Shown here: in pieces, positions 1-37,925 of the stretch
How the letters are laid out: the number at the start of each line of letters is the position of its first letter
How positions within the stretch are numbered: the stretch's first letter is position 1
IMG/VR virus record: IMGVR_UViG_3300035187_002427
Location: 1 to 37,925 of that record
Source: a virus
Reading direction: 5' to 3' (one strand)
DNA length: 37,925 nt
Notes under the pieces: model-generated
Database searches by the model: none
The model's input: only the letters and a program-made list of their open reading frames with translations
Told to the model about the DNA's origin: nothing
Position numbers and translations under genes: made by a program

Positions 1-24
1 CTAATGGTTTGCGTGTGGAGTTGG

Positions 25-537
25 TCATCGGCTGGAAGAACCTAAGCTTATGGGGGCCTGCCTAGCAACCATTTTGCACATGGCGATGAACTCTTGGCAG
101 TCCATTGCCCCCTTGGCTTTATTGACTTCGCTATCGAGCCATTGAAGGTTCGACGCGTCGTTTGTCCCGCCCCTCGACAATGGTATTTTGTGATCCAAAG
201 CCGCAATCTCTGGCGTTAATCGTTTGCCAGACAACGCGCATTTGTAGCCTTGGATTTCAAGAATTGTTTTTAGGGTAGCCGAACTAACCTTGTTTTCGCT
301 GTCTGCGCCTCTACCCTTAAATCGGAAATGCTTCTTTGCTTTATTCAATCCCTCAAATCCATTCGCCCTGCTTTGCTCTGTTAAATGCCAAGACACGGTA
401 TCCCTAGAAACTGCAAAATCCCGAGCAACTTTTAAAGCATCGCCTTTGCTTTCTAGCCACGCTCTCCAGTACGCAACACCTTTCGATTGCGTCTCTTGTG
501 TGCATTCCTCGACGCTTGCTGAATCTTCCTGTCCCAT
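25..537 (-). CDS. HNH endonuclease
   Basis: Start at 537 with GAGG 7 bases upstream; 170 residues. The C-terminal half is an HNH nuclease: GYKCALSGKRLTPEIAALDHKIPLSRGGTNDASNLQWLDSEVNKAKG (residues about 97-143), with DH, the central N and the closing helix. The N-terminal half holds a helix-turn-helix-like segment (ALKVARDFAVSRDTVSWHLTEQ) probably for target binding. Could be a free-standing homing endonuclease. Beyond its stop only 24 bases remain. Confidence 0.85.
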   Translation of the reverse strand: MGQEDSASVEECTQETQSKGVAYWRAWLESKGDALKVARDFAVSRDTVSWHLTEQSRANGFEGLNKAKKHFRFKGRGADSENKVSSATLKTILEIQGYKCALSGKRLTPEIAALDHKIPLSRGGTNDASNLQWLDSEVNKAKGAMDCQEFIAMCKMVARQAPISLGSSSR

Positions 538-1409
538 TTTGCATCCTCTTCTGAAACACGTATAGTCTTTAGTCTGTTCAATCGCTCTTTAGAAATCTTG
601 CTTTCCCAAGTCCAAAGTTTCTGCCGCTCAAGCCTAAACACAGGCTCAAACCTGCTGTTGATCGATGATAAAGCCGCTTGGCATCTTTTGTCCCATCGGG
701 TCTTTTGTTTTTCGTCCAGCTTGCAAGCTTGCGCCCTGCATAGCCTCCACCATTGATAGCCCTCTGAAATAGCCTTTCGCTGCTTGCTTTGCTCTGATCG
801 GTATTTGCGTTTTGCTAGTTTCGACTTATTAGCCGACGATCTAATCCTGCCGGTTCTATCGTAGCCTATGCTTCCCTGAAACGCCGTTTGGCAGTCTTTG
901 TTGCAAAACTGAAAACGCGCTGTCGAAACGCTTCTTTTCCTGACTGTCCCGCCGCAATGGCAACACGAATAAACCAATCGGCTTGCTACGTTTTGAAGCC
1001 TGCATTCAGCGGTACAATAGAAGCTATCTCGCTTAGCAAACCAAACGCCGCATCCCTTGCAATGCTTGCCGTGCTTTGATTCCTTATGCGTAACCCTATC
1101 TTGCTTAGCCTTGTCGCAACATGCCTTGCATCGCTTCGCCTGAGCGTGATAAACCTTTGAAGATACGCCAACCCCGCAAATCTTGCAAGGAGATAGTCTG
1201 TCGCTGTTGCAAGCCTTACACCCGCACCCTTTAAGGTAATGCGACCCTGCATTCTTGAGGTTAATCAGTTTCCCGCATCGATTGCATCCGATCAAAATCG
1301 GCTTTCTCCACCCGGCAAAAACGGATTGCGAGTAATCGTAAAGATCCCCATTGGCCCGCTTGCTAGCTTCGATGAATGTCGCTGTGTCGATGACTCGGAG
1401 CTTTATCAC
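453..1409 (-). CDS. Zinc-ribbon, DUF723-like protein
   Basis: GTG start at 1409 (AGGAG 8 bases upstream, GTGA overlap) gives 318 residues. The first 65 residues (FIEASKRANGDLYDYSQSVF, then GCNRCGKLINLKNAGSHYLKGCGCKAC) match DUF723-type zinc-ribbon units linked to homing nucleases. At least four more Cys clusters follow (CKICG, CKACC, CKGCG, CCHCG with CNKDC), so it is a string of zinc ribbons; the last 120 residues are basic helices. It overlaps the HNH gene by 85 bases. Confidence 0.65.
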   Translation of the reverse strand: MIKLRVIDTATFIEASKRANGDLYDYSQSVFAGWRKPILIGCNRCGKLINLKNAGSHYLKGCGCKACNSDRLSPCKICGVGVSSKVYHAQAKRCKACCDKAKQDRVTHKESKHGKHCKGCGVWFAKRDSFYCTAECRLQNVASRLVYSCCHCGGTVRKRSVSTARFQFCNKDCQTAFQGSIGYDRTGRIRSSANKSKLAKRKYRSEQSKQRKAISEGYQWWRLCRAQACKLDEKQKTRWDKRCQAALSSINSRFEPVFRLERQKLWTWESKISKERLNRLKTIRVSEEDAKWDRKIQQASRNAHKRRNRKVLRTGERG

Positions 1410-2755
1410 GTTTGCTTCTCCTGCCACTCGACATTCTTCCCGCTCTTAACCCGTGTAATCTCAACGCCTGTAGCACTGACGATCTCGACCGACCATTGAT
1501 ACCAACCCGGTCGAAGCTCTCCCGTAACCGTCTTCGCAACGTCAAAATCCAAGTAAACATTCCCGCCTGTTGCGTCGGTCACGGTCCCAGTAGCGACGAA
1601 TTCATTCACCCCCTCGTCATCCTCATACCGCATCCCAAATCGAGCCGTCGATGTCGCGATAACGTAGCCGCTAGGCAACGCCACGGTCCATCTGAACCGC
1701 CTTCCGTTGGCCGCTAGGTAATCATCGCCGATTATCAATGGGCTTGTCAGTTGGCCCGTTGCGGTGACTGGGGTTGATACGTTGACCGTCCCGCCCGCCG
1801 TAATCAATGCCGTCTTATCCCTGATCTCATCCAGTATCCCGCTCGTCGGATCTGTTGGCGTAGTTCCGCTCGTAGGTACGCCAAGGATTGCCCTAATCGC
1901 CGTCCGCTCATTCGCTGTCCAATCCGTTCCACCGCCACCGCCACCGGCTGGGGCCATGCTCAATGCGATGGTATCAAAACGGAATTGCCCCGCTCCATCG
2001 CTTTCGATCATGCTATCGAGCCTGCTAAGGGCTTGGGTCGCCGCTACCGCTGTCGCAATCTCAGTTGCCGCATCCGCTGCCAAGCCCGCCGCAGTAAACC
2101 AATTAGCCGAGAATGCCGCCGAGGTTATTACGCCAGCCTGTAGTGCGTGAATATCCGCCGCGATATGGCCGGATCCCGCGCCGGTCACCTGCACCGATCG
2201 GTTGTTGTTGTTGCTTATTAAGATGTGCTTGCCAAAGCTATCGGTAACCCAGGTCGTTGTCGTCAATGCGTTCCAAACCGCCGTTGGAATTGCATCTACC
2301 GCGCCGTTGGCCGTCAGCGCATTGGCCCCAAGCTCATCGACTTTTGTGACAAGTGCCACCGATCCGTTTTGAGCCCCAAGGCCAGTTCCGGCCAATAGGC
2401 TGAATCCTGTTTTATCCGAAACCGTTGCCGTGTATCCGGTCTTGTCGCCATTCGTCGCAACATAAACCCGCCCGCTTACGGTTGATTCGCTAGTAAGCAC
2501 CGTCACGCTAGCCGGAATGCAACCCGTTTTCTTGGCGATCAAAACGAATGAAGTATAGTTGGTCTCGGCTTGCGTTGGCGTGTAAACAACGACGCCATCG
2601 GTCGAGTACGCAACAGTCCCAACGCCGTCAGCCTCAGTACCGCCAAAGGGCAAAACTCGAACGGTCACGCCTGCCGTTTGAACCGCTCCATCGCTGATCT
2701 GAATGACTGGACCAATCGAGATTCGTTCTGGGCTTGCTGCGTTGCGTGGGTACAT
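1406..2755 (-). CDS. Tail fibre or baseplate-type structural protein
   Basis: A 449-residue, Ala/Thr-rich protein. The N-terminal 120 residues (RISIGPVIQISDGAVQTAGVTVRV, VVYTPTQAETNYTSFVLIAKKTG) resemble a BppU-type domain of phage fibres. The middle is a long repeat-like helix with GDKTGYTATVSDKTGFSLLAG and TDWTANERTAIRAILGVP, text seen often in phage structural proteins. The C-terminal 130 residues form a beta domain ending in GWYQWSVEIVSATGVEITRV. Confidence 0.7.
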   Translation of the reverse strand: MYPRNAASPERISIGPVIQISDGAVQTAGVTVRVLPFGGTEADGVGTVAYSTDGVVVYTPTQAETNYTSFVLIAKKTGCIPASVTVLTSESTVSGRVYVATNGDKTGYTATVSDKTGFSLLAGTGLGAQNGSVALVTKVDELGANALTANGAVDAIPTAVWNALTTTTWVTDSFGKHILISNNNNRSVQVTGAGSGHIAADIHALQAGVITSAAFSANWFTAAGLAADAATEIATAVAATQALSRLDSMIESDGAGQFRFDTIALSMAPAGGGGGGTDWTANERTAIRAILGVPTSGTTPTDPTSGILDEIRDKTALITAGGTVNVSTPVTATGQLTSPLIIGDDYLAANGRRFRWTVALPSGYVIATSTARFGMRYEDDEGVNEFVATGTVTDATGGNVYLDFDVAKTVTGELRPGWYQWSVEIVSATGVEITRVKSGKNVEWQEKQT

Positions 2756-3489
2756 TAGACACCGCCTCCGATTAGTTGTGATTGACGCCTAGCCCAGTAC
2801 GCTTTGAATCCTGCTGCCGCTGGTCGCGATCGATGCGGGCTTGCACCGATACCATAGCCACGGCCACGCCTGTAGATCTCGCGTGCCTCAGAAGCGGTTA
2901 TCCCCACGCCCCAAATCGTAACGTCGTCAATGACGCCAGGAAACGGAAAGGAGCTTCCAGAGTATCCGTCTCCGATCGAATTGATCGTAAAAGTCCCTGC
3001 TACAAGAGTCGCCGCACCAACCGAAACCCCATCGACAAAAAGATTGATTGTTGATGTTGCAGCGGTGCTAGGTGTGGAAAAAATGCAATAATGCTGAAAT
3101 GCCGTAAAACTGCTTACGCTGGAAAACTCGACGTTCCCCGCCGGAATTTGAAAACGCAAGTAATTCCCGGATCGAAACCAAATGTAGCTGTTGGTCGCGC
3201 CAGTATTTCCGATGGGCATCCCGATCGCACTAGCACCTCTTTGCTGGGCCCAAAACGATATGGCAAAATCGAGGGTACTGAGGCTCAAAGCATTGACTGA
3301 TACGCGATCGTTTGACCCGTCGAAATCCAAAGCACCCTTTCCCCCTGATACCACCCAATCGCTAGCAGGGTCCATGCTTGTCAGCGTGCCATGATTCGAC
3401 CGTCCTGAGCGATCAACCAAGCGAAAGCCCGTAGCACCCGCAGAGGGACACCATCTACCGACGATATTTTGCTGCCGTACTTGGGCCAT
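2755..3489 (-). CDS. LamG/concanavalin-like fibre protein
   Basis: A 244-residue protein with a clear laminin-G-like signature: FRLVDRSGRSNHGTLTSMD, GGKGALDFDGSNDRVSV, TLDFAISFWAQ, FVDGVSVGA and PGVIDDVTIWGVGITASEARE, the usual ending of such domains. The C-terminus is basic (GYGIGASPHRSRPAAAGFKAYW). These domains bind sugars, so a receptor or capsid-surface role is probable. Stop and next ATG overlap (TAATG). Confidence 0.85.
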   Translation of the reverse strand: MAQVRQQNIVGRWCPSAGATGFRLVDRSGRSNHGTLTSMDPASDWVVSGGKGALDFDGSNDRVSVNALSLSTLDFAISFWAQQRGASAIGMPIGNTGATNSYIWFRSGNYLRFQIPAGNVEFSSVSSFTAFQHYCIFSTPSTAATSTINLFVDGVSVGAATLVAGTFTINSIGDGYSGSSFPFPGVIDDVTIWGVGITASEAREIYRRGRGYGIGASPHRSRPAAAGFKAYWARRQSQLIGGGV

Positions 3490-3491
3490 GC

Positions 3492-3989
3492 TTAAACCGT
3501 TTCGTAAACGCCCTGAATTCGGATCTGGTGATTCCCTGCCGTCGAGTTAAGGTTGGCTGCTGTATTGTGGGTCACGAAAAGCACGAAAGCAGGGGGGCAA
3601 GTTCCGCCGAATAAATCGCGGATTGATACGCCAGAAAAGTGATAGTCTCGATCGCTGGTTGCATCTGTAGCCATTTCAGCAACGAGCCTGCAAATTGCGT
3701 TTTTGTGGTTGGCACTTGTGATCGTCTCAGCCGATGCCGTCCCATCAAAAACATCCGGCCAGTTTGTTCCGTCCCATGATGCCACGGCCCAAACTTGGAT
3801 CGATTTGGCCGTCGTTGGGCTTGTTCCCGTGCGAATCTTGCCACTAATCAAGTAATCGAGGTATTTATTGGTTAAATTGCTGATTGAATTGGACTCAGCC
3901 CCCGCGAGTAGATTGGTATCGCTTGCAAGACTGGCAATCGTGATCGTTGCGTCTGTTGCTGCTGGGTAAGCTAAAAGGATATCGGCCAT
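3492..3989 (-). CDS. Beta-sandwich tail fibre-type protein
   Basis: A 165-residue, beta-rich protein: TDATITIASLASDTNLLAGAES, LDYLISGKIRTGTSPTTAKSIQVWAVASWDGTNWPDV, FVLFVTHNTAANLNSTAGNHQIRIQGVYETV. The pattern is common among phage tail proteins of this size. It is followed by a LamG-type protein and a larger fibre-like protein. Confidence 0.6.
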   Translation of the reverse strand: MADILLAYPAATDATITIASLASDTNLLAGAESNSISNLTNKYLDYLISGKIRTGTSPTTAKSIQVWAVASWDGTNWPDVFDGTASAETITSANHKNAICRLVAEMATDATSDRDYHFSGVSIRDLFGGTCPPAFVLFVTHNTAANLNSTAGNHQIRIQGVYETV

Positions 3990-3990
3990 G

Positions 3991-4431
3991 CTATGCCCCC
4001 ATCATCTTTCGAGCGTTTTGAACTAATCCAACGCCTAGCGTGCCGATGCCGTTATGATCGACCCATCGAACGGTTTGATCTGCCAAAGCCAACAGTTCGT
4101 CGGCCATTGCTTGCGTAGCAAATTGACACTGGACTAAGGCTTGCACCATTCCGCGCGTAGCGGGTAAATCCATGTCGACCGTCTGGAGCCTTGGCGAATT
4201 GATGTATTCAAGAATGTTAATTGCCGTCTCCTGGCATGGATGGTTGCCGTTTGTCCTCGCAAGCTCCAACTTGGCTCGATAGCCGTTCCTCGATGAATGC
4301 TCTACCACCATCCAGAGGTCAACAGGCTTGCGTACCGCTACAGTTTTCGCGTTAATTGCATCCGCTGCCGCTTGGTCGCTCATCGAAGCGTATTCGGCTT
4401 TTGAAAGCTCGTCGATCAGTGCTTGGCTCAT
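3991..4431 (-). CDS. Phage structural or adsorption-linked protein
   Basis: A 146-residue helical protein. The opening (LIDELSKAEYASMSDQAAADAINAKTVAVRKP) follows the pattern of phage proteins that begin with a GYAxMSD-type helix and are found next to tail fibre genes. The middle has TAINILEYINSPRLQTVDMD. Function unknown. Confidence 0.5.
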   Translation of the reverse strand: MSQALIDELSKAEYASMSDQAAADAINAKTVAVRKPVDLWMVVEHSSRNGYRAKLELARTNGNHPCQETAINILEYINSPRLQTVDMDLPATRGMVQALVQCQFATQAMADELLALADQTVRWVDHNGIGTLGVGLVQNARKMMGA

Positions 4432-4688
4432 CGCTTTTCCTCCCTTGCGGTATGCCCGATGTGATTAACTTGGCTCTGCAATTGCCAGTAAAGCTTTCTC
4501 AGCTCGTCTCTGTCGTCTTTGCACTCGACCAACTCTTTTGCCACCGTTTCGGTAAGGTCTTTTCGGATGGTTGAATTCTGGAAGTAAAGATGGACAACAG
4601 CACCGGTTAAAGCCCCTACGATGGTAGTGGCAACACCGATAAAGGTTGTGTCGTTCGATGTCATTTGAGCCAAGAAAAGCCAACTCAT
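4428..4688 (-). CDS. Membrane protein with coiled coil (spanin-like)
   Basis: An 86-residue protein: a short start, one span (FIGVATTIVGALTGAVVHLYF) then a long charged helix (TETVAKELVECKDDRDELRKLYWQLQSQVNHI). N-terminal anchor plus coiled coil fits an i-spanin-like or small holin-associated protein; no o-spanin partner is obvious. Confidence 0.5.
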   Translation of the reverse strand: MSWLFLAQMTSNDTTFIGVATTIVGALTGAVVHLYFQNSTIRKDLTETVAKELVECKDDRDELRKLYWQLQSQVNHIGHTAREEKR

Positions 4689-5119
4689 CGCACCGCCTCC
4701 GCTGCTTGCTCCAAGGTTGTGTAGCCTGTCAGGGTCGCTTTTTTGTCGCCCGATTTTATTTCAAAGGTCGGCGTTCGCCCGTAGCTGTGAGGCTCATCGA
4801 AAATGGCAACCTCCCACTTAGCATCCATAAATCTTTGCATTTCACACCGCTTCCATCGGTCGCAAGGCTCGCACTTTTGGTCTTTAGGGGCCAGGAAGAC
4901 TAGGATCTCGCGTTTGGTTGCTTCGTGCTTGTCGCTTGGACTTGGCTGCGGGTCGATCGGCTCAACTGTAAAGGATTCCTTGACAGTTGCGACTTCTTCG
5001 ATCAACGGCGTAGTGTCCATCAAGTCGCATTGCGTAGGATCCTTAGCCGGTTCGCTACAAAACCAAAACAATCCAAGCAACAAAACGACCATGATTACCG
5101 GCCCTCCTTTTTCGTTCAT
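4685..5119 (-). CDS. Membrane-anchored thioredoxin-fold protein
   Basis: A 144-residue protein. Residues about 8-20 (VIMVVLLLGLFWF) form an N-terminal anchor; a Pro/Glu-rich spacer follows. From about residue 69, EILVFLAPKDQKCEPCDRW carries a CxxC redox pair in a thioredoxin pattern, and RTPTFEIKSGDKKATLTGY holds the cis-Pro position of the fold. It would face the outside of the membrane and could reduce, form or shuffle disulfides. ATGA overlaps both neighbours. Confidence 0.75.
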   Translation of the reverse strand: MNEKGGPVIMVVLLLGLFWFCSEPAKDPTQCDLMDTTPLIEEVATVKESFTVEPIDPQPSPSDKHEATKREILVFLAPKDQKCEPCDRWKRCEMQRFMDAKWEVAIFDEPHSYGRTPTFEIKSGDKKATLTGYTTLEQAAEAVR

Positions 5120-5943
5120 CCTAACGGCCTATCCTTCATCCAAGATACCGCCCTTGGTCCCGGCGTCGACAAATCTGATACGCCGACGATTGAGGTGTAT
5201 TCGTGTCGGCAAAGCTGATCGATAACCGATGGGGCAATTTCGGTCCAAGAGTCGTTTGCGTGACTGTTCAACCGCCAGATGTAGTTCCGGCCGCGCGAGT
5301 CTTTGCGTTTGGAGTAGCCCGCCAAGCAATAAGCATGGCCGCCGCCGCTGCGCAGACTGACCGACTCAAGTACCTTGTTTTGCGAATAGAACGATCCGTT
5401 CCATAGAGTGCCAGCAAAGCCGAGTCCTACGCCAGACGCAAAGTAGTTTTTGATTGCGTCATACGAATCAAGCCAAGTATGCGAGCGAATCTTAAAGGGG
5501 CTTGCAAGCGTCCGCATTTCGTCAGTAATAAGTGTTTTGGCGTTTCGCGGGTACGGAGTCGAATATGGCAAGTGCTTGTAAGGTAGGTAGCCGATGTTTG
5601 CGCTAACCCACAATCCGCCGCTTACCGTCGATCCTCGATCCACGCCGAAAAGCCCGTTGCCGTCTCTCCGCTGCGTTTCGATGTAGGTAAACGTAGGGGA
5701 AAACTGCCTTTCCTCGCTGATAGCCCCGTGAGACAAAGCCCAAAGGCCCTCGCCGCAATTGGTATTCCCAAAGGCCCCGCAAGAATTCATTTGCCCTTGG
5801 TCGTCATGCCTGATTAGCTTCCGGAAGTCAATTTCCTCCGGAGCCTCGTAATCGCCGACGCGAATCCCAAGCTCGGTCGATGTCGCTCGGATCTCGTCGC
5901 GGTTCTCGATTGTGGGGTCGTAGCCGGAGAAAAAATCACTCAT
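5116..5943 (-). CDS. Papain-like (C1 family) cysteine peptidase
   Basis: A 275-residue protein with the C1 catalytic set: oxyanion Gln and Cys in DQGQMNSCGAF (Q49, C55), the same six-residue spacing as papain; His in GGGHAYCLAGY (H203); and Asn in RLNSHANDSW (N226), where papain has NSW. No signal peptide or propeptide is apparent. It lies amid small membrane proteins, so roles in lysis, envelope penetration or cleaving a host protein are possible. It could be the peptidoglycan or envelope hydrolase, since no other endolysin is visible. Confidence 0.8.
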   Translation of the reverse strand: MSDFFSGYDPTIENRDEIRATSTELGIRVGDYEAPEEIDFRKLIRHDDQGQMNSCGAFGNTNCGEGLWALSHGAISEERQFSPTFTYIETQRRDGNGLFGVDRGSTVSGGLWVSANIGYLPYKHLPYSTPYPRNAKTLITDEMRTLASPFKIRSHTWLDSYDAIKNYFASGVGLGFAGTLWNGSFYSQNKVLESVSLRSGGGHAYCLAGYSKRKDSRGRNYIWRLNSHANDSWTEIAPSVIDQLCRHEYTSIVGVSDLSTPGPRAVSWMKDRPLG

Positions 5944-6094
5944 CGTCTGCGATCACCTCCAGGCTTTCGAGCATCGGAACGACGACAAAATCAAAGAGCG
6001 CATCAGCAAGGATTTTGGTTATCGCAAACGGAGACGCTGCGACAAGCAACGCAAACAAAACCGCCCGAGCCCCATACCGCCTTGCCCGCTTCAT
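5936..6094 (-). CDS. Small membrane protein, 52 residues
   Basis: ATGA overlap start. A basic start (MKRARRYGAR), one span (AVLFALLVAASPFAITKIL), then an acidic end (MLESLEVIADDE). Its stop overlaps the peptidase gene. Confidence 0.5.
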   Translation of the reverse strand: MKRARRYGARAVLFALLVAASPFAITKILADALFDFVVVPMLESLEVIADDE

Positions 6095-6333
6095 TCTGGA
6101 TCCTCCAGCCCTCTCGGATCGCCAGGGCCCAGCGTGCCATCGGGCAGTATATCGTATTTGATATGATCGAGCTTTTGGGCCCCCATCGGATTGGATCGCT
6201 TGAGCCTCGACACCTTGAGGCCTAAGAAATAGCCCGAGAAGAAGCACCCCGCCAAGAATGCCCCAACGCCAAAAGGCCCTGCCCATAGGACAAGCTGAAC
6301 CAAATACCAAGTGAACAATCCGATTTCAGTCAT
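6091..6333 (-). CDS. Small membrane protein
   Basis: TAATG overlap start at 6333; 80 residues. Two spans (FTWYLVQLVLWAGPFG and GAFLAGCFFSGYFLGL), then a hydrophilic tail (RSNPMGAQKLDHIKYDILPDGTL). Similar in layout to small phage envelope proteins. Confidence 0.5.
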   Translation of the reverse strand: MTEIGLFTWYLVQLVLWAGPFGVGAFLAGCFFSGYFLGLKVSRLKRSNPMGAQKLDHIKYDILPDGTLGPGDPRGLEDPE

Positions 6334-6710
6334 TACCAAGCCCTCGAAATTTCTCTGTTGATTCGTGCTATTTCCGCTTCACGCCCCGCAAACGTCACGG
6401 GCAATTTTAGTTCATCGATCGCCGTGTACACTCGGTCGAGGGCTTCGCGATTCTTCCCGCCTGCATTGTCCGAGATGAACTTGGTCCATTGCTCTTGGTC
6501 TTTGATTTCGCCCGTTTCGATCTTCGCCGCTGCATCGAGAAAGGCTTGCTTGTAAGCCGCCCTAATTGATGGAATCGTCGACCGGACCACGGCAGTTACT
6601 CCGGCCGGCTTAGATGAATCACCCCCTCCCTTTGGTTGCTGGTTCATCACGTAGAGGACCAAGCCCCCAATGATTAGCCAAGGAATCCAGTTGTCTTTTT
6701 GCTTCGCCAT
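6333..6710 (-). CDS. Membrane-anchored hypothetical protein
   Basis: Start at 6710 (GGAG 6 bases upstream), 125 residues. An N-terminal span (WIPWLIIGGLVLYVMNQ), a Gly/Ser/Lys linker, then a helical domain (IPSIRAAYKQAFLDAAAKIETG, REALDRVYTAIDEL). Resembles internal or membrane proteins that accompany injection or lysis genes. Function unknown. Confidence 0.5.
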   Translation of the reverse strand: MAKQKDNWIPWLIIGGLVLYVMNQQPKGGGDSSKPAGVTAVVRSTIPSIRAAYKQAFLDAAAKIETGEIKDQEQWTKFISDNAGGKNREALDRVYTAIDELKLPVTFAGREAEIARINREISRAW

Positions 6711-6727
6711 CCGTCTCTCCAGTTTGC

Positions 6728-6781
6728 CCCCTGCCAACTCACCGAGCCCTATACATCGGAAAAGTTCGGGTTGGCTAGGGG
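6728..6781 (-). ncRNA. Large hairpin in gene gap
   Basis: Immediately after the stop at 6782, CCCCTAGCCAAC pairs with GTTGGCAGGGG (11 bp, one bulged A), enclosing CCGA/TCGG. There is no T run, so it is not a standard terminator. It ends close to the ribosome site of the next gene and may control its translation or message stability. Confidence 0.45.
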
Positions 6782-7102
6782 TTATTCGTCGTCGCTTTCG
6801 TCGTCACCGTCAAATTCACCCGCATCCCAAGCCGTCTGAAGAATGTACCCCATCGGAGCATCGGACGCATCGTAAGCCGAAAGATAGCCGTTGTCTTTGG
6901 CCCATTTCCAGACCTTGAAGGCCAGTTGAATCAGCGCGAAAATCATCGCGATTGTTGCCGGGTCGAGACCGTAAAGACCGACAAGCTTCGAGCGAAGAGC
7001 CCTTCGAGCCTTGCGAGTGTTGCCGTCTGCATCGGCGTAGGCCTGGGCAAAATCCGCGTTGTGCTTGCGGGCTAGCTCCTGGAGTCTTGGGAATGCAATC
7101 AC
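6782..7102 (-). CDS. Hypothetical protein with acidic tail
   Basis: A 106-residue protein with GTG start (GTGA overlap). The N-terminal half is helical (LQELARKHNADFAQAYADAD), then a hydrophobic segment (PATIAMIFALIQLAFKVWKW) and an acidic tail (GEFDGDDESDDE). Possibly membrane-linked. A large hairpin follows the stop. Confidence 0.5.
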   Translation of the reverse strand: MIAFPRLQELARKHNADFAQAYADADGNTRKARRALRSKLVGLYGLDPATIAMIFALIQLAFKVWKWAKDNGYLSAYDASDAPMGYILQTAWDAGEFDGDDESDDE

Positions 7103-7293
7103 TTTGCCACCTCAGGCTTGCGAATGCCGCGACTGACAAGCCAGCCGGTAATCAAGATCGTAGCGTTGTCGGTCAGCCATTTCAGTTGAGTCTCGTCGAA
7201 TGGCAATCGATCCTTCAAATAGACCGAAACGACCAACGCAACTAGCCCTCCAACAAAGGCTTTGTTGCGATCTGATGCAAAAAATCCGCTCAT
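7099..7293 (-). CDS. Holin-like membrane protein
   Basis: Start at 7293 (GGAG 9 bases upstream), 64 residues. A span (AFVGGLVALVVSVYLKDRL), a short hydrophilic loop (PFDETQLKWLTDN) and a second, shorter hydrophobic segment (ATILITGWLVSRGI), ending with basic residues. The layout and the place ahead of a run of membrane proteins suggest a holin. Confidence 0.5.
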   Translation of the reverse strand: MSGFFASDRNKAFVGGLVALVVSVYLKDRLPFDETQLKWLTDNATILITGWLVSRGIRKPEVAK

Positions 7294-7315
7294 CGTTGAA
7301 ATCTCCTTTGCTAAC

Positions 7316-7344
7316 ATCTTATCCCCAGTCAAGGGGCTTGACAA
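7316..7344 (-). promoter_or_regulatory. Promoter P3 upstream of the membrane-protein cluster
   Basis: TTGTCA (7344-7339) and TAAGAT (7321-7316) are 17 bases apart on the minus strand; the next start is 23 bases downstream with GGAG. The spacer contains CCCC...GGGG dyad symmetry. It would drive the lysis and envelope block. Confidence 0.6.
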
Positions 7345-7363
7345 TCACCGGGGCAAATTTTTG

Positions 7364-7690
7364 TCATGGCCCCATTTCCAGGTTGCCGATCAAGGCATTG
7401 ACGTTATCGGGGTCCAGCTTGTGCGCCTGAGCGTGTTTTCGGATCTCCTCGAAGGTAAAATGCTCGGCATACGCTGCAAGCCCAATAGTGTCCATGTACC
7501 GAACGATTTCGGGCAGGCTCAGCAGCATGGCAAATTCTGCCGTCTTGCTCAGTTTGGCTTGCCTTGTCAATCGCAACGCTTTTCTCGCGACATTGCCCGC
7601 GCCGAACTTCCTCCCGTGGATGTGTTCGCTCGCTTCGATGTGGCTGAGACACTGTTGCAACGCCTCACGCAAAATTCTAACTTTCGACAT
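7364..7690 (-). CDS. Hypothetical helical protein
   Basis: A 108-residue protein with GGAG 9 bases upstream. Helical throughout: LREALQQCLSHIEASEHIHG, VARKALRLTRQAKLSKTAEF, then EEIRKHAQAHKLDPDNVNAL. Function unknown; last gene before promoter P3. Confidence 0.5.
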   Translation of the reverse strand: MSKVRILREALQQCLSHIEASEHIHGRKFGAGNVARKALRLTRQAKLSKTAEFAMLLSLPEIVRYMDTIGLAAYAEHFTFEEIRKHAQAHKLDPDNVNALIGNLEMGP

Positions 7691-7904
7691 TTTTCAAATC
7701 TCCAGGATGCGGAGCCGGAGGGCTCCAGGTACACAAAATCGCATTTACGCAAAACAAAAACGCCGCCGGGCAGGAAAGCAACGCCAGACTGTGGAAAAAC
7801 TCAAGGATAATCCAAGTCGGATGGATCGACGCCAAGTCGCCCCAAAAGAAAAGCACCGCGACGGATCGCAAGGCCCAGAGGCAGGATTGGTAGAGTTTGG
7901 TCAC
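7677..7904 (-). CDS. Small two-span membrane protein (holin-like)
   Basis: GTG at 7904 with AGGAGG 8 bases upstream, overlapping the previous stop (GTGA). The 75-residue product has two hydrophobic segments (SCLWALRSVAVLFFWGDLA and IILEFFHSLALLSCPAAFLF) and a charged C-terminus. Layout fits a class II holin-sized protein, but no family is recognised. Confidence 0.5.
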   Translation of the reverse strand: MTKLYQSCLWALRSVAVLFFWGDLASIHPTWIILEFFHSLALLSCPAAFLFCVNAILCTWSPPAPHPGDLKNVES

Positions 7905-8101
7905 GCTTTGCCCCTCCTTCGCTTCTTCGCCACCGGCTTGGACTTTGGCCGCTTTTTGATTTTGCGTGGCAAGAATAGCCCTAAGTGCTCGTTCATGGCC
8001 TCGAAAATTAGCCCGCTCAGGGTCATATCCATCGCTGCCGCTTGCCTGTCCCATGCCGCCCAAGCCTCTTCGGGCTGGGAGATGTTTTTGCGTTCGGTCA
8101 T
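7901..8101 (-). CDS. Small basic protein, possible DNA binder
   Basis: A 66-residue protein: MTERKNISQPEEAWAAWDRQ, a helix pair (AMDMTLSGLIFEAMNEHLGL) that fits a ribbon-helix-helix fold, and a basic tail (KKRPKSKPVAKKRRRGKA). Probably a small DNA-binding protein. Confidence 0.5.
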   Translation of the reverse strand: MTERKNISQPEEAWAAWDRQAAAMDMTLSGLIFEAMNEHLGLFLPRKIKKRPKSKPVAKKRRRGKA

Positions 8102-8265
8102 CTTGTAAAAACCCTCGATTCTGCTTCCCCCTCAAGCATAAACATTGGCAAGTTTCCTGCTTTTGGCGTCCACTGCCAAAACGTCGCAACAACCTTTTTC
8201 CCTTCAATCATGTCGCCCAGTTTGACTGGGTGGGATTTTCGCATTGACTCAAAATAACCGTTCAT
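8098..8265 (-). CDS. Small hypothetical protein, 55 residues
   Basis: ATGA overlap at both ends. Begins MNGYFESMRKSHPVKLGDMI, then EGKKVVATFWQWTPKAGNLP and MFMLEGEAESRVFTR. Beta-rich, SH3-like in pattern. Function unknown. Confidence 0.55.
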   Translation of the reverse strand: MNGYFESMRKSHPVKLGDMIEGKKVVATFWQWTPKAGNLPMFMLEGEAESRVFTR

Positions 8266-8534
8266 TTTACCTCCTGAGTTGAGCCGTACTCGTTTTCAAA
8301 CTCTGGCCGAGGCCCGATATAGCACCACCACGCAAACTCCGGTTCGCTTTGCGGTGCTTGGAATGTAACACCGACCAGCACCGGAGCAATGTTTTGCTGC
8401 CCACCACCGCAAGCCCAGATGCCGGGATGCGTTACGTATCCCCACTCGAAGCGGAATTTTTCCTTGCCGTAACTAGCTAAATGATGGTTTTGCGATGCCT
8501 TTTCGCAGTTGATTATGTTTTTGCGTTCGGTCAT
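8262..8534 (-). CDS. Hypothetical protein
   Basis: Start at 8534 by ATGA overlap; 90 residues. Begins MTERKNIINCEKASQ, the first seven residues also opening another gene at 8101. The remainder (FRFEWGYVTHPGIWACGGGQQN, FAWWCYIGPRPEFENEYG) is aromatic-rich and beta-like. No family recognised. Confidence 0.5.
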   Translation of the reverse strand: MTERKNIINCEKASQNHHLASYGKEKFRFEWGYVTHPGIWACGGGQQNIAPVLVGVTFQAPQSEPEFAWWCYIGPRPEFENEYGSTQEVK

Positions 8535-8935
8535 TGGGTCACCTCGATGATCGTTCCGACTGAATCGCATGGGCCAACGTACCACTTCGCGACCGTAAGC
8601 ATAAACACTTGCCCGTCGTCATTGTAGGCGATTTCATTCAAGGCATCGAGGATTGCCTTGCCGACATTGTCCAGGTCCGGCTTTGTGGTCTTTGGTTCTA
8701 GCTGTTGCCGTCGCTTCTTGCTGTGGCTCTTTGGTCGGTCGAACAAACAAACGATCCGAATTTCAACCGGCCCCTCTACCACTTCGCCGCCTGCGTTGAC
8801 GTAAGCCAACCTGACTGCTTGCTTGTAGGCGTGAATCGGATGGTCTCGCTCTGTGTAGGCCCTCGCAAAGCCGTTCTTTGTCGAAACCTTGACTCTTGGC
8901 TGGGCGATCGGTTCGCCTGGAATAAAGATCTTCAT
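8531..8935 (-). CDS. rusA: RusA-family Holliday junction resolvase
   Basis: A 134-residue protein of normal RusA length. It starts with IFIPGEPIAQPRVKVS, holds FDRPKSHSKKRRQ (residues 65-77), and the catalytic core KPDLDNVGKAILDALNE (D87, D89) followed by YNDDGQV (D106, D107). RusA dimers bind four-way junctions and cut them with magnesium, clearing recombination branches before packaging. The nearby RecE-type exonuclease suggests a complete recombination set. ATGA overlaps next gene. Confidence 0.9.
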   Translation of the reverse strand: MKIFIPGEPIAQPRVKVSTKNGFARAYTERDHPIHAYKQAVRLAYVNAGGEVVEGPVEIRIVCLFDRPKSHSKKRRQQLEPKTTKPDLDNVGKAILDALNEIAYNDDGQVFMLTVAKWYVGPCDSVGTIIEVTQ

Positions 8936-9141
8936 TCGCCCACCTCCTTAATCAATCGCTCAAGCTTAGCGAAAAGTTTCTCGCTTGGTCGCTTGCCGGT
9001 CTTATAACAGGCGATGTACTCATCCTTGGCCTTTACCAACTCGCGAAGTAGCCTGCATTCCATAACTAGCATCCTTCCAGCTTCGCTGCCGCTTGCTATC
9101 GCCGCTGCTTCGGCTTCCGTGATTTTTCTAAACTTGCTCAT
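8932..9141 (-). CDS. Small helical protein
   Basis: Start at 9141 by ATGA overlap, 69 residues: KITEAEAAAIASGSEAGRML, CRLLRELVKAKDEYIACYKTG, KLFAKLERLIKEVGE. Helical and charged; function unknown. It sits directly before the RusA-like gene. Confidence 0.5.
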   Translation of the reverse strand: MSKFRKITEAEAAAIASGSEAGRMLVMECRLLRELVKAKDEYIACYKTGKRPSEKLFAKLERLIKEVGE

Positions 9142-9599
9142 TCGCAGACCTCGATCCTGCATTGGTCCCATTGACCGCTCAACTCTTGCTCTTCGTTGAC
9201 ACAAAGAAAAGGGAATCGCTCCAGCTCTTTGACCGTGCAATAGCGATGGAATTGGCCGCAATTGGAAACGAACATGTAGGCGTTCTTTGGTCCGTGGTGA
9301 ATCGATTTCAAGAAGCCTTCCGTTCCATGCCTCTTATGCCCCGGCGAAACAAATCGCACCGCATCGCCGACCTTGATGGGGTCGCTCGAACTATTCGGGA
9401 TTTCCGAAGAGTTGGCCGGCTCGACGGGTCGGCATTGCTTCCTGCCAGCCCAAAACCAGTTATCCTTACCGCTCGGCGTGACCTTTATCAGGCTCTCGCA
9501 GGGATCAATCACCTTGCACTTAATCCAGACAAAATCGCCTGCCTTCACTTGCCCGCCCTCCTTGCTGGATGGGTCTTGTTTGTCAATTTCGTGATCCAT
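9138..9599 (-). CDS. Hypothetical protein with two SH3-like regions
   Basis: A 153-residue protein. Two beta regions, VKAGDFVWIKCKVIDPCE and IKVGDAVRFVSPGHKRHGTEG, resemble KOW/SH3-like barrels that bind RNA or protein. A His/Cys-bearing stretch (SNCGQFHRYCTV) follows. No enzyme motif. Confidence 0.5.
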   Translation of the reverse strand: MDHEIDKQDPSSKEGGQVKAGDFVWIKCKVIDPCESLIKVTPSGKDNWFWAGRKQCRPVEPANSSEIPNSSSDPIKVGDAVRFVSPGHKRHGTEGFLKSIHHGPKNAYMFVSNCGQFHRYCTVKELERFPFLCVNEEQELSGQWDQCRIEVCE

Positions 9600-9697
9600 T
9601 GCCTAAGCCCCTTGTTTCGTTCCTGTAGTAGTTTGACCCGCATTTCCAGCCAATACACTTTGTCTTGGAGTTTGCGGGTCTTTTCGTCGTCGGTCAT
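9545..9697 (-). CDS. Small coiled-coil protein, 50 residues
   Basis: Start at 9697 by ATGA overlap. Nearly all helix with heptad spacing (KLQDKVYWLEMRVKLLQERN, then KGLRQWITKL) and a basic end. Function unknown. Confidence 0.5.
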   Translation of the reverse strand: MTDDEKTRKLQDKVYWLEMRVKLLQERNKGLRQWITKLTNKTHPARRAGK

Positions 9698-10161
9698 CGT
9701 CGCACCTGCGCCGCTGCCAAATCCGCTAAAACTTGGTCCCGAGTCGCGTAGTGTTCCGCTTTGGTGATCTTGCCAAGCTTGCATTGCTCGCCGGACTCAA
9801 GCACCCTGGCAATGAATGGCCGCAGCGAAACATGGCTGTAATTGCCCGTCGGTTCTTCTCTGTTGCGAATCATGTCAACCAGTTGCGTCTTGCGTGCGTT
9901 TACCCGATCCTGCAAGACAACCGCCCGAAGGTGTAAAGCAAAATCGCCTAGCTCGTAATATTGAGGCCTTGGCAGTTCGTCCTTGGACCATCGATAAACC
10001 ACGGAGATAGCTTCCTGGGTTGTAATGTCCCGGAGGGTCATTGCCCAAGCGTCGATAGTTCCGAGCACGCTGCTTGTCTCTTTGTTCAGGTAGGTGCCAA
10101 GGCTCGGAAAATGGATCATGGCGATTCGCGTAAAAAATTCTCGATTCTCAGACGTTTCCAT
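9694..10161 (-). CDS. Possible helicase loader
   Basis: A 155-residue helical protein overlapping the initiator gene by 14 bases. Its N-terminal half (FFTRIAMIHFPSLGTYLNKE, WAMTLRDITTQEAISVVYRWSKD) resembles the helical domain of phage loaders of the SPP1 G39P type, and its place right after an initiator is that of lambda P. No ATPase motif is present. The call depends mainly on context. Confidence 0.45.
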   Translation of the reverse strand: METSENREFFTRIAMIHFPSLGTYLNKETSSVLGTIDAWAMTLRDITTQEAISVVYRWSKDELPRPQYYELGDFALHLRAVVLQDRVNARKTQLVDMIRNREEPTGNYSHVSLRPFIARVLESGEQCKLGKITKAEHYATRDQVLADLAAAQVRR

Positions 10162-10906
10162 TGTTCATTTCCTCGATAAGCTTGAGGGTCTTTTCTGCGT
10201 TGGTAAGTTTTCTGCTGGGTTGGGCTCCTGTCGCTGGCCCGCCGACCGGCTTTAGCAAGCCCTGCCCGCCGTCATCGTGGCAAATGTTCTTGGCCCCGAT
10301 CCGAATCGAAAACTCGATGTCTTTCAGGGCCTTGGCTTCACCCCTTCGGAGCAAGTCCATAATCACCGCGTCGGCTTGAGCCTCTGGCATCCACTGCCCA
10401 TCCTTCGCGAATCGGAAGTCCAGCCATCGGACCCAATCCTTTTTGAGCCAATTAGGCAGTGTATCTATATTTGAATACTCTTCTCTTCTCTTCTCTTCTC
10501 TGGTCCCCTGTTCCGTCCCGGTTTTGTCCCCCGGTTTGTCCCCCTTGCTAGGGGACAGCTTTATACGCTGCATAGCCTTCTTTTTCTGGCCTTTTGCACG
10601 TTCTTTCGCGCTTTTCGACAGGTGAACCTCGTACCCGGGAATCGAAACCACGCCATCCTCGACGTATAGCCAGCCGACCGAAACTAGAGCGTCTGCAAAC
10701 CCGTCCCTCCCTGCGACCCTATCTAGTCCCTTTTTTGTCCCCTTTACTTGGGGACAATCTGGGGACAGATTCAGGTCGACCCAAAGCCAAAACGCGACTA
10801 GATGCCCTACCACTTCATGGGGCGAAGCGTCGAGCGTGTCGGCCAGCAGCATAACCTCGGGCTTGCCCAATAGCCCATGCTCGATTTTGATCCAATCACC
10901 GGCCAT
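10148..10906 (-). CDS. Replication initiator-like protein
   Basis: A 252-residue protein; of two adjacent ATGs I chose 10906 (GAGG 8 bases upstream). The first 100 residues (WIKIEHGLLGKPEVMLLADTL, VGHLVAFWLWVDLN, VGWLYVEDGVVSIPGYEVHL) form a winged-helix pattern of phage initiators. A charged linker (SPSKGDKPGDKTGTEQGT) leads to a C-terminal domain with WLDFRFAKDGQWMPEAQADAVI. The linker DNA holds repeated GTCCCC units, as the lambda O gene holds its origin. A Glu/Arg run (REEKRREEY) comes from a GAGAA repeat. Confidence 0.7.
   Translation of the reverse strand: MAGDWIKIEHGLLGKPEVMLLADTLDASPHEVVGHLVAFWLWVDLNLSPDCPQVKGTKKGLDRVAGRDGFADALVSVGWLYVEDGVVSIPGYEVHLSKSAKERAKGQKKKAMQRIKLSPSKGDKPGDKTGTEQGTREEKRREEYSNIDTLPNWLKKDWVRWLDFRFAKDGQWMPEAQADAVIMDLLRRGEAKALKDIEFSIRIGAKNICHDDGGQGLLKPVGGPATGAQPSRKLTNAEKTLKLIEEMNNGNV
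10459..10557. other. Candidate replication origin with GTCCCC iterons
   Basis: GTCCC-type units occur at 10503, 10515 (GTCCCG), 10526 and 10538, with an inverted GGGGAC at 10551, spaced about 11-13 bases. Next to them is an AT-rich stretch (10459-10478) and a TTCTC repeat (10481-10500). Iterons plus an easily melted tract inside the initiator linker is the lambda O/ori design. Confidence 0.5.
10726..10767. repeat. GTCCC(C) repeat cluster 2
   Basis: Inside the initiator gene: GTCCC at 10726, GTCCCC at 10737, and inverted GGGGAC at 10750 and 10761. A possible secondary set of initiator sites. Confidence 0.45.
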
Positions 10907-10941
10907 CATTTCACCCTCAGTTAAAACCACCAAACAATAAT

Positions 10942-11235
10942 CTAGCCGCCGTGTTTTTCGAGTAGGTCGTTAGCATCTCCGAAAGCCTGTTCCGCCTCGT
11001 CGATATGCTGCCAGCCCAAGAGGGGTTCCGAGTGGGTGAGGATCTTCCTCAGCACCTCCAGCAATCTTGGAGCGTCGGCCATCAGTTCGGCGTTGGCTTG
11101 CGTCTGTGCGGGTTCGCCATCGCCACCGTCGAGGCTAGCTAATCGCTGGCCGTCTGCTGTGATCCTCCATGTATTTTTGTACGCCTCGGATTCCTGAAAC
11201 CCCCACGGACCCGGAGTGAATTTCGATTTTGCCAT
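10942..11235 (-). CDS. Conserved phage protein (FTPGPW / ADAPRLLE type)
   Basis: Start at 11235, where AGGA lies 6 bases upstream; 97 residues. It begins AKSKFTPGPWGFQES and later has ANAELMADAPRLLEVLRKIL, two texts that mark a very common phage protein of unknown function. It lies just upstream of the replication initiator. Confidence 0.7.
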   Translation of the reverse strand: MAKSKFTPGPWGFQESEAYKNTWRITADGQRLASLDGGDGEPAQTQANAELMADAPRLLEVLRKILTHSEPLLGWQHIDEAEQAFGDANDLLEKHGG

Positions 11236-11251
11236 CATATTTCCTTTCAAG

Positions 11252-11274
11252 TTAAAACCGCCCCACACGGAGCG
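11252..11274 (-). terminator. Possible weak terminator
   Basis: CGCTCC-GTGT-GGGGCG followed by GTTTTAA on the minus strand, just after the stop at 11289. The stem is 6 bp and the T run short, so read-through is likely. Confidence 0.4.
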
Positions 11275-11288
11275 TAAAAGAGCCGCCC

Positions 11289-11654
11289 CTAGCGAATACC
11301 GCCGGGAATCAATTCGTCTGCGATACTGTAAAGCTCGGCGAACAATACGCCGATAGCCGCCGCATCTTGAGCCGAACAAAAATGGATCATGCAATCATCC
11401 TGAATATCGAAGTGCCAATTCGAGCATCCGTCCCATTTAATCGAGCCATGCAAAAACCGCTCGGCTTTTGACAAGTCGTCCGTTGGGTTTGGCCTCGATC
11501 CGGTCGGCAAGTTCCATAGGGTAGTCGGTTCGCTCGAAAGGATCTCGAATACCTCGAACTCGCAATAGTGCTCAAACGGCTTACAAACGATCGTAAACAC
11601 CGCTTCCCCTCTAGCCGCAACAGTCCTCAGAATCTTTTCGTTTACGTCGCTCAT
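11289..11654 (-). CDS. Hypothetical protein
   Basis: I start at 11654 (AAGG 7 bases upstream), 121 residues; the longer frame runs back through the terminator. Sequence: DVNEKILRTVAARGEAVFTIVC, FEVFEILSSEPTTLW, a Cys-containing middle (DGCSNWHFDIQDDCMIHFC) and a C-terminal helix. No family recognised. Confidence 0.55.
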   Translation of the reverse strand: MSDVNEKILRTVAARGEAVFTIVCKPFEHYCEFEVFEILSSEPTTLWNLPTGSRPNPTDDLSKAERFLHGSIKWDGCSNWHFDIQDDCMIHFCSAQDAAAIGVLFAELYSIADELIPGGIR

Positions 11655-11883
11655 TATTCGCCTTTCAAAAGCCATTGAAACAAAAATTAAAAGAGCCGCC
11701 CGCCCGTTAGGACGGACGGCCCTGGGGCAAACGGCGGAAGTTTCAACGCCACTTGCCAACGGTCGTTTGGGCCGATTAAACCCGGCACGATCCGCGCACC
11801 AGTCCGTGAGGAAATTCCTCTTAGCGGGATTCTTGCCAGTAGACAGCAAGCACCTTTGCCGAGGTGGACCAGCCTCTTTGGGG
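11655..11883. other. Non-coding gap with structured sequence
   Basis: 229 bases without a supported gene. On the minus strand it holds several inverted repeats (a perfect GAGGAA/TTCCTC pair near 11813-11825, GCCG/CGGC, GGCG/CGCC) and ends in a strong terminator. It may encode a structured small RNA of about 190 bases, but no promoter is clear. Confidence 0.45.
11682..11720 (-). terminator. Strong rho-independent terminator
   Basis: An 11-bp stem (11720-11710 with 11705-11695, GCCGTCCGTCC with GGGCGGGCGGC, two G-T pairs) with a 4-base loop is followed by TCTTTTAATTTTT. It ends the methyltransferase transcript or the RNA of the gap. Confidence 0.75.
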
Positions 11884-12840
11884 TCAAAATAAAACGCCTT
11901 GCTCCAATCGCTTCAAACTGATTTCGACGTACTCAGGATTAAGTTCGATGCCGACATACCGGCAACTAAGGCCCCTAGCCACCATCGCCGTAGTACCCGA
12001 TCCGCTGAACGGGTCAAGCACAACGCCTCCCTCCCTGCATCCTGCCATGATGCAAGGTTTAACTAAGTCGGCAGGCATTACCGCGAAGTGCGCCCCGCTG
12101 TAAGGCTTAGTTGTTATGGTCCATACGGAGCGACGATTGCGGATCGTTGGCGCGATTCCTTCGTGATAGCGGGCTAGAAACGAGTTTATCCCCGCGTTGC
12201 CGCCTCCAGTACCGTGCGTCTCGCGAGTGTCGGTAATCTTTCGGCCTGGCTTTCTGTCGCATACCGCTTCCTCGCTAATCGCTTCGGCATCGTAGTAATA
12301 CCGCTCCGACTTGCTTAGCAAGAAAACGTACTCATGCGCCTTGGTACAGCGATCCGTGACGCTCTCAGGCATCGGATTCGGCTTGTGCCAAATAATGTCC
12401 TGCCGCAAGTACCAGCCGTCGGCTTGCAATGCAAACGCAACGCGCCAGGGTATGCCGATGAGGTCTTTGGCTTTCAATCCTTCGGGTACTTTGTCTATGC
12501 TTTGCATCCCACCCGCAAGATAAGTCGCTTTTTGACCAACCCCCATTTTGTGTACTGTGTTCATTTTTGATTGAACACCGCCGCCATTTCTTGCGTAGCT
12601 ATCACCAAGGTTAAGCCATAGCGTTCCGTCGCCTTTCAAAAGCCGCTTGACTTCGCGGAATACCTCGACCATTCGAGCAACGTATTCCTCCGGCGTAGAC
12701 TCAAGCCCTATTTGGCCGTCGTGGCCGTAGTCACGCAAGCCCCAATAAGGAGGCGAAGTAACGCAGCAATCTATCGACTCGCTCGGCATGGTTCGCATCA
12801 CCTCGCAATTATCGCCGCAGATTATTCTGTTGGTTTTCAT
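11884..12840 (-). CDS. Type II-like DNA methyltransferase (N4-C or N6-A), beta class
   Basis: Start at 12840 (AAGG 7 bases upstream), 318 residues. Motif IV TSPPYWGLRDYG is at residues 28-39, and motif I DPFSGSGTT at 276-284 near the C-terminus, with VGIELNPEYV after it: the order of a beta-class amino-methyltransferase. The SPPY form is common in N4-cytosine enzymes and some N6-adenine ones. No restriction partner is seen, so it is probably an orphan enzyme protecting phage DNA or marking it. The region between motifs, with GTGGGNAGINSF, would be the target domain. Confidence 0.9.
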   Translation of the reverse strand: MKTNRIICGDNCEVMRTMPSESIDCCVTSPPYWGLRDYGHDGQIGLESTPEEYVARMVEVFREVKRLLKGDGTLWLNLGDSYARNGGGVQSKMNTVHKMGVGQKATYLAGGMQSIDKVPEGLKAKDLIGIPWRVAFALQADGWYLRQDIIWHKPNPMPESVTDRCTKAHEYVFLLSKSERYYYDAEAISEEAVCDRKPGRKITDTRETHGTGGGNAGINSFLARYHEGIAPTIRNRRSVWTITTKPYSGAHFAVMPADLVKPCIMAGCREGGVVLDPFSGSGTTAMVARGLSCRYVGIELNPEYVEISLKRLEQGVLF

Positions 12841-12859
12841 CGAGTAGCCTTTCAATCGG

Positions 12860-13081
12860 TTAGGGTTGCGGGTCTAGTTTCTTCGCTGGCTTGCTGCTCA
12901 AACTCTTTTGGCTCGCCGAGTAAGCGACTTTTGATTCGATCTCTCGAACATCGTAAATCACTTGCCAGCCTGTCGCCTTATGGCAAAAGACCCCTTCGAT
13001 CTCAACCTCGCAGGGGATTCCGCTCTTGTCAAGGATTACGGTTTGCCCTGGTTTGAACTTTACTTCCCATTCGCGATTCAT
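12860..13081 (-). CDS. Small hypothetical protein, SH3-like pattern
   Basis: A 73-residue protein: WEVKFKPGQTVILDKSGIPCEV, then GVFCHKATGWQVIYDV, typical of a small SH3-like barrel, with a Ser/Lys-rich tail. Many phage proteins have this text without known function. Confidence 0.55.
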   Translation of the reverse strand: MNREWEVKFKPGQTVILDKSGIPCEVEIEGVFCHKATGWQVIYDVREIESKVAYSASQKSLSSKPAKKLDPQP

Positions 13082-13106
13082 CTATCCACCTCCAAAGAAT
13101 TGAAAC

Positions 13107-13274
13107 TTAAAACTTCCATCCATTGACCCGAAGCACCTCGAGCGCAAACAGGCAAGCCGTCGCAACAATCGCGCCCGTCATTAGCGTCAACGCGAACTCG
13201 CCATTCAACCTATCTAGCTTCCGCTCGATCCGGTCGAGTTGGCTTTCGTCGTCAGGGGGTTGGTAGGGATTCAT
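13107..13274 (-). CDS. Small membrane protein, 55 residues
   Basis: Starts by TAATG overlap with the nuclease stop. Begins MNPYQPPDDESQLDRIERKL, a charged helix, then one membrane span (LTLMTGAIVATACLFALEVL) and a short tail. The layout of N-terminal coil plus span is seen in small phage membrane proteins of unknown role. Confidence 0.55.
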   Translation of the reverse strand: MNPYQPPDDESQLDRIERKLDRLNGEFALTLMTGAIVATACLFALEVLRVNGWKF

Positions 13275-13669
13275 TACCAGTGCCTTTCCTTGGCGTGACC
13301 TTCGACGATTAGCCGCCTGTTAATTGAACCCTGGAAAAAATTCTGCGTTCCTTGGGCGTCTGCGTAATCCATATCTCGCTCCATGTCTGCCTCGCTCTTG
13401 TACAGCACCGCCAGAAATCGCCCGTACTTGTCCCGCTTGGCCTTAGTCTCTAGCTGGATCGTCTGTACGTAGATCGCCTCAAGGGGTTGCAGTACCTCCC
13501 GTAGCCACGCCTTAGCCGCCTTGCCCTCAGCGGTATTCATCTCAGGTGCATCGATGCCGTAGAGCCTGAATCGCTCTTTGCGTGACGTGTCGAATCCCAG
13601 GTCAACAATCAGGTCCACGGTATCGCCATCGACTACGCGGATTAATCCGGCTTTGTAGATGTAGATCAT
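13274..13669 (-). CDS. Staphylococcal nuclease homologue (thermonuclease)
   Basis: A 131-residue SNase-fold protein. Active-site residues line up with the staphylococcal enzyme: VDGDTV at residues 13-18, then R35-LYGI-D40-AP-E43, and DKYGRFLAVL (R84), the second arginine. The fold cleaves DNA and RNA with calcium. It has no signal peptide, so it acts in the cell, perhaps in host DNA breakdown or repair. An insertion near residues 93-115 (ADMERDMDYADAQGTQNFFQG) is unusual, but residues SINRRLIVEGHA at the end match the family. Confidence 0.88.
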   Translation of the reverse strand: MIYIYKAGLIRVVDGDTVDLIVDLGFDTSRKERFRLYGIDAPEMNTAEGKAAKAWLREVLQPLEAIYVQTIQLETKAKRDKYGRFLAVLYKSEADMERDMDYADAQGTQNFFQGSINRRLIVEGHAKERHW

Positions 13670-13851
13670 AGCCCCTCCCCTTCCGTTTGTTTCTCAATTA
13701 ATGCCCTGGCGAATTTAAGCCCGTTGATGAAACCAATATGCCCGCAAAGCAATTCGTGGTAGCCCAAAGTGCCACGCTTGAGATTTTCGCATGTCGTTCG
13801 AGTTGCCGCGATCTCCGCATCGATCCGATCTAGGATTTCTTGGTCAGTCAC
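13666..13851 (-). CDS. Small helical protein
   Basis: A 61-residue helical protein with a GTG start that overlaps the previous stop (GTGA): TDQEILDRIDAEIAATRTTC, LCGHIGFINGLKFARALIEK. Function unknown. Confidence 0.5.
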   Translation of the reverse strand: MTDQEILDRIDAEIAATRTTCENLKRGTLGYHELLCGHIGFINGLKFARALIEKQTEGEGL

Positions 13852-14207
13852 GATAGCCCCTCTCCTTCCGTGACTTCGCGATCGATTTCGATCAGGGCGA
13901 AACCGTACATCCTAGCCTCTGCGATTGCTTCGGATTGGAGCATAAAAACGCACGTTCCGCCGTTTGCGTAAACCACCATCCACCTTTGCACCCGAATCGT
14001 TTTATTCGGCGGTGGGGCTAGGTTCCGAGGGGAATCAGTCGGATTGTACATTTTGCGCCCTGTCTCGTCCCATCCTGCAGCCTCCCATTGCCCCAAGCAT
14101 TTGGTCCTGCCAGTGTATCGAAAAGCCTCTTGCCCCTCGTTGATCGCGTCGATAAAGGCCTCTTCGCCGTTTGCCAGTTTAACCGGCCCGATCTGCCATT
14201 TATTCAT
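13848..14207 (-). CDS. Hypothetical accessory protein
   Basis: A 119-residue protein; I prefer the second of two adjacent ATGs because GGAGG lies too close to the first. Beta-rich: WQIGPVKLANGEEAFIDAIN, QRWMVVYANGGTCVFMLQSEA, with a helix at the end. No family recognised. Confidence 0.5.
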   Translation of the reverse strand: MNKWQIGPVKLANGEEAFIDAINEGQEAFRYTGRTKCLGQWEAAGWDETGRKMYNPTDSPRNLAPPPNKTIRVQRWMVVYANGGTCVFMLQSEAIAEARMYGFALIEIDREVTEGEGLS

Positions 14208-14469
14208 CATCGCCTCCGTTCACTTTAGCAATTGCCCGCCATTCACCCCGCGTCATTTTGCTCTGCTCTATCGTGAGGATCGCAACATTTTCTTCGCCTT
14301 CCTCGCCAAGCCTGCCAAACATGGCGTCTAGCACGTTATGAGCGTGTTCTAGCATGTCATCCGAGTCATCAAATACGATTCGGTTTGGCTTTCCCTCTTC
14401 GTCCGGGCTAACGTACCAGACTTGCATTTCAATGTTGCCATCGTCGATTTCTTCGCTGCTATTCGCCAT
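14200..14469 (-). CDS. Acidic small protein
   Basis: Start at 14469 with GAGG 6 bases upstream; 89 residues. Sequence is acidic (SSEEIDDGNIEMQVWYVSPDEEG, IVFDDSDDMLEHAHNVLDAM). No family recognised. Highly acidic phage proteins of this size sometimes mimic DNA, but nothing here proves it. Confidence 0.5.
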   Translation of the reverse strand: MANSSEEIDDGNIEMQVWYVSPDEEGKPNRIVFDDSDDMLEHAHNVLDAMFGRLGEEGEENVAILTIEQSKMTRGEWRAIAKVNGGDDE

Positions 14470-14689
14470 CTTGCACCTCAATTAAATCAAAAACACTTTC
14501 CTTTCCGACCATATACCGCCCATCGCTACGCCACGTTTCCTGGGCCCAGTCAGCCGGATCTTCACTCGGCGGCTCGTTGCTATGATTGCCGACCTCCCCG
14601 CGTAGATCGTAGCCGTAGCCGTCGCCATTGATCGGCTCGATGTTTCGCACCCGATAGCCGCCGCGTGTCGTTGGTTCCCATTGCCTCAT
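14459..14689 (-). CDS. Phage accessory protein, WRDDGR domain, second copy
   Basis: A 76-residue protein resembling the first 60 residues of its upstream neighbour: RQWEPTTRGGYRVRNI, a middle PINGDGYGYDLRGEV, then TWRSDGRYMVGKESVFDLIEV. It is a stand-alone copy, joined by TAATG overlap. Function unknown. Confidence 0.58.
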   Translation of the reverse strand: MRQWEPTTRGGYRVRNIEPINGDGYGYDLRGEVGNHSNEPPSEDPADWAQETWRSDGRYMVGKESVFDLIEVQDGE

Positions 14690-15117
14690 TAAAGCACCTC
14701 CGTTTTTTCGGTAAAAATACAGCCGTCCTCGTCGATCTGAAACAGAAATAGTTCGCCGTGAATCGAGACCAAAGCGTTTTCCTTACCGCACGCCCTCATA
14801 GCCTCTCGAAGTTTCTCGTCGGCATCGCTCATTCTTTCCATAGCTGCTTGCTCTGCGTCGCTAGCTAGCTTGTACGCCATCGCCGCCAAAGCCAAATCGA
14901 CTCGCGCCTTCGCAGGGCTAGGGGCCTCTGGTTCGATGGGGAGTAGGTCGTATGGGCTTTCGCCGTCCGATGCCTGCCTGCCGTCATCCCTCCAGGAAAC
15001 GGGGATCGCCATTCCCAAATCAGTCACCTCGCCAATAATAGGATATTTTGCTCCGGGGTTCTTTGCTGTGATCCGGTATTGATGCCCGCCTCTAGTTGTT
15101 GCTTGCCATTGTGTCAT
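14689..15117 (-). CDS. Phage accessory protein, WRDDGR domain
   Basis: A 142-residue protein whose first 60 residues (MTQWQATTRGGHQYRI, then SWRDDGRQASDGESPYDLLPIE) belong to a widespread phage accessory domain of unknown function. The next gene holds a second copy. The C-terminal 80 residues (LALAAMAYKLASDAEQAAMERM...) form a helix followed by a small beta part. Confidence 0.6.
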   Translation of the reverse strand: MTQWQATTRGGHQYRITAKNPGAKYPIIGEVTDLGMAIPVSWRDDGRQASDGESPYDLLPIEPEAPSPAKARVDLALAAMAYKLASDAEQAAMERMSDADEKLREAMRACGKENALVSIHGELFLFQIDEDGCIFTEKTEVL

Positions 15118-15305
15118 TGCTCAACCTCGTATTTCATAACTTCGGCCTTTTCGACTCCGCTGGGGATGGTCATAAGACGCAAGCAGGCCCTAGCCTCTGC
15201 TTCGGTCGCAAAATACTCTTTAACGTCAAGAACGCCGTGCCTTGAGTCCCTCCATCGAAAAACGATAGCGTAAGGCTTTGGGGTGGTCGGGATATACTTG
15301 CTCAT
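15114..15305 (-). CDS. Small hypothetical protein
   Basis: A 63-residue protein: PKPYAIVFRWRDSRHGVLDVKEYF, then a helix (ATEAEARACLRLMTI) and VMKYEVEQ, a small alpha/beta fold. The ending KYEVEQ resembles the FYEVEQ end of the gene just upstream, a short similarity of doubtful meaning. Confidence 0.5.
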   Translation of the reverse strand: MSKYIPTTPKPYAIVFRWRDSRHGVLDVKEYFATEAEARACLRLMTIPSGVEKAEVMKYEVEQ

Positions 15306-15559
15306 TGTTCAACCTCGTAAAAATTGCCGTGAAATTCAATACGTTTGCCCGCTTTGGTTTTGTATGACGACCATTGGCCAGAGCCGCCGGTTCGCGTCAA
15401 ATCTTGGTAATCGATGCCGTCGAAGTGAACGGTATAGCGTTGGGGGTCGCTGGGTTCGCTGTAGCAAGGATCTGCAAGCCTTATCAGGTAAGCCACCGAA
15501 ACAACAAGAGCAAAGTAGACACTAGCCGCCCCGATATAGTCGATAATCTCGAATTTCAC
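15302..15559 (-). CDS. Small membrane protein
   Basis: An 85-residue protein with one N-terminal membrane span (AASVYFALVVSVAYLIRLA) then an outside-like domain (RYTVHFDGIDYQDLTRTGGSGQWSSYKTKAG). ATGA overlap with both neighbours. The protein is probably anchored in the inner membrane, but its partner is unknown. Confidence 0.5.
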   Translation of the reverse strand: MKFEIIDYIGAASVYFALVVSVAYLIRLADPCYSEPSDPQRYTVHFDGIDYQDLTRTGGSGQWSSYKTKAGKRIEFHGNFYEVEQ

Positions 15560-16152
15560 TCTGTCACCTCAAAGCCTTTCGCCGTGATCGTGATAGTCTG
15601 GCCGCTGGGAGTGCTAATCGTATCGCCGACCTTGAGCGCGTAGTGGCTTTGCTCGAAGCCAGGGTTTACAACCTTGATACAATCGCCGTTTGGGTTCTCG
15701 ACCGTATCGCCGACCCGCAAAACGTAGTGCTTAGGCTCAGGCTCCACAGGCTCGAGGCGTCGGCGATACCAAATGCCGTAGCTTTGGCGTCCGCCGATTG
15801 TTGCCTTATGGCTTTCATCCCATTTTCCGGTACTCGAAAAGCACTCATCCCCCGGCTTTAATTCCTCATCAGGAAGCTTCTCAAGCAACCGATACCCTGG
15901 CCCCGGATCGGGCTTGTTGGCGTGCCAGGAGGGTTCGCGGTAGACTTGGCAGTATCGCCAAGGACAGCCCGTGTTATCGATCCAGCAATTTTCTTCCGTT
16001 GAGTCGTAACCAGCAAGAAGCCAAACGGTCTTGGACCAATCTTCTTGCAAGTGATCCCGAAACCTAGCCTCAACCGTTTCGCCCTGCATCACCCGCTCGA
16101 CATCCTTCGCCGTTGCGTTGACCCAGAATGCTTCGATCTTTTCAGCGGTCAT
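15556..16152 (-). CDS. Phage accessory protein with internal repeat
   Basis: A 198-residue protein. The middle (GPGYRLLEKLPDEELKPGDECFSSTGKW) matches the YRLLE...I..GDE...W pattern common in phage accessory proteins. The C-terminus carries two copies of a 26-residue unit: HYVLRVGDTVENPNGDCIKV and HYALKVGDTISTPSGQTITI, each ending GFE. No enzyme motif seen. Overlaps the zinc-ribbon gene by 11 bases. Confidence 0.6.
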   Translation of the reverse strand: MTAEKIEAFWVNATAKDVERVMQGETVEARFRDHLQEDWSKTVWLLAGYDSTEENCWIDNTGCPWRYCQVYREPSWHANKPDPGPGYRLLEKLPDEELKPGDECFSSTGKWDESHKATIGGRQSYGIWYRRRLEPVEPEPKHYVLRVGDTVENPNGDCIKVVNPGFEQSHYALKVGDTISTPSGQTITITAKGFEVTE

Positions 16153-16495
16153 CTTTTTTCCCTCTCAGTTTACAAACCAAACAAAATGGACGACTCAGGG
16201 GCACGTTGCACTTCGAGCACCAGTAAACACTCGTCTTTTCATTGCTACCGATCGCCCGCCGTGCTTGATGGTCTTTAATGCCATCTGGTAATAGTGGCAT
16301 AGGCTCAACGGAATACGGTGTGAAATAGTTCACCCGCTCCAAGTATCGCCTTGCCCTTCGCGGAATCGTCTCCGCAAGCTTTAGCAGGATCCTGATTTTG
16401 TCGATTCCAAGATCGGTTAGCAGCTGGCACTTCGGGCATTTGTCGCGCTTTGCCGCCTCGAATGCGTCGGTGCAAATACTGCATCTTTTCGCCAT
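16142..16495 (-). CDS. Zinc-ribbon protein
   Basis: A 117-residue protein with GAGG 7 bases upstream. Cys pairs at both ends (CSIC and CPKC in the first 25 residues; CSKC and CLVC near the C-terminus) suggest two zinc ribbons, with a helical basic middle (IRILLKLAETIPRRARRYLERV). A nucleic-acid or protein-binding adaptor is likely. The start lies inside the frame of the lipoprotein paralog. Confidence 0.55.
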   Translation of the reverse strand: MAKRCSICTDAFEAAKRDKCPKCQLLTDLGIDKIRILLKLAETIPRRARRYLERVNYFTPYSVEPMPLLPDGIKDHQARRAIGSNEKTSVYWCSKCNVPLSRPFCLVCKLRGKKDDR

Positions 16496-16592
16496 TTGAA
16501 ACCTCGATTATTTCATACAATGCGGGCGACTTGCACCCTAGGAAAAAACCAAAACAACCAAGCACGCAAAAACAAAAAATACGATTAGCCAT
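16305..16592 (-). CDS. Tiny lipoprotein paralog with extended reading frame
   Basis: Starts at 16592, GGAG 11 bases upstream. Residues 1-31 match the previous lipoprotein in design: MANR, hydrophobic Cys-rich segment, lipobox FLGC (Cys20), then KSPALYEIIEV. Where the paralog stops, this frame continues for 64 residues of basic, low-complexity sequence that overlaps the next gene for 190 bases. The extension is probably the result of a lost stop codon, though the whole frame is open. Confidence 0.45.
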   Translation of the reverse strand: MANRIFCFCVLGCFGFFLGCKSPALYEIIEVSNGEKMQYLHRRIRGGKARQMPEVPAANRSWNRQNQDPAKACGDDSAKGKAILGAGELFHTVFR

Positions 16593-16606
16593 GTCACTTG
16601 AATCTC

Positions 16607-16711
16607 CTAGTAGACTTGAACGATCTCATACCGCACAGGTTGCGCCTTGCAACCTACGATGCAAACATAAACGCAACAATAAACACAAAAACAGCAAACG
16701 CGACGAACCAT
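16607..16711 (-). CDS. Tiny lipoprotein, 34 residues
   Basis: ATG at 16711 with GGAG 8 bases upstream. A basic start (MVRR), a hydrophobic Cys-rich segment and a lipobox (CIVGC, Cys21) are followed by KAQPVRYEIVQVY. It would be processed by signal peptidase II and left as a roughly 14-residue lipopeptide. The next gene has the same design (FFLGCKSPALYEIIEV), so this is a tandem duplication. Small lipoproteins of this kind include lysis lipoproteins and o-spanins, but both are usually longer. Confidence 0.5.
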   Translation of the reverse strand: MVRRVCCFCVYCCVYVCIVGCKAQPVRYEIVQVY

Positions 16712-16728
16712 AGTAGTATCTCCAGCAT
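16654..16728 (-). CDS. Tiny hydrophobic peptide, 24 residues
   Basis: ATG at 16728, AGGG 6 bases upstream; the product (MLEILLWFVAFAVFV, then FIVAFMFAS) is one membrane span. Its second and third codons contain the GGAG that serves the overlapping lipoprotein start at 16711, so this frame may act mainly by translating through that site. Confidence 0.35.
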   Translation of the reverse strand: MLEILLWFVAFAVFVFIVAFMFAS

Positions 16729-16739
16729 GTTTAACCCTT

Positions 16740-16949
16740 TCATTTCTCGACGACAATTTCAAACCTAATCGCCTCTGGAAACTTTGCCGGATCAATGCCC
16801 GCATGAGCAACCCCAAGCAATCCGCTCATCATGCTGAGCGTGCAAGTCTCATCGATCCGAGGATCGACGCTATGAACCTGCTTTTCGCTCATGATGCAAA
16901 TGTCCCTGTGGTAGCCATCTGCATTGAAAGCTCGTACTGTAACCTTCAT
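16740..16949 (-). CDS. Small hypothetical protein
   Basis: A 69-residue protein; of two adjacent ATGs the one at 16949 is 7 bases from GGAGG and is preferred. Sequence: KVTVRAFNADGYHRDICIMS, VDPRIDETCTLSMMSGLLGVAHAG, then AIRFEIVVEK. It looks like a small alpha/beta domain. No family recognised. Confidence 0.5.
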   Translation of the reverse strand: MKVTVRAFNADGYHRDICIMSEKQVHSVDPRIDETCTLSMMSGLLGVAHAGIDPAKFPEAIRFEIVVEK

Positions 16950-16990
16950 CATTCAACCTCCATACGCCGCCCCGAAATGGGTTGGCAAAA

Positions 16991-17082
16991 GCCCCGAGAG
17001 GGATTTGAACCCTCGCCTTCCGTGCCTACACTAGCTCAATGAGCCGAAGGCACGGCTGTTCCGCCGCAATAACTTCCAGGGC
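16991..17082 (-). tRNA. tRNA-like RNA with enlarged anticodon arm
   Basis: Bases 17014-16998 form a canonical T arm (GAGGG-TTCAAAT-CCCTC). The flanking TCGGGGC pairs with GCCCTGG at 17082-17076 as a 7-bp acceptor stem (two G-T pairs). A 3-bp D stem (GTT/AAC) with GG in the loop and a 5-base variable loop fit. The anticodon arm is a 7-bp stem (CCGTGCC/GGCACGG) with a 22-base loop that holds another small hairpin, about 19 bases more than a normal arm. No CCA is encoded. It may be a degenerate or non-decoding tRNA mimic, or only a tRNA 3' end kept as an attachment site. A 29-codon frame at 17036-17125 overlaps it and is probably chance. Confidence 0.45.
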
Positions 17083-17160
17083 AAAAAACCAGCCTCGCAA
17101 ACACCTGCTTATCTGGTCTTGTCATTTTTCACCATTCGCCTTTCTTGCGGGGTGTTCCGC

Positions 17161-17236
17161 AAAATCAAAAGGATCGGGCAGGATTGGTTACCTGCTTGGC
17201 GTGGGATACTCGATGTTCCGACCACGCCGCCGATCC
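17161..17236 (-). ncRNA. Structured RNA element A (three-way junction)
   Basis: Base pairing gives a compact three-way junction: closing stem GGATCGG with CCGATCC (17236-17230 with 17177-17171), hairpin GGCGTGG with CCACGCC (17228-17222 with 17204-17198) and hairpin GCAGG with CCTGC (17195-17191 with 17182-17178). TTTTGATTTT follows. It starts 8 bases beyond the stop of the 96-residue gene. The rest of 17083-17160 holds no convincing gene. Confidence 0.6.
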
Positions 17237-17253
17237 TGGTTCGCTATTCCGCT
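17222..17253. repeat. 32-bp direct repeat, copy A
   Basis: Identical to 17649-17680. It holds the final codons and stop of the 96-residue gene and the first strand of RNA element A. Confidence 0.85.
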
Positions 17254-17534
17254 CGCCTTATCTCCTGGCCTAAAGGATTGGAATGTTCGCTTGCCGCTTT
17301 TATCATCGCATCGGCATAGGCGAATTTTGCTTTTTCTCGCGACAAGCAGTCTGTCTTGCAACCTGTCTTCGGAGATATCTTGCCACCCAAATGCTCTTCA
17401 ATGTCGCGCTCGCTTGCGTGAGCCGCAAAGTAATCCCGTAAACTCATGCCGCTAGAGCCGTATTGAACCTGACCGTTTGGGTGGTAGGTGTCGTGCACCG
17501 GGAACGCTGGCCCGCCGTCGTTAATTCGACTCAT
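17244..17534 (-). CDS. Conserved small phage protein (GGPAFP type)
   Basis: A 96-residue protein with INDGGPAFPVHD at the start and GMSLRDYFAAHA at residues 29-40, a combination widespread in small phage proteins of unknown function. The C-terminus is helical (SREKAKFAYADAMIKAASEH). The gene lies between the two copies of a 32-bp repeat, with its own stop inside copy A, so it may have been copied in together with the RNA element. Confidence 0.7.
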   Translation of the reverse strand: MSRINDGGPAFPVHDTYHPNGQVQYGSSGMSLRDYFAAHASERDIEEHLGGKISPKTGCKTDCLSREKAKFAYADAMIKAASEHSNPLGQEIRRAE

Positions 17535-17556
17535 CTCTCTAAACTCCTTAATTGCT

Positions 17557-17662
17557 AAAAATAAAAAGATCGGCGGGATTACATTTTAGCCGCTACCGCT
17601 GGGATCAACCTTGGCAGTGGAATCCTACGCTATCTAGCGTGACTTTCGCCACGCCGCCGATC
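17557..17662 (-). ncRNA. Structured RNA element B with U-tract
   Basis: Starts just past the stop of the putative annealing gene. A perfect 9-bp closing stem (17662-17654 with 17576-17568, GATCGGCGG with CCGCCGATC) holds a 7-bp hairpin with GAAA loop (17654-17648 with 17643-17637) and a longer imperfect hairpin (CTGCC with GGTAG). It ends in TTTTTATTTTT. It shares its 5' end and closing-stem sequence with element A, but the inside differs. Could end transcription or be a stable small RNA. Confidence 0.55.
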
Positions 17663-17680
17663 CTGGTTCGCTATTCCGCT
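17649..17680. repeat. 32-bp direct repeat, copy B
   Basis: Identical over 32 bases to 17222-17253. It covers the last codon and stop of the putative annealing gene and the first strand of RNA element B. Confidence 0.85.
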
Positions 17681-18450
17681 GGCCCCTTCGGAGTCAGTCT
17701 GTTTTTCGGTGCGTCAACATCCGAACGGCTCAAAATGCGATCCGCTCCGATGCCCTCGTCCTTCATTGCGGTTGCGCACCCTCGAAGAAAAACAAGGTCG
17801 TCTATCGTGATATCCTCGACGCCTTTTTTGTCGATGCAAGCCAAAACCATCGCCTCGGTTGCACCGGCTTTTTTCCAAAAGTCCATGCACTTCTCGCGCT
17901 GCTTGTCCATCGTCAGCCCCTTGCCGACCGATGCCGATTTAGCTTCATCGAGGATGTCGCTCCAAAAGGCCCTCGGGACCACCTTGAAAATCGCTTCACG
18001 CAAGGCGATAGAACAAGCCGCTCGCCCTGTCACCTGAACCATATCGTCGCCGAATCGCTGTCCGTTTTTGTTCGTGATCCTACGCCGAACCTCGATTGAT
18101 GCCGAAATGTTTTTTTCGTAGTCGTAACAAATGCCCTGCGCGGTAATCCACTTATCATCCTCCGAGACAATCCGAGCCCCATAGGAAAGATTGCCCCATG
18201 ATGCCGCTACAATCTCAGCCATGCGAACCGAAGGCCCCTCAATCGCCTTATCGGCCCTTGGAAGAACGTAAAAGCATTGCCCTGCCGTTTCCTCATCGAG
18301 CGTTGCAAGCTCTCTGGTTTGGTTCTTAAATGCCTTCACGGACCTAGGGAACTTCTTGGCTGTCGCCACTTTCATTTCGTGTTCGGATCGCTGGGCTATG
18401 ATCGCCGTGGATTCGGTCGCGACAATTTCACCTTCGATAACTTCGTTCAT
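17671..18450 (-). CDS. Putative single-strand annealing protein
   Basis: A 259-residue protein next to a RecE-type nuclease. The N-terminal 50 residues are polar; the core reads SVRMAEIVAASWGNLSYGARIV, then ITAQGICYDYEKNISASIEVRRRI and VTGRAACSIALREAIFKVVPRAFW, a mixed alpha/beta fold. The C-terminal third is acidic, typical of an oligomer-forming annealing protein tail. It is widespread in phages beside exonucleases, but I cannot place it in RecT, Erf or Rad52 families from text alone. The last bases lie inside a 32-bp repeat. Confidence 0.6.
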   Translation of the reverse strand: MNEVIEGEIVATESTAIIAQRSEHEMKVATAKKFPRSVKAFKNQTRELATLDEETAGQCFYVLPRADKAIEGPSVRMAEIVAASWGNLSYGARIVSEDDKWITAQGICYDYEKNISASIEVRRRITNKNGQRFGDDMVQVTGRAACSIALREAIFKVVPRAFWSDILDEAKSASVGKGLTMDKQREKCMDFWKKAGATEAMVLACIDKKGVEDITIDDLVFLRGCATAMKDEGIGADRILSRSDVDAPKNRLTPKGPAE

Positions 18451-18467
18451 ATAATTCGTTCTCCTGG

Positions 18468-19439
18468 TTAAAATCTTCGACCGGGCAACCGCAAAGGCTC
18501 AATGTCTTTGCTATAGGATCGCGTCCAATCGTTGTCTGTAATTCGCTGCAAGTACTCAGCGACAAGTTTTTTTGTATTCGTTTCGCCCGATTTCATTGTG
18601 TCTTCTTCTGCTTCAAAAACCACGGCTGTTGGCGGTATGCCCCGCGTCGATGGTTTTGGCTTTTCGACGACGGCGAAAAAGAATCGGTATCGTTTCCCGG
18701 TTGCTTGGTAAATCGCCTCTCTGTAAATGTAAGCTTGGTTGTCATAGCAAAGATCCTGAGCGGACCAATTCCACTTCCACGGCCGCGCATCGTCGGTCGT
18801 TTTGATGTCCACGACCCATTCCTCAGAGTCGATAACGCAATCTAACCGAGCTTTGAAGCGATGCCCAAACAAATCAAAATGATGCTCCACTTCGACTCGC
18901 CGAGGTTGCGCCATGATGGCTGCGAACTGCGGGTGGTTATTGAGTGCCTGGACGCAAGCCACGGCGTCGGCGTGATCCTGTTCGTCGAGGACCGTTTTGC
19001 CCTTAACCAATTGAGCGTAATCGTGAGCAATCTCGATAGCCTCTGGATCGACAATCACCAATCCGTTTCGCTTGCAATCGGCCTCAAAATTAGCCCATTG
19101 CGTCTTGCCTAGATTGGTTCGCCGGTTGACCCCTTCAGGCTTACCGGCCCACGGAATGATTTTGCCCTCGTTGTTCTTATCGAGCAACCAAGCCGCAATC
19201 TGTCCCGCCGTCGAATTGGCCGATAGCACCTTCTCGACGACAACAAACCGCTCATCGAACTTCTCAGGCTCAAGGGCTAGGCAATGAACCGCATGACCCA
19301 TAGCGAACGCTGCCGAGTCTTTTGGCGGTAGGCTTGGCGGATCGTCAACATACCGCATTTTGCATTCCATCGGATTTTGAGCCAGACAGGATAGCATCGA
19401 ATGCGAGAGGGCCTTGATCTGGTAATAGTCACTCCCCAT
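18468..19439 (-). CDS. RecE-type PD-(D/E)XK exonuclease
   Basis: A 323-residue protein of the phage RecE-like/exonuclease VIII C-terminal nuclease family. Visible motifs: GHAVHCLALEP (residues 48-58), where His begins the active site; EVEHHF (E184); FKARLDCVID (D200); and VVDIKTT (D211, K213), the D-x-K core. Such enzymes digest 5' strands at DNA ends to leave 3' tails for an annealing protein. The next gene, 17 bases on, is a likely annealing partner, as in phage recombination pairs. Confidence 0.85.
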   Translation of the reverse strand: MGSDYYQIKALSHSMLSCLAQNPMECKMRYVDDPPSLPPKDSAAFAMGHAVHCLALEPEKFDERFVVVEKVLSANSTAGQIAAWLLDKNNEGKIIPWAGKPEGVNRRTNLGKTQWANFEADCKRNGLVIVDPEAIEIAHDYAQLVKGKTVLDEQDHADAVACVQALNNHPQFAAIMAQPRRVEVEHHFDLFGHRFKARLDCVIDSEEWVVDIKTTDDARPWKWNWSAQDLCYDNQAYIYREAIYQATGKRYRFFFAVVEKPKPSTRGIPPTAVVFEAEEDTMKSGETNTKKLVAEYLQRITDNDWTRSYSKDIEPLRLPGRRF

Positions 19440-19524
19440 AAATCACCTCTGAAAAAATAGCCAAAAGAATTGCAACAACTCCACCGGCAAACATTGCTCG
19501 GCAGATCTCGACGGTATCAATCAT
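19429..19524 (-). CDS. Tiny membrane peptide, 31 residues
   Basis: Overlaps the end of the 28-residue frame by 8 bases and the start of the exonuclease gene by 11. The product (MIDTVEICRAMF, then AGGVVAILLAIFSEVIYGE) is a single membrane-spanning segment. Kept because the chain of overlaps is unbroken, but the evidence is thin. Confidence 0.35.
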   Translation of the reverse strand: MIDTVEICRAMFAGGVVAILLAIFSEVIYGE

Positions 19525-19603
19525 CCATGAGCCCCCATAGCACCATTCCGCAACCGAAGGAGCAACCGAGGACAAAGCCAGTTAGGACAAGTAGGATTGC
19601 CAT
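19517..19603 (-). CDS. Tiny membrane peptide, 28 residues
   Basis: Starts by TAATG overlap with the previous stop: MAILLVLTGFVLGCSFGCGM followed by VLWGLMDD. It is a single hydrophobic segment with two Cys and a short acidic tail. Coupling and the regular run of overlaps into the next tiny frame suggest it is translated. Possible regulator of membrane or lysis proteins; not proven. Confidence 0.35.
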   Translation of the reverse strand: MAILLVLTGFVLGCSFGCGMVLWGLMDD

Positions 19604-20049
19604 TACCTGAACTCCACATCGACAGCCCGATCCATCATGTGCAGGAAGCCGAACTTTTTAATCCGGTTCGCCATCTTTTCCCATGCGTCGATAGTTCGCT
19701 GCTTAGGGTATTTCTTGTCCATGATTCGAGCAACTTCCGAAGGCCCTCGACCCTCCGAGACATGCGAATCCACTTCGGTCAACTCATCGCGGGTGTATCG
19801 CATAAAATTGCGTGCTGGCTTCGCTGCCACCTTCGCCGCTTTGGGTTGCTCTTGCGCTAGCCTTGCTGATATCTTGGCCTGTACGCTTTCCTGGCCCATC
19901 AAAAGCTTTTTGGCTGACTCTAGCCTTTCGCCGAACGTCGAAACCTTCGTAGGCTCAACCTCCCCCGTCTCAATCCAGTATTCCGCACAGAGTCGCTGCC
20001 ACTCAGGGGGCCACGCTTGGAACTGTTTTAACGCCTCGAATTTATTCAC
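19603..20049 (-). CDS. Hypothetical protein with C-terminal HTH-like region
   Basis: A 148-residue protein. The N-terminus (ALKQFQAWPPEWQRLCAEYWIETGEV) is helical, the middle is Ala/Lys-rich and flexible, and the C-terminus (YTRDELTEVDSHVSEGRGPSEVARIMDKKYPKQRTIDAWEKMANR) fits a helix-turn-helix with a recognition helix after QRT. A DNA-binding role is possible. The stop overlaps a tiny membrane gene (TAATG). Confidence 0.5.
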   Translation of the reverse strand: MNKFEALKQFQAWPPEWQRLCAEYWIETGEVEPTKVSTFGERLESAKKLLMGQESVQAKISARLAQEQPKAAKVAAKPARNFMRYTRDELTEVDSHVSEGRGPSEVARIMDKKYPKQRTIDAWEKMANRIKKFGFLHMMDRAVDVEFR

Positions 20050-20260
20050 AACGCACCTCCAATTCGCTCATCTTGTCGCTGATCGCCACGCGAATCGCCC
20101 TGACTTCACTCAGGCACTCATCAATGCGATCGAAGATTTCATCCAGTTCGCTTACGTTCAGTCCGCAGTCCTCGAATGCGTTTAGGTTTCGCTCCAGGTT
20201 GTCAACTGCCCGTTCTAGGCTAGCGTGTCGACGCCTCAAAAAAGTAATCTCGTTTTGCAT
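20042..20260 (-). CDS. Coiled-coil protein
   Basis: A 72-residue, almost wholly helical protein with heptad spacing (FLRRRHASLERAVDNLERNL, then VSELDEIFDRIDECLSEVRAI). Probably a dimeric coiled coil. It overlaps the next gene by 8 bases. Function unknown. Confidence 0.5.
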   Translation of the reverse strand: MQNEITFLRRRHASLERAVDNLERNLNAFEDCGLNVSELDEIFDRIDECLSEVRAIRVAISDKMSELEVRCE

Positions 20261-20281
20261 CTCAACTTCTCCAAAAAAAGG

Positions 20282-20671
20282 TTAAACAACTTCCAATTCA
20301 ATCCTAAGTAACGCTGCATCCTCGGCATCGATGGGGCCGCAGTTGGCCTCCCATTTCACGCCGCTCGCAAGACCCAAGCCCGATACCATTCGCTCGGCTA
20401 GTGCTTCCGCTGCCCTTACGCCAGGGTCGGAGGATACGCCAACAAAAACCGCATCGAGCATGCCCCGAAAGGGGCTATCGTAAATGTGAAGGTTGTACCA
20501 TCGACCAGCAACAACGCCGTTAGGTGCCGAGTAGTGATCGAACGTGCATTTCGCTACCCGCGTAATCCGAGTCCGGTCTTTCGGCTTTTGTTTCAGCCAT
20601 CTCCCGTTAGGTGCCTTGGTCCGCTTTCGCTGCTTACGCCGAGCCACGACCAACAAATAAAACTCATCCAT
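20282..20671 (-). CDS. Hypothetical basic protein
   Basis: Start at 20671, with GAGG about 8 bases upstream, giving 129 residues. A basic N-terminal third (VVARRKQRKRTKAPNGRWLKQKPKDR) is followed by an alpha/beta part (WYNLHIYDSPFRGMLDAVFVGVSSDP). No catalytic motif recognised. Confidence 0.5.
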   Translation of the reverse strand: MDEFYLLVVARRKQRKRTKAPNGRWLKQKPKDRTRITRVAKCTFDHYSAPNGVVAGRWYNLHIYDSPFRGMLDAVFVGVSSDPGVRAAEALAERMVSGLGLASGVKWEANCGPIDAEDAALLRIELEVV

Positions 20672-20921
20672 TGGCCCTACCTCGCTTTCGTTTGATCGCT
20701 GGAGCGTCCTTGAGGTTGTAGCGGACCGGCCGCCCTCTACCGCGATCTGGGATCGATGCAAGCGTCTCCTTGCGGTTTAGCCTAAGGATCCAAATTGCTC
20801 TGTCTACAATCGCCAACCCAACGAACGCCGATTTCTCGACGCCCTCAGCCTCCGCCGCTTCGCTTAGTAGCTCCGCAATGCGTAGGGGTTGCGTTGTGTT
20901 TACGTTGACCGTGTTACTCAT
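20664..20921 (-). CDS. Small DNA-binding-like protein
   Basis: I start at 20921 (GGAG 9 bases upstream), giving 85 residues. It has a short N-terminal strand (NTVNVNTTQPLRI), a helix pair (AELLSEAAEAEGVEKSAFVGLAIVDRAIWI) resembling a ribbon-helix-helix fold, and a very basic tail (GRGRPVRYNLKDAPAIKRKRGR). The pattern suggests a small transcriptional regulator, but target and family are unknown. Confidence 0.5.
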   Translation of the reverse strand: MSNTVNVNTTQPLRIAELLSEAAEAEGVEKSAFVGLAIVDRAIWILRLNRKETLASIPDRGRGRPVRYNLKDAPAIKRKRGRANG

Positions 20922-21300
20922 CAATGCAAACTCCAAAGGGGGTTCCGTCGGCAAATTCAAATAGCCTAAAAGCGTCAACCATTGCGTGGCGAATAATTGT
21001 GCTTCCAGCCGCAACGTAAACTCCAAGCTTGCTAGTGCTAACCACGCTATCGAAGCCCGTCCCGTCCTTTAAGCGAATTGGCTTGCCCCAGTGAGGTAAA
21101 TACTCGTCCGCATCCTTAAAATGTCGATAGCGTGCGGGCTTCTCGATCTTGCGGATGATGCAAACGCGATAAACAGTCCGCACCACAATCAAATGCGGCT
21201 CTCCTTCGGGGCTGACGCAATGCTCCCCTGGTTCGCCGAACCTGCTTACATGCTCGACTTCCCACCCCTCTGGTACGCCCGGTATTTGATTGCTACTCAT
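20914..21300 (-). CDS. Hypothetical accessory protein
   Basis: A 128-residue protein. The N-terminal third (IPGVPEGWEVEHVSRFGEPGEHCV) and the middle WGKPIRLKDGTGFDSVV read as beta strands; the end is VDAFRLFEFADGTPFGVCIDE. Phrases of the type GEHCVSPEGEPHLI recur in small phage accessory proteins of unknown function. It overlaps the next gene by 8 bases. Confidence 0.5.
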   Translation of the reverse strand: MSSNQIPGVPEGWEVEHVSRFGEPGEHCVSPEGEPHLIVVRTVYRVCIIRKIEKPARYRHFKDADEYLPHWGKPIRLKDGTGFDSVVSTSKLGVYVAAGSTIIRHAMVDAFRLFEFADGTPFGVCIDE

Positions 21301-21505
21301 TTTCCTTGGCCTCCTGTGTTGCCGGTACGTAGTGCCAGTTGTCGCCGCTGATTTGCATCTGTCCGATCCTTGGATTCTCTAGCCCGTCAGAGACGTCGAG
21401 ACTGCCAATTAAAGTTAAGTCGTGCGAGTGATCGCATTGAAACTTTTCGATCGCGTCCAAAAGTTCCGCGATTGCCCTAAGTTCGTTCGCTGAATGATCT
21501 GCCAT
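21293..21505 (-). CDS. Small hypothetical protein
   Basis: A 70-residue protein: an N-terminal acidic helix (ANELRAIAELLDAIEKFQCDH) then a beta part (LTLIGSLDVSDG, IGQMQISGDNWHYVPAT). No family recognised. It is translationally coupled to its neighbours on both sides. Confidence 0.5.
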   Translation of the reverse strand: MADHSANELRAIAELLDAIEKFQCDHSHDLTLIGSLDVSDGLENPRIGQMQISGDNWHYVPATQEAKENE

Positions 21506-21708
21506 TATTCGCCCTCCGTCGTTGGTTGCGATTGCTCAAGCCGACCTCGCAGTACCGCGCATAGATCGGTTAGTCGCTGGCTATGGCCCTGCAACCGCAA
21601 AAGACAATCCCTATCCATAGGTATCTTTTCGCTGCCGTTTCCGACCACCCAAGCCGTGTGCCTGATGTCCATTAGCAGCTCCACTTTGGTTTTGTCGCTC
21701 ATCCCCAT
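21505..21708 (-). CDS. Small helical protein, paralog of the previous gene
   Basis: A 67-residue protein sharing with its upstream neighbour the LLxDIR start, the xEIP/EKIP turn and the C-terminal LCxxLRxRLE helix. The two lie 1 base apart, so this is a tandem duplication that has diverged. Function unknown. Its stop shares a base with the next ATG (TAATG). Confidence 0.58.
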   Translation of the reverse strand: MGMSDKTKVELLMDIRHTAWVVGNGSEKIPMDRDCLLRLQGHSQRLTDLCAVLRGRLEQSQPTTEGE

Positions 21709-21709
21709 G

Positions 21710-21940
21710 CTATTCGCCCTCCGCTAGTGTTTTGCGTAAGTGTTGGATTGCCGGGTCTTGTGCTTCAAGCCGCTGCCGCAGAAGCTTGCAAAAAATCGCT
21801 AGAGCGTTGCCGTAGCTTTCTAGCCGCTGTATCTCCGCGATCGTCATCGAGCCCACTAGGGGGATTTCATCGCTTGCGTCACGGATCGCTAAAGCCGCCT
21901 GCCGGATATCGTCGAGTAGTTCGCCGTCTGTTTTCTTCAC
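21710..21940 (-). CDS. Small helical protein, paralog of the next gene
   Basis: A 76-residue helical protein: GELLDDIRQAALAIRDASDEIP, a short turn, then RLESYGNALAIFCKLLRQRLEAQ. The next gene has the same layout (LLMDIRHTAWVV...EKIP, then RLTDLCAVLRGRLEQSQ). Function unknown; helical hairpins of this size often form dimers. Confidence 0.6.
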   Translation of the reverse strand: MKKTDGELLDDIRQAALAIRDASDEIPLVGSMTIAEIQRLESYGNALAIFCKLLRQRLEAQDPAIQHLRKTLAEGE

Positions 21941-22146
21941 GAATAATCCCTCTCAGTTAAGTGTAAGTTTGCCATCGTCCCGCGTGCCCAATTAGCCCGC
22001 GTCGAAGGCGTGTTTCTGGCCTCTGCCGTCTTGGCCTTGGCCGCTCGGCAGGATCGGCATTGAGTGTCTAGCCCGTCCTTGGTCCGGTTGGATCGCCGGA
22101 ACTCGCAGAGGGGCTTGGCAAGGGTGCATTTTGTGCAGGGTTTCAT
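21937..22146 (-). CDS. Small zinc-ribbon protein
   Basis: I start at 22146, where ATGA couples it to the previous gene, giving 69 residues. It has two Cys pairs, CTKC at residues 4-7 and CRSC near residue 33, with LAKPLCEFRRSNRTKDGLDTQ between them: a treble-clef pattern also seen beside HNH nucleases, but the HNH residues are absent here. A role in nucleic acid binding is likely. Confidence 0.6.
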   Translation of the reverse strand: MKPCTKCTLAKPLCEFRRSNRTKDGLDTQCRSCRAAKAKTAEARNTPSTRANWARGTMANLHLTERDYS

Positions 22147-22418
22147 CGTCTCGCAACGTCCCATGCTCGCTTTGTCCCGTAGCCAAGCTGGTCCTGCTCG
22201 ACGATGTAAACCACCGATGGATCGGAATCGCCGTCGCTGTCATCGTCATCGTCATCGTCATCGCTGTCGCCCCATTCGCTAATCTCTTTACCCGAGCACA
22301 AGCCGCGAATCGAATTTTCAAAGGGCCAGTTTTCTTGGGTCATCAATCGGACTTCGGTATCACCGCCAATTTCGTCGCGGTATTCTTCGAGCCGTTCAAT
22401 CAGTTCGCTTATCGTCAT
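22143..22418 (-). CDS. Acidic small phage protein with poly-Asp run
   Basis: A 91-residue protein. It opens MTISELIERLEEYRDEIGGDTEVRLMTQ, text widely seen in small phage proteins of unknown role, then has an eight-Asp run in SDDDDDDDDSDGDSD (residues 52-66) encoded by repeated GAT/GAC, and closes with VVYIVEQDQLGYG. The Asp run is a codon-level repeat that could vary by slippage. The last base pair group overlaps the next start (ATGA). Confidence 0.65.
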   Translation of the reverse strand: MTISELIERLEEYRDEIGGDTEVRLMTQENWPFENSIRGLCSGKEISEWGDSDDDDDDDDSDGDSDPSVVYIVEQDQLGYGTKRAWDVARR

Positions 22419-22446
22419 CGTTCATCGTCTCCAAAAAAGTGTGAGT

Positions 22447-22464
22447 AAAAAGACCCCGAAGGGT
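22447..22464 (-). terminator. Short UUCG-loop terminator
   Basis: ACCC-TTCG-GGGT followed by CTTTTT on the minus strand. The stem is only 4 bp, but the TTCG loop is unusually stable. It lies 27 bases after the 54-residue gene and before the next start at 22418. Confidence 0.5.
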
Positions 22465-22490
22465 TTCGCCGTTGGTGGCTGGTTAGTGGG

Positions 22491-22655
22491 TTAGCGTGCG
22501 GTTCGAGCTTCGAGCCACTTTTGAGCACCCCTGAGGGTCTTAAAGTCCTTGCTCTGGGTGAAGGTCATCGCGGTGTAAGTTCCGTCGGCGTTCTTGAATA
22601 CGCCTCGGGTTTGCGTCTCGTTGTTTGCGTCTTCGATTCGAATCGTCGTTTGCAT
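22491..22655 (-). CDS. Small protein of 54 residues, unknown
   Basis: The ATG at 22655 has GGAG 8 bases upstream and the frame stops at 22491. The product begins MQTTIRIEDANNETQTRG, then VFKNADGTYTAMTFTQSKDF, and ends LRGAQKWLEARTAR. It reads as a small beta sheet with a C-terminal helix, similar in style to small phage and plasmid proteins of unknown role. It is a one-gene unit between promoter P1 and a terminator. Confidence 0.6.
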   Translation of the reverse strand: MQTTIRIEDANNETQTRGVFKNADGTYTAMTFTQSKDFKTLRGAQKWLEARTAR

Positions 22656-22705
22656 CGTATCGTCTCCGGTTAGTGGTTTGCGTCAGCGTTGTTGCCGACG
22701 TGTGT

Positions 22706-22767
22706 ATATTATCGGGCAGGGGATTAAAGATCAACAGGTTTTTTGGAAAAGATGTGGAAGTTTTTCC
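22706..22767 (-). promoter_or_regulatory. Promoter P1, duplicate of P2
   Basis: TTGATC (22734-22729) and TAATAT (22711-22706) are 17 bases apart on the minus strand, close to a consensus sigma-70 promoter. The 33-base block upstream (22767-22735) and ACACACGTCGG downstream are shared with P2. It drives the 54-residue gene at 22491. Confidence 0.72.
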
Positions 22768-22796
22768 AAAAAGCCGGGAGGCCCATTCCCCCCGGC
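22768..22796 (-). terminator. Rho-independent terminator after the 70-residue gene
   Basis: On the minus strand GCCGGG and CCCGGC pair across a G/C-rich loop that can extend the stem, followed directly by TTTTT. It starts 12 bases beyond the stop codon at 22809, and separates this unit from promoter P1. Confidence 0.7.
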
Positions 22797-22808
22797 CAAG
22801 TCAGTGGG

Positions 22809-23021
22809 TTAGGCTAATGCGTCGAGCTCAGCCTCGCACCATTGCATAAGCTCAAGAAACTCAGCGTAGCTCATCCTGTCCGCAAGCTCCCTGGTAATGA
22901 AAGTGCTTGCAATAATCGCCTCTGGGCGGTAGTCGCAATTCAGTTTCTTGAGTGCGTCGATGAGGGTCTCGGTTGTTTGCGACTTGGCGTACTGGGTCAT
23001 TTTGGCTTGTGCTGCGTTCAT
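22809..23021 (-). CDS. Small early-type protein, unknown
   Basis: A 70-residue protein starting at 23021 (AGGA 8 bases before ATG); the longer frame to 23099 would run through the promoter. It is helical, with LIDALKKLNCDYRPEAIIASTFITRELADRM and an acidic C-terminus (FLELMQWCEAELDALA). It stands alone between promoter P2 and a strong terminator, so it is probably expressed as its own message. Small, acidic, separately controlled phage proteins often act on host enzymes, but nothing in this sequence proves that. Confidence 0.6.
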   Translation of the reverse strand: MNAAQAKMTQYAKSQTTETLIDALKKLNCDYRPEAIIASTFITRELADRMSYAEFLELMQWCEAELDALA

Positions 23022-23076
23022 CTTTTCATTCCTGGTTTGCGTTGCGTCGTCAGTCTCGTTTGCTTCCGACGTGTGT

Positions 23077-23139
23077 ATCTTAATCGACCCACCAAACAAA
23101 GATCAACACCTTTATCCAAAAAGATATCGAAGTTTTTCC
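23077..23139 (-). promoter_or_regulatory. Promoter P2 with upstream AT-rich block
   Basis: Reading the minus strand, TTGATC (23106-23101) and TAAGAT (23082-23077) are separated by 18 bases. Upstream, bases 23139-23107 form a 33-base block starting GGAAAAACTTC that aligns without gaps with the same block at P1. ACACACGTCGG directly after the -10 box is also identical in P1. It drives the 70-residue gene at 22809. Confidence 0.65.
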
Positions 23140-23203
23140 CAAAACATACGTTTCGCCAACGAAAACGCAGGGAAAAAAGATTGTGGTTTTTTTGGCTAGG
23201 TGG

Positions 23204-23467
23204 CTAGGATCGCCCGAAACCTCTAGCCAAAAGCACCCTGGCTAGGTCGCTAGCTATTTCCGTCACCGCATCCTCCGACAAGTCGGGCATCGCTGCGTGA
23301 AGGCATTCGTGGAGCGTTGTATCGAGGTCTTGCCCTTCATCGAGCCCTGATCGGATGCCGATCGTCCTAGGCTGGCCCCGATCGCCTTCAAGGTCGCAAT
23401 AGCCAAATTCATCGGGCCTAGTGTCGTCGCGAATCGTCCAGGTTTGCTTGCGGATAATGGCTTTCAC
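23204..23467 (-). CDS. Zincin-like HExxH protein (putative metallopeptidase)
   Basis: I start this at the GTG at 23467 (GGAG 6 bases upstream), which shares a base with the phosphoesterase stop (TAGTG); it has 87 residues. It carries TTLHECLHAAMP, an HExxH metal-binding and catalytic motif, followed by an acidic helix (LSEDAVTEIASDLARVLLARGF) that may supply the third ligand. The N-terminus WTIRDDTRPDEFGYCDLEG is beta-rich. It is a minimal zincin resembling small phage SprT-like or WSS1-like domains. It is the last gene before a promoter-bearing gap. Confidence 0.65.
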   Translation of the reverse strand: MKAIIRKQTWTIRDDTRPDEFGYCDLEGDRGQPRTIGIRSGLDEGQDLDTTLHECLHAAMPDLSEDAVTEIASDLARVLLARGFGRS

Positions 23468-24468
23468 TACGCGCTCCACACTTCCCCGCGTCGATTGATG
23501 CGGTAGTTGCTTACGTTGAAATTGCCATCGCTGGAAACGTCGACCATCGCGAAACCGTGATTCCATCGATTTACCCTTGCGTACTTCGGCGTCATATCGC
23601 AAAGGCACCCCATTGACCAAGTAGGGGTCATAGAATGAAACATATCGGTATCCGTGTGATTCGATGTTTGGTGGCTATGGCTGACCAAAACCCTATGATG
23701 GGTCCGAAGAAATGCCCCTCTAGCCGGATTGACCGGACTGAAAATCGACTTGCCTAATTCGTGACCGTGAAGCACCGGAAGCTTGCCGAGCATAATCGGA
23801 TTGTCTCCGACCATTTCAATTTTAAGCCGCTTGAGCTGCAATAGCTCATCGAGTCGAACATTGGCTAGGTCGTAAATCTCAGGAGCGCGATTCCAGATAA
23901 AATGGTCCCAGCGCTCCTCGTGATTGCCCATTTTGTAGATGATTTTTTGCTTTGGGAATTCCGATCGCAACCACTCAAGCCCCTCAATTACCAGCTTCAA
24001 TTCGGTCGATAGCTTTCGATGGTTGGGGTCTCGCTGGTGCCTGGAGACTTGGTAAAAGTCTGCAAAGTCCCCGTTGATTAGTAGCGTGTCGATCTTAGAT
24101 TTCTTAAGGGACTGGACCGCCGCCTCGAAAGCCACTTCGCTGTGATAGGGAATATGAACGTCCGAGATTATCCCGCATCGCTTGCAGTCGAGCTCGATCG
24201 GAACCCAGGGTTCCGCTAACGACGGGGGCATCTTTGGGGCTTGGCCTGCTTTACCCTTTGGCCTTAGCTGGGTCGCTTGATTGCGATTCTTTTTTCCCAT
24301 AGCTCCGCGAATGTTGCGAATCATGCTCCTTGCGGTGTCGACCGTCGCAAACGCCTCTGGCCTTTCCTGCTTGGCCCGCTTAGCTAGCCCAATGTTCGGC
24401 GCATCAGGGAACTTTTTGCAAAGTTCCTCAAGGTAGATTCGTCCCGCTGTTTTCGGTGGTGACCCCAT
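23467..24468 (-). CDS. Calcineurin-like metallophosphoesterase
   Basis: The start at 24468 has GGAGGA 6 bases upstream and gives 333 residues; the longer frame to 24855 only shadows the preceding gene. Metallophosphoesterase motifs appear in order: DVHIP (DxH), GDFADFY (GDxxD), GNHEERWD (GNHE), VSHSHQTSNH and an earlier LHGHE. These bind two metal ions and hydrolyse phosphoesters. The N-terminal 60 residues form a basic helical domain (IYLEELCKKFPDAPNIGLAKRAKQ) that may bind nucleic acid. Phage relatives are usually of unknown substrate; a nucleotide or nucleic acid is most likely. Confidence 0.85.
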   Translation of the reverse strand: MGSPPKTAGRIYLEELCKKFPDAPNIGLAKRAKQERPEAFATVDTARSMIRNIRGAMGKKNRNQATQLRPKGKAGQAPKMPPSLAEPWVPIELDCKRCGIISDVHIPYHSEVAFEAAVQSLKKSKIDTLLINGDFADFYQVSRHQRDPNHRKLSTELKLVIEGLEWLRSEFPKQKIIYKMGNHEERWDHFIWNRAPEIYDLANVRLDELLQLKRLKIEMVGDNPIMLGKLPVLHGHELGKSIFSPVNPARGAFLRTHHRVLVSHSHQTSNHTDTDMFHSMTPTWSMGCLCDMTPKYARVNRWNHGFAMVDVSSDGNFNVSNYRINRRGEVWSA

Positions 24469-24859
24469 CTGATTTCCTCCAAATAGAGTAGGCTTCGTCG
24501 ATCGTGATTTCGGGCTTGCCAAGCTTCGCGTTGACGGCGTTATGAAGTGCAACACCCCATGCAAAAAATGCTTCGGGGGAGGTGAAGTCGGGGGGGATCT
24601 CGGCAAGGATCCGCTGGTAGCCGTCTTTGCAATCGCACCGCTGGGGAATGAGGTACTGCCAGATATCGAGCCATTGAGGATCGCAACCGCGATAGGAATG
24701 GAGCTTGGCCCAAGCGAATTGGCCTTGTTTGATTGTTCGCTCGATCCGCTTTGCGTTGACTTGCTCTTGGCTGATCGTCGGCGGTGGGTCGCCCTGCATC
24801 GTGATCGTGAACGTCCTGGGTTGTGGCGCAGCCCCTGGGGTAAACGGCGTTCCATCCAT
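24428..24859 (-). CDS. Erv1/ALR-like protein with CxC motif
   Basis: The frame is open from 24973, but the ATG at 24859 lies just past the Cys-rich gene's stop and starts at a plausible MDGTPFTPG, giving 143 residues. The C-terminal 75 residues match the pattern of Erv1/ALR sulfhydryl oxidases: WQYLIP, a Cys pair, about 20 residues, FFAWGVALHNAVN (residues 98-110), then AKLGKPEIT and a Trp (W127). The HN-x-VN and LGKP texts contact FAD in that family. The usual CxxC is replaced by CDC (C75, C77), so catalysis is uncertain; it may be an isomerase-like or structural relative. The N-terminal half is Pro-rich. Confidence 0.55.
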   Translation of the reverse strand: MDGTPFTPGAAPQPRTFTITMQGDPPPTISQEQVNAKRIERTIKQGQFAWAKLHSYRGCDPQWLDIWQYLIPQRCDCKDGYQRILAEIPPDFTSPEAFFAWGVALHNAVNAKLGKPEITIDEAYSIWRKSDGVTTENSGTNLP

Positions 24860-24867
24860 GTTGATAT

Positions 24868-26301
24868 TTAGGCTAGATTGATTGTCCACGATGGAGCACC
24901 TGTACAGACTGATTGACTTGAAAAACCCGAGCACGTCTGGGTTCGAGTGTGGGCTGTAACTGTTTGATTCCATTTTTTGCCGAACTTAGGCAAGCATCGG
25001 CCATCGGGCAGGCAACATTCGCAATCGTCGAGAAAATCGCAGCAATCCTGGTTGCAATTGCCAATAAAGCAATCCGATGTATCAAAATAAGGAGGCTCTG
25101 TTTCGCCCGCACCGCCTACGCTGATCGCGCAACCGCAAGCCAAGAAACCCCCAAAAGGAAATCCTACGCCGGGCCTGAAGCAAGTCGCTTCATTCTCTGG
25201 GTTAATCTGGAAGTCTAGGCAGTTCACCGAAAACGCCGTGCCTGGGCATTCATATTCAGGGGTCGCGCATATCGTTAAATTCGTCGTGCAAGATACCGCC
25301 GGGATGCAAGGGTCGTCAAAACATCCGTCGATATCCGTCACGTTTGGCTCTACCCCTAGCCCGTCATTAAAGCAGTTTTCCGCTTCGGACTCGATGATAG
25401 GCCCGCCCGAAGTCACCTCATCGGTACAGTAGCAAGGCTCGTTGAAAAAGCACCCCGTAAGGGCAGATGGGCTAGATGGTGAGTTAACGCAAACCGAGCT
25501 TGCGTAGTTGTACGGTTCGTAATTGCAGGAGCTAGCTTGGCAACCAGGGACTTCGGCATTTGTAAATTGTATCGCCCCGGTCGGCATTTCGTCATAGTAT
25601 CGAACTCGATCAAAGCCGAACACGCCTGAGTTTCGGCATAAACTCGAGCCGCTAAAAGGCGGTGGGTCGGCTGGTACGTCGCTGCAAGTGATCGGACTGC
25701 CCGCCCCTATCGTTATTTCGTAATCCGGGTTTACCTCAAAGCAGTCGGTATTGAGCATCGTCACCGTTTGCGATCCGCTGGTTAAGCCGTTTTGATAGAT
25801 CGCCGTTTCGTATTCGTAGTTGAATCGAGACCGGATAACGATTTTACACCCGCCGGTTTGACCCTCAACGCCTTCGCAGTCAACTTCCTCTTGGCTAATC
25901 CGAACGATGATGTTTTTTGGCCTGCGCCAAACCGCCATAAAAGCATTGTCGGTATATGCCGCCGTGCTTTGGGTTTCGGCTATTGGGGAGTAGCTGCCAC
26001 CGCAACAGTAGTCCTCTGGAACGTCGCTACAATCGCCGCCCAAGGGTCCATACTCAAAGCCGCGATAGCTGCCTCTGCCCTGCCTTGTGTGAAGCGTTGT
26101 GCATTCTTGGAGTACTGAGCCTTCGTAAAGTAAAGAACTGCAACTTTTCGACCAACTCGGCGTAGCGTTCGGCGTGAAAGTCTGTTCATAGCAACAATTG
26201 CCGGTCCAACCGCCGCCGGTGTAGCCGCTGATCGTAACGGTCGGCAAATCCTCGACCGCCAAGCATTCGCAAGTGCAACAGCATCGACCTACACCGCCCA
26301 T
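24868..26301 (-). CDS. Cysteine-rich tail tip or adhesin protein
   Basis: A 477-residue protein with about 43 cysteines (9%), spread along its whole length in CC, CxC and CxxC groups: RCCCTCEC at residues 7-14, and DCCDFLDDCECCLPDGRC near residues 415-440. It is otherwise rich in Gly, Ser, Pro and Asp, with almost no long helices. It is the last protein of the tail block and would suit a disulfide-stiffened fibre or receptor-binding tip. The next gene encodes an Erv1/ALR-like protein, hinting that its disulfides are made by a dedicated factor. Metal clusters are an alternative to disulfides. Confidence 0.6.
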   Translation of the reverse strand: MGGVGRCCCTCECLAVEDLPTVTISGYTGGGWTGNCCYEQTFTPNATPSWSKSCSSLLYEGSVLQECTTLHTRQGRGSYRGFEYGPLGGDCSDVPEDYCCGGSYSPIAETQSTAAYTDNAFMAVWRRPKNIIVRISQEEVDCEGVEGQTGGCKIVIRSRFNYEYETAIYQNGLTSGSQTVTMLNTDCFEVNPDYEITIGAGSPITCSDVPADPPPFSGSSLCRNSGVFGFDRVRYYDEMPTGAIQFTNAEVPGCQASSCNYEPYNYASSVCVNSPSSPSALTGCFFNEPCYCTDEVTSGGPIIESEAENCFNDGLGVEPNVTDIDGCFDDPCIPAVSCTTNLTICATPEYECPGTAFSVNCLDFQINPENEATCFRPGVGFPFGGFLACGCAISVGGAGETEPPYFDTSDCFIGNCNQDCCDFLDDCECCLPDGRCLPKFGKKWNQTVTAHTRTQTCSGFSSQSVCTGAPSWTINLA

Positions 26302-26985
26302 TTAGCACAACTCCACTGCAAGCCACTTGGCATCGACCGGAAACAGCAGGACGCTAGCCGCCGAAGCGATCGCCACGCCTGTAGGATTCCATGCCGTATA
26401 GGTTACTGTCCCTGCCGTCCAATTGCCGCTCGCGGGTTGCTTAGCTGTCACGGTCCCGCTCGTATTCGCACCGATACCCGAACCTGCCACCGCAAGCAAT
26501 GGCGTCTCGCAAGCAATCACCTTAATCAGATCGTCCCCTTGCTCGTCGTCACCGATGTAAGAAAAAAGGCACCCTTTTGACAGGTCGAACGACGATTCAA
26601 CCGGCCCCATTCGCGTACCGGTCGAGTAGGTCGCTGAGTCTTTCTTTGCACGGTAGATCGGCCCCCATTGAGCCGTGCCGAGCCCGTTTGCCGCTACCTC
26701 CGCTGGCCCATTGAGCAAAAACGGACCCATCACCGAAGCGGTGTAATCGATCGGCCTGTCGACTTTGAGGACCGACTGCCCATCGATGGTTTCCATGCCG
26801 ACTTTTTGGATGCAACCGTAAGCCGGTATCGTTTCGGTCGATGCGTTGTAAAAGTAAATCGGGTCAGGGGTCGATTGCCGAATCTCGATCGGCTTTGCCG
26901 CCCTTTCGCGTTCCCAAGCGAACGAATTATCGCGAATCCGTTTCGCAAGGGTTGGACTGTAGTACCCGATATCCTTTTGAGCCAC
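26302..26985 (-). CDS. Tail-associated structural protein, unassigned
   Basis: A 227-residue protein. The N-terminus (YYSPTLAKRIRDNSFAWERERA) is helical; the rest is beta-rich, with a TIPAYGCIQKVGMETIDGQSVLKVDRP segment and a repetitive Ser/Thr/Gly stretch (AGSGIGANTSGTVTAKQPASGNW). It resembles shaft or hub-associated proteins encoded upstream of receptor-binding proteins. It abuts the Cys-rich gene and is probably co-translated with it. Confidence 0.5.
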   Translation of the reverse strand: MAQKDIGYYSPTLAKRIRDNSFAWERERAAKPIEIRQSTPDPIYFYNASTETIPAYGCIQKVGMETIDGQSVLKVDRPIDYTASVMGPFLLNGPAEVAANGLGTAQWGPIYRAKKDSATYSTGTRMGPVESSFDLSKGCLFSYIGDDEQGDDLIKVIACETPLLAVAGSGIGANTSGTVTAKQPASGNWTAGTVTYTAWNPTGVAIASAASVLLFPVDAKWLAVELC

Positions 26986-26987
26986 GC

Positions 26988-27617
26988 TTAGCCCCTGGTA
27001 TCTGCGAGTAGGGACACTTTGTAGATCGCTGGAGTCACCGCCGTAGCTGTCGCGGTGTCATTGCACGAAATCGACAAGCGACACTCAAGCAACTGCCCTG
27101 GGTTTACGCTAGCCGAGTTTAGCATGAAGTCAAAATCAGCAGCTGTGAGGCTATTCATCGACTGAGCCGCCGAAGTTACCAAATCCGCTGTGGGCGTTCC
27201 GCTTGACCCAACCACGGCCTCTAGATCGATCGTGCAAGAGGTCGACGCCAAGGTAGTTTCCATCGCTGCCCGGATTCGGACTTGAATTGTTTCTCCGTCG
27301 TCATAATTCGGCGGTATCGGAATTGAAAAATAGGCCCTCCGCGTTGTGGCCCCTAGGTTTTTGCAATCGCCCGCCGTGATCCTCGCCGGATTCGTCAACC
27401 AAGTGCCTGAGACTAGCCCTAGATCGTCGCTAGCTGCCGCTGCGGGCAGATTGCTTGCCACTGCGTCATGCGTCTTAAAGGCTTCAACAGGGACCACATA
27501 TTCGGCTAAGACTTTTTGCCCTAGCTTCGATGGTTCGATATTCGCATTGCCTGCAATGTCGTTGTTGGTCAGTGATCGATCGGGAATCTGGAGAATGACG
27601 CTTTGAATTGTGCTCAT
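26988..27617 (-). CDS. Beta-rich tail protein, unassigned
   Basis: A 209-residue protein, Ala/Thr/Ser-rich with alternating beta pattern: ARRAYFSIPIPPNYDDGETIQVRIRAAMETTLASTSCTIDLEAVV reads as a jelly-roll or galactose-binding sandwich. Such proteins are common among phage tail tip and fibre components. It lies between two other unrecognised tail proteins. No catalytic motif is seen. Confidence 0.5.
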   Translation of the reverse strand: MSTIQSVILQIPDRSLTNNDIAGNANIEPSKLGQKVLAEYVVPVEAFKTHDAVASNLPAAAASDDLGLVSGTWLTNPARITAGDCKNLGATTRRAYFSIPIPPNYDDGETIQVRIRAAMETTLASTSCTIDLEAVVGSSGTPTADLVTSAAQSMNSLTAADFDFMLNSASVNPGQLLECRLSISCNDTATATAVTPAIYKVSLLADTRG

Positions 27618-27627
27618 TTTGTTGGCC

Positions 27628-28581
27628 TTATGGTAATAGTCCTAGTGCGTTGTAACTTAGTGGTTCGTAAAGCTTTTTTTCCTGCCAAAACGCTGTTTGC
27701 TGCGCCGGAGGATCTACGTCGGGTAGCTGAAATCCTTTTTCGTCGAGTAGCACCGGCTTGGCTGTTGGTTCGCCTGCCCTGGTTGCTCGGACGATTGCCG
27801 TAGGCTGAACCCCGTTGACTGGAGGCCCTGGTAGTTCAACCCGCTTATAGTACCCTTCATGGCGCGATCGCGAATGCCACGCCTTTTCCGGTGTAGTTCG
27901 GTAGGGGTAGCGGAATTGAATTACAGCCGTAACTTGGTAGTAGCCGCCGAAGGGAGTTTCGGGGGAGGCAACCGCCTTGGCTCGGAGCTTTTGCATTTTC
28001 GCCGTACCCGCTGGCCACGTTAGGAAAGTATCGGAGTTGACCGAATGACGGTATCTCCCCTGAACGTAGCTTGAGAACGTCAGCATGTTTTTTTGAATCG
28101 TAACGGTTTGGTCTGCAAACTTACGCCGAATGCCGTTGACGGGTTCGCCGTTGGCTGTCACCAGAGGATTGCCGTCGAAATCCTCATCGATTTCTAGCTC
28201 CTCTTCTACGTCGTCAAAATCAATAATCGCGGGGGCTAGCAATGGGCTTTGTACGCCGTTGTTTTGATTACCCTGTGGACCGCCCGAGCCGAAGGATACT
28301 TCGCCTTCATAGGGTACTGTGACGATCCAGTAAACCGGGCTTTGCCTTTTCGGGCTTGCCTGGACTGCGAACACAAAATCGAACCCGTTGCCGAATGACG
28401 ATCCAGCCGCAGGAATTCCGGGGGCTTGCAAAACGTCGTTTAAGGTTGCGTCGGGGGTTGTAAATACTTGATAGACCTTTTGTAAACGCGCATCGGCCCG
28501 CCGGAAGTTGTCGGTAATCGAAATATCGCCGCCGAGACCGGACCACATAAGATCAACGCTGTAGATTTTATCGTTGAGCAT
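27628..28581 (-). CDS. Distal tail structural protein, unassigned
   Basis: A 317-residue protein directly after the tape measure, where distal tail or baseplate hub proteins are found. It is beta-rich at the N-terminus (IYSVDLMWSGLGGDISITDNF) and Pro-rich later (LPGPPVNGVQPT, LPDVDPPAQQTAFW). A conserved-looking RRKFADQTVTIQKNMLTF segment lies in the middle. I do not recognise the family; the structural role comes from position. The gene abuts the tape measure with no gap. Confidence 0.55.
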   Translation of the reverse strand: MLNDKIYSVDLMWSGLGGDISITDNFRRADARLQKVYQVFTTPDATLNDVLQAPGIPAAGSSFGNGFDFVFAVQASPKRQSPVYWIVTVPYEGEVSFGSGGPQGNQNNGVQSPLLAPAIIDFDDVEEELEIDEDFDGNPLVTANGEPVNGIRRKFADQTVTIQKNMLTFSSYVQGRYRHSVNSDTFLTWPAGTAKMQKLRAKAVASPETPFGGYYQVTAVIQFRYPYRTTPEKAWHSRSRHEGYYKRVELPGPPVNGVQPTAIVRATRAGEPTAKPVLLDEKGFQLPDVDPPAQQTAFWQEKKLYEPLSYNALGLLP

Positions 28582-30024
28582 CTAGCGGATCTCCTGTAGC
28601 TGGAATTGTTCCTTCGGGGCTTCCGTTGGGCTCTTTAGCGTTCCGTCGATGCTCGAAAGCAGCTTGCTAGCCTCTGCCGTGTTCTTGATTAGCTTATCGA
28701 TTGGGCTATCCGTTTGGCCTCGTACAAGCACCCGCGATTCAAAGGCAGTTAGCGATCGAATCTGGTCCTGCAACGCACTAGCCGCCCCGGCTCTTGGCTT
28801 CAAATCAATGCCAATTTCTAGTTTCATTGCGTCTTGCAATGCTGCTAGCCGCTCTCGGATCTTCGAGTCAAAATCTTCGGTAAGCCCGCCAACCGATTCA
28901 TCGAGGATTGCTTGCAAGCTCTTTTCTGTTTCGGTTATCACCCTTTCGCCGAACGATGGCATATCCTGAAAGGCTTCGGCAAACGTAGTCTTGCCCATCG
29001 CCACAACAGCCGTAATGGCCCCGATATTTTCAACTAACCAAGAGGCTTGAACCGCCATTTCCTGGAATCGAAAAACAGAATCGTTAGCGATGCGGTTTAC
29101 GCTCAACAGAATCGACGCCGAAACCGATTCCATAACGTCTTCAAACCGGAATATCGCAATCTCTGCCGCCGTGAACCCGGTTACAAAACCTTCGGCAATT
29201 CTCAATCCCGATTCCTGCGAAGAATCGGCCATCTGCTTTCCGTGTTGCTCAAAATCATCCATTGCCGGAATCATTGAGGCTTGAATGTACTCGAAGGCCA
29301 CCGCAAAGCCTCGATAGACAACATCCCGGATGGGTGCAAGCAAAGCCCCAGTTGACTCGTAAAGGTTTTTCGTAGCCACGTTCAAGGCTTCGCTAGCTTC
29401 TAACGCCGACTTTGCCGAGTCGGCCTTATTTAGCAAGCCCTTGGTGGCCAATTCACTAACCGCCGCAAGCCGTTCTTCGGTTGTGGCTAGTTCGTTGATA
29501 TTGGGAATAAGCCCCTCGAACGCCCCGAAGTTGCCCTTTGTTGCGTCCTCAACCATCCGCATCGCAGAGGACAAGTCTCGATCGAACACCCGCGATAACC
29601 CAAGAGCCGCTTCGGCCATGTCCTCGATATCGCCAACACCAGCACCGCGCCGCAATGCCTGGGCCATTTGGTCTTGGATGCGTCCCGAATCTACGTTGGT
29701 CATTCGCTCAAGGCTATTGGCAACTTTGACCATCTCATCCGATGCCGCTTTGCCTGCCCCTGGGATTAGAGCGACGGTCTCGGCAAGCTTGATCGATGAT
29801 CGGTTCAAATCGTCGAACGCTGCGACCGATGCCGATGCAAAGCCAACAATGGCCCGCCCCGCTTCGACGATTCCAATCACCGCTGCCGTCACGCCTGCCA
29901 ATTGGGCTAGCCCACGGATCGAAAACTCGACTTGCTGAGCCGTTTGCGTTACTTCTGCCGAGAATTGACGCAACACCGCCGAAGCTTCGTTTTTCGCTCC
30001 AAGTGTCACCTCTACGTCAGCCAT
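28582..30024 (-). CDS. Tape measure protein
   Basis: A 480-residue, largely helical protein following the G/GT chaperones. It has a hydrophobic segment around residues 40-70 (AGVTAAVIGIVEAGRAIVGF), Ala-rich helices, and RMVEDATKGNFGAFEGLIPNINELATTEERLAAV at about residues 150-185, which resembles conserved text in phage tape measures. At about 1.5 angstrom per residue it would specify a short tail of roughly 70 nm. Tape measures fill the tail lumen and enter the host envelope at infection. Confidence 0.8.
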   Translation of the reverse strand: MADVEVTLGAKNEASAVLRQFSAEVTQTAQQVEFSIRGLAQLAGVTAAVIGIVEAGRAIVGFASASVAAFDDLNRSSIKLAETVALIPGAGKAASDEMVKVANSLERMTNVDSGRIQDQMAQALRRGAGVGDIEDMAEAALGLSRVFDRDLSSAMRMVEDATKGNFGAFEGLIPNINELATTEERLAAVSELATKGLLNKADSAKSALEASEALNVATKNLYESTGALLAPIRDVVYRGFAVAFEYIQASMIPAMDDFEQHGKQMADSSQESGLRIAEGFVTGFTAAEIAIFRFEDVMESVSASILLSVNRIANDSVFRFQEMAVQASWLVENIGAITAVVAMGKTTFAEAFQDMPSFGERVITETEKSLQAILDESVGGLTEDFDSKIRERLAALQDAMKLEIGIDLKPRAGAASALQDQIRSLTAFESRVLVRGQTDSPIDKLIKNTAEASKLLSSIDGTLKSPTEAPKEQFQLQEIR

Positions 30025-30663
30025 TTTTGCGCCTTTGCTCTTCGATTCGGTTCACGTCGGCTTCGAGTGCGTTTTGCACCGAAACAAACCAAGCGTCTTG
30101 ATCGTAAATCCCGCCCGCCTCTGGCAAGACCCCTTTCGAGACCCAAGCCGCAAGGTTAGCCGCTGTACTGACTCGATGCCCTACGTAATCCTTCGGGCAA
30201 TCGTTGATTTCAAAATACCCTCGACCCTCGCAAGCATCGCACCCGGATTCGTCGCAACCTGGACAAGCTAGCATCAACGGGAGGTCGTTGCTTGGCTTGT
30301 TGTTGCATTGGTTTCGAGTGCAAGACTTGCATAGTTCGCCGCATCGGATAAATGCGGCTGTCCTTATTTTTTTTTATCACCTTCGCTAGCCGAATTGCCG
30401 CGTAGGCAGCAACTAACAAGCTTTACCGCGTCGGCAACTTCAATTTCTTCATCCCAATCGCTTATGGGCTTGTCGAGACTCCAACCGGCCAAGCAAATTG
30501 AGACGGCTTCGCGGATTGCTGCCATCTGTTTCTTTGGTTCGGTCGATTCCCTGAAGTCGCTGATAAGCCCCAGGACCTGTTCGGTCTTTCGGAACTTCAG
30601 GCGATTCAAGGTAAACTCGATGTCACACCCGTCAATTTTGTCTGTAAATGTACTAGGCTGCAT
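30017..30663 (-). CDS. GT-like tail chaperone made by -1 frameshift
   Basis: A shift into the -1 frame on the A9 run at 30367-30375 gives about 215 residues: the 99-residue G part plus 116 more. I translated the -1 frame from the run to 30017 and found no stop. The added part is rich in Cys pairs (RCGELCKSC, then CPGCDESGCDACEGRGY), so it probably binds zinc, and ends in a helical, basic tail. Its stop overlaps the tape measure start by 8 bases. In lambda the T part binds the tube protein while G binds the tape measure. Confidence 0.8.
30338..30375 (-). promoter_or_regulatory. Programmed -1 frameshift site with stimulatory stem-loop
   Basis: Nine consecutive A residues (30375-30367) read AAA AAA AAA TAA in the zero frame. 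Eight bases after the run, a perfect 7-bp stem (30358-30352 pairing with 30344-30338, GCCGCAT with ATGCGGC) closes a 7-base loop. The spacing is typical of bacterial -1 frameshift stimulators. The -1 frame stays open for a further 116 codons. Confidence 0.8.
30364..30663 (-). CDS. Tail assembly chaperone, G-like product
   Basis: This 99-residue acidic protein sits between tail tube and tape measure, the place of lambda gpG. It is the short product of a gene that also makes a longer GT form by frameshifting. It ends in GDKKK, encoded by GAT and nine A residues, followed immediately by TAA. Chaperones of this kind coat the tape measure before the tube polymerises and are absent from the virion. 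It overlaps the tail tube gene by 11 bases. Confidence 0.8.
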   Translation of the reverse strand: MQPSTFTDKIDGCDIEFTLNRLKFRKTEQVLGLISDFRESTEPKKQMAAIREAVSICLAGWSLDKPISDWDEEIEVADAVKLVSCCLRGNSASEGDKKK

Positions 30664-31591
30664 GGTTGAAAGCGATTGAGAATTCTTGATCCGAAGCGTC
30701 TACGTTTTTGTTGGCTTGCCATTCGAGTTGATCGGTCATAATGCCGTTCCGCTCACCCATTGGCTTGGCTACTAGCTGAGCCTTGGGCATTGCGAAGACA
30801 AGCGTTGAGGTTGTTGGTCCCGCGATAGTAAACGATAGGCTTGCCTCTGTCCCGTCGCGGAATTGGCTGTATCGGTTTTGAGTGGCAATCAACTTGGATT
30901 CAGGATTGCCAGTGATTCGCGGATTGCGATCCGTGATAACAAAGCTATCGACGCCTGCCGCCGAGGTCGAGCATTCCCGAGCGGTAATCACGTTGCCTAG
31001 ATCGATCGTTGCCGATTCAAGGCAGATATTCGTCGACGCCCAAGACGTTGCACCGCCTGCAACACGAAGCGGTAGCGTGTTGACGTAGTTGATCGAAGAT
31101 GGGATTGCCGCGTCTGCTTCGTCGTCGTAGACCCCTTGGAAATCAAATTCAACCCGGCCCATTCGCCCGGTCGGCAGGACGAACCGGGCATTGCCGACAG
31201 CCCCGTAAATACGCCGCCGCACCCCATCGAAGAACCCCGCAATGGTGAGAGTCTTTACGCTGCTGCCCGATGCCGGAACTTCGGTTTTAGGAAACCAAGT
31301 AGCCGTTGAAAGCACAACGCCGCAAGCAGGCAGGAAAGTGCTGGCCCATGCCGGAACTGCCGAGCCGTCATAAGCTAGATCAACCGAGAATGTAGCCCGG
31401 CCAATTCTGGCCCCTGGAATCGAGGTTAAGCGACCGAATCCGCCTTGGCCTTGCCTTTCTTCAAAAGGAAACTCCGGGTTAATCATAAGGTCATAAGCAT
31501 TGACCGTGCAATCGGCTGCCGCGATGGTTTCGGCTGTGCCTACGGTCGATTCAATCTTGGCACCCAAAACGGTCTTTTTTCTAAGTAGCAT
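30653..31591 (-). CDS. Major tail tube protein
   Basis: A 312-residue protein with the pattern of a lambda gpV/Mu-like tail tube subunit: it opens with a KKTVLGAKIESTVGTAETI segment, then beta strands, and holds ARIGRATFSVDLAYDGSAVPAWASTFLPACG, a stretch common in tube proteins of this type. It lies directly before the two chaperone frames and the tape measure. GGAG lies 9 bases before the start. The protein would polymerise around the tape measure to form the non-contractile tube. Confidence 0.8.
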   Translation of the reverse strand: MLLRKKTVLGAKIESTVGTAETIAAADCTVNAYDLMINPEFPFEERQGQGGFGRLTSIPGARIGRATFSVDLAYDGSAVPAWASTFLPACGVVLSTATWFPKTEVPASGSSVKTLTIAGFFDGVRRRIYGAVGNARFVLPTGRMGRVEFDFQGVYDDEADAAIPSSINYVNTLPLRVAGGATSWASTNICLESATIDLGNVITARECSTSAAGVDSFVITDRNPRITGNPESKLIATQNRYSQFRDGTEASLSFTIAGPTTSTLVFAMPKAQLVAKPMGERNGIMTDQLEWQANKNVDASDQEFSIAFNHAA

Positions 31592-32162
31592 ATTTGTCTC
31601 TCCCGAGTATGTCGTTTGCGTCCTGTTTGGCTTCTTTGAGCTTGCGAACCATTATTGATTTAGCTTGAGCCGCCCCGCGATCAAAAGCATCTTTGACGCC
31701 CTCGATCTTGGTAGCTTGCAAGTCTCTTAGTTTCTGGATTGGAAATCGAGCCCGTCCGAGCCGCTTGTAAATGTTCCTGCCTAGCTTGGCGATCTTCGGC
31801 CCGAAAGCCCCGTCGAATACCATTGCCGGGGTGCCTCGAACGAATTCAATCTCGACCCCTTCAACCGTTTGCCTAGCCTTAAACGCCCGAAGCGGAACGG
31901 TAAACGTATCGTCGATTTTTAGAATCGATTCCTTGGCTAGCACGTTGTCGATTATCTTTTCGTCGACGCAAAAGGCCCTCAATTCCTCAACCCTTTCGAC
32001 GGCCATCGCTGTTCGTATTTCGCGTTCTGTCCGCCGCCTTGTTTCCTTGGTAGCTTCCTCGATGCGATTGCTAAAAGCCTTCTCTATTCCGTCGGCGTAG
32101 TTGATTACCCGCTCGGCTGCTAGCTTCGATTTTTCTTCGTGCGCCTGGATGTCGATTATCAT
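31581..32162 (-). CDS. Minor tail protein Z-like
   Basis: A 193-residue, strongly charged and mostly helical protein. A central region (VPLRAFKARQTVEGVEIEF then GAFGPKIAKLGRNIYKRLGR) resembles prophage minor tail protein Z (lambda gpZ family), which connects tail and head. It precedes the tail tube gene, as in lambda order, and overlaps it by 11 bases. The N-terminal 60 residues form a likely coiled coil with many Glu and Arg. Confidence 0.65.
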   Translation of the reverse strand: MIIDIQAHEEKSKLAAERVINYADGIEKAFSNRIEEATKETRRRTEREIRTAMAVERVEELRAFCVDEKIIDNVLAKESILKIDDTFTVPLRAFKARQTVEGVEIEFVRGTPAMVFDGAFGPKIAKLGRNIYKRLGRARFPIQKLRDLQATKIEGVKDAFDRGAAQAKSIMVRKLKEAKQDANDILGRDKYAT

Positions 32163-32166
32163 TGCG

Positions 32167-32655
32167 TTATCGCCTCACCGTCGGATCGTCTTCATCGACT
32201 CGATAGGTCACGATCAACTGCATGTTTGCCCCGTCGATACCGCCATCGGACGTAAAGTTGATCTTGGTCCCAAAGGTAGCAAACAAAGCGTTCCCGTCGA
32301 AGGTATGCCAGGAACTAGCCGGGTTGCAGATGCACTTGCGAACATCTGACCCGAATTGATTTAGTAGCGTGTCGATCGCGTCTTGGCTTCGCTCTGAGGG
32401 CATCAAAACCAGACGGATATTGAACTGCTGAGCCAAGGCAACCGCCGGAGGATTGCCCGGACAGGATAGCTCAGGAACCTCGTTTTGGACGCCCTGAGTT
32501 ATGATGATTTGGCGATCGATCGGCGTGTAGTTGGCAAATCGAGTGGGTCGCTTTACCTCTTGAACATCGGTTGGGTACGTAGTCGAATCGCCAACCATAG
32601 CCGATAGCCTGGATTCCAATTCGACCGCGATTAACTCAATGATGGCTAACGACAC
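32167..32655 (-). CDS. Tail terminator-like protein, putative
   Basis: A 162-residue protein between the head-completion gene and the minor tail Z-like gene, matching the position of lambda gpU-type tail terminators. It starts with an amphipathic helix (IIELIAVELESRLSAMVG) and ends with a beta segment (MQLIVTYRVDEDDP) common at the C-terminus of phage tail completion proteins that form rings on the tail. The family call is from position, size and pattern only. Confidence 0.5.
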   Translation of the reverse strand: MSLAIIELIAVELESRLSAMVGDSTTYPTDVQEVKRPTRFANYTPIDRQIIITQGVQNEVPELSCPGNPPAVALAQQFNIRLVLMPSERSQDAIDTLLNQFGSDVRKCICNPASSWHTFDGNALFATFGTKINFTSDGGIDGANMQLIVTYRVDEDDPTVRR

Positions 32656-32993
32656 TCTAAAACCAACATCCCTTCATCATGCTCAACAAGCCGAACAATA
32701 GACCGCCGCTCAACCGGTTCGCCGACTCGGGGGGATAGTCCAATCTGATCCCCGCCGAGGTCTAATTCATCGCTTGCGATACCTTCGGCTTCATCGTTCG
32801 GAGCCCTGACCCTGAAAAGCGGAGTTACTAGGTCAGAGGCTTCCGGTAGCTGCAAAGAATCCTCTCGCTCGACTACCGCGTTGATCTTCCTCGACCGACC
32901 GTTTCGCTTGTAGTAAACGATCGATTCGGCGAAGTCTTGCGGGTTGGCGAATACCGTCTTGGCATCCTCGATGATGGTATCGTGAAGGCTCAC
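32646..32993 (-). CDS. Head completion (gpFII-like) protein, putative
   Basis: A 115-residue protein in the slot between capsid and tail terminator, where lambda gpFII and related connectors are found. It has an N-terminal acidic helix (DTIIEDAKTVFANPQDFAESI), a YYKRNG turn and a C-terminal beta-rich half ending in VEHDEGMLVLECR. The phrase FANPQDFAE is typical of phage head-tail joining proteins of this size. It overlaps the following gene by 10 bases. Confidence 0.55.
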   Translation of the reverse strand: MSLHDTIIEDAKTVFANPQDFAESIVYYKRNGRSRKINAVVEREDSLQLPEASDLVTPLFRVRAPNDEAEGIASDELDLGGDQIGLSPRVGEPVERRSIVRLVEHDEGMLVLECR

Positions 32994-32996
32994 GGA

Positions 32997-33665
32997 TTAG
33001 GCTCGCTTGCAAGTCACCTTGAAGTAGTCAACAACAACCGAATCGACGTTGGCACTGGACGATTTTTGCAACTGAACAAGCGGTTGCAATCCCGAGGAGT
33101 AGCCGCTCATATCGAAGGTGGTTGTCGCGCCGACTCGCTGGCCGTCGATGTAGAACTTGACATCGCTCTTGCCGCCGGTGAAGTCAATCACGAATTCCTT
33201 GTACGTGGTCCCGAGCGTCACGCCGCTGGAGATGTCATCGTTGTCTCGCACCCCGTCGTCAGTTTCGAGGTAAACAAGCGTTGTGCTGTTTGCCCCTTCC
33301 ATGCGAAACCATGCGTTGGCCGCAACATCGTTGGCGGTATCGTTTCGAGCCGAGCCAAGACCGAAGCAGAGGATTGAGCCGCTGGTGAAGGTAGCCGCCC
33401 CGATCTTTACCCGCATTTCAAGCCGCTGGATCAAGTCGATGTCAAAGTCGAGTGCGTCATTGAAGTGCAAGCAAACGTTCTCGACTTCGCTGGTGGATGC
33501 AAGCGTTAGGGTAGCTTCGCTAGTCCCTTTGGAATAGGTCGGAGCCCCAGAGGAAGAGGTGTCATCAACAAGCCAAGCCATAGCCGGGTCTGCCGAAGTT
33601 GGAAACGTGGCTACCGCCCCGTTGAAATCGTCGTAAAAAATCTGAAAGTCACGCATGTCGCCCAT
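32997..33665 (-). CDS. LamG-like capsid decoration or minor capsid protein
   Basis: A 222-residue protein placed directly after the capsid gene, where decoration proteins usually lie. The sequence is beta-rich with a concanavalin/LamG-like pattern: FYDDFNGAV near the start, LEMRVKIG, a KSDVKFYIDGQRVGATTTF strand pair, and a closing VDYFKVTCKR. The frame is open upstream to 33743, but the start at 33665 has AGGA about 9 bases before ATG, so I prefer it. Jelly-roll proteins here often decorate capsids and may bind sugars. Function is inferred from fold pattern and position. Confidence 0.6.
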   Translation of the reverse strand: MGDMRDFQIFYDDFNGAVATFPTSADPAMAWLVDDTSSSGAPTYSKGTSEATLTLASTSEVENVCLHFNDALDFDIDLIQRLEMRVKIGAATFTSGSILCFGLGSARNDTANDVAANAWFRMEGANSTTLVYLETDDGVRDNDDISSGVTLGTTYKEFVIDFTGGKSDVKFYIDGQRVGATTTFDMSGYSSGLQPLVQLQKSSSANVDSVVVDYFKVTCKRA

Positions 33666-33749
33666 GTTCTTATATTCCTGTATTGTGAATTTTGTTGCCG
33701 TCCCAAAAAGCCCCCAAGCAATCGCCCAGGGGCTAAATTTCAATCGACA

Positions 33750-35945
33750 CTACGCACGATTTGCGAATATGCCGCGATGCTCGATTACCGCCGCTGCAAA
33801 CGATTGGCGAACGGTGTAGATGTACGAATCGTTTCGGATGTTGTAATCAGACTCCAAGACCGGCGATTCTTCGCCACTCAAGAAGCTGATTTCAACCGTG
33901 TCAATCAAGCTGTTATCCGCGATTGCATACCAGTTGGTCGCGCTGTTGGCGTCCAGGTATGGGCTTGCAACAACTCGCAACTGCCGAGCACCGCCGCGAC
34001 CGTAAAGGTTCGAGACGCCGCTATTCTTCTCGCTCTCGACCGATGCCGTCGAATTGACAAGCTCCAATGCTGTCCCTGCGTAGGCCAAAGGCACTAAGAG
34101 TATCGACGGGGTGAGCCCGAGGAAGACGTCGCTGTTGAGCCCCTTCTGCTTGCCCATCACCTCAAAGGCTTTGTCAAGGGTCGCCTTGGCTGGAGCCCCT
34201 GCACCGCCCGAAAGGTTAGTCCCGGAGGTGTGCGATGCCGAGAACAAATTGAAACCATCGGGCATCAACGGATTTGACAGGAAGACATCGTAGATTGCTT
34301 TTTCCTGGGTTCGTCGAGCCGCCGAGCCGTGCATCGCTGGGATGCGCGAAAGTGCGTCCAGGTCGTCGTTGATAACCGTCTCCCAAGTGACGGTAAATTC
34401 CTTGCCGTACTTCTCGATCTTGTACGACTTGCGTTGGTCAACAACCTTGCCCTCTGGGTAGTCTTTGCCTTCAGGAACAACCTCAAGGTTTGGCGATTCG
34501 CCAAGGCTGATTCGGTTGATGTTTTTAAAATCGTCAACCGACTGGGCTTGCCTTACCCATTGGTCCCAAGTGTATGGGGCCTCGACATAAGACGCCGTGA
34601 GGGTCTTGCTGGCCGCATCCAAAAGCAGGCTGGAGAACGATCCGCTGGTGTGGTAAACGTCATTCGATCGACGGATATTCAGTCGGCCGGCAATCCCCGG
34701 GTGGCCCATTGCAATGCGAACGATATCGCCTTTGTTGTGGTGCTCTGGATTGACGCCCATTCGCCTTACGCAAGCCTCAGCAAGCCGATAGAGTCCGAGG
34801 TTGCGGAAGTGTTCCGCGCCTTGAACGTCTGGGGCCTTTTGATGCTTGATCTGGCCTTGGAAGCATCGCTGCACCAAGCCCGCCGAAGCTTGAGCCATGA
34901 ATTTATCATGCTCGCTTTCGGTCACGCTGAAACTGGAGCCCTCGACGGCCCCGCCTAGTGGTTGAGAAGCCATCTTTCGGATGATCCTTTCTTGAGCGAT
35001 TTCAACGGTCACGGATGGATCGTCAACCAAAGAGTCTGCGAAGCTTCGCTCAAGCTTTGCAACTATGCAATTGGAAACGATTGTTTTACGTCGGTCGGCG
35101 TCGGCCTTAAGTTGCCTTGCAACTTCGGCTTCGACTTTCTTTTCGGTGTCTTCCATTCGCATGGCGTCTTCGGGCTTTTCTTCGGCCCGCATGGTTTCTT
35201 CGGGCTTGTCGGCCATCGATTCGACTTGCCCCATCGGAGCCGCGTCAGATCCGGCTTGGCCTGCCGCTTTGCCTGCGAGGTAAACAATGATCTGCATTGG
35301 ATCGGTCATGCCCTCAGGCAACCCGAGACCCTTCAACGTTGCCATTAGGCTTTCGTCCATTCTCTCAACCCTTTCCTGGTCGTAAGACCTGCGAACAGTA
35401 GAATTCGGATCTGCGCCCGTTGCGCAAATCGAAGCGTTATGGGGTTCCCATGCGGTAACAATTTCCGCTGGCCCCTCAATCACCTTGCCTTGTCGGGTGG
35501 TGTACGTTTGGCCCTCTCGAACGAATTGACGTTCAAGAATCTGGGCATCAATTGAGAAGTCGTTTAAGTGGCCTTCGGTGTATCTGGTTGCGACAATCTG
35601 CGAGTCTGGATCGCTTGCAAAGTCAGGCAGGCCCAAAAGCTCATCGCCCTCGATAACGATGTTGCGAATCGAGCCAAAGACGTTGCGTACGGTCTTGTCG
35701 TTGTGACTGTCGACGATAGGCAACTGCTTTTTGTCGTTGCGGAATCGGACCCCATCCATGAGCAATACTTGCTTGATCCAACCGCGATCCTGGTCGTAGA
35801 TGTCAATCGGCGTTTCGGTCGCAATCACCGCTCGGCCATCTTTCACGGTCCCGAATTGGCGAACAATCGAACCGCCCTCGATAGGCTTGGCTTGGTGTCT
35901 TGCGTCAAGTTCCTTGCGTCGCTTGATTAGGTCGCTTTTGTTCAT
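33750..35945 (-). CDS. Fused prohead protease, scaffold and major capsid protein
   Basis: A 731-residue protein with three parts. Residues about 25-190 look like an HK97/U35-type prohead protease, with a candidate catalytic His in DSHN (H81) and Ser in NDFSID (S131). Residues about 235-300 are highly charged and helical with repeated EExPEDAMR-like units, as expected of a scaffold or delta domain. Residues about 420-731 resemble a HK97-fold major capsid protein of the Mu gpT-like kind. No separate capsid gene is present nearby, which supports the fusion. The protease would be expected to cut itself and the scaffold away during maturation. The start overlaps the portal stop (ATGA). Confidence 0.85.
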   Translation of the reverse strand: MNKSDLIKRRKELDARHQAKPIEGGSIVRQFGTVKDGRAVIATETPIDIYDQDRGWIKQVLLMDGVRFRNDKKQLPIVDSHNDKTVRNVFGSIRNIVIEGDELLGLPDFASDPDSQIVATRYTEGHLNDFSIDAQILERQFVREGQTYTTRQGKVIEGPAEIVTAWEPHNASICATGADPNSTVRRSYDQERVERMDESLMATLKGLGLPEGMTDPMQIIVYLAGKAAGQAGSDAAPMGQVESMADKPEETMRAEEKPEDAMRMEDTEKKVEAEVARQLKADADRRKTIVSNCIVAKLERSFADSLVDDPSVTVEIAQERIIRKMASQPLGGAVEGSSFSVTESEHDKFMAQASAGLVQRCFQGQIKHQKAPDVQGAEHFRNLGLYRLAEACVRRMGVNPEHHNKGDIVRIAMGHPGIAGRLNIRRSNDVYHTSGSFSSLLLDAASKTLTASYVEAPYTWDQWVRQAQSVDDFKNINRISLGESPNLEVVPEGKDYPEGKVVDQRKSYKIEKYGKEFTVTWETVINDDLDALSRIPAMHGSAARRTQEKAIYDVFLSNPLMPDGFNLFSASHTSGTNLSGGAGAPAKATLDKAFEVMGKQKGLNSDVFLGLTPSILLVPLAYAGTALELVNSTASVESEKNSGVSNLYGRGGARQLRVVASPYLDANSATNWYAIADNSLIDTVEISFLSGEESPVLESDYNIRNDSYIYTVRQSFAAAVIEHRGIFANRA

Positions 35946-37723
35946 GCTGTCACCTCAGCCGGTAGCGTGTCCACTGATCCGTCTTTTGCGTCGTCAATTA
36001 GGGCCTGTACGCTCGCTTCGCTCATGCCGACCGACGATAGGAACACCCTGGCCGCCGCTTCGCTGATAGCCCCGCTGGAAAGCTCGTTGAGGGTCTTGGC
36101 AATGGCTTTGCGGTTGCGGTTGAATTGGAGCGTCGATAGCCCCATCATTTCGCCGCTTCCGGTCGCTGGTTGGGTTTCTGTCGCCCCTTGAGTTTGAGCC
36201 GCCGAAATCGCTAGCTGTTGCTGTTCCGGGGTCTGCAAGCCAAGCTTGGCAAGCAATCGATTTTCTTTGGCCCGCTGGTAGAAGACCGTCCGGAAGTTGA
36301 GCCCCTGGGCCCCAAGGACTTCGGAGTAGGTCGCCGTGAATGAATTGATGCCCGCTTCGCTTGTGACTTGCTCAACGCCCGGATCGACCCATTCCCATTT
36401 AGGTGTCTGCCATTCGACAGGGGTGAACCGCCTACGATCGCTTAGGATGTCAAACGACGAGGGGAATCCTTCTAGTCCAGTAATGGCCGCCCTGGTGCAG
36501 AACTGATCCCAAACAGGCTGTAGCAAGTGCCGAATAATGTACTTCTGAATGATGCGAAACCGCCGACGATCTTCGAGTTGGCTTGTCCGGCTCGAACTGT
36601 AGGAGGTTTGCGAATAGTCCCGAGCTACAACCTCGTAGGATAGCCCAGTGCCTACCGCGATACCCCGAAGGATAACCTTGGTCCATTCACCCGCGCTAGT
36701 GTTCGGTCGCGTTGGGTTGATAACCTCAACCGACTCATTCGGGTTGAGTTCGAAGACTAGCCCCGGCTCCAAGTATCGCTCTTGATTGCCCCTCCGGTCT
36801 GTCCCGTCGCCCGCTTCTGGGTCGCTTAGTCTGCCCAATGGCGTTTCGGTCTTGATTGCCGCCGTGAAGCAAGACGCAATAGCCGAGGCTTGGAGCTCGT
36901 TGTCGAGATACGTTCCAAGGTCGCGAATGGACGCCAATGCTGGAGCGAACCAAGTGACGCCCCGCGTCTGTCCGACTCGATCTTGCCTGAATAGATGGAT
37001 GATTTCCCTGGCCGGGATTTCCTTCGGCGTCCTTGAGACTGCGTAGGGCTGCAAGGGGTGATCGTCATAAATCATATAGGCAAGGGGCTTGCCTGATTCA
37101 TCAACCTTGATCCCGCGAATCACCCGCGTACCATCGCCGCGATCGATGCCCATCGTGTAGGTGTCTCGATCGGTCGCTAGCCTGTCGGCCTCGATGATTT
37201 CAAGGGCCATCGGAATCGGTCGAGAGATGCCCCGGTATTCCGTTGATGGTAGATTGACTACCCTGATTAGAACCTCGCCCGCTTCGACCATTTCGCGAAG
37301 GGCGATAATTTGGATTTCTTCGAGGGTAAGCCGCCCGTTGATATCCGCGACTTCAGACCACTCGGACCAAGCCTTATCGCGTAGGTCGTTGATGTCCTCG
37401 ATGTCATCGCCTTCGGGGGTCTCGAAGGTCGATTGGGCTTGGATGCCAGCACCGACAACCGAAGAAACGATGGTATCTACAACGCCCCATGCGTAGGAAT
37501 TGTCTCTAACCAGCCGCCTTGCCTCTGCCCTGAGACGGTCAGCCCCGAATGGGCCCATAAGCTCTTGGTCGGCTGGTAGATTCTTCGGGTGTCTGTTGCT
37601 GCTTACCCGCGATGGTTCGGCCCCTTGGTAGGATCGCGCAAGGGCCTTGCGTGCTTGCTGCCGTCGCAATCCTGCGATTGGGCTAACTGCCGAGACAACC
37701 GAATCAATAAATCGAGTAATCAT
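35942..37723 (-). CDS. Phage portal protein, lambda gpB family
   Basis: A 593-residue protein of normal length for lambda-family portals, which form the dodecameric ring at the capsid vertex through which DNA is packaged and ejected. The N-terminal third carries the family signature: an alternating polar segment, then RRLVRDNSYAWGVVDTIVSS at about residues 67-86 and a VVGAGI turn. The middle has the conserved IIHLFRQDRVGQTRGVTWF stretch, and a DYSQTSYSSSRTS segment follows. The last roughly 100 residues are Gln- and Ala-rich and probably a flexible tail. Both ends overlap neighbouring genes by ATGA, so expression is probably coupled with gpW and the capsid fusion. Confidence 0.93.
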   Translation of the reverse strand: MITRFIDSVVSAVSPIAGLRRQQARKALARSYQGAEPSRVSSNRHPKNLPADQELMGPFGADRLRAEARRLVRDNSYAWGVVDTIVSSVVGAGIQAQSTFETPEGDDIEDINDLRDKAWSEWSEVADINGRLTLEEIQIIALREMVEAGEVLIRVVNLPSTEYRGISRPIPMALEIIEADRLATDRDTYTMGIDRGDGTRVIRGIKVDESGKPLAYMIYDDHPLQPYAVSRTPKEIPAREIIHLFRQDRVGQTRGVTWFAPALASIRDLGTYLDNELQASAIASCFTAAIKTETPLGRLSDPEAGDGTDRRGNQERYLEPGLVFELNPNESVEVINPTRPNTSAGEWTKVILRGIAVGTGLSYEVVARDYSQTSYSSSRTSQLEDRRRFRIIQKYIIRHLLQPVWDQFCTRAAITGLEGFPSSFDILSDRRRFTPVEWQTPKWEWVDPGVEQVTSEAGINSFTATYSEVLGAQGLNFRTVFYQRAKENRLLAKLGLQTPEQQQLAISAAQTQGATETQPATGSGEMMGLSTLQFNRNRKAIAKTLNELSSGAISEAAARVFLSSVGMSEASVQALIDDAKDGSVDTLPAEVTA

Positions 37724-37917
37724 CGACGGCCCCCCACGATTCGCCCGAGGGAGATACCGCCCGATCCGCTTTCACGCTGGACCTGATGCAACAACGCTTT
37801 TCGCTGTTCGAACAATGACGTTAGGTCAAGCTTGGTAACAGTCCTGGAGCCAATGCTATACTGCGACGCTCCCCCGTTTAGGAGGGCCTCTATAGCTGCG
37901 TCGATTAGTGCCAACAT
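37720..37917 (-). CDS. gpW-like head-tail joining protein
   Basis: This 65-residue protein lies directly upstream of the portal gene, the place gpW (68 residues) holds in lambda. An N-terminal helix is followed by a short strand-like stretch (SIGSRTVTKLDL, about residues 21-32), a second helix rich in charged residues and a basic tail; this matches the gpW fold pattern. By family, gpW binds the portal after packaging and completes the head for tail attachment. Its stop overlaps the portal start (ATGA). The assignment rests on size, pattern and position rather than on a strong motif. Confidence 0.65.
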   Translation of the reverse strand: MLALIDAAIEALLNGGASQYSIGSRTVTKLDLTSLFEQRKALLHQVQRESGSGGISLGRIVGGRR

Positions 37918-37925
37918 AGATGCCG

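Follow-up and report, generated by a model that had tools for sequence, protein, structure and literature searches.

The window analysed here is the whole 37,925-nucleotide stretch of IMG/VR virus record IMGVR_UViG_3300035187_002427, in which a cysteine-rich gene of the tail region is followed by a gene for an Erv/ALR-like protein. The features considered are as follows.

4685–5119, minus strand: membrane-anchored, thioredoxin-fold-like protein with CEPC (weak Thioredoxin_2 matches), whose membership in the system is unsupported
5116–5943, minus strand: papain-like protein coupled to the thioredoxin-like gene (Peptidase_C1 0.03, under the cut-off)
23467–24438, minus strand: metallophosphoesterase (Metallophos 2.9e-7; phrog_221 4e-34), the next gene downstream of the Erv-like gene, used as an anchor and outside the proposed mechanism
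24428–24859, minus strand: Erv/ALR-like protein, 143 residues, C75-D-C77, with Pfam, PDB and AF2 matches
24868–26301, minus strand: Cys-rich tail-region protein and proposed substrate, 477 residues, 43 Cys, N-terminal CCCTCEC
26302–26985, minus strand: tail-region protein, 227 residues, directly upstream of the Cys-rich gene, used as a second anchor
28582–30024, minus strand: probable tape measure protein, 480 residues, no Cys, assigned from its sequence and its position after the tube gene
30653–31591: tail tube gene (Pfam Phage_tube_2)

The tube gene is followed by the Cys-free tape-measure-like gene, three further genes and then the Cys-rich gene, an order that recurs in the relatives L083 and L088; judged from gene order alone, the Cys-rich gene would belong to the distal tail region. 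The Erv-like gene starts 8 nt past the stop codon of the Cys-rich gene, although its exact start is uncertain because the reading frame stays open farther upstream. No tRNA was found in the window.

A variant branch of the Erv/ALR family

The Erv-like protein matches Pfam family PF04777 above the cut-off (E 5e-9; 36.9 bits against 27.6), which is also passed by the distant relatives L092, L146, L160, L168, L210, L213 and L214, while L231 and L256 score slightly under it. A PDB search retrieves ALR at 1.7e-6 with the single sequence and at 3.5e-9 with a profile. The window protein carries W50xxLH54, C75-D-C77, HNAVN (106–110), KLGKP and W127; in an alignment of 68 homologues W50, H54, C75, C77 and HNxVN are essentially invariant, and the flavin pocket as a whole (WxxLH, HNxVN, K and the C-terminal W) shows little or no variation across the homologues. 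The two tryptophans align, in a mapping made in this analysis, with Trp95 and Trp183 of yeast Erv1, which are described in one account as important to FAD binding and folding (PMC4721541).

The AF2 model, which is cofactor-free and of medium confidence (pLDDT 73, pTM 0.54), places helices at 31–55, 61–70, 76–87, 95–113 and 120–127, corresponding to a predicted FAD-binding bundle of four helices to which a fifth is added. Its top 24 PDB matches are all Erv/ALR proteins, with no other fold among the confident matches; a BFVD fold search leads to viral sulfhydryl oxidases, and the compact African swine fever virus (ASFV) enzyme pB119L is matched with a TM-score of 0.64 by target length. By sequence and predicted fold, the protein is thus a homologue of the Erv/ALR sulfhydryl oxidases. 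A preliminary description had proposed this relationship from an end pattern (HNAVN, LGKP, W) and a CxC in place of CxxC, naming the ALR fold and conserved pairing with the Cys-rich gene as checks; the pattern is present and nearly all of it invariant, and the fold prediction is positive. A chance occurrence of the pattern is ruled out by the Pfam, PDB and fold searches, and a degenerate relic is disfavoured by the invariant cysteines and pocket residues.

Relatives in IMG/VR provided 117 distinct Erv-like proteins, of which 110 share the CxC motif (CDC in the window, where the preliminary description had noted it) and seven carry the classical CxxC (types CSTC, CFTC, CSAC and CVTC). Since these seven occupy the same gene position, CxC appears to be a variant active site, and the phage proteins, judged by their motifs, are a variant branch of PF04777 rather than standard members, which have CxxC. 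Seventeen of the 117 are fused to glycosyltransferase-like domains. No second (shuttle) Cys pair is conserved in the alignment of homologues, an absence that is not decisive because most compact viral members also lack one (PMC3509050). No homology to a small GLGD-CGC family was found (hhalign probability 1.5).

Among known systems, the compact Erv oxidases of NCLDV (ASFV pB119L and the mimivirus R596 core; PF04777) resemble the phage protein in fold, WxxLH, HNxVN and small size, and are likewise encoded by viruses assembling in a reducing cytoplasm; the phage version differs in belonging to a tailed phage of a prokaryote, in having CxC, in its fixed position beside a Cys-rich tail protein and in its glycosyltransferase-like fusions. 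Cellular ALR/Erv1, the mitochondrial FAD-linked sulfhydryl oxidase, gives the best PDB matches in both sequence and fold, but the phage protein lacks its shuttle cysteines and the WLCHLHN...DC structural disulfide, has a CxC active site and is not mitochondrial.

Searches of annotated phages with the window Erv-like protein, a CxxC Erv-like protein, the L092 Erv domain and the Cys-rich protein returned no match, and an Erv fusion gave weak matches only (E 0.2–0.3). PHROGs holds no Erv family, and no report of the phage pair was found among the open-access papers and annotated phage records that were searched. One relative sits in a contig of a Flavobacteriaceae MAG, where the other genes look phage-like; PF04777 is absent from the 295 other sampled genomes of that phylum.

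Pairing with a Cys-rich tail-region protein

A Cys-rich ORF lies directly upstream of the Erv-like gene in 112 of 112 distinct cases, namely those of the 117 with enough upstream DNA; about 807 other ORFs include 7 that are Cys-rich. These numbers rule out chance both for the pairing and for the Cys richness. The result is the same from either of two independent anchor genes. In the set anchored on the metallophosphoesterase, every Erv-like gene has a Cys-rich neighbour, and none was found where the tail protein has few cysteines (15 or fewer); with the second anchor, all 44 relatives in which the downstream DNA is long enough contain both genes, and the proposed pairing is thereby borne out. 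Pairing in related phages is partly a matter of common inheritance.

Cysteine makes up 9.0% of the Cys-rich protein (43 of 477 residues, the count given earlier as about 43), against 0–3.5% in the other window proteins counted, with the single exception of a zinc-ribbon-like protein (453–1427; 6.8%). Its homologues, at about 20% identity, share 17 invariant alignment columns, every one of them Cys. The AF2 model is all-beta (pLDDT 76), and a PDB fold search with it gave no match. Cys co-variation among the partners, examined for signs of disulfide pairs, is dominated by lineage. Many partners have an odd number of cysteines. Neither this protein nor the Erv-like protein has a recognisable signal peptide.

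Proposed role and competing explanations

Introduction of disulfides into the Cys-rich tail protein by the Erv-like protein is the best explanation of these data and, in our judgement, a probable one. Its direct basis is the homology, the predicted fold, the invariant catalytic and FAD-pocket residues and the strict gene pairing; from these we infer FAD binding, catalysis, the oxidase direction, the identity of the substrate, its disulfides and its place in the tail. In the proposed scheme, electrons would pass from the thiols of the newly made Cys-rich protein directly to the Erv-like protein, the most likely route given that the latter has no second conserved Cys pair, and would then be handed via FAD to oxygen or another acceptor, so that disulfides would form in the tail protein as the tail is assembled, within the reducing cytoplasm of the host. 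Several points count against the oxidase reading: CxC departs from the canonical flavin-proximal motif, the cytoplasm of bacteria is a reducing environment, the AF2 model has medium confidence, many partners have odd Cys numbers, and metal might be bound by the N-terminal CCCxCxC cluster.

An unlikely alternative is that the Erv fold has been kept and the oxidase activity lost, the protein serving the Cys-rich protein as a dedicated assembly chaperone or, through its CxC, as a disulfide isomerase or reductase. CxC in other folds has isomerase-like potentials (CsgC, -139 mV; CGC peptide, -167 mV; YphP, -130 mV; PMC3173608), the shuttle pair is missing, and Erv domains fused to glycosyltransferase-like domains could be docking modules. 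CsgC and YphP offer an analogy only: their CxC is redox-active with a measured oxidising potential (PMC3173608), but their folds differ and contain no flavin. Retention of all conserved flavin-pocket residues and the CxxC relatives in the same gene slot speak against such a loss. Less probable still is that the Cys-rich tail protein keeps its thiolates free to bind metal (Zn, Cu or Fe-S), the Erv-like protein serving to protect or load it. The dense N-terminal CCCxCxC-type cluster is kept in all relatives, and a GCGCC-type start is present even in the Cys-poor counterparts L179, L181 and L184, as such a site would have it; yet His is rare in the partners (median 0.8%), CxxC shows no enrichment (2 observed against 3.8 expected), the cysteines are spread across the predicted beta-rich protein, and the neighbouring gene belongs to a disulfide-forming family. 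Few His, unenriched CxxC and invariant Cys are more in keeping with disulfides than with zinc fingers or Fe-S sites.

The pairing might also reflect inherited gene order only, with the enzyme acting on something else, such as host envelope proteins or another virion protein. As 104 of 114 partners fall into one detectable homology cluster, many pairing cases are not independent; nevertheless, five partner clusters, including the very divergent L092, have no detectable mutual similarity, other Cys-rich proteins are nearly absent, and the Erv-like gene is lost together with the cysteines of the tail protein, leaving this explanation a very low probability. Lowest of all we place the three-part relay of the preliminary description, in which the membrane-anchored thioredoxin-fold protein would join the Erv-like protein and its substrate, as in poxvirus E10-A2.5-G4. 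The poxvirus cytoplasmic disulfide pathway (E10R/A2.5L/G4L) employs a viral Erv enzyme for the virus's own virion proteins, as the phage enzyme may do, but the phage has no confirmed relay partner. The thioredoxin-like protein (144 residues) does have the CEPC and hydrophobic N-terminus described earlier, along with a cis-Pro-like TPTF segment; Thioredoxin_2 matches are weak and under the cut-off in 8 of 12 homologues (best 0.0047), and a PDB search gave no match. A homologue is present in 9 of 12 Erv-bearing contigs of at least 36 kb, plus the window, and in none of five Erv-less contigs of at least 35 kb, but this co-occurrence tracks close lineage, and three long Erv-bearing contigs (G021, G337 and G338) lack one. 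The gene lies about 20 kb from the Erv-like gene in another gene group, overlaps the papain-like gene by 4 nt (ATGA), directly follows that gene at 29 of 29 loci (a 30th is cut at its end) and is fused to it in L152; moreover, its product is membrane-anchored, whereas the Erv-like protein and its substrate look cytoplasmic. Of the earlier disulfide-system reading, the Erv/ALR relationship, the CxC motif and the pairing in every relative examined are supported; a part for the thioredoxin-fold protein is not.

Returning to disulfide formation by the Erv-like protein, a broader version may be entertained tentatively, at somewhat under even chances: widespread phage CxC sulfhydryl oxidases would install disulfides in Cys-rich tail-tip proteins within the cytoplasm of the bacterium, some glycosyltransferase fusions would both oxidise and glycosylate the same tail protein, and elsewhere a small CGC protein (GLGD...CGCxxRxxxLN), to all appearance unrelated, would fill the slot and the role.

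Among viruses of eukaryotes, the giant viruses, poxviruses and baculoviruses are known to encode Erv oxidases. The present findings suggest that numerous uncultured tailed phages supply an enzyme of their own for cross-linking part of the tail. If this is true, oxidative folding in a reducing cytoplasm is served by an enzyme of the tailed phage itself, and CxC is a workable motif at the flavin site of an Erv protein; the phage protein would then be a possible small oxidase for producing disulfide-rich proteins in bacteria.

Gene order and the Erv-like protein

The window is a virus record from IMG/VR. Its minus-strand genes follow one another in this reading order:

Portal, minus strand: first
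Head maturation protease/major head protein, minus strand: after the portal
Tail tube (Phage_tube_2), minus strand: after the head genes
Tape-measure-like protein, Cys-free, minus strand: after the tail tube, then three further genes
24868-26301, minus strand: Cys-rich gene, after those three genes
24428-24859, minus strand: Erv-like gene, directly after the Cys-rich gene
23467-24438, minus strand: metallophosphoesterase, next after the Erv-like gene

No terminal repeat was found at the window ends (1 and 37925), nor was a terminase recognised in the window proteins that were scanned; probably part of the genome is missing from the record.

The relationship of the 24428-24859 product to Erv1/ALR, proposed in the preliminary description, is borne out concordantly by Pfam, PDB sequence/profile, and predicted-fold matches. 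The 143-aa protein matches Pfam Evr1_Alr (5e-9, above the curated cut-off), and its PDB match is human ALR (1.7e-6 as a single sequence, 3.5e-9 as a family profile). An AlphaFold2 model built with 24 homologues (pLDDT 73, pTM 0.54) predicts helices at 31-55, 61-70, 76-87, 95-113, and 120-127; C75/C77 lie where the third helix begins. The top 24 PDB fold matches of this model are exclusively ALR, Erv1, Erv2, or ASFV pB119L, with no other confident match, and in a viral structure library it matches sulfhydryl oxidases of giant viruses and their relatives. Among 68 distinct close homologues, W50, L53, H54, C75, C77, H106, N107, N110, and K112 show no variation, and W127 shows hardly any.

A 2023 survey describes CxxC beside FAD as the signature of the Erv/ALR family (PMC10598087), whereas the window protein carries CxC. 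When every Erv-like protein found was pooled, 110 of the 117 distinct sequences had CxC and 7 had CxxC (L numbers being loci of relatives from IMG/VR: CSTC in L167/L168/L170, CFTC in L173, CSAC in L208, CVTC in L214/L215), the CxxC-bearing genes occupying the same position adjoining a Cys-rich gene. In unrelated folds, CxC disulfides are redox-active and oxidising (CsgC, -139 mV; CGC peptide, -167 mV; YphP, -130 mV; PMC3173608). Homologue comparison revealed no second conserved cysteine pair in the Erv-like proteins, a feature shared with most compact viral Erv enzymes (PMC3509050). The Erv gene is also mosaic (window; L005 versus L045 types): its nearly constant C-terminal half follows one of two highly divergent N-terminal halves, each carrying WxxLH and CxC, a pattern that suggests intragenic recombination.

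Pairing with a Cys-rich partner

Taking a Cys-rich ORF as one with at least 12 Cys and at least 3% Cys, and counting the Erv-like proteins with at least 1.5 kb of upstream DNA, we found such an ORF directly upstream of Erv in 112/112 (from the 117 distinct sequences; median 8% Cys). The remaining same-strand ORFs that were 150 aa or longer numbered about 807, and just 7 of them passed these thresholds. Two Erv-independent anchors were concordant with this pairing. At the downstream metallophosphoesterase, both genes were present in 49 of 62 loci with enough DNA, and Erv without the Cys-rich gene in none; at the upstream 227-aa gene (26302-26985, minus strand), both were present in 44/44, a count including L378, the contig of L143, where the Cys-rich ORF has 520 aa. 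As several loci are near-identical, these pairings are not independent events. The partners form five groups without detectable mutual similarity, including that of L092, whose Erv-like domain is very divergent.

Thirteen metallophosphoesterase loci lack Erv. Seven of these have no partner in the Erv slot and a tail protein with 15 Cys or fewer, or none; in the other six, a Cys-rich tail protein is followed by another kind of small protein, which has CGC or CKC. In Erv-less relatives the Erv slot is filled by a family of small phage proteins, GLGD..GL.A.GITKER...CGCxxRxxxLNxxG, in which CxC is invariant (L183, L188, L189, L192, L194, L281-L360); a Cys-rich ORF is directly upstream in 35/60. 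The family had no match in Pfam, PHROG, or phage records; considered as an Erv homologue, it showed no homology by hhalign. L305 has a glycosyltransferase match below threshold.

A glycosyltransferase-like domain is fused C-terminal to the Erv-like domain in 17/117 proteins, all adjoining Cys-rich genes. These include GT8-like (L083, L157, L160, L200, L218), GT4 (L146, L269), and third-type (L092, L214) fusions, with Pfam confirmation for L146 alone and a call by sequence pattern for the remainder. The 44.7-kb record G021 (IMGVR_UViG_3300016265_001020) has two different Erv/Cys-rich pairs (L200, L201), one of which lies on the opposite strand and has its Erv fused to a glycosyltransferase.

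Properties of the Cys-rich protein

The 477-residue protein, credited earlier with about 43 cysteines, has 43; the nearest among the window proteins counted, and the only one to approach it, is the zinc-ribbon-like 453-1427 product (324 aa, 22 Cys in zinc-ribbon-like CxxC pairs), which is probably a DNA-binding or HNH-type protein and is unrelated to the Cys-rich tail protein. A PDB fold search of the Cys-rich model matched no solved structure. Every one of the 17 invariant columns across 31 homologues, whose identity falls as low as 19%, is Cys; CxxC is not enriched, His is scarce, and an all-beta fold of long strands is predicted (pLDDT 76), features that fit a disulfide-stabilised extracellular virion protein. 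From gene order alone, it would be located in the tail. The N-terminal CCCxCxC cluster may bind metal. Cys-rich proteins start MGxxGxCCCxCxC (26240-26301 in the window), and a GCGCC start occurs even in Cys-poor, Erv-less counterparts (L179, L181, L184), so this cluster may have a separate role.

The thioredoxin-like protein and a proposed mechanism

The thioredoxin-fold protein (4685-5119, minus strand), previously included in the disulfide system, is instead tied to a papain-like gene (5116-5943, minus strand). It matches Thioredoxin_2 weakly and conserves CxPC, TPTF, and GYTT. The papain-like gene directly precedes it in 29/29 loci with a papain-like gene in the sequence examined, and in the window these genes overlap by 4 nt. 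L152 carries them as a fusion (6772-7917; CSWC in the Trx-like domain), with neither Erv nor a Cys-rich gene within the stretch examined; this fusion and the overlapping separate genes (4685-5943) suggest a papain-Trx unit. Most long near-lineage contigs have the Trx-like gene together with Erv, but the long Erv contigs G021, G337, and G338 lack the Trx-like gene; we regard it as belonging to another unit.

The 2023 survey gives the range of the Erv/ALR family as eukaryotes, few groups of bacteria, and certain dsDNA viruses (PMC10598087). In the open-access literature, which is what the search covered, no paper was found that describes an Erv paired with a Cys-rich tail gene in a phage, and the novelty of the pair is therefore provisional. 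Among 50,697 annotated phage records, nothing matched the window Erv, CxxC Erv, L092 Erv domain, or Cys-rich protein, and the Erv-fusion query gave weak matches at best. PF04777 occurred in 0/14 control genomes and 0/295 other genomes of one phylum.

In the mechanism we propose, thiols of the nascent Cys-rich protein, the putative substrate, would reduce the CxC disulfide of the Erv-like protein, which would be reoxidised by FAD, the presumed flavin, with electrons then passing to oxygen or another acceptor. If the reaction runs in this direction and the disulfides form, a part of the tail would be stabilised covalently while still in the cytoplasm, where it is made.
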